Shown here: positions 1 through 64,000 of the stretch, one piece after another
Layout of the letters: every line of letters starts with the position of its first letter
How positions within the stretch are numbered: the stretch's first letter is position 1
The notes under the pieces: model-generated
Databases searched by the model: none
What the model was told of the DNA's origin: nothing
The model's input: the letters and a program-made list of their open reading frames with translations, nothing else
Program-made: the position numbers and the translations under genes
Origin: Diplonema papillatum
Lineage: Eukaryota > Euglenozoa > Diplonemea > Diplonemida > Diplonemidae
Direction: 5' to 3'
DNA: 64,000 nt
NCBI GenBank assembly: GCA_030068145.1
Contig: JAPJBO010000029.1
Coordinates: 124,001-188,000, forward strand

Positions 1-2445
1 ACTCGGTTTCGAAGGCAACTCTCTGAGTTCGTCGATGACTTGCTGCTTTGCATCAACGAGAGCACACTGCTCTTGGAAGTCACGGAACAGTTCTTCGAAC
101 TTCTCCTTCGGAACAGTTTCCTCGTCAGATTGTCGTACGTCTTGGCCTTCAGACTCCTCAGCGAAACTCGGTTTCGAAGGCAACTCTCTGAGTTCGTCGA
201 TGACTTGCTGCTTTGCATCAACGAGAGCACACTGCTCTTGGAAGTCACGGAAGAGTTCGTTGAACTTCTCCTTCGGGACAGTCTCCTCGTCAGACTGTCG
301 TACGTCTTGGCCTTCAGACTCCTCAGCAAAACTCGGTTTCGAAGGCAACTCTCTGAGCTCGTCGATGACTTGCTGCTTTGCATCAACGAGAGCACACTGC
401 TCTTGGAAGTCACGGAACAGTTCTTCGAACTTCTCTTTCGGAACAGTTTCCTCGTCAGATTGTCGTACGTCTTGGCCTTCAGACTCCTCAGCGAAACTCG
501 GTTTCGAAGGCAACTCTCTGAGTTCGTCGATGACTTGCTGCTTTGCATCAACGAGAGCACACTGCTCTTGGAAGTCACGGAACAGTTCTTCGAACTTCTC
601 CTTCGGAACAGTTTCCTCGTCAGATTGTCGTACGTCTTGGCCTTCAGACTCCTCAGCGAAACTCGGTTTCGAAGGCAACTCTCTGAGTTCGTCGATGACT
701 TGCTGCTTTGCATCAACGAGAGCACACTGCTCTTGGAAGTCACGGAACAGTTCTTCGAACTTCTCTTTCGGGACAGTCTCCTCGTCAGACTGTCGTACGT
801 CTTGGCCTTCAGACTCCTCAGCAAAACTCGGTTTCGAAGGCAACTCTCTGAGCTCGTCGATGACTTGCTGCTTTGCATCAACGAGAGCACACTGCTCTTG
901 GAAGTCACGGAACAGTTCTTCGAACTTCTCTTTCGGAACAGTTTCCTCGTCAGATTGTCGTACGTCTTGGCCTTCAGACTCCTCAGCGAAACTCGGTTTC
1001 GAAGGCAACTCTCTGAGTTCGTCGATGACTTGCTGCTTTGCATCAACGAGAGCACACTGCTCTTGGAAGTCACGGAAGAGTTCGTTGAACTTCTCCTTCG
1101 GGACAGTCTCCTCGTCAGACTGTCGTACGTCTTGGCCTGCAGACTCTTCAACGAAACTCGATTTCGAAGGCAACTCTCTGAGTTCGTCGATGACTTGCTG
1201 CTTTGCATCAACGAGAGCACACTGCTCTTGGAAGTCACGGAAGAGTTCTTCGAACTTCTCCTTCGGAACAGTTTCCTCGTCAGATTGTCGTACGTCTTGG
1301 CCTTCAGACTCCTCAGCGAAACTCGGTTTCGAAGGCAACTCTCTGAGTTCGTCGATGACTTGCTGCTTTGCATCAACGAGAGCACACTGCTCTTGGAAGT
1401 CACGGAACAGTTCTTCGAACTTCTCCTTCGGAACAGTTTCCTCGTCAGATTGTCGTACGTCTTGGCCTTCAGACTCCTCAGCGAAACTCGGTTTCGAAGG
1501 CAACTCTCTGAGTTCGTCGATGACTTGCTGCTTTGCATCAACGAGAGCACACTGCTCTTGGAAGTCACGGAAGAGTTCGTTGAACTTCTCCTTCGGGACA
1601 GTCTCCTCGTCAGACTGTCGTACGTCTTGGCCTTCAGACTCCTCAGCAAAACTCGGTTTCGAAGGCAACTCTCTGAGCTCGTCGATGACTTGCTGCTTTG
1701 CATCAACGAGAGCACACTGCTCTTGGAAGTCACGGAACAGTTCTTCGAACTTCTCTTTCGGAACAGTTTCCTCGTCAGATTGTCGTACGTCTTGGCCTTC
1801 AGACTCCTCAGCGAAACTCGGTTTCGAAGGCAACTCTCTGAGTTCGTCGATGACTTGCTGCTTTGCATCAACGAGAGCACACTGCTCTTGGAAGTCACGG
1901 AAGAGTTCTTCGAACTTCTCCTTCGGAACAGTTTCCTCGTCAGATTGTCGTACGTCTTGGCCTTCAGACTCCTCAGCGAAACTCGGTTTCGAAGGCAACT
2001 CTCTGAGTTCGTCGATGACTTGCTGCTTTGCGTCAACGAGAGCACACTGCTCTTGGAAGTCACGGAAGAGTTCTTCGAACTTCTCCTTCGGAACAGTTTC
2101 CTCGTCAGATTGTCGTACGTCTTGGCCTTCAGACTCCTCAGCGAAACTCGGTTTCGAAGGCAACTCTCTGAGTTCGTCGATGACTTGCTGCTTTGCATCA
2201 ACGAGAGCACACTGCTCTTGGAAGTCACGGAAGAGTTCGTTGAACTTCTCCTTCGGAACAACCTCCTCGTCAGATTGTTGTACGTTCTGACTTTCAGACT
2301 CATCAACAAAACTCGATTTCGAAGGCAACTCTCTGAGTTCGTCTATGACTTGTTGCTTTGCGTCGACGAGAGCACACTGCTCCTGGAAGTCGCGGAAGAG
2401 TTCTTCGAACTTCTCCTTCGGAACAGCCTCATCTTGCACCGACTC
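1..2445 (-). repeat. Near-identical 165-bp (55-residue) coding tandem array
   Basis: Fourteen to fifteen units with a 165-bp period continue past the left edge. In the gene's frame each unit reads DEETVPKEKFEELFRDF, then QEQCALVDAKQQVIDELREL, then PSKPSFAEESEGQDVRQS. Sequence differences fall into a few fixed types (EQ or EE; ELF with Phe or Asn before it; Ser-Glu or Ser-Lys). Degenerate units extend rightward at 2,610-2,900 and near 3,130, so the array grew from an older single copy. Long open frames on the plus strand here are shadows created by the period being a multiple of three. Confidence 0.93.
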
Positions 2446-5400
2446 AGTTGATTGTACGCTTCGGAACACGTCTTCCACAATGTTGTTGACAACGACTGTA
2501 GTTTCTGCATCGAGCTTGCCTTCAGCGCCTTCCTGAAACAGCTTGATGATCTGTTCCTTAGCTACGTGGAGCGCGGGAGCAGAGGTTGTGGCCTGTTGTG
2601 AAGTCGAGAGCTTTTTTTCTAAGTCTTCGATTACTTGCTGTTTTGCTTCCGCAGCAGACCACTGCTCTTGGAAGTCACGGAAGAGCTCGTCAAACTTGTG
2701 CTTCGGTACAGTCTCTTCCTCGGAAGAGGTTGCTTCTCGCACGTTCTGACCTTCAGACTCCGCAACGATACTGGGTTTCGAAGGTAGCTCTCTGAGCTCG
2801 TCGATAACTTGCTGTTTTGCGTCAACGAGAGCACACTGCTCTTGGAAGTCACGGAAGAGTTCGTTGAACTTCTCCTTCGGAACAGTCTCTTCTTCGTGGT
2901 ACGCAGGCCCGGTTTCCTGCACGGTGCGGAACACGTCTTCCATGAGGTTCTGGACGACGACTGTCGCATCCGCATCGAGCTTTCCTTCCGCCCGTTCCGC
3001 CAAAAGCTTGCAAATCTGTTCCTTTGCCTCGTGGAGGGCAGGGGCCGCTGAAGTAGTTCTCGTAGCTGCGAGCTGCTCGTTGAGCGCGTCGATGCGCAGC
3101 TGTTTCTCCTCCACAAGTGTCCACTGCTCTTGCAGGTCGCAGAAGACTTCGTCGAACTTTTCCTTCGGGACCGCGTCGGGCAGGGGAGCATCCTGCAAGC
3201 TGTGGAAGGCGCTGGCGACGAGATTCTGCACCGCGATCGTCGCCTCGGCGTCCAGCTTACCTTCGGACGCCTCCTTTTCGAGGAGCTTGCTGATCTGCTC
3301 TTTCGCCTCGTGCAGGACGGGGTCGTGGGATGCGGCGAGCTGTCGTTGAAGTTCTTCGATGAGTTGCTGCTTTTGGCGCACGACGACGTCGCTGCTGGCA
3401 CGCGCGTCTTCAGACGAAGCGGCCTCGCTGATGCACACAGCTTCCTGCATGCACTGGAAGACCTCGTCCATGAGAGACTTGGCGGGGGCGGATGACCCGG
3501 CGTCCAACCGCTGGCTGATCATATCCTTTGCGGCGTTGAATGTGCGGCGCAGGTCGACAGGGGTCTTTTGTAACTCAACGACTTCTGCTTCGAGGTTCTG
3601 AATCCGGGCGCGGAGGTTATCTGAATGGTCTTGCGGGGACGGTCGATCGGAGATCGTGGTCCCTGACCGGGAAGCGATGTTGAGAATGGTTTGCTCGCTC
3701 GCCTCGAAGAGATGCTTCGGGGTCACGGCCGGCGTCGCGTCTTCGGTGAGGGAGTCGGCGCAGCAACCCTGGCTAGGGGGGTTCGACGCTTCGTCCGCGA
3801 GGACCGGATCGGTCAGCACGGCCGAAGACGAGAGCCACGCAGCGTCGCCGCCCGCCAGCGGCGTCTCGGCCTCGTTGATCTGGGCGAGGAGCTGGTCCAT
3901 TTGGGACGCGAACGCCGACGCATCGCCGGCGTCGGTCAGGCTGTCCTTCAGCAGCTTCGCCACCTTCCCGCGGAGCGCTTTGATGGCCGTTTTGAACGGC
4001 GAGTTGGCCGCGTCGGCGCGCGCTGCGAGCTCCGCCTGCAGCAGGTCGATCTTGGCCTGCTTGAGCGCGACGAGCGAGCGCTGGCGGTTCAGCTCGTTGA
4101 CGACGTCGTCCAGCGGGGTCGCTGACGGCGTGAAGGCGGTCACGGTCTGCGGGTGCTTCGCGTCGAAAACCTCGTTTTCGAGGGCTTCGACGCGCGCGTC
4201 CGCGTCGCGGAGCTGCCGCCGCAGCGCCTCGATTTCCGCGGCCGCGGCGGCGAAGTTGTCGCGGGAGGAGTCGAGGGATGCGTTCGCCGCGCCGAGGTCG
4301 GCGGCGGCCGCGGCCAAGTCGCGCCGGAGCTGCTTTTCGACCTCGCCGTCGAAGAAGGACTCGCCGCCGGTGGCGGATTCGGCTTCTTTCGCGCGGGTCC
4401 GGTGCTGAGCAAGCTCTTCGTCCTGCTTGAAGACCGACTCCCGCAGCGTGTGCACCTCCGCGGTCAACCGCAGAACCTCCGACTTCGCTGTGGCGAGCCC
4501 CATCTTCCACTGCTGCGCGTCCACCAACACCTCGGCCAGCGCATCGCACGACACTTTTCGGCGCATTGCCTTACTTTCGCCGCAGCTCGACGCCCCGCTC
4601 TCCGGGCTCGCTGCCTCCGAAGCCTCCGCCGGCTCCGGCGCGAGGCCGAGGCGGACCAGCAAGGGGGCGAAGTCGATGTCCGACAGCACGCTCTCGCCGA
4701 TGGAGATGAGGTCGCGCTCCTCGTCGCTGTCGCCGGCCTGGGGGGACTGCGGGAGCTGCCCCGCGACGGTTCCCGCGATGAGGCTGCGAACGCTGGAGAG
4801 CTCGATCTTCTGCTTCGCGTCGGTCAGGTCGCGGTTGAGGAGGGCAACCCTGTCCTTCAACGACGCAGCCTCCGACTTCGCGTCGTCGAGCTGGTGCTGG
4901 AGGGTCGCTTTGAAGGCGACGTCATGCTGCGCGGCGTTGATCTCACTCGTGAGGAACGCCAGCGACTCCTTCTTCGCCTGGCTGTTCGGCGACGAAGGCG
5001 ACATCGGAGGGGACAACGGCTCGAGCGAAAGGTCCACATCCGCCGAGCGAGAGTAGCTGGTGGACGTGATCAACGTGTGGTGGGTATCGCCGGGGGCGGG
5101 TCGGGTGGAGTGGGCCGGCGTGGCGTTCGCATTGGACGGGGTACGGCAAGGCGTCGACGTGACCCTGGCCCGGGTTGACGCGGCGAGGAGGGAGATTCGG
5201 GTTTCGGCGACGTCGAGGCTGCTTTTGAGCTCGGTCACTTCGTACTCGCTCTGCTCCAACGCGACCGAGGCGTTCGTGTGCGCGCTCTCCAAGACTCGCA
5301 CGCGGGCTTGCGCCTCGGCCAGCTGCTCTAGCAACCCATCCTGGGTGACGCGGGCGACCGCCAGCGACTCTTTGTTCGCCTTCGCTTCGAGCAACACCCT

Positions 5401-8400
5401 CGCGAGCTTGACATCCGCCGGTTCCTCATCCTCGCCCGGCTCTCCGCTGTCTTCGCCACCGCCGCTTGCCGCTGAGCTCGCGCGTCTCCCCATCGGATCG
5501 GGGTTCAGCCCCAGCTTCGCAAGCAGCCCGCCGAAGTCTGCCTGCGGGAACAGCCCCGGCTCGCGGTCTTCGGCGGAAGCTTCGTCGGCGCTGTCGGCGG
5601 CGGCGGGGGGCGGCGGCTGCGGCCGCGCCTGGGTCACGGTCTGCCCAGCGACGGTCTGCAGGATCTGCACCCGGGTCTCCGCGAGGGCGAGTTTCTCGGC
5701 GAGGCCGGCGTTCATGTGCCCTGCCTCCGCCGCCGCCCGGGCCGCACGCTCCAATTCCGCGACGCGCGCGCGGAGGTCGGACGCGGCGGCTTCGAGGGCC
5801 AGCCGCTGGGCGTCTTGCTCGGCGGCGCGTTCCTTCGCGCGCGCCAGGTCGACGATCGCCGTCGCGAGCTTCGCCGCGAGGTCGAACGACTCCTCGGCGG
5901 GCGGCGGCGGCGGCGGGGTAGCCGGGGCTTTGTTCGAAGGCATCGACGGCGATTTCAGTCCGAACCTCGCGAGCAACGAGCCGAAGTTCGCCTCCGGGAG
6001 CCCCGTGGCTTCGGCGCTTCCGTCGGAGCCGTCGTCCTCGGGGGATTCTTCGTCGTCTTGGCGGTGCTCGGTCGCGCGGCCTTCGACTGTTTTCAGGATC
6101 ATGTGCCGCACGTCGGACATGCGCGCCTGGTCCTGCAAACTCATCACCTCTCTTTTCAACGAGGAAACCTGCTCAGCGGCGGCGCGGAGCTCGCAGACCT
6201 CGGCTTCGAGCGCCGCTGCTTTCTCCTTCCACTGCGTGTTCTCCTCAGTGAGGCTGGAGACCGCCTGTTTGTTCGACTTCGCCTCCTCGAGGGCTACTGC
6301 GAGTTGCTCGGGACCGGGGGGGGTTGCTTCCTCGCGGGGATGGCCGGGATGCCGTTGGTCGGCGAGGCCGAGCTTCTGGAGGAGCGGTCCGTAGTCGACG
6401 TCTTGCATCGCGGGCTGTTCGCTCGCGGCGGGGCGGTAGAGTGGGTCGATGGACCGGATCCGGTCGTTCGCGGCGCCGTGGATGGTGGCTCGGATCTCAG
6501 CGGACTCCAGTCGCGCCTTCGCGTCGCGGTTTTCGACCCGCAGCTCGTGGACGGCCTCCCGCAGGCTCTCGCACTCCGCGCGGACGTTCTCCGCGAGGCT
6601 GAGCTCGCTGCGGAGGCGCGCCTCGGTCTCTTGCAGGGCGTGCAACGCGGCTTTGGTGTGCTTCGCCTCGACGAGGGCCCGCGCGAGCAGGTCGGTCGCG
6701 TCCGCAGGCGACACCTCGGGAGACGTGTGAGACGGGACGGACAGCGGCGATGGGCGCCGGGATGATCCTCGCGACGGAGCCGGCGACTCGATTTTGCGCG
6801 GAGGCGCGAGCCCGAGGCGATCGAGCAGCGAGTCGAAGTCCGCCTGCGGCAGCTGCGCTTGGTGCCGCGTGTCGGAGGAGTCCAGCAGCAGCTCGCCGCT
6901 GGGCACGTTCACGGACGGGTTGACCGTCGTCGTGATGAGGAGCCGCGCCTCGCTGAGCTCGAGGGCCTCCGTCGCCTCGCGGAGGAGCGCGTGCGTCCTC
7001 GCGGCGTCCGCCCGCACTTCTTCGACGGTCGTGCGGAGTTCGGCGATCTCGTTGTTCTTCGCCTCGGCGCCCGGCGCGAGCTCCGCGCCGGCGGCGTCCG
7101 TTTCGAGCGTCGCGATGCGCTTCTCCTTCGCGCGGACGTCGGCCCGAAGCCGCCGCTCCACGTCACGCGCCTTCTGCAAGCCGGACTGGTCGTCCCTTGC
7201 CTTCAACAACAGCTTCGCGAGCTTCCCGCTGGTGTCGAGAATCGAGCTGCTCGGGTTGACGTCCGACAGCGGGTCGTCCCCGGAGAGCGGGGGTGTGGTG
7301 CTTGCGGTGGCTGGGTTGCCGGCTTGGAACGGTGCGGTCGAAGGGTCGAGCCCGAAGGAAATAGACGACAGCAGCGCGTTGAGCTCCGCGTCGGGGGAAG
7401 CGGTTGACGTGGGTTCGGTGCTGCGGCTCGTCGTGTTGAGGGACTGGCTGACGGAGTCGACGCCTTTCCGGGTTTCGAGGTACTCGATCTTCTCCGTGAG
7501 GTCGCGGATGGTCTGCTCGTGCGCGGCGGACTTGCGCTCTTCCTGCAGAAGCGACGCCATGATTGAGTCCATCTCCCGCGACAGCTCGTCGACCTTCTCC
7601 TCGGCTTTCACGAGGCGCTCCTCCTCCGTCAGCACGACGGAAGGCTCGTCGGTGATGATGTCCGCGTGGCCTACCGTCACTTCCCCGCCGATGGTCACTT
7701 TTCCCTTCTTTCGCACCCTCGGCGACGTTGGCGGAGACAGCTCGTCTCTGTTCCCTCGCAGCTTCTTGATGCGGCGCCGGGCCTTCTTCGACTTGCTTTC
7801 GGATGCCGGCGTGGACGACCGCGAGGAAGACGTGTCTTTCGAGGCGTTGAGGACGTCGGTTTCGGCGATCACGGACGGAGGGGACACCGTGAACTCGGGC
7901 GGCGGCTCCGCTTTTTCGATGCCGACGGTCGCGAGGAGGTCGGTGATGGACCCCACAGGGTCGTTCCTGCTTTCGAATGTCTCGCGCTTGAGCTTCGCTT
8001 CGAGGACGGTGGAGTCTAGGCTGGTATCGCCGCGTGGTTGAGCGCCGAGGTCTTCCACCTCAGAGGAGCTGCTCAGCGCGCCTTGGCTGAATCCAGACGC
8101 AGGGGACAGCGTCGACGCGATGGCCAACTTCGTCTCGACGAGCTCGAGCTTGCTCCGCAGGTCGGACAGCTCGCTCTTGTGGCAGTCCAGCGCCTCTTCG
8201 ACGCCGACTTTTTCGGTCAGCCTCCCCTCTACGGTTTCGAGCTTGCTCGTGAGGTCCTGCACCTTGGCTCGGTCGTCCCTCGCCCGGAGCAACACCTCGG
8301 CCAGCTGCTGCGACCGCATCGTCCGCATACCGGGATCCGTCGGCCGCTCCTCGACCACGAAGTCCTCCACCGGCGGCCCCGTGTTCTTCGGCTTTTTGTA

Positions 8401-11400
8401 CGTCGCTGGCTTCTTGAAAGTCCGGGTGATGGTCTTCGTGCAGTCCCCGTCGGTCGGGAGGTTGAGCCGGCTGAGGAGGTGCTCGAGGCTCCCCGGCGCC
8501 GGCGCTTCCTTCGCGGGCGGCGGCTCCGCAGCAGCCTCCGGCTCCGCCGGAGGCTCAGCGACTGGTGAGTTCGACGAAGTCGATTGGGGCGCGGCGAAGG
8601 TTGGCGTCGGGAGGTCGGGGGACGGCGGTTCCAGGGGGTCGAGCTTCGCCAGCATCGCGCGGAGCCGGTCGGACTGCCCAGAGCGGGCGGTCTGCGTGGA
8701 GGACCCGTCGTTGCGCGGAGAGGAAGGGGGCGGGAGCTCAAGGGCGACGAGGGACTCGGTCGCTGCGACGAGCTCCAGCCGGCGGTGCGCATCGCGGGCT
8801 TGCTGCTCTGCGAGCCTGAAGCCGTCGTTTTCGCGGCGCAGGGCCGCGTTTTCGGCGGCAAGCCTCTCCACGGTCGCCGCCTCGGCCCGCAGCTCCACCA
8901 TCGCGACCGCGAGCCGGTGCTCGACGGACGCTTCGGCGGGGTCGCAGGACTCCTTCCCGTCGAGCTTTTGCACCGCGACCGCCAGGTCACGGTCGGCCCG
9001 CGCGAGAGCGGCCTCCGCCTCGTCCACGGACGCTTGGAGCGCCGCGGCGCGGGTCTCGGACGCCGCGAGCTTTTCTTCAGCAGCATCCCGGGCGGCCCGG
9101 AGTGCGGCGGCGGAGGTGTGGGTGTCGCGAGCGGCGACCAACGCGCTCGCCAGGATTTCGACTGGGTCGGCGGCTTCGCCGGTCTCCGGCAGGAGCTCGA
9201 GGCGGGAGAGGAGCGGGAGAAGGTCGGCTGCGTCGCCGGCTGAAGAAGAGACGGCGGCGCGGGTCTCCGCGAGGGCGAGCTCCGCGGTCAGCGCCGCGCT
9301 GCCGGCCCGCAGGTCCGCTTCGGCGTTCTCCGCGCGCGCCGCGGCGGCCTCGGCGGCGGAGAGCGCGGCTTCGAGCTGCGCGACCTTCGCATTCGCGTTC
9401 TCGACGCTCTCCTTGTGGTCCCGCAGCTGGATCAGCGCGCGGGCGAGCTGGTCGTACGCGTCCTCCGCCTGGCTGGGATCAGCCTGCACGCTCACCGCCT
9501 CGTCGATACCGAGCCGTTTGAACAGCGGGCCGAAGTCCGCGTCTCTCATCCCGCCGGACACCGCGGCCGACCTCATGGACCCGCCCAACGGCTCCGACTC
9601 TACTTCCGAGCTACCCCCCGCGTGGCCCTGGGCGGCCTCATGGAGGACGTTCCGGGTCTCCTCCACCTCGAGCTTGCGTTGCGCTTCGCGGAGTTCCAGC
9701 GCGAGGCGGTCGCGCTCGGTTTCGAGCTCCGCGACGCGGGCGTGCGGCGAGGTTTTCGCGCGCTTTTCGGGCTTCGCCGCACGCGGCGGAGGCGCGGACG
9801 ACGACACGGCCGCCGGCGCCTTCTTCGGGGAAGGCATGCCGAGCTTGAGGAGCAACGGGCCGAAGTCGGTGTCGAACGGGTTGTGGTCCGCATCGCCGGG
9901 ATCGCTGGGTTCTCGGTCGGCTTCGTCGCCTTCCGACGAGGGCGGCGTCGCTGTGCCTGCGCGTCGCTGTGCCTGGGCCGTGAGTTTTTCGACGGCGGCC
10001 TCGAGCTCCTCGGCGCGGGCAACCGCGGCCTGCAGCGACTCTTTGTCGTGCTTCGCTTCGAGCAGCGCCCGGGCGAGTTGATCGGGGCCCGACATCGGGG
10101 GCTCCGCCGGGTTATCCGACCCGGGAGCCTCTTCGACGCCGCCGACGGGCACTCCGAGTTTTCGGGGGGGGGCGATGCCTAGCTGGGCGAGGAGCGGGCC
10201 GAAGTCCGTGTCTTCCAGCACCGCGGCCTGCGCCGCGGCCTCCGATTCGTGGTCGGCGGGGTGGTCCGAATCGGGTTCGGGCGGCGGCGGGTGCGCCGAG
10301 AGCGACCCGCTCACGACGCCGACGAGCATGTTCCGCGTGCGGAGCAGCTCCGCCTCCTCCTTCAGCGATCGGACGAGGCGAAGGAGCTCGTCGACCTCCG
10401 CTGTTTTTTCGCGGAGGGCCGGTCCGAGGTCCGGCTGCTGGCTGCCGCCGCGCAGGGAGTCGAGCTCTCGCTGGAGGGATTTGACCTTTTTCCGGAGCTT
10501 GACCTGCTCCGTGTGCGATGCGTCGAGGTGCTCGATGGGCGCCGGCGAGCTGCCGGCCTCCCACTGGTCGCGCGCGGCGGCGAGGAGGGCGCGGAGTTGG
10601 CGGATCTCGGCCTCGGCTTCTTCGCCACTCGCTTCGGCGGCCCGCAGCTCCTCTCGCAGCGCGGCTGTTTTCCGCGCGTGGAGCTGCTCGACGGCGGCGG
10701 CCTGCTCGCCGGGGCTCGCGGGCGGCAGCGTCGGCGACCCCCGCGGCGCGAACGTCGCGTCCGGGTCGACTCCGTTGCGGTGGAGGACGCTGAGGAGGCG
10801 GCTGATCTCCGCTTCCGCGGCGCCGAGGGCGGAGTTCTCGGCGATGAGGTCCTGCGCCAGCGCGTTGTCCCTCCGCGTTCCCGAGCCGTCGACCGCGAGG
10901 GACGGCGGCGGCGTGTGCGGGTTGTGGGTGAGGTCCTGCAAGTCGCTCGCCGACGACGACTGCCGGAGGCCCACCATCAACGCGCGATCCTCTGACGCCC
11001 TCGGCGGCGACCGACCCCGCCCGGACGAAGTGTCCCTCCTCGCCAGGCCCGGCGCGTCGTCGTTCTTCTTCGACGACGCTTCGAGGCGCTTCTGCAGCGC
11101 TACGAGCGGGTCTTCGCCTTCTTCTTCTTCGTCGTCTTCGTCGCGTGCGAGCGGCGCCGGTTGCGGCTTTCCGACGGATCGCGGGCGCGCCGGCAGGCCG
11201 AAGGAGACGTCTGTCTTCTTCGACGATCCTTCGAGGCGCTTCTGCAGCGCGACAAGTGGGTCTTCGCCTTCTTCTTCTTCGTCGTCTTCGTCGCGTGCGA
11301 GCGGCGCCGGTTGCGGCTTTCCGACGGATCGCGGGCGCGCCGGCAGGCCGAAGGAGACGTCTGTCTTCTTCGACGATCCTTCGAGGCGCTTCTGCAGCGC

Positions 11401-14400
11401 GACGAGGGGGTCGTCGCTTTCTTCTTCTTCTTCGTCTTCTTCCTTCTCCGCGCGGCCCCCACCGCGGGCCGGCGTGTCCAGCTGCCGCGGGGCTGCCGCC
11501 TTGCTGTGCGAGGACTCGAGCCTCTTCTGCAGGGCGTGCAACGGCTCGTTGTCCTCTTCGTCGTCGCCGCGATCGACCGGTTGCGGCTTTCCGACGGACC
11601 GGGGGCTCGCTGGCAGCCCGAAGGAAAAGTCCGTTTGTTTCGACGATCCTTCGAGGCGCTTTTGCAGGGCGCGGAGCGGGTCATTTTCGTCGTCGTCGGT
11701 CTCCGAAGACGAGCGCTGGGCCTGGGCGGCGGCGCCGTCCGCGGAGGCCTCTTCGGAGACGTAATCGCCGGACTGGCGGTGCCAGATGTCGAGCTGCGAC
11801 TGGAGCCCGGCGATCGTTTCCTCCTGTTCAAGCGCCGTTTGCTGCAGGTCCAGGAGCCCCGCGAGGCGGTCTGTCAGCGCGTCCATCTCCTCCTTGAGGG
11901 CTTCCTCCCTCTCTGCGGCCTCGCTGACCGCTTTTTCGAGCTGCTCGACCCTCCGCATGGCGCGGGACAGTCTGTCCGTCGTGTCACCGTCCTCGTCGTC
12001 GCCCGTGAGGAGGGCGTTCTGCTGCTTCGCTATGCGAAGCTCCTCCTCGGTGGTCTTGAAGGCGGCGGTGAGGTCGCTGAGCCGCTTCTCGAGGGTGCCC
12101 TTCACGACGGAGTGCTCGCTGATGAACGTCCCGCGGACCGTCATGACCCGTTTCTCGGCGGCTTCGGCAGTGGCCTCCATCTTCGCCTTCGACGCGAAGA
12201 GCTGCGCTTTGAGGTCGGCGATCTCGAGTTCCTGGCGCTTGGCGTCGGCGCGGGATTTTTCCAACTCGCAGGTGAAGCCCTTCGTGAAATCCGGGTAGGA
12301 GGTCTCCGCTTTGTTGTGCTCCGCCGTCGGATCCCCGTCGAGGGATCCGATCGACCGCATCTCCGCCGCCGCGAGACGGCTTTCGAGGGCAGCGACGTGC
12401 TCCTCGCGCTCGCGCGCCTCCTCTTGCAGGTCGAGGAAGTCGGCGAGGCGCTCCTTCAGGGCCTGGACCTCCTCCTGCAGCGCGTTCTCGACCTCGCGCG
12501 TGTTCGCGGCGTGCGCCCGCTCCGCGGCGGCGACGCCCGCTTTTTCGGTCGTTTTCGCCGACTTTTGGAGCCGGTCGACCTCAGCCCGGGCGGCATCGAG
12601 GTCGCTCTTCGCGCGCTTCATCTCGACGGACACGCGGGCGAGGACTTCGGAGGCCGGCTTCGACCCGTCCGCCAGGTCCGCGTCGGACACGTCCATCACT
12701 TGCAGGATCGAGCGAATCGCGTTGTCCTTCGACTCCTTCTCGTCGGCGGTCGACGCGAGGCCCTCGGCGACTAGATACCGGGCGTTTGCGACTTCGAGGC
12801 ACCGGGCTGTCTCTTCGAGGAGGCGCGCTGCCTTTGCGATCGTTTCGACCGGATCCTGTTTGGCCTCGGCGTAGATGGCGGCGAAAGGCGGGGCCTGCAG
12901 CGCGGCGGTGATGCCGGCGGCGACTTGCCCGGCGTCCGGCCGTGCCGCTGGGCGGCCCTGCGGCGGCTGCGCAAGCTTCGGGGCGTCGGCGGCGGAGGAG
13001 GAGCTGAGGATCGAGCCGTGCGAGACGTGGGTCACGACGATGTCCTGCGAGCTGCCGTCTTCGTCGCCCGATTCGACGCCTTGGACGAACGGCGCCGCCT
13101 CCAACGACGCCACGTCGCTGCGGCTGGTGATCACCCGCACAGGTTCGTGCGGCTTCGCGCTGGTTTCGGAATCATCGAACCCGACGATGTGCTCCGTCCG
13201 TTGGAGGAGGGGTTCCGTCGTGTCGGAGACCGGGGAACGCAGCATGTTGCCGCCGCTGTTTCCTCCTCCCGGTTCCCGACGGATGGGCATCGGCTCCGAC
13301 GACGCGGATTCGATGCCGGACACTTCGTGCGTGATCGCCGGGGCGAAGTCGTCGTGCGCCGCGGTCTCGGCGTCGCTGTTGGTGTCGACGGCGATGACCG
13401 CGCCGAAAAAGCTGCCGGCCGACGCGAGCGACCCGCCGTGCTCGAAGACGGACCGCCTGCGGGCCTCCCGCTCTTCCGACGCCTGCAGCCGCTCCGTTAG
13501 CACTTCCACCTCCCGGCGGAGCTGCTCGATGGTCAGCCGGTGCTCCTTCGGATCGTACATCAGCCTCTGCAGCCGGAGCTCGGCGGCCTCGGCTTTGTCC
13601 AAGCGCATGGTGCGCGTCTCCTGCACCGCGTCCTCTTCGTCGCCTGACCCGAAAGCCGGCCTGAACTTCGTCCGGTGGTGCTCTCTGTCCATGTCGGGCG
13701 GATCTGCGACCAAGAACGGGGAGTACGGCTGGCCGGGAGGCTGCTCCATCTCGCCCTCGCGGCGGCCTTCTTGGGAGTCCTCCGCGTCGACTTCGTCGCG
13801 GAGGCCGGCAATTTGCGCTTCTTTGTACTGTTCGGACTCCTTCAACGCCCTGATTTGCTGCAGGAGTTGTTCGTACGCCTCGGACGCGGGGTCGAGGGTG
13901 TACTGTCGGGAGATGAGGGCGGCGATCCTGTCCCGGTAGGTCCCGAGCTGCTCGGTGAGCTGCCGCATCTTCTTCGTGCGGAGCATGTCGAGGTCCTGCC
14001 GGATCTGCAGCGCGCCGGGGAGCTTCGGGGGGGACCCCAGCGGCGACTCGCCCCGGTCGAACTCGAAAGTCATGCTCTCGTCACCGCGGCCGGAATCTGT
14101 CGCGCGGACTTCGGGGCCGACGCACAGGTACCTGCCGCCGAGGACGGTAGCTTGGCTGTCGAGGTTGTGCAGCGCGCCTTCCCGCGGCTTGCCTTCGACT
14201 TTTTCGCGGGGGTGGACCTGCCAGTCGTCGGTCGTCGTGTCCCAGTGGGGCAGTGAGTGCTCCGTTCGGCCGGGGGGCATGAACGGGCTGCCGCCGTAGT
14301 TCAGCGTGTCGAACGCCGACGGCTGCGGTACAGTCGGCGAGCCCGGCTGCGACGGGAGGTACGGCGACAGAGGGGCGGTCAACAAGCCGGGAGAGACGGG

Positions 14401-17400
14401 CGGGATGAGTCCGCCCGTCCGCAGCTGCTCCTCGCGGCGCTTGAAGAGCGACGGCTTCGTGGCGTTGGACAGGTGGAACGGCGCGCCGCGGGCCTCGGCG
14501 AGGTCCTTTTCGAGCGAAGCAATCCGCTTCTGGAGGGCATCGATTTCGGTCACTTGGAACGTGACCTTCTTCGTGAGGGTTTCCGCGCCCGTCCCGCTTA
14601 GTGTCCGCACCGGGGACCTCGGAGACAGCGACCGGGAGGGCACTGTGGCGAGTGCCTGCAAGACGGGGTGGAAAGTCTGGAGGGACAGCTTCTTCGGCGC
14701 ATCGCTGCCCGTCGACATGATCGCGCGGGCGGCGTTCCGCCGCTTCTGCTCGGCGACCTCCAAGTTCGATCGGATCGTGTTCTCCAGCCCGGGGGACGCC
14801 GTGCAGTCGCGGATGTCCTGCTCCTCCGTCAGCGCCATGGCGAGCTCGTTCAGGTTGAGCTTCAGCGTTTCCTCCGATTTTTTCGACGCCTTCGGCTTCT
14901 TTCCGGTGCGCCGCTCGGACGACTCGCTTGCGATGGTGTGCGTGGAGAGCGGAGCGATCGGCAGCCGCGGGAACTCATCCATGCCGGGGGAAACAGGCGT
15001 CGGCGCGGCTTGGAAGCTTGGAGAGGCGGATTCGAGGTCACGGAAGCACTGCTTGCAGACGGCCCGGTCCCTGTCGGAAACTGGCGGCACGAACCCTATG
15101 CGGCAGACTGTGCAGTTCTTCGAGTGTAAGCCGGGGCTCGGTGCCACCGAGTGCCGGCGGGGCGTCGGCATCTGCTTCGGCTTCTTCGGCTCGCTGCAGC
15201 GGCTCTTCCGCCGCGGGGTCTTCTGCCCCTTCTGCCCGGACTCCGACAGCCCAGCCGGGTCGCCGCTGCGCGGGCTGCGGGGCGACGCCTCGCCGTGGCT
15301 GAGCACGGATAAGTCGAGCAGGCCGATCTCCGTGTTGCTGTTCATCTCCGTCGGCCGGTCCCCGAACGAGAAACCAGCGGGCGCCGCCGGCGTGCTGGTA
15401 TCGCTGCACGTCGGGAACAGCGACTGCGAGAAGCTCGGGTTGCGGTTCCCGTGCGAGCCGGCGGACGGGAACGAGAACGGCTGGCTGCCCTCCTTCGACA
15501 CTTTGTCGCCCGCCCGCTTCAGCTTCCTATTCTCCGACTCGAGCTCCTCGTTGCGGGTCCGCAGCACCGCGGCCTCCTCCTGCAGGCGGCGGAGCGACTC
15601 TTGCGAGTCTTCCTTCCGCTTGAGCTGCTTCTGCAGCTCGTCGTAATCGCGCATCCGCTTGTCGTAGTCGGTCAGCAGCGCCTCGGCCGTGTAGATGTGG
15701 TGCTCCGCGACGCCGACGAGCAGCTTGGTGCTCTCTTGCAGCCGGCTCGCCGCCCTCTCGAGCTTCGCCTCCGTCGGTGCGTTCAGCACCAACGGCGCCA
15801 CGAACGGGTGCACGGAGCGTTCTTCGTACTCTCGGAGCACGCTGGACAGATCCGCGACGGCCCTCCGCACGGAGTCGATCGCTGCCTTCGCCGCGTCTGC
15901 GCGCTCGACGGGGTCGTTCCCGACGGAGACGTCGTCCGGGATGCCGATGGACTGGAGTGCGTCGGCGACGTTGAGGAGCTTGGACTGCAGCTCTTCGTCG
16001 GTGATGAGGTTCAGGTGGCTTTCGACCTGGCGCTCCAGCGCCTGGATGAGGTTGATCATCTGCTCCGGCTTCGAGCCCGAGTCGTCGTACTCCGATCCGA
16101 GCCGCGAGTGCGAGAGCTGCCGGCAGAGCTTTTCGGCTAAATCCCTGACCTTCGGACGGTCCTGCTCCTCGATGGCGAGCCGGATACTCGCGAGGGTGCT
16201 TCGAGCTTCGCTGTGCTCGCGGGTTATGTTGAACACTGCTTTTTGCAGGTCGTCGAGGAGGTGTGTCACGGAGCGAAGGGTTCGGGGGGTAAACGGTGCG
16301 TCGGAGTCGGAGGGTGCGAGGTAATTTGTCAGTTGGGAGAGGAGGTCGTCTGATGCGTCGTAGGCAGCGAGGACCGCCGACTGCTTGCAGAGGACTTCTT
16401 GCAGGTTCGAAAGGATCGACGACGCGCCGAAGCTGGGCCTTAAGTTGACTGGGTCCCCGACGGAGGGCACGAGGCTCGCGGCGTCGGACGCGGGCGAGTT
16501 CATGTTCCGCGGGAGCACGAACGAGTCGGCCCGCGGTGCCATGCCGCCCACCGAGCCGCGCGGCGATGGGCGGGGAGACGACGTGGCCGACGGCGGGCCG
16601 CCCCAGCGGGTCCTCTTCCCGAGGGAATTGCGGATCTCGCCGAGCTCCTTCGCCCCGGCCGACTTCATCAGCGCGAGCAGCTCCTCGTGCGCGGCGGCGA
16701 ACAGGATCAAGTCGACGCCGCCCTTCTTCACGAGCACGCCGTTCATGCCTTCCCTCTCGGCTTCCTCCATGTCCTTCAGCGTCTTCACCAACCCGAAGCT
16801 CTCGTACACAAACCGGAACACGTCGAACTCTCTCTCGTCGCGCAGAAGCAAGCGCTCCAAAAACTGCAGCTCAAACGCGTCCATGGAGTGCATGGCGTGG
16901 ACGACGTCCGAATTCAACGCCGTGAACAGCAGGTTGGTCTCGGAGAAGTCGGCGGGTTTCAAGCCGGGGTTGTCGAGGAGGACTTTGCCGACGGAGAGCA
17001 GGATCCGGCGCGAGTCGGGCGGGAGAGTGGAGGCGACTTGGGCGAGCTCGAGGGCGTCGTCTTCGGGGTCGAACGAGAAGAACTTGTCGTCGTCCGCGGA
17101 CACCGAAAAGAGCGAGCGCTCCTCGTGCATGTCGTCGCGGGCCGAAGGCCGGGATACGGCGTACTTCAGCGCCACTTCGGACTTCACCTTCGAATGGCTG
17201 TTCCCCGACTCGTCAAAGGCGAGCGACTCCTTGTGGAGCTCAGTGATCGACGTCGCGAACACGGCCACCTCCTGCGGGGCGACCGACGTGAGCTTCGTCA
17301 CCTCCGCTGTTAGGTCGGTCAGCTGCTCCTGCGACAGCTCGGTGGCCACCTTGCACAGGTCCGGGTGGCTCTCTGCGAGTGCGAGCCCTGCTGCGATGCA

Positions 17401-19590
17401 TTCGCGGGACTCGGCGTTCCGCATGAGGCGGACGCGGTCGGGTGTCATCAACCCCGCGAGGGCTTCCAACCCGGACTTGTCCTGCGCCAGGGTCGTGATG
17501 AACTTGGCGGAGGCTTCAGGGAGCGACCGCAGGGACGTGATGATGGAAAGCCGTGACTCGATCTCAGGGAGGTAGTCCCACGTCGGGCGGATCTGCGAAA
17601 GCAGGGAGAAGAGGTGCCCGCGGTTGGTCGAGTCGATGGACGGGAGCGTCGCGAGCTGCGACCGGTTGGCGACGACGAAGTCGAACAGGGACACTTCGTG
17701 GTCCGAGCCGACGAGCGGCCGCGAGAAAACCTCGTAGATCTCCTCCGACGCCGCGCGGGAGAGCGACGTGATCACTTTGCTGTGCTGCGACGCGAATTCG
17801 ACGAAATCCTCGAACGCGTCCGGATGGTCGGTGATCAGCGCCTCGAGCGAGCTGATGCACCGGCTCGGGACCGACTGCAGGTGATGCAGGAACTCGCGCT
17901 TCGAGGAGACGAACTCGAGCACCGCCCCGGAATCGACGCGCTGCTCCTTTTTGAAGGAGCCAGACCCCGTCAGCGGGATCACCAGCGACGCCCACTGCTT
18001 CCGCCGCTTGAAGCTCAGCTTGCTCGCGGCCTGCAGGAAGGAGTAGCCTTCGATCACGAAGCTCAGGAAGTCGTGGTGGTCGTCTTCGCTTTGGGAGATC
18101 GCGCGGAGGTTGTCGACGAACGCGAGCCCGGGGCTGACTCGCAGGGACGCGAGTTCCGAGCGGAGAGACTCGATGTTGACGTTTGCCATCGACAGGTCGT
18201 TCTCGAGGGTGTTCTTCTCCATGTGAAGCCGCATGGACTCCGACGAGAACGTCGAGTCCGAGACGGTGCCCAGCCGGGCTTCCGCGTTGATCAGCTTCCC
18301 CTTGACCACGGAGACCTCCGCGTTAGCGTCGGCGAGCTGCGACTGCAGCGTGGAGACGACGGCCCGCTCGGCGTCCAGCTCTGCCCGGAAGCGCGCCTGC
18401 TGCTCTAAACGCTCCGCGTTCGACGCCCGCTGCGCCTTCAGAATCCGCAGCTCGCTGTCCTTCTCGAGCATCTGCGCGCGCAGGTCGGCCATGCTGCCCT
18501 CCATGCCCGCGCGCTCCGCCATCAGCTGCGCGTTCCGCCGGTTCTTTTCGGTGATCGGCCCGATGAAGGAGATCAACGCGTTCAGCTCGGCTTCCGCTTC
18601 GAATATCGACATGTCGAGCTCGTCCGGAGTCGCGGTTTGGCACGTCATCAGGATATCCGCGAGTTTTTCGTTGATCGAGACGGCTTTGCTGATGACGTAC
18701 TCATCTTCTTCGTCTTCGACGTCGTCGTTCAGGGTGAACGGCAACGAATGGCCGTGGGACGACAGATCGCGGATAGTCGTGTACGCCTTGCGGAGTTCTT
18801 CTTCGAGGTTCGCGAAGTCGCGTTCGTCTTGCTGCTGCTGCTGGACGAAGACGGAGTCGACGGACTGATGCCTGAGCATGACGGTGCCGGAAACGGTGCC
18901 GGAGCAAACGGACGAGTTCCGCATCGTCTGCACCATGGGCGACTCGGCGGCCTTGGTCTGCGTCGCGGCCGACCGCCGGACGGCGGTCTCCGTCTGCGTT
19001 GCGGACGTGTCTTTTTTGGTCTTCACGGCTTTGAACAGCACTTTCGTCGTTCCCCCGCTCGTGGTGCCGCCCAGCGACGAGTTCCTCCCCGGGCTGTCCG
19101 GGCTGAGCCCCTCGTCGAGGGCGCGCTTCAGGTCCGGCGCGCGGACGTCCGCGAGCTTCCTGACCAGCTGCTGCGCAACCTCGAGTCCAAGCGACTTCGT
19201 CCAGACGGCGGCGAGCCTCGAGAGGTGGGCGGTGACCATCCTCGCCGAGTCGGGCGGCCGTGGCGACGTCTTGCTGTCCGAGTCCTTCCACGCTAATCCC
19301 CGCTGCACGCCCTGCAGGTTGAGCTGCAGCGCGAACGACTTGTGAGGCGGGGACCCCGACGACGAGGCTTCGGACGCTTCGACGGTGGCCTTCGTCGTCT
19401 TCGCCACGAGCTGGGCGAGCTCGTCCGACGGCATCTCCGAGCCGGCCGTGAAGAACGCGTCCGAAAGGTCGGGGCCGACGGCGGATCGCACGCGGTTTAT
19501 GAAAGCGGTGCCCGATTTCGACGCGAAGGCGTTGTCGCCGGGGGCAGCCTTGTCGTCTTCGGCCGCGTTGGCGAGGGAGACGATTTGCGC
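1..19590 (-). CDS. Giant gene, exon 5 (partial at left edge): 6,530 or more codons
   Basis: One frame is open from acceptor ctgcgaacag (19,591) to position 1, a coding exon of at least 19.6 kb. In order: helical region with Ser/Thr-rich linker containing TQTETA and TQTKAA (about 19,000); five Gln near 18,830; coiled coil; a long non-coiled helical region (18,150-16,600); a second coiled coil near 15,600; a C-x2-C-x15-C-x2-C knuckle (15,046-15,114); Pro/Ser linkers; coiled coil; four 50-residue acidic repeats (11,066-11,690); ten coiled-coil modules each carrying a D(F/Y)GxLLxxLGL-like word (10,220-4,640); two HEAKEQI(C/S)KLL helices near 3,000 and 3,300; and a 55-residue tandem array running off the window. 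There is no transmembrane segment and no catalytic motif. The stop codon and 3' end lie outside. Function unknown. Confidence 0.92.
4640..10220 (-). repeat. About ten coiled-coil modules marked by D(F/Y)GxLLxxLGL
   Basis: Near 10,195, 9,855, 9,530, 6,830, 6,380, 5,975, 5,525 and 4,665 the sequence reads DFGPLLAQLGI, DFGPLLLKLGM, DFGPLFKRLGI, DFDSLLDRLGL, DYGPLLQKLGL, NFGSLLARFGL, DFGGLLAKLGL and DFAPLLVRLGL. Degenerate versions lie near 8,470 (LEHLLSRLNL) and 7,370. Each is followed, after 20-40 polar residues, by LAxxLxxA and a coiled coil that ends near a Thr/Val-rich (T/G)TV word before the next motif. The modules are 110-150 residues, longer around 7-9 kb. Confidence 0.8.
11066..11690 (-). 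repeat. Four coding 50-residue repeats with acidic linkers
   Basis: A 150-bp unit occurs four times. Each encodes PL(V/R)ALQKRLEGSSK, then (K/Q)TD(V/F)SFGLPA(R/S)PRSVGKPQP, then an Asp/Glu run. The two central units are almost identical in DNA; the outer ones have drifted. The amphipathic LxALQKRLE helix followed by a Phe-Gly-Leu-Pro word and a basic-then-acidic linker looks like a repeated short docking motif, which is inference. Confidence 0.85.
15046..15114 (-). other. C2C2 zinc-knuckle-like motif in exon 5
   Basis: The residues NCTVCRIGFVPP, followed by AVCKQCF, give C-x2-C-x15-C-x2-C, spacing compatible with a treble-clef or zinc-ribbon site. It lies between two Ser/Pro-rich linkers in a protein otherwise poor in paired cysteines. 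No named family is assigned. Confidence 0.5.
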
Positions 19591-20125
19591 CTGTTCGCAG
19601 GGTTGTGTGTGCATTGTGAACACAAGGCTGTTCAGAACATACGGTGACAGAGAGAGACAACCCATCAACACAAGTCACGGGTTTGTTGGCCATGTTTTAG
19701 CGTGTCGTTCTTGCAAGAGGGAGAGAGAGGGGAATCAAGAACTTCGAAAACGAAGTGAAAGAAGCTCTGGACGAACTTGTAACGAAGCGAGGGCCTGCCT
19801 TCCGTTGTGTCCTCAGAGTCCCATCCTTTCTCGAAGAAGGATCCAGTTTGCCAACTTCCCGTACCTACATTGTTCTGTCTACCAGAGGCTGTTAGCCGAA
19901 AAGCAGCTAACCGTCCTTTGATGCAAAGCTGATCATGTAGAAAGCCCATGCAAAATATGCATCTGTGTGCCACGAACTTCTCCCAACGAGGGGTGTGAAT
20001 ATACGGTGTTTTTCGTTGGGTAAGCGACGAGGTAATAACCTTGCACAACTGTCAGATCTCGACGGAATAAAAGTTCGAAAGACAACCGACTGACGATTCG
20101 TCAGAAACACAGAAACACCACGTAC
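19591..20125 (-). other. Intron 4 of the giant gene
   Basis: 535 bp from cag|gtacgt to ctgcgaacag, phase 0 at both ends. The 5' end (gtacgtggtgtttctgtgtttctgac) resembles in the opposite orientation the 3' end of intron 3. Otherwise nothing recognisable; several stops occur in each frame. Confidence 0.75.
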
Positions 20126-22440
20126 CTGGGGGAGGGCTGCCACCGTTTCGGCGAAACGGGTCGTGAAGTCGTCGGAAACGCCCGGGTCCGCCTCCATGAG
20201 CGGCTTCCAGACGATGTCGACGAACTGCTGCTGCTGCTGGTGCCGCCGCTTGTCGCCGCCGCCGGCGGCGGCGCCCGGCTTTCGGTGGCCCGTCGACGTT
20301 TCGGAAGCCGAGCCCTTGGCGATCTCCAAGAACTCGATCAGCTCGTCCCTGTCCCACTTGCACACGATGCTCAGCAACCTCTGCGCGTTGCTGTTGCCGG
20401 CGGACATCGCCATGCTCCCGAACACGTCGAGCGCGTGCCTGAGAGTGCCCGCTAGCGCAGGGTCGTCCAACGCTGCGAGAAGGCAATCCGCCACCACTCC
20501 ACTCACCATCACCGACGACGCACCCTTCCCGCCGGCGATGCTCGAGATCAGCTTCTGCCACTTCTCGGCGTCGCCGGCCGTCGCGTCGGACAGCTGCCGG
20601 GCGAGGACTCGCCCCGAGTCTTGCGGGGAAGTCGGGCCGGGTTTTTCCAGCAGCTTCGAACGCAGGTCCGCGACCACGTGCAGCAGCTCGTGCTGGCCCT
20701 GGGGGACGGTGAGCTTAGACGGATGGTGCGACTCGCTGAAGGACGACGTGATGTCGGACGGTGTTGGCGGTTCGCACGAGGCGCGGACCACCTCGCGCTT
20801 GAGCTGAGGCTGCTCGATGTACTTGCAGAGGTAGTCTACGTCGACCGGGGCGGGGCCGGTCATGTGGGAGAGGGCGTGGAAGATCTGCAGGGCGGACCGG
20901 TCGCCGATGGTATTCACGACCGCGTCGAGGGCCGCGGAGACCTCGCGCGGCGGCGCGCTGCCGGCCCAGGCGAGCTCGAGGAGCCCGCGGTTGCCGCAGA
21001 GCCGGTCGAAGAACACCGGGACGTCCTTGTCCTCGAGGCTCAGGATCTCCTTGATCCGCTTGAGGGCCGCCGCTTCCGCCTTCCGCGCGCGCAGCCCCGC
21101 CTTCTTCGCGCCCTTCTTCGGGCTCGCCGCCGGCGGCAGCGGCGGCATCGGGTCTTCGTCCGCGGAGAACAGCGGCGTCGGCGGCGCCTCCTTAAGCGCG
21201 TCGATCGCGGCGTTCGCCGCCGACCGCAGCGTCCGGGGGTCGGACAGCGCAGCGAACGTCTCGAAAAACTCCGACACCGACGCCGGCGGACAAGCCCGCG
21301 CGAGCGACTCGTGGCATTGGACGGCGATCGCCGCTTTGCTGAGGCGGTCTTCGCAGGCCGCGAGCTGCGACCGCACGTCATCCAGCGCGTTGATCGCGAC
21401 GGTTTCCGCGGACTTGGCCGACTTGAGCTGCTCCTCGAGCGCTTCGAGGTGGTAATCGTCCTTCGCGCGGGGCGGCTCCATCTCCCCTCGAGAATCGTCC
21501 TGCGCGAACGACAGCCGCGGCGACGAGGGCACGGAGCCGAACCGCCGGGCGAACGACTTGTGCCACTTCAAAAACGCTTCTTTTTCGCCGTCCTCGCCGT
21601 TGACCACGGCCGCGAGTGCGTTGAGCTCGTCCTTCGCGCAGTCCGCGGAGAGCTTCTCGACGAAGTCCCGCGCCGACGCGGGGCCGACGATGCCCTCGAG
21701 CCGATCGAGGCAGGTCACGAGCACCTCGACCTCCGAGAGGCGTTCTTCGGTCCGCCGGCACTTTTCTTCAAGGTCCGCGAAGTCCGCGTGCTGCGAGTCC
21801 AGTTTGGAGAGGAGCTCCCTGCTTTCTTCGCCTTCGGCGACTAAGCGGAGTTTTTCGTCGCGTTCAGCGTCGGTGTCGCACTGTACGAACTCGCAGAGCC
21901 CGTAGAACTGGTCTGCGTTCCACGCCTGAACGCACCGGAGGAACTCGTCGAGGCCTTCTTCGCCGACGACGCCGGCGACGTGCTGCGCGAAGTCGCTGAG
22001 GGCGGCGCCCTGTCGGTCGACGTACGCGGGCACGCTGCGCCGGCGCAGCGAGCTCCGCCGCGTCTCGGCCGCCGCGATGCGCTCGCACGCCGCCGCGACC
22101 TCCGCTGCGTCCTTGCACTCGCGCAGCTGGCGGACCAAGCTGCCGGCCCGCTCCTTCCCGAGCACGTCGCTGAGCGCGACCATGAACGCCGCGCCTTCCT
22201 CCCGCAGGCGATACACGTCGGAGTCGCCCTGCGCCGCCTTCAGCGCCCGGACGAACTTCGCGCGCTGGTCGCCTTCCGACAGGATCACGGACGCGATCCC
22301 GCGCAGGTCTCCGGACTTCCACGAGGTCCGCAGCGCTTTGAACACGTCGTCCGTGAACCCGGAGCCGAGCTGGCTCGTCAGGTACTTCACAGCCAGCATC
22401 GCGGAGCGAGCCGTGTCCGTCCCCGACTGCTCCGGAATCG
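20126..22440 (-). CDS. Giant gene, exon 4: helical LG..FF module block
   Basis: 2,315 bp, entered in phase 1 after aaattcag and left in phase 0 at cag|gtacgt. The first residues after the split Ala are IPEQSGTDTARSAMLAVKYL. The exon carries further copies of the short helical module, for example LTSQLGSGFTDDVFKALR and LARACPPASVSEFFETF, together with degenerate copies around CLDRLEGIVGPASARDFVE and FAQHVAGVVGEEGLDEF. Two coiled-coil segments separate them (about 21,700 and 21,350-21,430). A basic KKGAKKAG patch is at about 21,100 and a run of five Gln follows a Gly-rich stretch near 20,225-20,270. Open sequence to 22,486 begins with GTG and belongs to the intron. No enzyme motif is seen. Confidence 0.82.
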
Positions 22441-22870
22441 CTGAATTTTGTTTTTGTGTTTCCGACAATCCCGTGTGGGCGTACACTGTGCGTAACAGAT
22501 TGGTATTTTTGTTTGTTTCGCGACACTAAAAATCGTGCGGGTTGCCCAACAATGTATTGTAAACCCGGGTTCTTTTGTGCACTGAAGCAGAGTGCTTGCA
22601 ACCTGTTTTTACCAAGTACGGCTTAGCTCATTTCTGGTTTGGAAACCGGACGGTCCCAACTTAATCCCGTGTGTAAGTCGCTCAGTCAATTGGCAGCGTT
22701 ATTCTGGCTGGTGCTACGTATTCAGTCGCTTAGCGCAGCTGCTGATCGGCTGCGAAGCTCTGCAATTGCAGAAACATTTCTCGTAGAAGGACGGGGGGAC
22801 ACGGGTTTCTCGCTCCTTCACGGTGTGGTTGGTCGGTTTGAGTTTCGGCCTCGCTCTAGACATAGGTGGC

Positions 22871-25800
22871 GGGCGAGTCCAGACTCGCCCTAGGGCTCTC
22901 AAGCCCCCAAACGCCTGTTGACTCGCCCACTCGCCCCAGACTCGCCCTAGGGCCCTCAAGCCCCCAAACGCCTTTTGACTCGCCCACTCGCCCCAGACTC
23001 GCCCTCAAGCCCCCAAACGCCTTTTGACTCGCCCACTCGCCCCAGACTCGCCCTAGGGCCCTCAAGCCCCCAAACGCCTTTTGACTCGCCCACTCGCCCC
23101 AGACTCGCCCTAGGGCCCTCAAGCCCCCAAACGCCTTTTGACTCGCCCACTCGCCCCAGACTCGCCCTAGGGCCCTCGAGCCCCCAAACTCGCCTTTTGA
23201 CTCGCCCACTCGCCCCAGACTCGCCCTAGGGCCCTCAAGCCCCCAAACGCCTTTTGACTCGCCCACTCGCCCCAGACTCGCCCTAGGGCCCTCAAGCCCC
23301 CAAACGCCTTTTGACTCGCCCACTCGCCCCAGACTCGCCCTAGGGCCCTCAAGCCCCCAAACGCCTTTTGACTCGCCCACTCGCCCCAGACTCGCCCTAG
23401 GGCCCTCAAGCCCCCAAACGCCTTTTGACTCGCCCACTCGCCCCAGACTCGCCCTAGGGCCCTCAAGCCCCCAAACGCCTTTTGACTCGCCCACTCGCCC
23501 CAGACTCGCCCTAGGGCCCTCAAGCCCCCAAACGCCTTTTGACTCGCCCACTCGCCCCAGACTCGCCCTAGGGCCCTCAAGCCCCCAAACGCCTTTTGAC
23601 TCGCCCACTCGCCCCAGACTCGCCCTAGGGCCCTCAAGCCCCCAAACGCCTTTTGACTCGCCCACTCGCCCCAGACTCGCCCTAGGGCCCTCAAGCCCCC
23701 AAACGCCTTTTGACTCGCCCACTCGCCCCAGACTCGCCCTAGGGCCCTCAAGCCCCCAAACGCCTTTTGACTCGCCCACTCGCCCCAGACTCGCCCTAGG
23801 GCCCTCAAGCCCCCAAACGCCTTTTGACTCGCCCACTCGCCCCAGACTCGCCCTAGGGCCCTCAAGCCCCCAAACGCCTTTTGACTCGCCCACTCGCCCC
23901 AGACTCGCCCTAGGGCCCTCAAGCCCCCAAACGCCTTTTGACTCGCCCACTCGCCCCAGACTCGCCCTAGGGCCCTCAAGCCCCCAAACGCCTTTTGACT
24001 CGCCCACTCGCCCCAGACTCGCCCTAGGGCCCTCAAGCCCCCAAACGCCTTTTGACTCGCCCACTCGCCCCAGACTCGCCCTAGGGCCCTCAAGCCCCCA
24101 AACGCCTTTTGACTCGCCCACTCGCCCCAGACTCGCCCTAGGGCCCTCAAGCCCCCAAACGCCTTTTGACTCGCCCACTCGCCCCAGACTCGCCCTAGGG
24201 CCCTCAAGCCCCCAAACGCCTTTTGACTCGCCCACTCGCCCCAGACTCGCCCTAGGGCCCTCAAGCCCCCAAACGCCTTTTGACTCGCCCACTCGCCCCA
24301 GACTCGCCCTAGGGCCCTCAAGCCCCCAAACGCCTTTTGACTCGCCCACTCGCCCCAGACTCGCCCTAGGGCCCTCGAGCCCCCAAACTCGCCTTTTGAC
24401 TCGCCCACTCGCCCCAGACTCGCCCTAGGGCCCTCAAGCCCCCAAACTCGCCTTTTGACTCGCCCACTCGCCCCAGACTCGCCCTAGGGCCCTAAAGCCC
24501 CCAAACGCCTTTTGACTCGCCCACTCGCCCCAGACTCGCCCTAGGGCCCTCAAGCCCCCAAACGCCTTTTGACTCGCCCACTCGCCCCAGACTCGCCCTA
24601 GGGCCCTCGAGCCCCCAAACGCCTTTTGACTCGCCCACTCGCCCCAGACTCGCCCTAGGGCCCTCAAGCCCCCAAACGCCTTTTGACTCGCCCACTCGCC
24701 CCAGACTCGCCCTAGGGCCCTCAAGCCCCCAAACGCCTTTTGACTCGCCCACTCGCCCCAGACTCGCCCTAGGGCCCTCAAGCCCCCAAACGCCTTTTGA
24801 CTCGCCCACTCGCCCCAGACTCGCCCTAGGGCCCTCAAGCCCCCAAACGCCTTTTGACTCGCCCACTCGCCCCAGACTCGCCCTAGGGCCCTCAAGCCCC
24901 CAAACTCGCCTTTTGACTCGCCCACTCGCCCAGACTCGCCCTAGGGCCCTCGAGCCCCCAAACCGCCTTTTGACTCGCCCACTCGCCCCAGACTCGCCCT
25001 AGGGCCCTCAAGCCCCCAAACGCCTTTTGACTCGCCCACTCGCCCCAGACTCGCCCTAGGGCCCTCAAGCCCCCAAACGCCTTTTGACTCGCCCACTCGC
25101 CCCAGACTCGCCCTAGGGCCCTCAAGCCCCCAAACGCCTTTTGACTCGCCCACTCGCCCCAGACTCGCCCTAGGGCCCTCAAGCCCCCAAACGCCTTTTG
25201 ACTCGCCCACTCGCCCCAGACTCGCCCTAGGGCCCTCAAGCCCCCAAACGCCTTTTGACTACTCGCCCCAGACTCGCCCTAGGGCCCTCAAGCCCCCAAA
25301 CGCCTTTTGACTCGCCCACAGACTCGCCTCAGGGCCCTCAAGCCCCCAAACTCGCCTTTTGACTCGCCCACTCGCCCCAGACTCGCCCTAGGGCCCTCAA
25401 GCCCCCAAACGCCTTTTGACTCGCCCACTCGCCCCAGACTCGCCCTAGGGCCCTCAAGCCCCCAAACGCCTTTTGACTCGCCCACTCGCCCCAGACTCGC
25501 CCTAGGGCCCTCAAGCCCCCAAACGCCTTTTGACTCGCCCACTCGCCCCAGACTCGCCCTAGGGCCCTCAAGCCCCCAAACGCCTTTTGACTCGCCCACT
25601 CGCCCCAGACTCGCCCTAGGGCCCTCAAGCCCCCAAACGCCTTTTGACTCGCCCACTCGCCCCAGACTCGCCCTAGGGCCCTCAAGCCCCCAAACGCCTT
25701 TTGACTCGCCCACTCGCCCCAGACTCGCCCTCCCTCAAGCCCCCAAACGCCTTTTGACTCGCCCACTCGCCCCAGACTCGCCCTAGGGCCCTCAAGCCCC

Positions 25801-26746
25801 CAAACGCCTTTTGACTCGCCCACTCGCCCCAGACTCGCCCTAGGGCCCTCAAGCCCCCAAACGCCTTTTGACTCGCCCACTCGCCCCAGACTCGCCCTAG
25901 GGCCCTCAAGCCCCCAAACGCCTTTTGACTCGCCCACTCGCCCCAGACTCGCCCTAGGGCCCTCAAGCCCCCAAACGCCTTTTGACTCGCCCACTCGCCC
26001 CAGACTCGCCCTAGGGCCCTCAAGCCCCCAAACGCCTTTTGACTCGCCCACTCGCCCCAGACTCGCCCTAGGGCCCTCAAGCCCCCAAACGCCTTTTGAC
26101 TCGCCCACTCGCCCCAGACTCGCCCTAGGGCCCTCAAGCCCCCAAACGCCTTTTGACTCGCCCACTCGCCCCAGACTCGCCCTAGGGCCCTCAAGCCCCC
26201 AAACGCCTTTTGACTCGCCCACTCGCCCCAGACTCGCCCTAGGGCCCTCAAGCCCCCAAACGCCTTTTGACTCGCCCACTCGCCCCAGACTCGCCCTAGG
26301 GCCCTCAAGCCCCCAAACGCCTTTTGACTCGCCCACTCGCCCCAGACTCGCCCTAGGGCCCTCAAGCCCCCAAACGCCTTTTGACTCGCCCACTCGCCCC
26401 AGACTCGCCCTAGGGCCCTCAAGCCCCCAAACGCCTTTTGACTCGCCCACTCGCCCCAGACTCGCCCTAGGGCCCTCAAGCCCCCAAACGCCTTTTGACT
26501 CGCCCACTCGCCCCAGACTCGCCCTAGGGCCCTCAAGCCCCCAAACGCCTTTTGACTCGCCCACTCGCCCCAGACTCGCCCTAGGGCCCTCAAGCCCCCA
26601 AACGCCTTTTGACTCGCCCACTCGCCCCAGACTCGCCCTAGGGCCCTCAAGCCCCCAAACGCCTTTTGACTCGCCCACTCGCCCCAGACTCGCCCTCAAG
26701 CCCCCAAACGCCTTTTGACTCGCCCACTCGCCCCAGACGCGCCCTC
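22871..26746. repeat. 57-bp minisatellite, about 68 tandem units
   Basis: The unit reads (plus strand) GCCCTAGGGCCCTCAAG then CCCCCAAACGCC then TTTTGACTCGCCCACTCG then CCCCAGACTC. It repeats with very few differences. Because 57 is a multiple of three and the unit has no stop in several frames, long artefactual reading frames cross it on both strands (for example a 19-residue GESKGVWGLEGPRASLGRV periodicity). Sporadic variants lack 8 bp (tagggccc; near 23,001 and 26,690), lack 4 bp (near 25,728), or are otherwise disrupted near 25,258-25,330. It is strongly strand-asymmetric, with C runs on the plus strand. It lies wholly within an intron. Confidence 0.95.
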
Positions 26747-27020
26747 CGTGGACGATGGTGACACACGTCGAAGGGCGCACTCCGCCTCGATTCCGACCTG
26801 TTTTGCCGCTGCCACCGTGCTCATGAGCCCGAGGGGCTGCCGATCCTGTTACGGCGCATGAAAACACGTGCAGGAGAAAGGGTAGGGGTGAGAACATCTT
26901 GATGTTTTGGCAGAATACTGCCTAGTGTGCTGAAGGTCTGCCCTCACACAATGCACATGTCAGGAGCTTCCAGGTCGTCACGTCGGCATCGTTGTCGTCG
27001 TCATCAGCGACAAATACTCA

Positions 27021-27221
27021 TCACCATGCCGCAGAAACAGTCGGTTGACGAATGTCTGCGGATCTATGGTGGCAGCATATCTTCTCCATGGCGTTCGTCA
27101 CCGAGAAGACGCTGTCGACCCCCGTCACGCTCAGCTGCGCGGCCAGCACCGCCGTGATGTGGGTCGACAGCGCGGGAAACTTCTCTGCTGCCGTTCCCCC
27201 CAACACGTGTTTCTCCACCAT
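27021..27221 (-). pseudogene. Remnant of hAT transposase C-terminal dimerisation domain
   Basis: A 66-codon open stretch reads KFPALSTHITAVLAAQLSV, then VDSVFSVTNAMEKI, HHRS and finally a Trp just before the stop. The order FPxLSxxAxxxLA, S, (E/D)SxFS, R, W is the hallmark of the hAT C-terminal (hATC) dimerisation region. Only this domain is left; the catalytic part is absent, probably replaced by the minisatellite. Most of the identification rests on spacing of few residues, hence moderate confidence. Confidence 0.55.
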
Positions 27222-27561
27222 AATGGGGATTTCTTTGTGGCGACAGGGTATTTGCCGAGATTTTTGTGGTTAAATCCCGCACCTGAGTGGGTCGGAGAAG
27301 GCACAAAAAATTGACCCTCTATGGTACTGAGGGCGAGTGAAGGGCGAGTGAGGGCGAGTGACAGGGCGAGTGAAGACGAGTCTGGGGCGCGTCGTGACTC
27401 GCCCGCCACCTATGTCTAGACACACATCTAGACAGGGGGTTTCCTTGTTGTCTCAACGACAGCAAGTGTCCGACTTGCCCATCCTGCCGCTCACGATCGT
27501 GGGAGCTACAGTATCTTCCTCTCTTTTATGAACTGCACTGGTATATGAGAAGAAGACATAC

Positions 27562-30500
27562 CTTCGGTGTCCTCATCGGCACCCGCCGCAAGCCAGTTCT
27601 TCAGCGCGCCGGGCTTTTGAACCGCAGTCTCTTGCAGAGTCCGCAGCTCATCGGTTGTGAGAAGGCTCGACAGGGCGGCAGATAGCTCGTCTGCGTCGGA
27701 TGACACTTGAAGGCGCGGGAGGGTGGGCTGGCGGTCGTCTGACGGGGCGATGGAAAACGGTGACTGCGTGAAGACGGAGAGCATCTGGGCTCGGGAGGTC
27801 GGTTCCGCCAACACGATGTTCGCCAGGGCCTGGAGGTCTCGCGGCTCCCGCGTCCAGGTGGTCAGCGCGGTAAAGAACTCGTCCGTCGTCGACAGCCCGA
27901 GAGTGTCCTCCAACTGCGCGGCGCAGGTTGTCATCGTATCAGACGGCTGATCGCCGAAGCTGGCGCCGGACGTACGGCCGAAGCGGACCACAGGCGCGGG
28001 TGAGTTGCCAGGGGTCAGGCTGCCTCCCGCCACGAACCCGTGCCACGCGGACTCCGGCAGAGTCGACAGCGTGTGCATGATGTGTTCCGCGTTCGTGGCG
28101 TCGAAGAAGCTGTGCAGTTTTTCGGAGAGGTTGGCGACCGGGGTCTGGACGGCGAGCTGCGTCTCGAGCTCCGACTTCTGCGCGATGAGTGTGGCTTGGT
28201 CGCGGAGGAGTTCAGATATCCGGTGTCGGGGGCTGGCGTTGGGCAGGCTGTCGTTGCGGGTCATGGAGGTGAGCGTCGCGTGCGAGGCCGGCGGCGACCC
28301 GGGGGACCTCACGAAGTTGAGCACCGAGAACCACTCTTCGATGGTCAGCTTCCGCATGCGGTCGCGCGCCGCGTGGATCGCGGCGGGGCCCAGGTGCGGC
28401 TCCAACGACGTCAGCACCAGCGAAATCTCCTCCGCGAACGACCGGCTCTGCACCGTGTCGCCCCCGACCGTCTCGCCAATCGCGTGCGCCACCCGGGTCA
28501 GCGCGGTGGCGTCGCTCGAGATGGACTGCAGGCCGTCGAAGAAGGCGCCGTATCCGTCGTCGCCGAGGGCGGCGCTCACGCTCTCGGACAGAACAATCGC
28601 GGGGAGGTGGTCGGAAAGGTGGCTTTCGGCGGTGCGCAGCTCCTCTTTGGTGCGCGCGAGGTCTAAGGACAGCGAGGATATCCGGGTTTCCAACGCCTTG
28701 ACCCCGGCCAGCCGCGGGGAGTGCCCGCTCGCGGTGGGGTCGCCGTGGAGGAACGAGCCCGAGATCACTGAAGAGGCCAAGGTTGCGAGTTGATCGACCG
28801 AGAGGCTTTCCAAGCTGACGATGAAGTGCGACGACCGGTCAGGACCGAGCTCTTCCTCCACCCGCTCGGCGAAGCAAATCATGGGGAGGTTCGACTTGAG
28901 GTATTCCTCGGCTTGTGTCAGGCGCTCTTTGGTTTCTTCGAGCTCGGCTGCGTTGCCGGTGTTGACCGTCCTGTTGACGCCAGTCGACGCGATGAGCTCG
29001 CGCCGCTTGTCGGGCTCGAGGAGAATGAGGAACAGCGTGTCGTCGAACTCTTCCAACAGCATCGATTCGAGCGCTTCGAACACCTGCCTCGCCACCTCTT
29101 CGCCCCTGTGGCCCTTCACTATCCTCACGCACTCACTCACGGCTACCTCTTGCACATCTTGCAATGACCACCCGCTCGTCAACACATCCCTGCTCCCTCT
29201 CCTCGAACTGCCGGTCCGCCCACTTCCAATAACCTCCGATGCCAACCGTATCAGCACCTCGTGCGTGCAACCAGACAGCCGGTCGAAGATTCCGTTCGCT
29301 TTCGCAGCCCCAAGGTCCTTGTGCAGACGATCTGCTGCGGCTATCGACGTCGCGTTTGCTTGCAGCGTCGCCTCGAGCTCGATGATGCGCTGCTTCAGGT
29401 CGGCAGGCGCCGCGGAGTCGAGCGAGGAAGAATGCGGAGTGAAGGGGGAACCGTCGCCGAAAAGGGAGCTGGTGGTCTCCAACGGGGCTTCGAACTCTTT
29501 GGGGAGGAGATGCGTTCGCGGTTTGGCGGGGGTGTTGGGGGGTTGCAGTGGGGAGGACAGCGACACGTGCACTGCGGGAACGGGGTGGATGAGGAGGGCG
29601 GCGAGCTTTCGGATGGTGTGCGAGTCTGCGGCTTGCAGGGTTTCGAAGAACCGATGCGTGTTCGCGCCGCCGAGCTCGGAGTGAAGGCGCAGTGCGCAGG
29701 AGACGTTTCCGGCGTTGGCTTCTAACGCCACCTCCGCCTCCCGCAGCCGGGCGCGAGTGCTCGCGATTTCGTGCACCAGAATCTTCTGCTGCCGCCTGTC
29801 TTCCTCCCTCTCCATCTTCACCCCTTCCAGCGCTTGGGAAACCTTCCCACTCCGGTCCTCGACCCATTGCTCCATCTCTTCGTACACCGCCCGGACATTT
29901 ACCATCACCTCGTCCACATCGTCTCCTTCCAACCATCGTCCACTCCTTTCACTCAGGTTTTTCCGGATCTGCTCGACTCCTGTCGAAGCGACTGATCGGA
30001 TCGACTTCAAATCCCCCAGCGCCGCGGCGATGTCGCGCTCGTTGCCGTCCTGCTTCGTCGGCGCGTCGCCGCCGCTCGACTCGGGATCGGCCGACCCCGC
30101 GAGCACCGCCGTCGTGATTTTGATGACGTCCCGCGTCGCGAGCGACGGGAACGTCTTGAAGAAGTCGTCCGCCACCGCAGCGCCCAGCTGCCCCTTCAAG
30201 AACTCCGCGCACTGCACGGCGGGCTGGTGGTCGGCGGTGGCGGCTTGGTGGTGCTGGAGGGGGCTGAGGTAGTCATCGTCCATGTATTCAGCCGGAGGGG
30301 GGAGCCCGGTGAACTGCGACGACGGATCAACCGATGAAGCGTCGGTTTGCGTGGTGTGGATGGACATCGGCTTCTGCCTACCGGGAGGCACCGGAAGGTT
30401 CACTTGCACGGATTGCGACTTCGTATGGGTGCGGGGGTCGGTTTGTTGGGACCTCGATATGCTGTGGAGCTTGAGGCGGAGGTCCGCGGCTCGCTCGCTC

Positions 30501-33500
30501 TGCGAGCGCTGCCCGCGGAAAGTGGGGGAGGGGATGGTGAGGTGCGTCGGCCGCTGCGCGAGGGTCGTTTTGGGGGTCTGCTTCACGGTTTCGAGGAGGT
30601 TTTCGTTGCTTCGAAACGCCTGCCGAACCGAGTACGCGTTCGTCGGTGATGAAGCTGGACTCGCGGAAGCGTCGTCGACGTCATACGTGACCAGCAGCGG
30701 AGATGTGTCATCGCCATCGACAGGATGCGCACTTTCGGCGCCTGCTTTGAGCTGATCTCGCTCAGAGACCAGCTCCGCCATCTTCTTGTTTCCCCAACCA
30801 AGCACCTCGTCCCCCTCCTTTACGCGGCAAACCAGTGCGGCGATGACCTCCTGGACAGATTCAGTGTGCGAGCACAAATTCCCCAGCCCTTCCCGATCGA
30901 GCAAATTACGAATTCCAAGGGCCAGGGTGTCAGCGCCCTTGACCGCGAGCTTCGCCTCGGCGATGTACAGTTTCCTCCGGATGGCCACAATCTGGTCCCG
31001 GAGCCTGTCCGCTTCACGCTCGGCGTCTGTTAGCATGATAGGCGCGCTTGGCTCGACGCTCAGGGTGGAGTCCCTCGATTCCAAGCGCTGGAGGTCGCCT
31101 TTTAGGCGGGTGATCTCGGCCGACGACCGATCGAGGGCAATTTTGTCTACCAGGCTTTCCTTGGTCAGGAGCTGCCCGTTCTTCGATGAAAGCTGTTCGA
31201 GATACAGGACCTGGCGCTTGGCGGCTTGGAGCTCTCGTTCGAGTGCGAATGCAGTGCGCCCGGTCGGGTCCGTGGCAAAAATTCCCCCGAGAGTTGGTGT
31301 TTGGACTGTGGTGGATTTCCCCTCTAGCGCACGCAACTCCTCACGGGCGCAATCTGCAGACGCCCGCGCGTCTTCCTCGTCTTGACGTGCACATAAAGCG
31401 TCTTGCATCAAGCGACTCGCTTCTTTTCGCAAGTACTCGTTCGATGCTCGGACCTGCGTCAATTCCGCTTCTACAGCGTCCAGCTTCCGTGTCAACACTT
31501 CGGTTTCCTCACCTTTCGTACCCGCTTTTTGCTTCATCCACTCGTTGTCCCATCCGTCGTCTTCGTTGACCCCACCCGTTTTAGCCTCGCCTGCCTTCAT
31601 TTCATCCAACTCCAACTTCGCCCTCCTTTCTCCCTCCCTCGCCAGTTTAAGCTGTGCGAGCGCTCGTTCCTCTGCAGCTCCGGCACAGGCAGCCGTTTCA
31701 GCTGCGTCTGAGAGCTCGGCCTGCAGAGACAACAAGCGGGTTTCGAGGTTCTGCGCCTTTGCCGCTCTGCTGGAAGCAAGCCGGATCTCCCGGCGATCGT
31801 CCCTTTGACTTGTTGTCAGCGCGGTGATCTCAGCGTCTTTCGCCCTGACCTCTTCCTCGAGACGTTCGACCACGCGTTGCAACCTAGTCTCCCGTGCCGA
31901 AGGCAGCGGCGGCTCCGCGTCGAACTCCGCCTCCAACTCGGGAGATAATACCCATTTTCGCCCCGCGACGATCGCTCGCTCCCGTTCGAGTGTGTCCTTT
32001 GCCTCTTGAGTCTCCGCTAGGGCTCGGTTCAAAGCCGTCTTTTGCTCGGAAAGGGAAGAGATCGCGGGTTGAACGGACTCGAGCATGTCCGTCTTCCTGC
32101 GTTCAAGCTGTAGCGATCGATCGGCGGACACCAAAGCTCGTTCGAGAGACGCTTTGAGTTCGGTCTCTCTTTCCCTTGCGAGGTGGAGGTCCCGTTTTGA
32201 CCTCCGAAGCTCCCGGACTAGCTGTTCCGCGTTGAAAGCGCCGTCCCCACCCGCTTCGTCTTCGTTTGCACTGTGGTCCTCGCGCAGCGCGTTGACGAGG
32301 CTTTCGAGGGACTCCGCGCGTTCAGCCTTTACCTTCCATATTTCCATCTCCCTCCGTAGGTCGGCTTCGACCGCCCTCGCGACGGTGAGCGCCCTTCCCG
32401 CGGTCTCCAGGTCCAACCGCGTTCGGTTCAAGTCCTTTTCCCGTTCCGCGTCCGCGGCGTCGAAGCCACTGCCGACGGCGAAGGTGAGCTCCTTTTCGAG
32501 GCGCTCAACCTTCTGCTCGAGGCGGGTCGCGCGGTCGGCGGCGGCCTGCGCCGAGCCCAGCTCGCTGCGCAGGCCGTTTTCGACGTCTCGCGCGCGCGCC
32601 AGCGCCTCCTTCGCCTCGAAGGCGTCGGTCAGCGTCCGCTGCAGGGCCGAGGTGTCGCCGGCTTCCGCCGCCGACCACTCCCGCACGAAAGCGCCGATTT
32701 TCGCGTCGAACCGAGCAGAGCGGAGCTCGGCGAGTTCCGCTCGGAGGTCGACTTCGGCGTTCTCCGCGCGCTGGAGGCCGGCCTTCGCCTCCTCCGCTTC
32801 GATTCGCGCCGCTCGCACCGCTGCTTGACTGGAGGCCTTGACGGACTCCACCGCGCTCGCGGCCTGAGAGCGCGCCAAGCCAAGTCCAGCTTTCAGTGCT
32901 GCTAGCTCCTCTACCAGCTCTTCCGGGTACCGGAGATCCAGCCGTTCAGCTATCTCCGATGTGACCTCATCGCTCTGCGACTCCAGGGGATCCCAGAGAG
33001 TGGCTTTCGTGCCTTCGACTCCCCTTTTATGCAACCCTGTTATCTGTGCTTCTAACGTGAAGATGCGCTCATCCTTCAGAGCGAGCTCGCCTCTGAGCTT
33101 GTCGAGGGCGCTGAGGTTCTCCCGGGCTTCCGCCGCGGAGAGCAGCAGGTTGCTGACGGTTTGCTCCAAAGCGTCCGCGCGATCAGCCTTGGCCTGCGCC
33201 ACGCCCAGCTCGAAACGAAGCCTGTTCACCTCGCGGCTCTTCCTGGGATCGTGTGCGCCCGTGACGCTGAGGTCGAGCCCGGAGGAATACCGCCGATCCA
33301 TCGACCGGGCACTTTGCGGGCCGTCGCCAATGTCGCCTTCCAGCTGTTCGACGATCTGCCGCAGAGCGACGGCTTCCGCTGCTTTTTCCCGGGCTTCTCT
33401 CAACTCGTCCCGCAGTTCTTTTTCCGTCCTGCGGAGAGCTACCACCGTTTTCTTGTCGTCACTCGCGTCTGTCAACGCCCGGACAAGGCGCTCACAGATT

Positions 33501-36500
33501 GCTTCCGCGTCTTCCTCGACGTCGCCCGTGGCTGGGGTGCTTGTGTTTGTGGTTGTACTTGTTAACCCCAGCTTGTCTAGTACTGTGCGAAGTCCAGACA
33601 TGGGTGTTCGAGCATCAACTAGTACTCTGCGCGCCTCGCTCACGTTCAACTCGCCTCGTAGTGCGGCCACCGTGTGCAGGAGACGGTCAACGTCGGCGGT
33701 CAGCTTCTCTGTTTCATTGGCTTTCGCGGTGGCCGCGCCGAGCTTGAACCGGAGATCGTTCTCCACATTCCTGGCGCGCCGGAGTGCCGCGTTGTCGGGA
33801 GCTGACGGCCCGGCCCGCGAGGAGAAGGCGTGGTGCACGTGCTCAAGGCGGGCGACGGTCGTTCTCGCTTTTTCGAGCGCCGAGTGGTCCTGCGCCTGCG
33901 CCTCGCGGGGGTGCTTCAGGCGGCGAACGGTTTCGTTCGCGTCGCACAGCGCTTGGGTCAACGCAAACTGCGCGTCGTCCGTCGTGTCCGAGGTGATGTA
34001 TGACAGTCCCGTCTCGAGTCGGCGAACCGTCTCTGCGGCATCCGACAACGCGTCTCGGAAAAACGAATGCAGGTCGGACGTGGAACTGGTAGGTGACGCC
34101 ATTGTGTGCTGTCGGCCTTGCTCCAGCCGTTGCACGGCTTCCCTTGCCACTTCGAGTGCTTTCCTCCCATCGAAGCCGCTGTTCCATCCGCGCGTCTCAG
34201 GCTGGGACGGCGTCGACGGCTGTGAGTAAGCGCTGCTTTTCCCCGTCTTCAAATCGTTTTCGACAGATTTCACTGCGGCCCGCGCGCCGAGCACCTCTGC
34301 TTTCGCTTCTTTCAGCTCTCGGTCTAGTTCTCGCACCGACGCCCGGAGTCGCGCTGTGTCTCTCTCCGCTTCTCTTTGCCTTTCGAGCTCCGCCACGAGG
34401 GCGTGTTCTCGTGCTTCGATGTGGGTTAGCTTGTCTTTCAAGTTCCGCGCTTCCGCGAGTACGCGAACTAGCTTTTCCTTTCCATCTGTTGCAGTACCAT
34501 CTAGTCCAGCCCAAGTCAAATCGACTCCCTCCAGAACGTCATCCAAGTGCACCGTACCCGCGGACTGCACGGTTTCGCGTAGGGTCATCTCTGTTTGAGC
34601 ATTGGACAACAGGTCCTGCACGTGGCGTAGCTCGCGTGCCAGGCTATCCGCCCGTTGTTCTTCGGCCTGCGCTTTGGCCGTCACGAAGCCAAGGTCGGTG
34701 CGCAGCTCGCTTTCCGCGTCTCGGCACCTGGCGGCTAGTGCCCGCGCCTCGTCCGCATCGCTACGCAGCTTTTGCATCTGGACATTCTCAGCTTCTGACT
34801 GGCGAGAGAGACCTGCGGGAAGCGCGACGGCAACGGCCAGCTCCGCCTGAACTTGCTCCACAAGTGCTTCCAAAGCATCAACTCGGCCAGCCTTCGCCTC
34901 CGACAAGCCTAACAGCAAACGGAGCTCGTTCTCTCGAGTTCTCGCTTCTTCGAGCTTTCTTTCCGTTTTAGCTAGGTCTGCCACAACGCGCTGGAGAGCA
35001 AGGGAAGGTCCGTCACGATCACCTGCAGCGAGTTCGTTTCTCAACTCGTCGACGGCTTCCTCCAGTTCTCGACTCGTTTCTTCCCGATCCTTTGCGGCTG
35101 CCAGCTGTTCCCTCAACTCGCGTTCCTTGTCGCTCTTCCTTCGAATCACTTCGTGGCTCTCGCGTATCTCTCCCAGCGCACGACTCAACGCAGCGTCCAC
35201 CTGGCTTCCGTTTTCACTTCCCTTCAACACTGCGATGACCTCTTCGAGAGCGCGCACTCGGTCCGACGCTTCTTCCCAACCGTTAATTTCGCTTCGCAGG
35301 GTTACCTCGGTCAGCGACGACTTTTCGACGACGGCTTTCAGCCGCTCCACCTCAGACAACGCGCTGTTCAGAGCTGCCTGGTCGGAGCCGGCCACAGAGA
35401 GTTCCTCTTTTGTGAGGGCGTGCCGCAGTTCTCGCTCGAGTTTGTCCGCAGCCAGCTCCGCTCGCTCGGCCCGAGATCGGAGGGTCCCGACTTCTTCCCG
35501 CAGGGCATCCTCCGTTTTTCGGGCAGCTGACAGCGCCTCCCGGGCTTCCGAGGCCCGAGACACGGCTTGCAAGAAGACAACTCGATCTTCGACGCTCGCA
35601 CTGCCGCTGCCGGATTCCCTCCTGGCAGCCACGAGCTCACTCTGCAAACGAGCTACCCGCCGCTGCAACTGCTCGGCGAGTTCCGCGTTTCCTTGACTCA
35701 CCCCGAGGTCCTTTCGCAGCGAGTTTTCGACGTCCCGTGCACGGTCGAGTTCGGCGAGAGCGCGGTTTAAGGTGTGTAGATCGGCATTTCCTTCCCCGAC
35801 TTGCGACAGTCCCCGGCTCAATTCCATCTGCAGCCTGTCTGATCGAGCCTCGGCCTCCGCCGCGCGGTTGGCTTTAACCCTGGCAGCGCTGAGTTGAATT
35901 CTTAAGTCGTTCTCCCGCTCGCGCAACTTCTCCAATTCTTTCCTCGCGCGGCCAACCTCCTCCAGTGCTTGCACCAAGGCAGGATTGCCCGTTTCACCAG
36001 TTGAGGTTCGTGGCACAGCGCCGGAGGAACTGGACGACCCTCGGGGTCGGGTCAGCTCGATTTGAAGCTGGTCGACTTGGCCTTGCAGCCAATCGGCGCG
36101 TTCTGCCTTCACCTTCACCGCCGCCAGCTCACTTCGGAGTATTCCTTCCACCTCGCGGGCTCTGTTCACTTCTTTTTTGTTTTCGGTGGCATCGGTGAGG
36201 GCTCGTTCGAAAGCTCGCCTCGCGTCTCCTTCCGGTGAAGACGCCGTCAACGACTCCGTAAGTTCCCGCTGGAGCTGGTCGACCTGGTCCGCCAGGGACT
36301 TCGCGTGGCCGGCTCTCGCTTTGCTCGCTCCTAGTTCCATCCTGAGGTTGTTTTCAGTTTCTCGGGCTTCGGCGAGCAACCTTTTGCTCTCCGCCGCGTC
36401 AGCGGCGGCTTTCGCGAGGGCAGCTCTCATTTCTTCGTGCGAATCCAACGATACAGTCTCGTTCAACTCGCGTTGCAGGTGATCAACCTGCGCTTCATAC

Positions 36501-39500
36501 TCCGCTGCGCGCTCTGCTTTCACTTGCAAAGCTCCCATTTCTGTCCGCAGGGCCCACTCCGAGTCGCGTGCTTTGGTTGCGTCCTGCCTGCTTTCTGCCG
36601 CGTCCGCAAGGGCTCGCTCGATCGCTGCACGAGCTCGCTTGTCGTCCCCCACCGGCAGTGCGTGCATCGAGGCTTTTTTCCCTTCCAGCGAGGTTTGCGA
36701 TGGAGACCCGTACACCGCGTCCCGTCGCAACTGCCTGGCTTCTTCCTCCAGGTTGTCCAACCGCTCAAGTTTCGCCCTCGCAGCACCCAATTCCGTTCGA
36801 AGTTCGTTCTCCACCAGCCGTGCTTGGGCGAGTGATTCGTTCAGGCGGCCGTCCTCTCGGGGGGCCTCCCGCGCGGCGTCCTCGGATGGGCCGCCAGACC
36901 GCAGGGCGTGCGCGAGTTCGCTTTGCAGCTGGCGGACCTGCGCATCCAGAACGGCAGCGCGCTCCCCTCGCGCCCGCTCGGTGCCCAGCTGTTCGAGGAG
37001 CTCGCTTTCCGCCTGGCGGGCGCGCGAGAGGGCGCCCGTGGCGTCGCGGGCCTCGGCAAACGCTCGGCTAAGAAGCAGCTGCGAGCCGTCGGCGGAAGCG
37101 TCGGACGCGAACCCGGCGGCGGCGGCGTCGCGCTCGAACCGCGCGATTTGCGCTTCGAGGAGCGGCACTCTCGCGGCAGTCGCCTTCGCGGCGCCGAGCT
37201 CGCAGCGGAGCTCGTTCTCGGCCTCGCGTGCCCGCTGGCTGTCGGCGACCGCCCTCGCGATCGCAGACCGGTCGTTCGACGCGGAGAACGAGCCGTTCAG
37301 CTCGAGTTGCAGGCGGTCCACCTCGCTTTGCAGGACGCCCGCCCTGTCCGCGCGCGCCCGAGCCGCGCCCAGCTCGGAGCGAAGCTCGTTTTCCGTGCAC
37401 CTGGCCTCCTTCACCGCCCGGCGCAGGTCTTGCATTTCGGCGCTCCGGTGGGCCGAGGCTTCGTCTAGGCTTCCCCCGGGGGGCGACGCCGTCAGGGCGG
37501 CGACCAGCTCCCGTTGCAGGTCGCCCACCTGCGCCTCCAGCAGGTCGGCGCGGTCGCCCCGCGCCTTCGCGCCGCCGAGCTCGACCCGCAGCGCGTTCTC
37601 AACCGAGCGGGCAGTTTCGAGGTCAGCCATTGCTCGTTGCAACGCGGGGTTGTCCTGCTCCGAAGGCGTGTCGTCGTCTTCGCCTACGCGCGAAAGGGCC
37701 TGCGAGAGCTCTTTGCGGAGGTCTTCGACGCGGGCTTCCAACGTGCTCGCCCTGTCCGCCTGGACGCGGGCTGCGCCGAGGGCGTCGCGGAGTTGGTTTT
37801 CCCGTTCGCGGGCGTCGTCGAGGTCGTTGCGCGTCCTCGCGAGGGCGAGCGGGTCGTCGCTCGCCCGCCGCGGCGAAGCGGCGGCCGCCAGCGCCTCGGC
37901 GAGTTCCCGGCTGAGGGACGCCGCCTGCCGCTCCAACTCCGGGCAGCGGTCGGCCTGCGCCCGCGCAGCGCCCAGCTCCTGCCGGGCGCGCAGCAGCTGC
38001 TCCCGGAGCTCTCCGTCGCCGTCTGCCCCGGCCGACGTGTTCGAAGCCCGCCGGTTCGCGCCCGTCAGCTCCCGCTGCAGCCGGTCGACCTTCTCGTCCA
38101 GCCCCGCCGCCCTCGAAGCCGTGGCCTGGGCAGCCCCCAGCTCCCCGCGCAGCTCGTCTTCGACCCGGCGCGAGCGCTCGAGCGCCTCGCGCAGGTCCCT
38201 CGCCTCCTCGAACGCCCGCTCCGCCGTGAACTTGTCCGCCGCGCCGGCGGAGGCGGCCGCCAGCTTCCGCAGCGCCACCGTCAGGTCCTTCTGCAGGCCG
38301 GCCGCCCGTTCTTCCAACGCGTCTGCGTACTCCGCCCGAGCGAGCGCAGCGCCGAGGTCGGACCGCAGCTTGTTCTCGATCTCCCGCGAGCGGGCGAGCT
38401 CGCTGCGCAGGCGGCGAAGCTCGGCGGTGTCGGCCCCGTCGTCCGACGGCCGCCGCGCCTTCGGCGTGCCCCGCAACGCGTTGTTGACCTCCGCCTGCAG
38501 CCGCAGGACCTGTTCGTCGAGACCGTCGGCCCTCACCGCCTTCGCGCGGGCGGCGCCGAGGTCGATGCGGAGCGCGTTCGCCTCGTCGTGTCCCCGCCGC
38601 AGGAGGTCCCGCAGCTCCTTGATCTCTTCCAGGGCCCGCTCCAGCGGCGCGTCGGCCGAGTCGCGGGAGCCCCGCCGGCTCGCGCCGGCAAGCTCGCCCT
38701 GCAGCCGCGCCGCCTTCTCTTCGAAGTGCGCGGCCAACTCCGCCTTCGCCCGGAGAGCCCCCAGCTCTCCGCGCAGCTGGTTCTCCGTCGCCCTTGCCAG
38801 CTCCGCCTCGGCCTTCGCCTCCGGGTCCGTGGGTGAGGGCCCCCGGCGGAGAGCCGAGTTGAGCTGCTGCTGCAGGTCCCCTGCTTTCGCCTCCGCGGCG
38901 GCTGTCCGCTCGGCGAGCGCGCGAGCGGTGCCGAGCTGGCTCCGGAGGTCGATTTCCTCCGCGCGCGTCATCGACGACGCGGCTTCGCTCTGCCCGCCGG
39001 TGTTGACGCGCAGATCGGGCGCGCGGCCCCGCCTGCCCTGGCGCAGCGCCGCGTTCAGCTCGCGCTGCAGGCGGTTCGCCCGCGCCTCCTCCGCGGCCGC
39101 CCGCTCGGCGCGCACGCCGGCGGCGCTGAGCTCAACCCGCAGGCCGTCCTCCACGGCCCTCGCCTCCCGCAGCGCCGCGCGCAGCTCCTCGACCTCCCGC
39201 GGCATCGCCTCCGCGGACGGCACTTGCGAAACGACGCTGCCCAGGGATTCCTCCGCCTTCGCCTTGTATTCGCCGAGCGCCGCGGCGAGGGCTGCCTCTC
39301 GTTGCCGCGAAGCGTGTAGCTCGGTCTCCAGCCGTTGGACGTCGTCGAGCAGCGGTGTTCCGGCCGAGCCGCCAGCGAGGGCCCGCTGCAGGTCGGAAAC
39401 CCGGCGCTCGGCGGCTGCGAGGTGTCCAGCTTGCGCCTCGAGGGAAGCCACCTTGCCCATGAGGACGCACTTCGCGCCCTGCGTCCTGCGGAGCTCGCGG

Positions 39501-40258
39501 CGCGCGTCTTCGAGGTCGCCCGCGAGTTTTTCGTGCCCGCCGCTCGCCGGCTGCTGCCGCAGCACCTCGCTCCGCTCGGCCTCCAACCGCGCGAGGCTTT
39601 CCTCTGCCCGGTCAACCCGCTCGGCGCGGCCGCGGAGGGACCCCACGCGGTAGCTGAGGTCTGCCTCTTTTTCTCTCAGGGCGCGGATGGTCGCCCTCTG
39701 CTCCCGAACCTCGTCCGCCAGGCCTTCCCCGGGCGGTGGAGACGCGGCGGCGTGCTGCGCGCGCACGCGGGCCCGGAGCTCGTCGGCTTCGTCCTCCGCC
39801 GCTTCGACTCTCGCGGCGACCGTTTTCGCGGCTTCCACCTCACCGCGGAGAGTGTCCACCTCGGCCTGGGCCTCCCGCAGGGCAGCTTCGGTTGCGCGAA
39901 GGGCGTTGCTCTGCAGGGTGGCGTCGTCCCGCGCGGCCGGCGGCCACGGGCGCTCCATCAGCCCCGACTCGCTGAGCGGCGAGAGCACGCTGTGGGTGGC
40001 CCCGGAGAGCTCCAACGCCTCGCGCCCGCCCTGCTGCCAGCCGACGCCGCCGCCGTGGAGCACCGCTGGAAGCGGCGGTCCCTGCCGCTTCTCGCTGGAG
40101 TGGCTCAAAAAGCTGCTAGGGCTGCTCGCGCTGCTGAGCAGCGTGTCGCCGCGGCGGGTCGGCGAGTCGAACGCGCGCCGCACAGCTCCTTCCTCCTCCG
40201 CCTCGATGGGCACCGTCTTGCTCAGCCGGTCCACGTCCTCGGACAAGGAACTGCCGCC
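27562..40258 (-). CDS. Giant gene, exon 3: 4,232-codon coiled-coil exon
   Basis: A single open exon of 12,697 bp, entered in phase 0 after acceptor cttctgacag and left in phase 1 at gaag|gtatgt. The first in-frame start-like codon, at 40,246, is TTG rather than ATG, and a stop lies just upstream, so this exon is internal. N-terminal part (to about 39,250): Ser/Pro linker, then heptads. From about 39,200 to 32,000: about 30 tandem copies of a 79-residue coiled-coil module (listed separately). From 32,000 to 30,700: irregular coiled coil with cysteine scattered late. From 30,680 to 30,270: polar Ser/Thr/Gln linker with SQTD and TQTD words. From 30,230 to 27,700: repeats of a short helical module with an LG..FF core, separated by short coiled coils. 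No membrane segment or enzyme motif is visible. The whole is acidic and Ala/Glu/Arg/Leu-rich. Length far exceeds ordinary golgins or myosins. Function unknown. Confidence 0.9.
27700..30230 (-). repeat. Short helical LG..FF modules (first block)
   Basis: At least seven copies of a roughly 42-residue module are spaced through this block. The shared pattern is a helix ending in (L/V)xxxLG, then 4-6 residues and FF (or IF, VF, FI) with xxL, a polar turn, and a second helix (L/I)xxLAxxVL(A/S)G. Examples are LKGQLGAAVADDFFKTF, LHKDLGAAKANGIFDRL, VEEELGPDRSSHFIVSL and LEDTLGLSTTDEFFTAL. I do not recognise this as a named domain. The same module continues in the next exon. Confidence 0.75.
32000..39200 (-). 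repeat. About 30 coding copies of a 79-residue ELGAA coiled-coil module
   Basis: The core ENELRxELGAAxAKAxRA followed by LExxVxxLQxELxxAL recurs about 30 times at an average spacing near 235 bp. Between cores lie variable Ser/Pro/Gly-rich linkers and an upstream ALxxARxxE helix. Copies are diverged from one another at protein and DNA level, unlike the nearly identical arrays elsewhere in this gene, so this is an old array. Conserved Gly after the Leu in ELG would place a regular kink or pause in each coil, which is inference. Confidence 0.88.
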
Positions 40259-40316
40259 CTGTCAGAAGTAGTATTTCATTCCTCCGTGGTCTAAACCGTG
40301 GTCGTTTTTTTTTTTT

Positions 40317-40553
40317 GGGTAAGGTGCCTTAGGGGACTAGTCCCAATGTGAAATGTGCCCTTAGGGGACTAGTCCCACTTGAAAATTGTTACCTTGACTT
40401 TTGTCAGGGAAATGCACTTAGCAGATTTTGAGCAAATTTTGGAAATTTTCATTTTTTCCAGATTTTTGCAGATTTTGGCCATTTTTGCCGATTTTTCCAG
40501 ATTTTTGCAGATTTTGGCCATTTTTGCCTATAGTCCCCTAAGGCACTTTTCCC
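40317..40553. mobile_element. 237-bp MITE-like element in a T run
   Basis: The ends match as inverted repeats: left GGGTAAGGTGCCTTAGGGG, right (complement) GGGAAAAGTGCCTTAGGGG. T runs flank both sides (40,305-40,316 and 40,554-40,562), so an 8-bp all-T duplication is possible. Inside are two copies of CCTTAGGGGACTAGTCCCA, each carrying the palindrome GGGACTAGTCCC, and two direct copies of a 36-bp AT-rich segment containing GATTTTGGCCATTTTTGCC. It encodes nothing. Confidence 0.6.
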
Positions 40554-41019
40554 TTTTTTTTTATTTGTAATGCCTGGGCCATCACCTTTCACCGTGGAAA
40601 ACACTTCGCCGGGAAAGGCACTTCGAACTGAAATTTCGGGGGGGGGGGGGGGGCAGCGGGCGTGTTCTCTCTCACGTTGTCGGCAAGCACCATTTTTCTA
40701 GCTCTTCCCCTCGATCGCGCCCGCCTGGCTTCCGTTTGCGCTGAATAGTTTGTCCCTGGAAGCGCTTCCCAAGGTGCCGACGCTCCGTGTGCCAGGACAA
40801 AAAAAACGAGCGAAAAGGTTAGGATATATTGGGTGCGTCTGCGACGCGTTCTAATTGGGGACACGCGTGAAGAGACGGAGCCAGACTAGTTTTGTGTTAC
40901 GTGCGGACAAGAAAAAAAAGAACGGGAACGAAACGTTTTTTCTGTGGTTCCGACGATCCCGTCTGGGCGTACAGATTGGCCTCTTTCGACCTTTTGTTTG
41001 TTTGCGAAGTCCAGCTTAT

Positions 41020-41250
41020 CGTGAACGTAAATTTGCATCGCTGGGAGTTACATTTATCGTACCTCCGAGATCTCTTGCTTTAGCCAAGTGGCCCACTTTG
41101 TGGTAGTAGTCACCTAGTGACTAATGCATCAGCCACAGCTAATCTCAAACTATTACGGTGTGCCACAGTACGCTATGGCTCTATCACGGTCCATTCGGAT
41201 CCCCTGGAACTTCATAGAAATGCTTGGCTGTCTACAACGATACACCGTGG
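41020..41250 (+). repeat. Dispersed repeat A, left copy (about 225 bp)
   Basis: It matches 48,868-49,020 plus 49,467-49,532, in the same orientation, from GAACGTAAATTTGCATCGCT to GGCTGTCTACAACGAT. Relative to the right copy it has a small insertion near 41,100 and lacks the 445-bp block at 49,022-49,466. No coding potential is seen. Confidence 0.8.
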
Positions 41251-41835
41251 TCTATCAGGGGGAGGCGGCTCACCGCCAGGAGGCAAGAAACGTTTTTCGC
41301 TTTTGCTCAACATTGGTTGGTTCGGATTGAATCCCTCGAAATAGGCGGGTCACACACACCGCAGGTCGGCGACGTCGGCCGGCGTTGTTTGCTTTCGTTT
41401 TCTAGCACGTGTCCCATTCTTGTGGGGCTGTCTAGCACTGTCTCTTCTTGACGGGCAATAACATTCGTTCTCGAGCTGTGCATTCGCTTCTTCGCAAGCT
41501 CCTCGGTAAGGGGGCCGTGAGGTTTGTCGACGGGTCTAACTATTCTGGAAATAGCCGGAGGGCCGCCCGGTGCATATTTCGACGGAGGCCCGAGGGGGAA
41601 CACCTTCACTCCTCTGCGTAGGCAGTCCCAGACCGGAGCCGCTCTCCGACCCTGGGTTCCCAACGATCTGCAGTCGTGCGTGCCAAGCTTCGTACGTGAC
41701 CTGCCCACCCTGCACGCGATTGCTTCTACGGGTGAAGTAGTACGTCGGCACGAGGGTTCACCACGCCCTCGCACCCCAGAAACAGTTGCAGCTGCAAAGG
41801 TTCTGTGTTTCCGACACTTTTCTTGAACGCATTGT

Positions 41836-41935
41836 GCCCGGCACTAAACCCAGATGTACCTCGTCGGCTCCAAGATTACGCAACGAGCGGCCTCCTCGAG
41901 TGTTTCCTACAAAGCTGGTGCTTCTCTCGAAAAAA
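41836..41935 (+). repeat. LSU-tail repeat, copy 1
   Basis: It shares CACTAAACCCAGATTCACC-like sequence, CAGCCTCCTCAAGTGTTTCC-like sequence and AAAGC(T/A)GGTGCTT with four other places in the window. It is diverged in the middle and followed by an A-rich tail (gaaaaaagaaaatgg). Confidence 0.6.
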
Positions 41936-42935
41936 GAAAATGGACGAATGTTCCCTGGTGGATTCATTGCTGGGCTTCCGCTGTCGCTGGCAGGCTGCGC
42001 AAAAACACTTTACAAATCTGTGGCTGCGCGCTATCACTGTTTGTTCTTCCAGCCCATTCTCGGAGCGCTGCCGCGATCTGGGCAGACGATCTACGGGGGG
42101 GCAGTCTTTGGCTTCTTCGAGGTTCCCTGCTTTCCTGGGGCAATCCTGGGGTAAGCACACAAGCATCGGAACTACATACTGCCTTTCTTATCCCGCTTAT
42201 GCCGTGTACGTTCATATAATCAGGCTGTGCTATCGTGCTTAGTCCATCCTGTTGATGGATGATCCTCTCAAACGGGAACGCTGCACTCGCTTTTTTAAAG
42301 GTTGAAGTTCGCGTGAGAATCCGGGATTTTAGAGTCTCCGGGTGACCTTCGTCAAATGGGTTCTTTTAAGCAAATCCGTATTAGGGGGGGGGGGGGTTCA
42401 GCGCTCTTGTTAAGGATCAGCCACTTTGGCCGGATGGCCGGATAAACCAGACCCCCCCCCCCCCCCCCCTCTACAGTGCAGTTGCCTTGGAGGCTGGGTG
42501 GTCAAATTCTCTAAGGTGAAATGGTCAAAATTCCCTGCCAAAAGTGGGCCCACAAAAATTTTCCAAAGTGTGGTATTTGGGGTATTTGGGGCAAATAATA
42601 AAATCCTCACTCCTATGCTTGTGTCTGTCACTCTCGTCCTCCGCTCCTGCTCTGCTTGCCGCGCGCAGTATAGTTGGAGCAAAAGGTGAAGCCAGAAAGC
42701 TGTTAATCTTGCTGCTGACCACATGAAGTGGTGCAGCAAGCTACTTTGTTCCTCTGGACGGATTGGGAGCGGCAAACCTGTCGTTCGGATTATTATTAGT
42801 CTTCAAAGAAACAAGTTTCTTTTCCTACAAAAAAAAATTTTTTTTTTCTGACCGCCCACCGTGGTGACCACCTTAGAGTGTGACAGGTAGCGTCTCCCCC
42901 CTCCACAGTGAAAATAGCCTGGGGGGGGGGGGGGG
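41936..42935. other. Intronic stretch with long G and C runs
   Basis: No gene is seen. It contains a G run near 42,386, a C run of 20 or so near 42,452 and a G run at 42,921-42,935 that abuts the hAT-like element. Short words such as CTTGTTAAG(G/A) recur on both sides of that element (42,405 and 48,682), suggesting debris of related insertions. Confidence 0.5.
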
Positions 42936-43655
42936 CAGGGTGTTTATTAAGATTTGGCCTAACCCGTAACATGTAACAAGTGCGGGTGGTGGGGGGGGGG
43001 GGGGACCCCCCCCCCCCCCCCCCCTCCTGCATGGCTGGCAGGTCACCCGGTGTCAAGCGACCGACTCCGCAACTGCCGCTGGCCAGGTCAGGCTGGCACG
43101 AAGGAGTTACGGAGGGCGGCAGCTTGGGCAAAGCCGACTTTGCGGAGGCATTCAACGGACGACGATCTGTCGCAGTGGACACAAGGAGCTGAGCCCTGCG
43201 CTCTTCCCAAAAACGCCAAGCAGCTCCTTTCGCTTCGCTGCGAGGTTATCCTTACCCTAATCTTGGCATCCGCGGAGTGCCCGTCCCGCGAGCGCTGTTC
43301 CAGAAACGGGCTAAAAAAACAAGAGTCGAGGGCCGAGGAAACCTTTCGGTATTTAGTATGTACACTAAAACAAGGATTAATCATCTCTGCTCTCGGTAGC
43401 TATTTATTCCCGCAGGGAGCCTGAGATACAGTAAATACACAACAACAAACATGACGGATGCCGCCTTCTTCATTGAAGCTGTTGCAGACGGCACGTTTGG
43501 AGAGTGCGTTGAATGGAGTGAGGAAAGGGTGCTTGCTCGTATCCGCGACTTGCGTGGTTCACAAACACAGGACGCGCAAGCCTTTCAGGCTGAGCTTGCT
43601 GCCGCAAGCAACCCAAACTTGGGAATTAGCTCCAACAACGAAGGAGTGAAATTCT
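42936..43655 (+). repeat. Left inverted arm of the hAT-like element
   Basis: About 720 bp that matches the complement of 47,908-48,639. It contains a G-run/C-run hairpin (about 42,992-43,023), a copy of an internal transposase segment (43,189-43,307), and the start of the transposase frame (ATG at 43,451) to about codon 69, after which the match ends. The truncated frame then reads into non-homologous codons and stops near 43,777. Confidence 0.85.
43189..43307 (+). repeat. Transposase fragment copied into the arms
   Basis: About 119 bp here (and its complement near 48,260-48,376) nearly equal 45,038-45,155 inside the transposase gene, from CTGAGCCCTGCGCTC to GCGCTGTTCCAGAAAC. There are a 1-base and a 2-base indel and about two substitutions. 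In the left arm it has the same strand sense as the internal copy. Confidence 0.9.
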
Positions 43656-43765
43656 GTGTGTGGCACGACAAAGGAGTTACGGAGGACGGCAGCTTGGGCA
43701 ATGCCGACGTTGCGGAGGCATTCAACGGACGACGATCTGCCGCAGTGGACACAAGGAAGGATGGG
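43656..43765 (+). repeat. Subterminal duplication next to the left arm
   Basis: This segment repeats 43,098-43,186 (from GGCACGA(CAA)AGGAGTTACG to GCAGTGGACACAAGG) in direct orientation with about 6% differences. It fills the joint between the left arm and the 3' flank of the transposase gene, suggesting a repaired break. Confidence 0.8.
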
Positions 43766-43909
43766 ATACTCGCGTAGTGTACCAGCAAGCTGCCACAGCA
43801 CGTGCAGTGGACCGGAGAGGTCTTCACGGAACAGGAGGGGGATTTCCACTTTGGCATACCAAATCATCAAAAGGCCGGTTGTTCCTTCATGCGAAGCCTT
43901 CGTGAGTGC

Positions 43910-46900
43910 CTACTTCCGTGCGCGTTTCGGTGCCGGTTCGTGCATGCTGTCAAGCAGGCGGGCAGAAACCTTTGCTGCTGGCTTCAAGCGCACGGGTAAC
44001 GGCAGTTTAGCCCCCGGCTCCGATGGTCGAGATGGGACCTGGCGCTCTACACTTGCCTCCGTGGATGTTGAACTGGAAGCTGAAGATGTCGTCGAGCCAG
44101 AAGAGGAGGACCGTGAAGAGGAGGACGACTGCGACGACACCGAAGATGAAGGCAGTGATGCATTCGGTGAATCCGAAGACTCGGATGCATTCGCGAAGGA
44201 CATCGCCGACCACGTTTCGTTCCCTGACCACGGCGCGAAAGACGGTACAACGCTACACCCCGAGTACTCAGTGCGCATATCCCCGTTAACCTGCTCGAAT
44301 GCGTCGGCTCTATCCGTCTTCTTCTTTCCACCAGTCTTCCCCCCATGACGACGATTCTTCCGAGAGTGCCATATCTTGGCGCCGAGAGTGCAGGTTTCGC
44401 TTACTTCTTCATCGGTCATTCCTTTACCCTGTTCAGCGAGAATGAGTTCGTTGCTCAGAGTCTCCACCACCAAATGGGGCCGATTGCAACCCACGCGTTG
44501 TTTGGCCTTGCTGAAAAACGACTCAGCTACGTTGCTGTTGTAGCGACTATGTGTGTGGACCAGCGCCAACACGTCAATGGCTCTCTGGTTGCCTTGTTCT
44601 TTTAGGGTTGCGAATACTCCGGTCCAGGCGTTCCACCCCAAGTCCTTGAACTGAACGGCAAGAATTTTTATGTCTTGCCAGTCCTTCTGTACGGAGCTCG
44701 CTTCAAACCTCCCGACGAAAGCAGCCAAATAGGCGTACTCTTCGTTACCGTACGCCTTCAAGTCGGCTCCGGAGAGCACCTGCATTTTTTGTACGTCAAG
44801 AATGAGAGAGAGAGCTACGGCGTGGTCATCCTTCTTTATCTTTTCCTCGACGGCTTCGAGCGCCTTCGCGACCTTCGCCAAGCGACGTTTGTTTTCGTTG
44901 CCATCGGTCATCCCTTCGATGGCCATACGAGCTCGGCTCAACCGAAACTGCAAATGCAGAACGGTGGGCTCTTGATGCTGCGAGGCCAGCGAGATATTGC
45001 GCAACATCCTTAGTACAGGATACCACTGCTGGAACTGCTGAGCCCTGCGCTCCTTCCCAAAAACGCCAAGCAGCTCCTTTCGCTTCGCTGCGAGGTTATC
45101 CTTACCCTTCTTGGCATCCGCGGAGTGCCAGTCCCGCGAGCGCTGTTCCAGAAACATCTTCCAGAGTGGCCACAATGCAGCGGCCTTCTCCCACAGACGA
45201 AAGGTTTTTGGCAACCACCGAATAGAGCAATGGAGGGATGGTTTGGGACCCGCAGCAAAGCCTTGCAGCTTAGCGAAACGCCTGAGTCGGCGATAAAGCT
45301 TTCCGGATGTTCGCAAGTTCGCCTCCATCGTAAGAATTGCTTCCGTGATTTCTTCAACAACGGATGAATCGAAGGCTCGCTCAAGTTCGGTCTCCAGTCG
45401 GTGCGAAAAGTCCGGAACACGGGCACACTGAGGGTTGAAATCTTTCTTCAACAAACCGTATACCCCTGTGATGTGCCCCGCTAGATTCGATCCCGAATCA
45501 CTGCAGGTTGCCGTTATCTGCTGTGCCGCAACGCCGAAATCTGCAAGCATCGCACGAGACTTCAAGAAGATGGTGTTGCCATCTGTATCGTCGGAAGCCT
45601 CGAACCCCACGAGTCCCAAGGCAGTTTCTTTAACTGCGCACAAAGATGAGACGAAGTAGCGTAGGATAACTACATACACCTCCATCTGCATTGCGTGCTT
45701 CAGTGTCGTTCCGTCCAAGATCAGCACAAAGGAGCTCGATACACTTAGTTCCTTGGCGATGCGCACTTGTGCGATGGAAGCCCAGATGCCCACCATTTCC
45801 GAGACGTGTGAAGTGGTGTTGTACTTCTTGGGTATATCAATACCCCGCAATCGGTCGGCTCTTATCTGCCGCACGGAACTTCTGTGAGACACTCCTTCGC
45901 ACACCCTGATGAACATGGGAACATGCAAGTTGAAGAAGCGCTGCAGCCTCTCTTCCGAAAGGTAAGGGGTCTCGGCAAGCTCAGCCTTGAGACTGACCTC
46001 AAACGTGTTGCCTGCTTGCGGGTGCGCGTCTGACCGGAAGTTGGCAGGGACAACGCGGAACGCGATCGCAGCAGCAGCAACCGTGAGGTACCCGACTATT
46101 ACAAAGGCACCGTATCGCACGACCCACAAAGACACTCGGTGCGCGTTGGAGTTGCGGTGCCGCGAAAGAGCTGTCCGCGCGGCTTCATCGGTTTGATAAG
46201 GGCCCGCCGTACCCTTCGCAAATGCGGCAGCAACCCCCGAAGAAAGGCTGCCCCAGATGAAGACGTGCGTGTGATGGCAAGCAAGGCACATGTACCCTCC
46301 GGGGACCCGTTCCGTTTCTCTGTTGATTCGAGCAAACGGCGATAGCTGGGGCCGAAAAAGTGGGGCAGGATAGAATGGCTGCTGCGTCGACTTCTTCTCT
46401 TCCAGCATCGCCTTGGTATCCGGTGCGGCGGTGAAGGAAACGCAGAAGAAGTGGTTTAAGAGGTGGCTGCTGGAGGGGAGGCGGAGGTTTACAACACACA
46501 CATCATTTGTCCGCAGAGCCTGGAACCTGAAACTCGATACGCTTCCAAGGTCCTTCGAGATGAACTTCAGTCCATTTTTGCATGCAAAGGCCTGGACTTC
46601 AAATGTTGTCAAAGCCGGGGGTTCCTCACCAACTCGCAAGTGCTCCTTGATGGACTCCCACCTCTTTTCCGACATGCCCAGCATGTTCGGTGACGTTCCA
46701 CGGAACCAGGTGTACAGTTCTGGAAGAGATGCGTTGTCAGCTCGGGAGAAGGGAATTCTCTTTAGTTTTTCCCCAAGAAAACACGCGTTGTACCCACAAA
46801 CCAACCCATGCTGATGCGTTGTTTGGGTATGAGAGCCCGACACGAGCCGCTTTTCGCTAGCAAACTCCGCTTCCAGCTCCCTCCTCAAGTCAGGACAAGC

Positions 46901-48112
46901 AGTGGACAGGTGATCGACAATGCGGTACACGAGCCGCTGCGTTTGTGGCTCTTCGGATTGCGTAGCCTCAGCAATACTCTGTTGGAGGGCTTTTTTTGTT
47001 CCAGTGGTCTTGATACCAATGGCTGCTGCTTCGGCCTTGAGCTGCTCAAGTGTCTTCTTCACTGTATCCGACGTCGGCGTGGGAGGCTGATCGTCGTCCG
47101 CGTTTGCAGGTGTAGCAGGTGCAGGACCTACATTCGCTACAGGGTCTGGGCTGTTTGTTGCAGCGCACGGCACATGTTCTGGACTTACGTCGGATTGTTG
47201 TTGTTGGGCGGGGGAGCATTTGGTGCACTTCACGTCTTTGAAAAGGCAATAGAAAGCTTTTCGTTTCTGTCCCGCGAAGGACCGATTCCATCCCGAAGCC
47301 TCGGGAAGCCAACTCAAAAGCTTTTGGTGAAAAGCCTTTCGGCGAGCCTTCTCTATCCCCAAGAGGTCAAAAAGCTGCTCAGCACAGAGACTGTGTTGCT
47401 CGCCTTTCGCTTGGACGATGGACGCAACCGCAGCATTGAATGACAGCGCACCATCAATCGAGTCGGCGCAGCCAGCACAAGCGGCCCCAACAACGAACAA
47501 GCAGTACAGCTTGCCGCGTCTACTCCAGCCTTCGTGCAGTCCTTCGCTGCGCCACTTCGAAACGCTTTGCGAAACCAAATTTGCCTCGCGACCTTCCATT
47601 TCCAAGAGCGCGAAAAGCTCTTCGTGGTTGAGGTGGTGCTGAGGGCCGTGTTTACAAACGGCTTTCTCAACTGCAGCATTGAACAGCTGGACGGAGCAGG
47701 TATCCACTGTAGTAGTGGTGTCTCCTGAACTTGCCGCACCGAACTCGGTCTGCACCTGCCGAAGGACTGCGTCCGCGGACCACTTCTTGCGCTTCACAAG
47801 CCCCGAGGCCCTTTTCTGCATGCTCTGATACGTTCCTCGTATCGGCTTCAGCAGCCTGCGTCCAACTTCTTCCCACGTTGCCACCTGGACACCGGGCAAA
47901 ACGACACAGAATTTCACTCCTTCGTTGTTGGAGCTAATTCCCAAGTTTGGGTTGCTTGCGGCAGCAAGCTCAGCCTGAAAGGCTTGCGCGTCCTGTGTTT
48001 GCGAACCACGCAAGTCGCGGATACGAGCAAGCACCCTTTCCTCACTCCATTCAACGCACTCTCCAAACGTGCCGTCTGCAACAGCTTCAATGAAGAAGGC
48101 GGCATCCGTCAT
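43910..48112 (-). CDS. hAT-like transposase, 1400 residues
   Basis: One uninterrupted frame from ATG (48,112) to TAG. Residues 139-215 and 220-300 are two copies of one module (FNAAV, E(E/Q)LF(A/D)LL, a Trp, K..YCLF, C-x2-C). A SAP-type DNA-binding motif follows at 354-384 (LEQLKAEAAAIGIKTTGTKK). A C-x2-C...H-x5-H zinc finger lies at about 607-655 (CLAC, then RHRNSNAHR). The catalytic core has LILDGTT near 799, CSDSGSN near 872 and NVAESFF near 1196, in the order D, D, E of RNase-H-fold hAT-like enzymes; the last sits in the dimerisation region (SRYNSNVAESFFSKAKQR). The C-terminus is Ser-rich with a basic end that may be a nuclear localisation signal. It cuts and joins element ends in the nucleus. 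It is about twice the length of common hAT transposases, mostly N-terminal. Resembles the lineage with a TTF-like finger; exact family unassigned. Confidence 0.82.
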   Translation of the reverse strand: MTDAAFFIEAVADGTFGECVEWSEERVLARIRDLRGSQTQDAQAFQAELAAASNPNLGISSNNEGVKFCVVLPGVQVATWEEVGRRLLKPIRGTYQSMQKRASGLVKRKKWSADAVLRQVQTEFGAASSGDTTTTVDTCSVQLFNAAVEKAVCKHGPQHHLNHEELFALLEMEGREANLVSQSVSKWRSEGLHEGWSRRGKLYCLFVVGAACAGCADSIDGALSFNAAVASIVQAKGEQHSLCAEQLFDLLGIEKARRKAFHQKLLSWLPEASGWNRSFAGQKRKAFYCLFKDVKCTKCSPAQQQQSDVSPEHVPCAATNSPDPVANVGPAPATPANADDDQPPTPTSDTVKKTLEQLKAEAAAIGIKTTGTKKALQQSIAEATQSEEPQTQRLVYRIVDHLSTACPDLRRELEAEFASEKRLVSGSHTQTTHQHGLVCGYNACFLGEKLKRIPFSRADNASLPELYTWFRGTSPNMLGMSEKRWESIKEHLRVGEEPPALTTFEVQAFACKNGLKFISKDLGSVSSFRFQALRTNDVCVVNLRLPSSSHLLNHFFCVSFTAAPDTKAMLEEKKSTQQPFYPAPLFRPQLSPFARINRETERVPGGYMCLACHHTHVFIWGSLSSGVAAAFAKGTAGPYQTDEAARTALSRHRNSNAHRVSLWVVRYGAFVIVGYLTVAAAAIAFRVVPANFRSDAHPQAGNTFEVSLKAELAETPYLSEERLQRFFNLHVPMFIRVCEGVSHRSSVRQIRADRLRGIDIPKKYNTTSHVSEMVGIWASIAQVRIAKELSVSSSFVLILDGTTLKHAMQMEVYVVILRYFVSSLCAVKETALGLVGFEASDDTDGNTIFLKSRAMLADFGVAAQQITATCSDSGSNLAGHITGVYGLLKKDFNPQCARVPDFSHRLETELERAFDSSVVEEITEAILTMEANLRTSGKLYRRLRRFAKLQGFAAGPKPSLHCSIRWLPKTFRLWEKAAALWPLWKMFLEQRSRDWHSADAKKGKDNLAAKRKELLGVFGKERRAQQFQQWYPVLRMLRNISLASQHQEPTVLHLQFRLSRARMAIEGMTDGNENKRRLAKVAKALEAVEEKIKKDDHAVALSLILDVQKMQVLSGADLKAYGNEEYAYLAAFVGRFEASSVQKDWQDIKILAVQFKDLGWNAWTGVFATLKEQGNQRAIDVLALVHTHSRYNSNVAESFFSKAKQRVGCNRPHLVVETLSNELILAEQGKGMTDEEVSETCTLGAKIWHSRKNRRHGGKTGGKKKTDRADAFEQVNGDMRTEYSGCSVVPSFAPWSGNETWSAMSFANASESSDSPNASLPSSSVSSQSSSSSRSSSSGSTTSSASSSTSTEASVERQVPSRPSEPGAKLPLPVRLKPAAKVSARLLDSMHEPAPKRARK

Positions 48113-48639
48113 GTTTGTTGTTGTGTATTTACTGTATCTCAGGCTCCCTGCGGGAATAAATAGCTACCGAGAGCAGAGATGATTAATCCTTGTTTTAGTG
48201 TACATACTAAATACCGAAAGGTTTCCTCGGCCCTCGACTCTTGTTTTTTTAGCCCGTTTCTGGAACAGCGCTCGCGGGACGGGCACTCCGCGGATGCCAA
48301 GATTAGGGTAAGGATAACCTCGCAGCGAAGCGAAAGGAGCTGCTTGGCGTTTTTGGGAAGGAGCGCAGGGCTCAGCTCCTTGTGTCCACTGCGGCAGATC
48401 GTCGTCCGTTGAATGCCTCCGCAAAGTCGGCATTGCCCAAGCTGCCGCCCTCCGTAACTCCTTTGTCGTGCCAGCCTGACCTGGCCAGCGGCAGTTGGGG
48501 AGTCGGTCGCTTGACACCGGGTGACCTGCCAGCCATGCAGGAGGGGGGGGGGGGGGGGGGGGGGTCCCCCCCCCCCCACCACCACCCGCACCCCCTGACC
48601 GCGATCCGTAACATGTAACAGCCCTTAATAAGCACCCTG
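47908..48639 (-). repeat. Right inverted arm of the hAT-like element
   Basis: The partner of the left arm. It contains the first 69 codons of the functional transposase, its 5' leader, the copied internal transposase segment, and a G/C homopolymer hairpin near 48,541-48,580. The element's promoter should lie here, between about 48,113 and 48,540; no core element can be picked out with confidence. Confidence 0.85.
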
Positions 48640-48867
48640 GGGGGGGGGGGGGTCAGCCGGCTGATGGATGGATGGATGGTTCTTAACAAGATGCCTGGGG
48701 GGGTTGGGGGAGGGCATGCATGGCTTCTTTCGTGTGCACTTTAACAGTTTGTTGCTTGTGTTGGCAGGCCGGGTTCGCAACAATGTACGACCCAACACGA
48801 AGATCTCACCACCAGGTGAGGGGTGCATAATATTCTTGCGCCCCCCCACGTCTTGCAGGGGTTTTGC

Positions 48868-49532
48868 GCGAACGTAAATTTGCATCGCTGGGGGTCACAT
48901 TTATCGTACCTCCGAGATCTCTTGCTTTAGCCAAGTGGCCCACTTTTAGTGACTAATGCATCAGCCACAGCTGCAGACTTTCCAATCTCAAACTATTACG
49001 GTGTAACACAGTACGCTATGGCTAGAGGATGGCGAGGAGAAGAAGCAGCACCGAAGAAGAAGGAGGAAGGCGGAGCCGGAGGGCCCCGCGACAGCGCCGA
49101 GACAGGCGAAACGTGAGAACGTGGTGCTCGTTCTGCCGGAAGCAGAGGAAGGCGAGCGAGAACCCGCAACATCAACGCCGACATCAGCAGCGAAGGTCGG
49201 GAAGACGGCGCCAACGCCAGCGAAGAAGCGGCAATCGGACTCCGCGGCGGAGCCGGTACCGAAAAGCGAAGAAGCAGAAGTCGACGCGCAACCGATGAAC
49301 CTCGACGAGCAATCGAAGAAGAAGCGAAGCACCAAACGCGCTCCTGAGCGCGACGATCAAGACGAGCTAAAGAGGCAAAGCATAACACATCACGTGCGAA
49401 GAGATAACCGCGCCGTCGGCGATGCAGATTATCGCGACAGATTCTTTGCATTCTAACCCAAACGCCATGGCTCTATCACGGTCGATTCGGAGTTCCCCTC
49501 GAACTTCATAGAATTGCTTGGCTGTCTACAAC
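48868..49532 (+). repeat. Dispersed repeat A, right copy, interrupted
   Basis: The direct partner of 41,020-41,250. It is continuous to about 49,021 and resumes at about 49,467 with GGCTCTATCACGGTCGATTC. The intervening 445 bp have no counterpart in the left copy. Confidence 0.8.
49022..49466 (+). pseudogene. Coding-like insert in repeat A (possible captured exon)
   Basis: One plus-strand frame is open from 49,022 to a stop at 49,456, about 144 codons without an ATG near its start. It is highly charged: Glu/Lys/Arg-rich, with AKVGKTAPTPAKKRQSDS, DEQSKKKRSTKRAPERD and an end VGDADYRDRFFAF. Codon-like purine asymmetry differs from the surroundings. It looks like the C-terminal tail exon of a nuclear-type basic protein captured into a repeat; no parent gene is recognised. 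The opposite strand is also open, which weakens the case. Confidence 0.35.
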
Positions 49533-49534
49533 GA

Positions 49535-49970
49535 TGGTTTAGGCGGTTTCTTTTTGCTTGTCCTTCCCGCCAGGTGCCCCCGCCCCTTCTATACGCAAAT
49601 GAACGGCAACCGGGAAGCGCCGTCGCGATGCACGTGTGGGGCAGATGAGCAAACCTGGCGGACAGCTAGGGGAGCGTAGGTCGAGCCAGCCGGCAGCGCT
49701 GCGGATGCGGGTGAAGGAGGACCGGGACGCTCCTGTGGGGAGGTTTGATCGGGGTGGTGGAAGGAAGCAAAGGAAGCGCCCTTTTTTTCCCCCCAAGACT
49801 CCCGCATGTCCCTATCCCATTTCCCTGTCACCCGCAGCCTGCGGCCTCTGGCGACGCTTTGCTCTCTGCCCGCACACGTGACATCCCGCCGTACACTCTG
49901 TCTAACATCTGCGCACGGAGGGAGTCGATCTCCTGTAGGGGAGGGTGGTTTTGTACAGAATTGCTTCTAG
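49535..49970. other. Unassigned intronic stretch
   Basis: Nothing that I can recognise. Frames are short and broken on both strands. Confidence 0.5.
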
Positions 49971-49975
49971 ACAAT

Positions 49976-50335
49976 CAGAATTGTCTAACGGTTGGATTGT
50001 TCACCCACTACCAGGGAACGTGAGCTGGGTTTTAACCGTCGTGAGACAGGTTGGTCTTACCCTACTGATGGAGAGAGAGCCCATCGGGCCAGCGCATTCC
50101 GACAGCAATACGGGGTAGTACGAGAGGATCTCCTGTTTCTAGTCCCTGGTATCTGCGGTTTGTTCGGTCGGACAGTGCCACACTCGTGGTTCCTTTAATC
50201 CCACGAGCACTTCGCCATTCCTTGATACTCGGTGTGTTTAGGAGGCTGGAGGGGAGAAACGATATACACCACAAGTGGGTCTTCCCGGTTGAACGCTTAC
50301 ACCCGGCAGTAAATTTAGATTTTACCTGTGTTCTA
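49976..50335 (+). rRNA. Large-subunit rRNA 3' fragment (pseudogene or retrocopy)
   Basis: GGATTGTTCACCCACTA, GGGAACGTGAGCTGGG, CCGTCGTGAGACAGGTT, TTACCCTACTGATG and the sarcin-ricin loop AGTACGAGAGGA (50,117-50,128) occur in the order of the eukaryotic nuclear 28S 3' region. GGTATCTGCGG and CGGACAGTGCC follow, then probably the last helices ending near GGTTGAACGCTTACACCC. It departs from the usual sequence in several normally invariant places (GGGTTTTAACC for GGGTTTAGACC; no AACC after the loop), and the 5' part of the gene is absent, so it is not a working rRNA gene. Whether the source is nuclear or organellar is not certain; nuclear fits better. Confidence 0.7.
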
Positions 50336-50420
50336 CGTGGACTACAGCACCTCTTTTCTCCTTCCCGATTCTGCAACTGGTGGCGTGTGGTGAGTATTTC
50401 CTACAATGCAGGTGCTTATG
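50288..50420 (+). repeat. LSU-tail repeat, copy 2 (joined to the LSU fragment)
   Basis: From GGTTGAACGCTTACACCCGG to CCTACAATGCAGGTGCTTAT followed by gcgcaaagtaaaa. It is the only copy here still attached to upstream rRNA sequence, which suggests the family derives from an LSU transcript. Confidence 0.6.
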
Positions 50421-50597
50421 CGCAAAGTAAAACGTGTGTGTATGATTCGCAGACCAGCAGCAGACAGACGACGACCAGTGTTTGCATCGCCAAGATTCGG
50501 AATAATATATGCACAGCAGAAGGAGAAACAGGCAGCGTTCAGCCAAGAGGGGCTGACAAGCACGTTTTCGCCTTTCGCATTTCTTGCGACAAATGGT

Positions 50598-50830
50598 ACC
50601 AGGGAAAGCCTGCTACACGGGAGCCAAGCTTCACGTGTTCGGCGGTACTGCAGAGCCACGGGCCTGCGGGTCAAGTGGCTACCGATTTCCCAACTAAAGC
50701 GTCAAGGCGTGGCGCACCGGGGCTTGGCGCTTGAAGACAAGCTCGTTGAGACGGTCAGCCACAGGGCAGAGCGGACGGGGTAGTAGCACTGTGCTGCCTC
50801 CGACACAAGCCTTGAGCCGGTCCATCCCCT
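50598..50830 (+). repeat. Dispersed repeat B, copy 1
   Basis: Shares TACCAGGGAAAGCCTGCTAC, GGGAGCCAAGCTTCACGTGT and later GACGGTCAGCCACAGGGCAG-like sequence with 56,908-57,190 and, in part, with 57,938-58,075. The shared part continues after an interruption near 50,995 as CAAGCTGTGGTTGACCGTCA. No coding function is evident. Confidence 0.75.
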
Positions 50831-50857
50831 CTTGATAGACCGCGATAGACCGAAGAA

Positions 50858-50945
50858 TACAGCACCGGGCAATTCGATGCAGCTCTAGGGGCTAGGGATG
50901 GACCTGATAGACCGTGGTGGACCGTGATTCACTGTGATAAACAGC
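50858..50945 (+). repeat. Dispersed repeat C, copy 1
   Basis: Matches 59,943-60,028: AGCACCGGGCAATTCGATGC through GGACCGTGATTCACTG, with a few substitutions and one indel. Confidence 0.8.
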
Positions 50946-51136
50946 GGCAGGCACTTCGATGCAGTTTCAAGAGATAAGGGACGGACCGGCTCAAGCCTTG
51001 CAAGCTGTGGTTGACCGTCACGTTCCTGGACCCGGAGCGGCTCTTTTTCTTCTTCTTTTCTTCTGCGCCGCCTTGAGTATTTCGCGACCACGCAACAAAA
51101 GAGCCGGTGCTCCAGTTAGAGAAAAGGGAACTGTAC

Positions 51137-52273
51137 CCGTTTTGCGTCGTCTAGTGCAGTTGTCAGCTTCGCGATTTGTGCGTGGAGCGGGAGATCCGCC
51201 TTGACGGTGTCGGACGCGTCGTGAAGAAGTGCGTCGAGGGACGCTTGGAGGGCGCAACCTCTGCCTTCTTCCTGCTGGAGGAGGTCTTTGAGGCCGCGGA
51301 CGGTGTTCTGGGAGGAGTGGAGGGAGGATTCGAGGAGATGCACCCTCTGGCCGTGCCGGGCCGACTCCGTGAGCGCGCGGGCGTGGCTGGACGCGAAGCC
51401 CGAGGCGAAGGTGCTGCTTAAAGACGACCGCAGGAGGCTTTCGGCGTTCTCGACCAACCTCCGCGCCACGGGCTCCGCGGAGTGCATCAAACTCGCCAGG
51501 GAGTGGGTCAACGGCGTCTGGGAGGACGCCTCGCACACTTTCCGGATGAGCGAAGGGTCGGCGTCGTCGGATATGCGAACCCACACGTCGCCGTCGCTCC
51601 AGCACACCGCGGACGGTTGGTCGGCAGGGCCTGCACCCAGCCGGGCGGCGCAACCCAAAAACGAGAGCGCCGAGCCTTTCCCGGCGAGCTCGAACTTTTC
51701 GGCTGTGTCCTGGAACTGCACCGCCGTGCCTTCGATGGCGAGCAGAGTGCCGTCGCGGGCGCGCCAGGTGCCTTGAAGGGCGGGAATGGTGATGGGCTGC
51801 GGCGTTTCGCGCACGAAGCGCGCGAACGGGTGGTCGGCGGTGTGGGCGGCCGCGAGGGCGGCGCGCTGGCGGTGCTCTTCCGAGAGGAGGAGCTGCTGGA
51901 GGAGGTCGCGCCAGAGCTTCGCTGCGGCGTCGAAGCGCGCGGCGGTGACGTCCTGCTGGGAGTCTTGCTTGACGAGCTGTATTGACAGCGACTCTTGGTT
52001 GGACCGCTCGTGCTCCACCTGCTGCTCCTTTTCGAGCAGGGCCTCCTGCAGCGCAGTGATCTCCTCGCGGGCCGCAACCAGCGCGACGGCCTCGGCAGAC
52101 GCCGCCGGATCCTCGGCTGCACGCCGCTTGGCCTGCTGTCCCTTCGCGTCCTCCATCTCATGCTTTGCCTTGACCAGATCCTTCTCCACCTCCTCTCTCC
52201 TCCCGCGCTCCTTCTCCAGAGCAGCCTCAACTCGTTCCTCCGACGCCTTCACCGCCTGCAACTCAAGCTGCGC
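51137..52273 (-). CDS. Giant gene, exon 2: coiled coil with an embedded beta module
   Basis: The exon is 1,137 bp (379 codons), phase 0 at both ends. It begins AQLELQAVKASEE after acceptor cccgcacag and ends TTALDDAKR before gtacag. The first 130 or so residues form highly charged coiled coil. A compact non-coiled stretch follows (51,566-51,800), starting with GTWRARDGTLLAIEG and ending with WSDGDVWVRI. This pattern of a GTW strand, alternating hydrophobics and a terminal SDGDVW word is a beta-rich module that I have seen in predicted proteins of algal protists but cannot assign to a named family. The exon then returns to helix with His/Ser-rich segments. Open sequence upstream of the acceptor (to 52,564) reads as non-coding and is excluded. 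Confidence 0.82.
51566..51800 (-). other. Beta-rich GTW...SDGDVW module inside the coiled coil
   Basis: About 78 residues that break the coiled coil: a GTW start, short strands with alternating hydrophobics (LLAIEG, VQFQDT, FELAG, LSFLG) and a closing WSDGDVWVRI. It looks like one small antiparallel beta unit. Function unknown. The boundaries are read from composition only. Confidence 0.55.
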
Positions 52274-52849
52274 CTGTGCGGGTGTGTTGCGTCGTTTGTT
52301 TTCGCATCCCGTTTCAAGACAATCGCTTCCATCGGACCGATCCTTGGAGTGAAGACCTCCATGTTTAAGGTAAAAATACTCGACGTAGCTGCCTTGACTC
52401 CGGATGGAAGGGAGGAAATATAGGGGCAGAGGGGAAAATACAATACAAACACAATCCGGTTTGTGTGCTTCGCTTACACCGCCGTGTGTTGTTTTCTCAC
52501 TCAGGACTTTGACCTGTTGTGTTTGTGTGATTTGTCGTGTAGGGGTAGACCCGCATGACATCACGTCCGTTCAACACGTGGTTCGGTAGTTACAGCACTT
52601 GGGTTCTTTGTCTGGCAGCTTCGTCGACCATTGCCTTCCAGCTGGCGATTATGTAAAAATAGAGAACCAGAAACTGTGTTTTTTAACCCAGGCTTGAATC
52701 CAGGGTGTATGCTAGGTTCTAGATTGTCAGTTTTGAGTGGTCCGGCTCTACTGGCCACATAAAGGCGGACCATCGCCAGCGCGGAACCTAAGTGTCTGCA
52801 GACAGGACCGGTGTGAGTCTAGCTCTAACGGGGTAGGGGGACAACACAC
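52274..52849 (-). other. Intron 1 of the giant gene
   Basis: 576 bp between donor aag|gtgtgt and acceptor cccgcacag. Both ends are phase 0. It has lower GC than the exons. No gene or recognisable repeat is seen in it. Confidence 0.75.
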
Positions 52850-55800
52850 CTTCCTGAGCCCAGCCTGCAGCGATGCCAGCCGCTCCTCCGCTTCCTCGGT
52901 CTGCTCGTCTTTTTCGACGAGCGCGCGGGTCAGCGCGAGCGACTCCTCCTCGATTTCATCCCGGCTCCCTTCCATCGCTTCGAGGCGCTCCTCGGCATAG
53001 GTCAGCCGCTGCGACAGGCTGCGGGATCGGTCCTCGGACGTTGCAAGCAGCGCTTCGAGACGGTCGACTTCTGCGAGGAGGGCGTCGCGGTCAGAGTCGA
53101 CCCGGGAGACCGAGGTTCGGGAGCCGCCGGGTTGCTCTGCGGGGGTGACATTTATGGCCTCAAGGCGCTCTTCAGCGTCGCGCAGCCGGTTCTCGGACGT
53201 TGCAAGCTGCGCTTCGAGATGGTCGACTTCTGCGAGAAGGGCGTTGCGGTCCGAGTCCATCCGGGAGACCGAGGTTCGGGAGTCGCCGGGCTGCTTCGCG
53301 GGGGTGACGTTTATGGCCGCAAGGCGCTCTTCAGCGTCGTGCAGCAGGTTCTCGTACGTGGAAAGCTGCGCTTCGAGCCGGGCAACCTTTGCGAGGAGAG
53401 CGTTGCGGTCCGAGTCCATCCGGGAGACCGAGATTCGTGAATCGCCGGGCCGCTCTGTTATAGCTTCGAGGCGCTCTTCGGCATCGCTCAGCCGCTGCGA
53501 CAGGCTGCGGGACCGGGTTTCGGACGTTGCAAGCTGCGCTTCGAGCCGGTCGACCTTTGCGAGGAGGGCGGCGCGGTCCAAGTCCGCCCGGGAGACCGAT
53601 AATCGGGAATCGCTGGGTTGCTCACCTGGGGTGCCTTCTACGGCCTCAAGGCGCTCTTCCGCGTCGCGCAACCGGTTCTCGGACGTTGCAAGCTGCGCTT
53701 CGAGACGGTCGACCGTTGCGAGGAGATGGGCGCCGCGGTCCGAGTTCACCAGGGAGGCGGATTGCCCTGTTTTTCGGTCGGCACTTGGAGACCGGCGGAC
53801 GCGCGCGAGCTGGTCGAGAAGCCGGGTGTTCTCCGACTGGAGGCCTGACGCCTCTCCGGCGAGCTCCGCGCACGCCTGCTCGAGGTGACCGTTTTCCGCG
53901 CGCAGCAGATCGACCTCTTCCGCGAGCTCGGCCGCGTCCAGGTCCCCCAAGCCCCCGGGGGGGGACTGCGGGGCAGGGGCGGCCAGTCGGGCGCATTCGG
54001 CCTCTTTTTCGGCCAGCGCGGCTCCAAGCGCGTCGAGCTTTCCCCTCAGCCCGAGGTTGACAGGGATGCCGACTTGGTGCAAAACTGCCGAAATGTCCCG
54101 GCGGACGCGGTGCGTCTCGCCTCCGTGGGAGGCCGGCAGGTCGTCTTGTGGGAGGGTGTCGATCCTCCGCGCGATTTGAAGCAGCGCCGCGCGCTGCGTC
54201 TCCGTCTCGGAGGAGAGGCGGGTTATTTCCACCTCGAACGCGGCCACGTGCGCGGAGGCCACGGTGGTCCGGTCGGGTAGCCAGTAGGTCCGGGTCTTGA
54301 CCTCCTCCGCCGTCTCGTGGACGGTGGCGAGCTCCGAGCGAAATTCCGCCGCAGCGCCGGCGGCCGCGGCGCGCTCCAAGCGGCCGCGGCCTTCCGACAG
54401 CGCCTTGTTGTCGGCCTGCAGCCCGCGGATCCTGGCGTGCAGCGCTTCTTCGACTTCGCTCGCGCGGCCCCGTTCATCCTCCGCGGCTGCGTGTTTCTGG
54501 AGGTACCCTCTCTCGGCGGCCAGCTCGGGTTGCGCGAGGAACACTTCGCCGCTGGAAGGATCGGCGTTGGACCCGGTTTTCCGCAGGTCGGAAAGCCCGC
54601 CGGTCAACCGAGTCAGCACGCCGCTGAGTTCTCGAATCCCGGCCTCTTTCGCTTCGCCGGCGGCCGCGGCATCGGGGTCAAGCTGCCGCCTGGCTCTCGC
54701 TTCGAAGTTCTCGTCAACCTCGCCTTTGCAGCTCTCGCTCTCCGCGGCGGCGGTCTTTTGGTAGTACCTCCTCTCGGGTGTGCCCTCGTTGAGGAACACT
54801 TTGCCGGAAGGATCGACGTCACCTTTGCAGCTCTCGCGCTCTGCGGCGGCGGTTTTCTGGAAGGAGGACCTCCTCTCATATGTCACCTCGTTGAGGAACA
54901 CTTCTCTGGAGAGATCGACGTTCGAACCGACCCTCCGCAGGTCCGCAAGCTCGGCGGCCGCCCGGGTCAGTTCGTCGCTGAGTTCTCGAATCCTGCTGTC
55001 CTTCGTTTCGCCGGCGGCCGCGGAATCGGAGTCAAGCCGCCGCCTGCTTCTCGCTTCGATCTTCTCAGCCTCGCCCTTGTAGCCCTCGCGCTCCGCCGCC
55101 ACGCGCGCGAGCTTTCTCGCCGCCGCGGCCAGCTCCTCTCGGAGCTGCTCTCCCGCGACCTTCTGCGCGGAGAGCTCCGAAGTCAGCTGCCCGACGCGGT
55201 TTCTGGCCGCGCGCAGCGCTTCTTCGAGTTCCGCGGCCCTTTTTTCGGCGCGCACCCGCGCTTCCTTCTCGGCGGCGAGCGCCGCCCGCAGTGCGCTGTC
55301 GCCGCCGGCGGGCGTTTTGATGCCACGCGTCGGCGACGGCTGCCGGAGGCCCGGGTTGGGTCTGGGGTCGGGAGACGTGAGCCGGCGGTTTTCGGGTGTG
55401 GAGGGGCGCCGGGGGAGGAAGCTGCGGTCGAGGTCCCGCTTCGCGTGGGCGAGCAGCTCCTGCTGCGCGGCCATGAGCGCGGTGTCCCCGCCGAGGCTGT
55501 GCGCGGGCCTCGCCCGCGCCACTTCGTGGGGGCCGGTGAGCGACCGAGCGTGGGGTGCGTTCCCCCGGCGGAGCGGGCTCGCCTGCCGGATGTCGAACCC
55601 GAGCTCTTCCCCCAGCCCCCCCCCCCGGCGTCGGGCGAGTGCGCGCCCGGCGCCGTCACGGTCCGGACAGACGACCCGGTGGACGGCTTTTCGGGCGACG
55701 CCGGCCGCCGCCCCGCGATCCGGCCCCACAGCCGCTCTCGCTGCTCCTGCTGCGCGTGCACGTCGGCGGCCGCCCGGGTGGCCTTGCAGCTCGCGCAGGT

Positions 55801-55860
55801 CTGCGTGAAGGAGAGGTTCTCCGTCGCGCAGTGCGCGCAGCGCCACGACCGGCGCTGCAT
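52850..55860 (-). CDS. Giant gene, exon 1: RanBP2-type zinc finger plus coiled coil
   Basis: The exon opens with ATG at 55,860. Residues 6-25 fit the RanBP2 zinc-finger spacing exactly: W6, C8, C11, N15, C22, C25. These fingers bind Ran-GDP, ubiquitin or single-stranded RNA in known proteins; the ligand here cannot be told. After about 80 residues the frame changes within an 11-base G run (55,616-55,626 on the plus strand carries Cs), and the rest lies in a second frame. The exon is one base short of a codon multiple, as a lost G would produce. The remainder is polar linker followed by coiled coil rich in Ala, Glu and Arg. It includes two related blocks around 54,560-55,080 with the words FLNE and QKTAAAE, and five 53-56-residue repeats at about 52,970-53,760. 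The exon ends at donor aag|gtgtgt. A strong pyrimidine-rich acceptor (ccccacgcag) lies at 55,910-55,919 in open frame, so an upstream exon may exist and the ATG may not be the true start. Confidence 0.82.
52970..53760 (-). repeat. Five coding coiled-coil repeats of 53-56 residues
   Basis: Within exon 1 of the giant gene the pattern VDRLEAQLATSE followed by DAEERLEA and then SRxSVSRxDSDRxALLA recurs five times. Units are 53 or 56 residues; the longer ones carry an extra RSRSLSQRL segment. The spacing keeps heptad phase, and the Ser/Arg-rich SVSRxDS words between helices look like hinge or phosphorylation sites, which is inference. DNA identity between units is high, which implies recent duplication or gene conversion. 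Confidence 0.85.
55616..55626 (-). other. Homopolymer frameshift site in exon 1
   Basis: An 11-base G run (minus strand) sits exactly where the coding frame changes from the zinc-finger frame to the long coiled-coil frame. Adding one G gives a continuous reading from the Gly-rich linker into LGEELGFDIRQAS. A sequencing or assembly length error in the homopolymer is the simplest reading; a real null allele or -1 frameshifting cannot be excluded. Confidence 0.75.
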
Positions 55861-56907
55861 CGTCCGCCCGGGCTTGGCACGGATAGGTGCTCCACACCCG
55901 CCTGCGTGGGGAGAGAGGGGGTGTGTCCGTGGTGCCTAAAATGGAAGCGCCACTTCGATTCTCTCCGGAACTCAGAGAACACGAAAGAAACTTGAAATTC
56001 CGTCTTTTCTTGTAGCGGGCGGAAAATCTTAGTTTAATGTGTAGGAGGGGGGGTACACAAAAAGTGTCGTGGCTCTATTTGTGCGCACAGCCGGTTTTGC
56101 GTAGAGGAGGAGAGAAACTTGCAATGTTTTCTCTGTTGCCTATTTCTTTCTTTGCGTCCTTGGGGCACTTCTGTTTATCGGTTCCCCTTTTTTTGCTAGG
56201 GATGAAACTCTTGGTATACGTTTCCGCTACTGGGTGTGTGGGTGTGCGTGTATGTATGGTGATTTGGAGCTCAGTTGTGGGGAATCCCTAGCGCGGAATA
56301 TAGCCCAGTGTGTACGTGTCTGTGTGTATGTTTTCCTACTGTTGCTTCCTTTTTTCTGCTCAGTCGGGACTCAGAAACCCCGCTGACGACAGAAGACTCG
56401 TTTTGCTTGGTTCAGTTCCAACCCGCTCTCCCCCGCCCGCGCGACACGACGCAGGCAACTGAGGCGCAAACAAAAAGAAGATCAGCGCAGCGCCGCCGAA
56501 ACTGCGTGTTTCGGCGGAACTGAGATCCCTTCGAGAGAAAAGAAAATAGAAAACTGCGGGCAGGGGCCCGGGGCGCAGCGTAAAACGGGGGCGTGTTTCT
56601 AATAAAGAAAAGCAGTGCGACGACGCAAAAAAGAAGAAGAAGAAAGACTGGAAAGAAACTGGAAAGAACACAAACCCCCCCGCCGATGTCAGCTCGCCGG
56701 GGCCCGCCGGTCCGCGGAAGAGAGCGTAGGCCCCCTGCCAAGCTCACGGTTTTGGCGCACGTTTTTCCTCTCGCTTCGCGTCGGGGGAGACGCCGTCTGT
56801 TCCTTTATTCTGTGTGTGCGGGTGATTTCGTTTTCCTCTGGCACGAGACTCTCAGCCCCGTTGCTTGTTTCTTCTTTTTTCTCTTTCCTGCGAAAGTTTC
56901 GTTTCTA

Positions 56908-57190
56908 GATACCAGGGAAAGCTTGCTACACGGGAGCCAAGCTTCACGTGTTCGGCGGTACTGCAGAGCCACGGTCCAACGGGTCAAGTGGCTACCGATT
57001 TCCCAAACTAAAGCATCAAGACTTGGCGCACCTTGGGGCTTGGCGCTCGCGCTGAACACAAGCTCGTCGAGACGGTCAACCGCAGGGCAGAGCGGACGGT
57101 GTTGTAGCACTGTGTGCTGCCTCCGACTCGAGCTTTGCAAGCTGTGGTTGACCGTCACGTTCCTATGGACCAGGAGCGGCCTTTTTTTCT
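56908..57190 (+). repeat. Dispersed repeat B, copy 2
   Basis: The longest copy, colinear with 50,598-50,830 and continuing through CAAGCTGTGGTTGACCGTCA into GGAGCGGCC and a T/C-rich tail. About 90% similar to copy 1 by eye. Confidence 0.75.
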
Positions 57191-57937
57191 TTCTCTTCTC
57201 TTCCTGCGAACGTTTCGTTTCTAGACTGTTTTCTCTTTTGCATGAAGAAAACCCCGGCTTGAACCGCTGGCACAGGCGTGCGTAGGAGTGCGTGGTCCAC
57301 ACCGCGAAGTCGTTGGCGTTAGTTTCGATGGGGTGTGGATGAGTGCATCTATCAGGGTAGGCTACCCGGTAGCGTAAAAAGCAAAAGGCAGCTTTGAGGC
57401 GAGCAATTGCACCTAGCCTCAGGACCGACTGACCCACGTCCGATTGCTGTTGACACGGCAACCTTGGATCTTCAATGTTCCGCATTTGCTTCCAATTCAG
57501 GCAGGGTACAGAAGATCTGCCCAGCGAAGGCCTTTCCAGGGGCACACTTCGTTGCGCGAGAAGAAACGGGAAACAAGAGCGCGTAGGACCTTTTCTTTGT
57601 GGCTGTGTTGCCTTCTTTCGCCGATTGACCCCGAAGTGCTAGCGGAGAGCCGGTCGGGGGATCGATGTCGATAGTCGTCGAAGGCAGAAGGGGTGCCGAA
57701 ACTTGCCCTTCCGTGGCAGGTTCCACGCAGAAATGCTTCAAAGAGTCGATGCCCTGCCGTTCACCGTGCCCCCTTAGGGTGGGGCCGTGTGGCGGGGCGC
57801 GGGGAAAGGGGAAGGAAAATACAGCGAGCAAGCACAAGATCCCCCGGGCTCCGGGCAGTTCTCGTCCTCTTCGGGAAGCGACTTGTTTTTCTTCGCGGGG
57901 CCGAGCGAGATATTGCGAGCAATAGGGTGTACCGGTA

Positions 57938-58075
57938 TCCGGAAAGCCTGCTACATGGAGCCGAGCTTCACGTGTTCAGCGAATACTGCCGAGCTACCTG
58001 GGCCTGCGGGTCAACTGGCGACCAATTTCTCAAACTAAAGCATTAACGTGGGGCGCACCTTGGGGCGGCGCTTTA
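57938..58075 (+). repeat. Dispersed repeat B, copy 3
   Basis: A more diverged and shorter copy: GGAAAGCCTGCTACATGGAG, GAGCTTCACGTGTTCAGCG, then CTCAAACTAAAGCATTAACG. Confidence 0.7.
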
Positions 58076-58261
58076 TGGACCGGCTTATCGACGTTGTCCC
58101 ATTGAGAGAGCACATGAGGGTAAAAGCTTGCTCGATACCCGATCTTCAGTACCGATCCTCGGTGTGAAAGCATGGCCTGACGATCCGGGACATCTTCCTA
58201 CATCAAGGCAACCTCGGCCGCCCTTCAGCCAAGCTGAGAGTACGCTTCGGCGCTAGCGTGG

Positions 58262-58700
58262 CTAGGGAGGAAGGAAAACGGCGAGAACATCCTCCTCTGA
58301 CTCGGGCAGTTTCTCGTCCTCTTCGGGGAGCCACGTGTTTGCCGCGGTCAAGTCCCGCGCCTTGGTCGACGTCAGCACCGAGAAGCCGAAGCGCTCTATG
58401 TTCACCTTGTAGTGGATGATGTCCTCCTTAACCCTGTCCAGCAGCCCCGGCTCGCTCCGCAGGTTCGGGATGTTGGAAACGCACTGTTTGATCTTCGCGA
58501 AGCAATGGAACAGGATGGGATACATCACTGTCCGGAGCTGCCTCCTCTCCAGCAGCCTCTCGACGCCGGCTTTCTTCTTCAGGAGTCTCCCGATGTCCTT
58601 CAGCATCTCCGATATCCACGCACTCCCGGATAGACTCCAGTTGTCCGGCTTCCACTCCCTTTGTCCTTCCTTGAACATGAGCACCACCTTCACGTAGAAC
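58262..58700 (-). CDS. VPS54: VPS54, last coding exon
   Basis: 439 bp after acceptor gttaccctcag, phase 2, ending at a stop at 58,262. It reads FYVKVVLMFKEGQREW, then a helical stretch SAWISEMLKDIGRLLKK, a helix LRTVMYPILFHCFAKIKQ, and an acidic end EEDEKLPESEEDVLAVF. In known VPS54 proteins the same order follows the LGAGA segment: a helix after the DHR/I word, a helical segment before a pole of hydrophobics, and a final long helix that forms the C-terminal rod domain. VPS54 is the subunit that marks the GARP complex (with VPS51, VPS52, VPS53) and tethers endosome-derived vesicles at the trans-Golgi network. This exon alone would not be identifiable; the assignment rests on the upstream two exons. 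Confidence 0.7.
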
Positions 58701-59192
58701 CTGAGGGTAACGAGAAGACAGTGAACGTTTGGTGTCGCACGATGCATTAAATTCTTGCCATGCTTAGGCAGAACACCCACCATACATGCTCGATCGAGCA
58801 GCAAGTTGTCATCGAAGAAATGCGGAGTTTTGGTTTACAACATACCGAGAGAAAAGGGAGTGCAAGACACCGAAACTGGGAGGGATTGCAAGAATGTGCT
58901 TGGAGTGTATATGCTCAACACCGCACTGGTCTGGATTACGACAATCACTGTCAGTCCCAGCAAATTCTTTTGAGCAGTCGCAACGTGAGAAACTCTTCTT
59001 CAGCGCCTGGACTTCGAAGCTGTAGTGCTGGCCTTCTGCATTTCCTGAAGTCTGCCCGAAGGATGCCCGAGCAGGTTGATCCGCTGGCGAATCCTACAGA
59101 CGTAGACGCCTGCGCAGACGCAGACGTCTGCGCGTCTGCGGAAAACACTGCCCTGGGGTGAAAGTCTTAGTTCGTAGGTGGGGGTGTCATAC
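58701..59192 (-). other. VPS54 intron
   Basis: From ga|gtatga to gttaccctcag, phase 2 at both ends. A short alternating CAGACG(C)/GTAGACG motif lies at 59,094-59,139. Nothing else is recognised. Confidence 0.65.
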
Positions 59193-59323
59193 TCGTTTCT
59201 GTGGTCCGCCGCCTCTTTCGAAAATCGGTCGAGATTCTTCAGGAATACAGAGCTCTTCGGAGGCAGCACAGCCTGCAGCCGCGCCTTGAAGCTCAGAGCG
59301 AAAGCCGAGAGGAACGACAGGCA
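59193..59323 (-). CDS. VPS54: VPS54, penultimate exon in window
   Basis: 131 bp, phase 0 in (after tctccgcgcag) and phase 2 out (ga|gtatga). It reads CLSFLSAFALSFKARLQAVL then PPKSSVFLKNLDRFSKEAAD and HRNE. The pattern of a helix, R(L/A)xxxLPPK, a Leu-x2-(F/L)DR(F/I) helix, DHR(N/x)E is characteristic of the VPS54 C-terminal domain. It joins the neighbouring exons without breaking the frame. Confidence 0.78.
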
Positions 59324-59596
59324 CTGCGCGGAGACGATCAAGTGAGCGACGGTGATCGTTTCGATTCCGGCCTGTGTGTGTGGTTGTGCCGCAGGGTCGC
59401 GAAAACAGAGGCTTGGGCTTGGATCTTCTTTTTTACGGTAGCAAGCAAGCAAATGTCTGCATCAAAAAAGCGCCGGATGGCAGCACGCTGTGCTAAATCA
59501 GCCTCACCACTACATCATCTCCATCATCGTCCACCGATCGGCAGAACTGGCGGGGAAACGCAAGAAAAAGCTCGGCGCGAAAGCGCAGCGTTCAAA

Positions 59597-59825
59597 AATA
59601 CTCGAGGGGCTGCCTTGTGCTTACTTCGAAGGAATCTAGAGGGGGAGAAAACAATACAACTACAAAGCGGGTTTTTTTTTTTTTGTTGAGCGCTTACGCC
59701 CGCCACTAAACCCAGATTCACCTGTGTTTCGTGTGGGCTACAGCACATTTTACCTCCTTTGATCTTTTGCAGCTGGCAGCCTCCTCAAGTGTTTCCTACA
59801 AAGCAGGTGCTTATACAAAAAAATG
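59597..59825 (+). repeat. LSU-tail repeat, copy 3, with 5' companion
   Basis: The tail part (59,684-59,815) runs from TGAGCGCTTACGCCCGCCAC to CCTACAAAGCAGGTGCTTAT and ends in caaaaaaatgg. A T run of 16 precedes it. The companion AATACTCGAGGGGCTGCCTT at 59,597 recurs before copies 4 and 5. Confidence 0.75.
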
Positions 59826-59942
59826 GAGCTGGATATCACCAGCCTGTCGTCAACATCTTCGTCCGCATCGAGATCGTCTTCGGACGGCGACATTAAGTAA
59901 CACTAGCCTTTGGCAATGCAAGCACCCCCTGCATTTCATACA

Positions 59943-60030
59943 CAGCACCGGGCAATTCGATGCAGCTCCAGGGCTAGGGATGGACCTGATAGACCGTGGT
60001 GGACCGTGATTCACTGCGATAAGCTGTTGT
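59943..60030 (+). repeat. Dispersed repeat C, copy 2
   Basis: The partner of 50,858-50,945, same orientation. It is followed by a GA dinucleotide run of about nine units (60,046-60,064). Confidence 0.8.
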
Positions 60031-60417
60031 CTTTCCTCGGGTTTAGAGAGAGAGAGAGAGAGAGCGACGAGTTAGAATGCAGGGACCATCTCTCCGAGGA
60101 GTTTCGGCTCTTCCTCACTTCTTTCAGTGCTGCTACGGCGGGCGTAAGTCGCTCCGGAGGCGCGCTGCAGGTTGCGGCTCTGCTGCAGTGGGAAGCGGCG
60201 CCGGAGTTGCAGGGGGTGCTCTGGCCGGCGGGTGAGCTCGCCTCGCGGGGGATCGCCGCCTTGTAGTGCTGCGGGCCCTGTTCTTCTTTGCAACTCCGCG
60301 GCCTACTTTAGATTCGTTCAGATTCTATCCTTGTCGTCGACCTTTCTGGTGATGACGGCAGTTGGTTTCGCAACTGATAGTGACTAAATTTACTCTAAAA
60401 AGCACTGAGCAGCATAC

Positions 60418-60555
60418 CGTGTCTCGCGCACCAGCACCCAGGATTAATGCGGACGTCTGGCCATCGTAACACTTGAGCAAGTCATGGATGCTTTGAGCGA
60501 AGTCGTTGCCGAGGAACGGCATCGCGAACGCGTACTGTTCACAATCAGCGAGTGT
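60418..60555 (-). CDS. VPS54: VPS54, internal exon with the LGAGA segment
   Basis: 138 bp, phase 0 at both ends, after tcctcccattgcag and before acg|gtatgc. It reads TLADCEQYAFAMPFLGNDF then SIHDLLKCYDGQTSALILGA and GARDT. LLKxxxxxTxxL(I/V)LGAGA is the most conserved stretch of VPS54 proteins and is the main basis for naming this gene. The sequence is colinear with the exons on each side. Confidence 0.82.
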
Positions 60556-60627
60556 CTGCAATGGGAGGATATCGTTCGGAAAATGACGCGTCCAGGAAGC
60601 GAACAAGCGCTTGCCAGCTTTTGCGCT

Positions 60628-60835
60628 GCCGTGCACGGTAGTGTACAAGCTGGGCTCCGGACATCGCGGTTATGTTACTTCCAAGCCCGGTTCTAGTGCG
60701 ATAGGAAACTGGCCCGGACGTAAATCTCTTGCCGTGCACGGCAGTGTACAAGCTGGGCTCCGGGGCCGGGCGACATCCCGGTTAGGCCCGGTTTTAGTGC
60801 GATAGGAAACTGGCCCTAACGTAAGACTCCAAGAC
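60628..60835. repeat. Two-copy tandem repeat, about 103 bp
   Basis: Two units begin GCCGTGCACGG(T/C)AGTGTAC and end GCGATAGGAAACTGGCCC. Differences between units are mostly small indels around GGGCGACATCCCGG. Confidence 0.85.
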
Positions 60836-60904
60836 TGATCGCAGAACAGTCAACTCCGGAGTGTGATGCCCCCATGAGCAAGATGCGGTACGGGATTTGC
60901 CTTT

Positions 60905-61310
60905 AAGCTGGCGTACGTATGTCCAGATCGAATGCACGTGAAACGCGGGGCGCTTTTGCGCTGCCCCTTTTTCCGACCCCCGCACGGGTTTGCCTTCAAA
61001 CTGGCATGCGTATCTCCAGGATACAACTTCAGATCGAATGCACGCATGTGATTTACCCTGGCTTGCAGAACTGCAGCCAGAGTGCTGGGGTGTCTCATTT
61101 TTGAAGTTGCAGTGAAACGCGGGGCGCTTTTACGCTGCCCCTTTTTCCGACCCCCGCACGGGTTTGCCTTCAAACTGGCATACGTATGTCCAAGGTAAAA
61201 ACTCGGATCGAACGCACGCATGTGATTTACTCTGACTCGGCACAGTGGCATTTTTAAAGCTACAGTGAAACGCGGGGGGGCTGTTGCGCTGCTGCCTTTT
61301 CCCGTACCCC
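60905..61310. repeat. Tandem repeat, 160-174 bp, just over two units
   Basis: Units share GTGAAACGCGGGGCGCTTTT, GCTGCCCCTTTTTCCGACCC and GGGTTTGCCTTCAAACTGGC, with TACGTATGTCC and GATCGAATGCACGCATGTG. The last unit is incomplete. Confidence 0.85.
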
Positions 61311-61883
61311 GAGTTCTAGACTGTTTCTTGTAGCAAGCGGTCGGTTTTTTGAAGTCTCCGTTTGCCTTGTGAGGCGGGGAAAGGCCGGGTTTCCTTTTGT
61401 GCTGTTTGAGCAGGGCCTGGGCAGTGTGTTTTCATTCTTTTTTAGTACTTTGTGTCGCTTTTACCTTTCTGCTCACTGCCACATGTGGTTGCGCATCGTT
61501 TTTAGCGTATGTGACCGACACCAGGTCCATTGCGTTGTGCAAGTTCTCGTTGTAGGCTCACACCAAAACACGCTACCTGCGTCCTTTTCAGCGCTGCACG
61601 ATGCATTGGCAACCCGCAAACCCGCAACGCCCGAGGAAGAGCTCAGCACGAGTTTTCTGTGCTTGCCGACGATAGCGAACTTGGGGTTTTCGAGTGAGTC
61701 AGTGCTGTTTCTCCACGGACTGCCAGTATCGAGCACGAGGGGCTACAAGAAGCGCGCCGCAGGCGTAGAAGATCTTTGAGACGTTCCGGACTGAGAATGA
61801 GAGAAGAGAGAACTTGCAACCGTTCGTCTTTAACGCGCAAACGTTGTTTTTCGAGTTGGGGACGTAACATTCAATGGGCATAC

Positions 61884-62010
61884 CCTGAGCAGCATGAGAA
61901 TACTGTGCGACACGGTGTAGTACGATCCGTCGAGCGACAATCGTGGGTTGCTTCCCTCGCCGATCTCGTCTGTGAAAAAGTGCGTAGTCGTGTTGCCGAA
62001 AATGGATTGC
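61884..62010 (-). CDS. VPS54: VPS54, internal exon upstream of the LGAGA exon
   Basis: 127 bp ending in phase 0 at agg|gtatgc. It reads QSIFGNTTTHFFTDEIGEG then LSLDGSYYTVSHSILMLLR. In VPS54 proteins a (V/L)xGxxYxVxxxxLxLLR stretch directly precedes the LGAGA exon. The 5' border is less sure: three AG acceptors lie within 15 bases (exon start at 62,010, 62,020 or 62,023). Confidence 0.65.
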
Positions 62011-62529
62011 CTTCGGTTTTCTACTTGTTGTCCACCGATGGATTAGTACTATCCTGTTGAGATGCCTCGTGGATCTTTGAGCGTTTGCTTGTGTGGCGGT
62101 GCTCCAGACAAGCTTTGGCTGGAGAAGTCGGCACGGTGAACGCCTGCAGACTCCTGCAAGTGCAATGGCCAGGAAAGTGGAACCTCCCTGAAAAACTGCC
62201 TAAGCGTGAGAATAGTTGAGTTGCAGCTCTTGACAAAGATAGACGGAAAAAAGAAGGTGCTTTTATTCTTCGCTTTTCCCACGAACGGGGGGGTCGGTCC
62301 TGCTTTTGGCTTTGTAGGTTCTCCCGACTCCCCAATTCGTTGTTAGCACAAACTCAAGAGGTCTAGTCAACTATTCCCTGCAGTATTGGCATACTTTCAA
62401 GAAGAAAACGCTCGAAAAATGAAGAAGTACGTATCGGTACTTTGAGTTTCCGCTTTTTCATGACGTTGAGAACGGCGATTTAGTCCAGACTCTGTCGCGG
62501 GTCTTTTTTTCACGAACTCTGCGTCGCAG

Positions 62530-62968
62530 AAAAGGATAAGTACACATGAATCAACTGTCAACTTCTTCGTGTATTCGCCCGGTTTCCCCTCCAGTTTCCC
62601 GTCCCAGTGTCCTCCTCGCAACAGTAGGAAGCCTTCACCTCCTTCCTTCGCCCCCGCGACTGGACTCTGCCATCTGAAAAGCGTTCCCGCCTTGCTTCTC
62701 CTTTTCCTTCTTGCGAAGGCGGCAGCCAGCCCCTTCTTTCGGAAATCGGGCGCCTCGTTCTCCTCCCACGCCGTGACGGCAGCTTCCGCTTCCTGCCACC
62801 CGGCCGTCTGCCCGATGCGGACCACTTCCAGACGCCTGAGAACCGCTCCACCACCTTCTGCAAGGCCTCGTCCGCGTCGAATGCGGTCTCCGTCTCTCCA
62901 ATCGCCCCCAGGACGATGCCCGACGTCTTGAGGTCATCGTGGTGCCTAAGGAACGCAAGGGGGGGGGT
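62530..62968 (-). CDS. Possible upstream VPS54 exon with a frame break
   Basis: After acceptor cgttccttag (62,946-62,951 region) one frame reads HHDDLKTSGIVLGAIGETE then ADEALQKVVERFSGVWK. It continues sensibly only in another frame, VVRIGQTAGWQEAEAAVTA, near 62,824, as if one base were missing. The second frame stays open to about 62,400 but becomes unconvincing after 62,560. The helical content and the position, on the same strand and upstream, would suit the middle of VPS54, but no diagnostic motif is visible. It could be another gene or a decayed exon. Confidence 0.3.
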
Positions 62969-63226
62969 GAATGCAAGAACGTGAGTGAGGGAGCGAAGTC
63001 CTGTGCCGCAGATTGATATTAGTCGGTTCATATTCCTCTAAGGCTAGTGTCTTAGATACGAGTCATACGAAAAGCAAAAAACATACCCTCTTCGATAACT
63101 CCGCCACCTGGTTGGTCAATGGCCATGTTTCGGGCGCGGTCCAGAGCATCAGGCGACCTGTCAGTCAGTCGATCGCAAAACGCCTGCAGGGGTTTTTTGA
63201 GAATGAGAAATGCTCACTACCGGAAG

Positions 63227-63515
63227 AAAATACTCGAGAGGGGCTACCTTGTGCTTACTTCGAACGAGGCTAGAGGGGAGGTTGTTCAACGCTTACGCCC
63301 GCAACTAAACCCAGCTTTACATGTGTTTCGTGTGGGCTACAACACATTTACCTCCCTTGATCTTGGAATACTGTTGCGATAATGGGGCATCGGCATGCCA
63401 ATGAGTACCACACTATGCCTGCCTTTCGCTACGTGACACCGGATGGGTCACCCTTTGAGATTTCGCAGCTGGCAGCCTCCTCAAGTATTTCCTACAAGGC
63501 AGGGGCTTTTACAAC
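63227..63515 (+). repeat. LSU-tail repeat, copy 4, with a 95-bp insertion
   Basis: Companion at 63,227; tail part from CAACGCTTACGCCCGCAACT at 63,289, interrupted at about 63,365-63,460 by sequence absent from other copies, then CAGCTGGCAGCCTCCTCAAG and an end acaacacaaaaatag. Confidence 0.7.
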
Positions 63516-63877
63516 ACAAAAATAGAGCTCGTCACTCGCACAACCGCGGCTGATACAAAACTAATGATGATGATGACGGGAAGTGAGAGTTGTTTTCGTT
63601 GAACGCAGTGCCTGATCGTTTTTTACGTAAAGCTGGATTCAGGACGCAAGTGAAAACGCCACGGTTTGCGGCGACGAGCTTCTCATTTCCTCCAACATTT
63701 CATGTTTGGTAAAAAAAAAAGACAGGCGCTTCATTTTGTTTGTGCGTGCCGGTTGATCGTTTTCCCACTAGTATTTACCCTGTGGCATTTCCAGGTAAGG
63801 AACTCTGGTCAACCACCAAAACACGCTGCCTACGTCTTTTTAGCCAGCACAATACATTGAAGGGCAAGCCGCACCAT

Positions 63878-64000
63878 TGGTAATACTCGAGGGGCTGCCT
63901 TGTGCAGAACGCGCACGCCCGCTACTGAACCCAGATTCACCTGTTTTTCGTGTGGGCTACCACATTTACCTCCGTTATCTTTAGCAACTGGCAGCCTCCT
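63878..64000 (+). repeat. LSU-tail repeat, copy 5 (cut by window end)
   Basis: AATACTCGAGGGGCTGCCTT then GCACGCCCGCTACTGAACCC, TTTTTCGTGTGGGCTACCAC and GGCAGCCTCCT at the last base of the window. Confidence 0.75.

Follow-up and report, generated by a model that had tools for sequence, protein, structure and literature searches.

We propose, at a probability of roughly 0.55, that the marine unicellular flagellate Diplonema (Paradiplonema) papillatum, a diplonemid, has one spliced nuclear gene for a modular protein of about 21,950 residues, most of it coiled coil, and that this protein is probably a very long cytoskeletal tether or scaffold. The window, that is, the whole 64,000-nucleotide stretch of DNA that was analysed, corresponds to bases 124001-188000 of contig 29, and negative positions denote bases to the left of it. 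Flanks of 50 kb on the left and 20 kb on the right were added, so that 134 kb were read in total, with 0 N bases. Genome searches were run on a 271-Mb assembly of 2,910 contigs; the published D. papillatum assembly is given as 280.3 Mb in 6,181 contigs (PMC10161547), so that the set searched is either filtered or differs slightly from it.

A minus-strand gene model that extends beyond the window

A sequence-only reading of the window had described a single modular coiled-coil giant gene of at least 12,900 codons, composed of five minus-strand stretches. These stretches are indeed present, at 55860-52850, 52273-51137, 40258-27562, 22440-20126 and 19590-1, and they sum to 12,917 codons, the earlier figure excluding the transposon ORF at 43910-48163 (see below). 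It had also noted that no stop occurs up to the left edge and suggested extending the assembly leftward to find one. As a matter of fact, the frame stays open to window -10685, and the gene seems to run 33 kb past the left edge. The notion of one giant gene was thus supported, but its size had been understated, with about 21,950 codons in our model versus 12,900.

The model was built with a gene finder that combined a fourth-order coding model with generic splice matrices and was tried under two settings. It runs on the minus strand from an ATG at 55860 to a stop at -33038 in 13 coding blocks (E1-E13), and the modelled protein has 21,952 residues and a mass of 2,393 kDa, or about 2.39 MDa. Coding sequence, ~66 kb with ~11 spliced joints, makes up ~74% of the 89-kb gene. 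E1 (55627-55860) carries the presumed start codon and an N-terminal WxCxxC-N-CxxC zinc-finger motif, in the frame of the ORF at 55183-55935. E2 (52850-55615) is a coil segment with 53-aa repeats, and E3 (51137-52273) begins as coil and continues into a non-coil stretch at 51536-51841. A 10.9-kb intron (40259-51136) leads to E4 (27562-40258), which holds a coil-unit array, one strong LG module and six M50 hits. After a 5.1-kb intron (22441-27561) comes E5 (20126-22440), which is helical and has three M50 hits including a partial one. The giant exon E6 extends from 19590 to -10541, its part inside the window being 1-19590. It measures 30,132 nt, its open frame counts 10,120 codons overall, and it contains M50 and LG modules and two blocks of 55-aa repeats. 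The remaining minus-strand blocks were placed by the gene finder: E7 (-10796 to -11200), E8 (-12868 to -13344), E9 (-14181 to -14879), E10 (-15944 to -16452), E11 (-16984 to -26596), E12 (about -27407 to -28345) and E13 (-29111 to -33038), the ends of the last two being set by hand. No in-frame stop occurs across E3-E13 as modelled, that is, over 20,950 codons. In the intron before E13, at -28835 to -28962 (contig 29: 95038-95165), what looks by eye like a partial and degenerate copy of that exon's 5' part was noticed; it resembles the gene-adjacent repeats described for D. papillatum (PMC10161547).

Both ends of the model called for closer scrutiny. The first stretch had been read as a single open frame, which did not hold: it consists of two frames. 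The best switch points lie at 55614-55625, on a run of 11 G at 55626-55616 (minus strand); ATG 55860 and the zinc-finger motif are in one frame, and from about 55615 on the coding signal is in another. The ten best intron alternatives to such a switch were nearly all GC-AG, with two weak GT-AG pairs. We take the switch as either a homopolymer length error in the assembly or a very short intron. The 3' end at -33038 is doubtful: 24 codons ahead of the stop there is a GTATGC donor (-32967), and the coding signal has already faded near -32838. Beyond the stop, at -33779 to about -34026 (contig 29: about 89974-90221), lies what looks like a short coding exon that has an ATG and ends in an AG|GTATGC donor; its phase, judged by eye, does not fit the donor at -32967, and it may be the beginning of a separate gene. 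Further downstream on the same strand, the next gene that could be recognised encodes a fumarate hydratase (PF05681, E=2.5e-78) at -38815 to -40551 (contig 29: 83449-85185). Under both settings, the gene finder also merged this fumarase gene and low-scoring blocks upstream of 55901 with the giant. Since it swallows a neighbouring gene, the way it chains blocks does not by itself argue for a single gene, and whatever it had added upstream of 55901 or downstream of -33038, including fumarase, was left out of the model.

Phase-matched joints between the coding blocks

Genes of D. papillatum are reported to be co-transcribed (PMC10161547), and as a reported consequence distinct coding regions become fused in annotation (PMC12817076). 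With co-transcription and trans-splicing, an AG in front of an exon could be a leader site. Each joint was considered from both sides. The four GT-AG joints of the sequence-only reading agree in phase (0, 0, 1 and 0 on both sides), and the same eight splice sites rank top when donors and acceptors near the coding ends are picked blind to phase. The chance of 1 in 81 attached to this agreement was too strong, because most joints are in phase 0. Over the whole model, sites picked blind to phase match at 10 of 11 joints, among them one 1-1 and one 2-2 pair, the miss being E8/E9; this gives p 1.3e-4 if phases are random and 0.018 with the phase make-up fixed.

In a leave-one-out analysis, the coding model was trained without the tested block, and coding starts and ends were free to move ~200 nt either way. 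The modelled frame was the best-scoring of six in all 12 blocks from E2 to E13. Coding started within 16 nt of the acceptor in 11/11 cases and ended within 10 nt of the donor in 9/11, the ends of E8 and E12 lying 54 and 89 nt off their modelled donors. Between each donor and the next stop the coding score was negative (11/11). In seven of the 11 internal blocks (E3, E4, E6, E7, E11, E12 and E13), 22-126 codons of positive score precede the first in-frame ATG; thus, these blocks need an upstream exon. In E5, E8, E9 and E10 the acceptor is followed within 14 codons by an ATG that could in principle be a start. Taken together, E2/E3, E5/E6, E6/E7, E11/E12 and E12/E13 are forced from both sides, and E10/E11 more weakly so, while E3/E4 is forced from its downstream side alone and E4/E5 and E8/E9 are the weakest joints. 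The largest run of blocks in which every joint is forced from both sides is E5-E7, with 10,951 codons, about half of the model.

Module content also links the exons: E4, E5 and E6 have six, three and one M50 hits, respectively, and LG modules occur not only in E6 but also in E4, there with one of 53 bits, indicating that these three exons share modules. An M50 module restored across the E5/E6 splice had been considered as support for that joint, but it was downgraded, as it scored only 4.4 bits and ranked 9 of 22 spanning matches over 260 site pairs.

All 11 internal acceptors are CAG, with an upstream A content of 0.29-0.62, and all 11 donors have a G before the GT; the scoring favoured acceptor C and donor G, so that these two counts are not independent, whereas A-rich tracts were not favoured. 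These sites fit the CAG intron ends, CA-rich motifs and A-rich tracts reported in other Diplonemidae (PMC12621601). The presumed leader site at 55901 is pyrimidine-rich (0.81), versus 0.52 for the candidate leader site of the next gene, which is not pyrimidine-rich; as a mark of spliced-leader addition this is a hint only, the criterion resting on that single site. A spliced-leader core, searched with one mismatch allowed, was found 661 times in the genome versus 0 in the reversed control. The dinoflagellate spliced leader gave 0 hits, and a dinoflagellate origin of the DNA, suspected at first, was rejected. A splice control at six other loci yielded three genes and two introns, neither of which resembled the introns of the giant.

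Transposon, satellite and other contents of the introns

The E3/E4 intron carries a transposon of ~5.6 kb on the minus strand (42991-48583), with G/C-rich inverted ends and a SAP-like ORF of 1,417 aa (43910-48163). All 33 scored genome copies of this ORF, the present one included, are 100% identical over 1,417 aa, and a first look gave 2,939 candidates in the genome. Three of four copies compared align over 5.4-5.6 kb, and no seed was found in the fourth. We rejected this ORF as an exon, since its identical genome copies mark it as a transposon and its coding score is -0.28 per codon, unlike that of the gene. The same intron holds, at 49956-50052 on the plus strand, a sequence resembling eukaryotic LSU rRNA (67.9 bits), possibly a dispersed, diverged copy. 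A search of the genome with an 18S end pattern gave three hits, and no recognisable rRNA was found with Rfam at the two loci checked. The E4/E5 intron contains a 57-bp satellite (22879-26745; 68 copies, 97% match). A hAT-like remnant suspected near 27078-27221 had no Pfam match and was dropped. Transposons in long introns are reported as normal for D. papillatum (PMC10161547).

Searches for relatives and known domains

The Pfam scan covered E2-E5, E6 up to ~180 aa from its end, E11 and E13. Within the scanned parts it gave no credible relative, and PDB searches returned a single match at E=0.88. The non-coil stretch of E3 is likewise without known relative. No Ig, Fn3, kinase, plakin or KASH domain and no PKS/NRPS catalytic domain was found in the scan of E2-E6, E11 and E13. 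Several matches were set aside as cross-matches to coil or repeat: Wtap and LIP-1 in E2, ATG16 in E13, and Spectrin, HTH_8 and SANT_DAMP1_like in E6. DDE_Tnp_1_7, GBR2_CC and DUF1667 in E6 pass the whole-protein cut-offs, but no single stretch passes and they lie in repeats or coil. An Amidase_2 match of an ORF over E3 fell below the cut-off and was also set aside. The N-terminal zinc-finger motif scored 14.8 bits against PF00641 (E=0.017), below the cut-off of 27; its Cys-Trp-Asn spacing fits that of a RanBP2-type motif.

When the genome was searched with parts of E4 (746 aa) and E11 (1,333 aa), nothing but the queries came back. Besides itself, E3 matched two sequences weakly (at 32% and 29% identity), and E5, again besides itself, gave one 37-aa match within its intron tail. 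Hence, no close second copy of the four searched segments (E3, E4, E5 and E11) was found in the assembly searched. A search for relatives of E5 on viral contigs led nowhere. The gene is not mentioned in the literature searched, and a hypothetical-protein entry in annotation tables may exist.

Purifying selection and a predicted modular, coil-rich protein

Because repeats occur within the giant exon, selection could be measured without relatives. In the true frame, dN/dS was 0.09 for the 55-aa repeat of E6 (20 copies), 0.15 for its cousin (14 copies) and 0.08 for the near-identical LG modules (5 copies), whereas shifted frames of the 20-copy and 5-copy sets gave 0.94-6.8. By these sets, purifying selection acts in the giant exon E6. 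For the E2 repeats and the E6 50-aa unit, whose copies are too few or misaligned to be telling, frame-0 values were 0.38, 0.70 and 0.61 and shifted frames gave 0.74-1.35.

The module profiles were self-seeded and iterated on the same protein, and weak matches in coil are cross-matches. From the N-terminus onwards, the 53-aa repeat profile has five hits in E2, and 28 of 34 hits of the E4 coil unit lie at aa 1517-4041, followed by the ten M50 hits at aa 4733-6452. E6 starts with a helical stretch, and a second CxxC pair lies at aa 7878-7900. Eighteen of 45 LG hits reach at least 40 bits, one in E4 and the rest at aa 9509-14728. The 55-aa repeats form two blocks of 28 and 19 hits, with array copies ~95% identical at 165-bp spacing. 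Towards the C-terminus, 16 of 36 coil-unit hits fall at aa 19144-20667; this region overlaps the one at aa 18925-20209 that holds 13 of the 17 CxxC motifs of the whole protein. Repeats are of several types, with spacings of about 53, 55, 100 and 165-170 aa.

In all five arrays tested, the hydrophobic period was 3.42-3.54 residues, and periodicity exceeded the 5% null in 41% of 626 protein segments. By this measure, heptad-like hydrophobic periodicity extends over long stretches, as in long coiled-coil proteins. The highest 19-residue hydropathy, 1.74 at aa 6253, falls in a helical stretch and is borderline for a membrane span; the modelled protein has no convincing predicted membrane span.

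Alternative explanations

The blocks might instead belong to two or more neighbouring genes of one polycistronic unit, split by spliced-leader trans-splicing and wrongly chained, and the likeliest break points would then be E4/E5 and E8/E9, followed by E3/E4. The co-transcription and the merged annotations reported for this species (PMC10161547, PMC12817076) speak for such a case, as do the swallowed fumarase gene, the early ATGs of E5, E8, E9 and E10, and stops 6 codons past the donor in E3 and 18 codons past it in E4. We nevertheless hold it to be quite unlikely, as the score turns negative past every donor, seven of the 11 blocks score positive ahead of their first ATG, all but one of the 11 joints match in phase with 1-1 and 2-2 pairs among them, and E4, E5 and E6 have M50 and LG modules in common. 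Even if every weaker joint broke, E5-E7 would hold together. A decaying pseudogene, to which the frame switch at the G11 run and the transposon and satellite in the introns might point, is very improbable: dN/dS between repeats is 0.08-0.15, E3-E13 is free of in-frame stops as modelled, and intronic transposons are the reported norm in this species (PMC10161547).

A single gene could also be real while the assembly has collapsed or expanded its near-identical 55-aa arrays, in which case the true length would be off by hundreds of residues. We regard this as possible, though on the unlikely side. The high identity and regular spacing of the copies would favour such errors, the G11 switch reflects either imperfect assembly here or a missed small intron, and repeat collapse is suspected for FAZ10 of Trypanosoma brucei (PMC5358337); against it, PacBio long reads were reportedly used (PMC10161547) and the 134 kb contain no N. 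As to function, the giant might be nuclear rather than cytoskeletal, for example a lamina- or pore-associated coil protein, which seems to us unlikely. Large coil lamina proteins do occur in trypanosomes, NUP-1 being one, and the N-terminal zinc-finger motif is presumably RanBP2-like. Yet its match is far under the PF00641 cut-off, and kinetoplastid proteins of similar size class are described as cytoskeletal (PMC5358337).

Proposed mechanism and significance

On our preferred reading of one gene for a cytoskeletal tether, the transcript would probably receive a spliced leader near 55901, and cis-splicing of GT-AG introns would join the blocks at every joint. The coil arrays would supply length; a fully extended coil of the modelled length would measure about 3.3 micrometres, as an upper bound. 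Between the coil units there are short linkers, and the repeated LG and M50 modules could be docking or folding units that gather partners along the tether. By binding metal, the CxxC-coil array towards the C-terminus may hold adjacent strands together like a clamp. Rad50 has a metal-binding CxxC hook between paired chains, and CxxC pairs at coil starts could likewise hold metal between two chains of a putative dimer. Candidate locations would be the flagellar pocket, the feeding apparatus or the microtubule corset. In diplonemids the microtubular corset is described as dense and the flagellar pocket as subapical (PMC8061765), and with these structures a tether could work.

With ~22,000 codons and a 30-kb exon, such a single gene would push splicing, translation and folding to an extreme. 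It would also offer a sequence for asking what the megadalton proteins on gels of kinetoplastid cytoskeletons are. D. papillatum cells are reportedly haploid and amenable to gene replacement (PMC10161547), and tagging has been reported as well (PMC12324889).

Comparison with known giant proteins

The giant, as modelled, would share a megadalton modular tether-like build with titin, plectin and nesprin, but no Ig, Fn3, kinase, plakin or KASH domain was found in its Pfam-scanned parts. Titin and PKZILLA are longer than the modelled giant. Among huge eukaryotic proteins, the cytoskeleton is reported to be the largest functional class, and Euglenozoa to be among the phyla in which a considerable fraction of proteins exceeds 5,000 aa (0.11-0.40% over four phyla; PMC11573180). 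Within D. papillatum, the kinesin-domain gene DIPPA_22195 is comparable in having long introns with transposons; it spans 186 kb with 20 introns and is named the largest known Diplonema gene by span (PMC10161547), whereas the giant spans 89 kb, of which ~74% is coding.

The closest likeness is to the giants of the kinetoplastids, the sister group, where megadalton repeat proteins tether the flagellum and FAZ10 was proposed to tether flagellar and cell-body structures (PMC5358337). FAZ10 (Tb927.7.3330), ClpGM6, Ps3500 and a T. cruzi family of 700-2500 kDa are Euglenozoan and megadalton-sized, like the modelled giant, and the flagellum attachment and flagellar-pocket giants as described share with our model the coiled coil and near-identical repeats; they are described as lacking a membrane span (PMC5358337), and our model has no convincing one. 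The sequence-only reading had held proteins of this size to be rare in microbes, which needs qualifying in view of these reported cytoskeletal proteins. FAZ10 of T. brucei differs in being described as an ORF of 13 kb that looks intronless and contains 52 repeats of 35 aa, with a predicted mass of 502 kDa and an apparent one of ~2000 kDa on gels, versus ~66 kb of coding sequence, ~11 spliced joints and other module types in our model. The 35-aa repeats of FAZ10, tens of near-identical copies in two coil domains, have no counterpart of that length in the profiles made. Our best reading is that the giant may work like FAZ10, as a cytoskeletal tether, and we make no claim that it is a relative of FAZ10. 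More speculatively, and with considerable doubt, no longer coiled-coil protein may have been described so far; the giant could then serve as a ruler or rope made of a single molecule, with a row of CxxC clasps towards one end cross-linking strands, and could supply a gene sequence for the kind of 1-4 MDa cytoskeletal proteins seen on gels of Euglenozoa.
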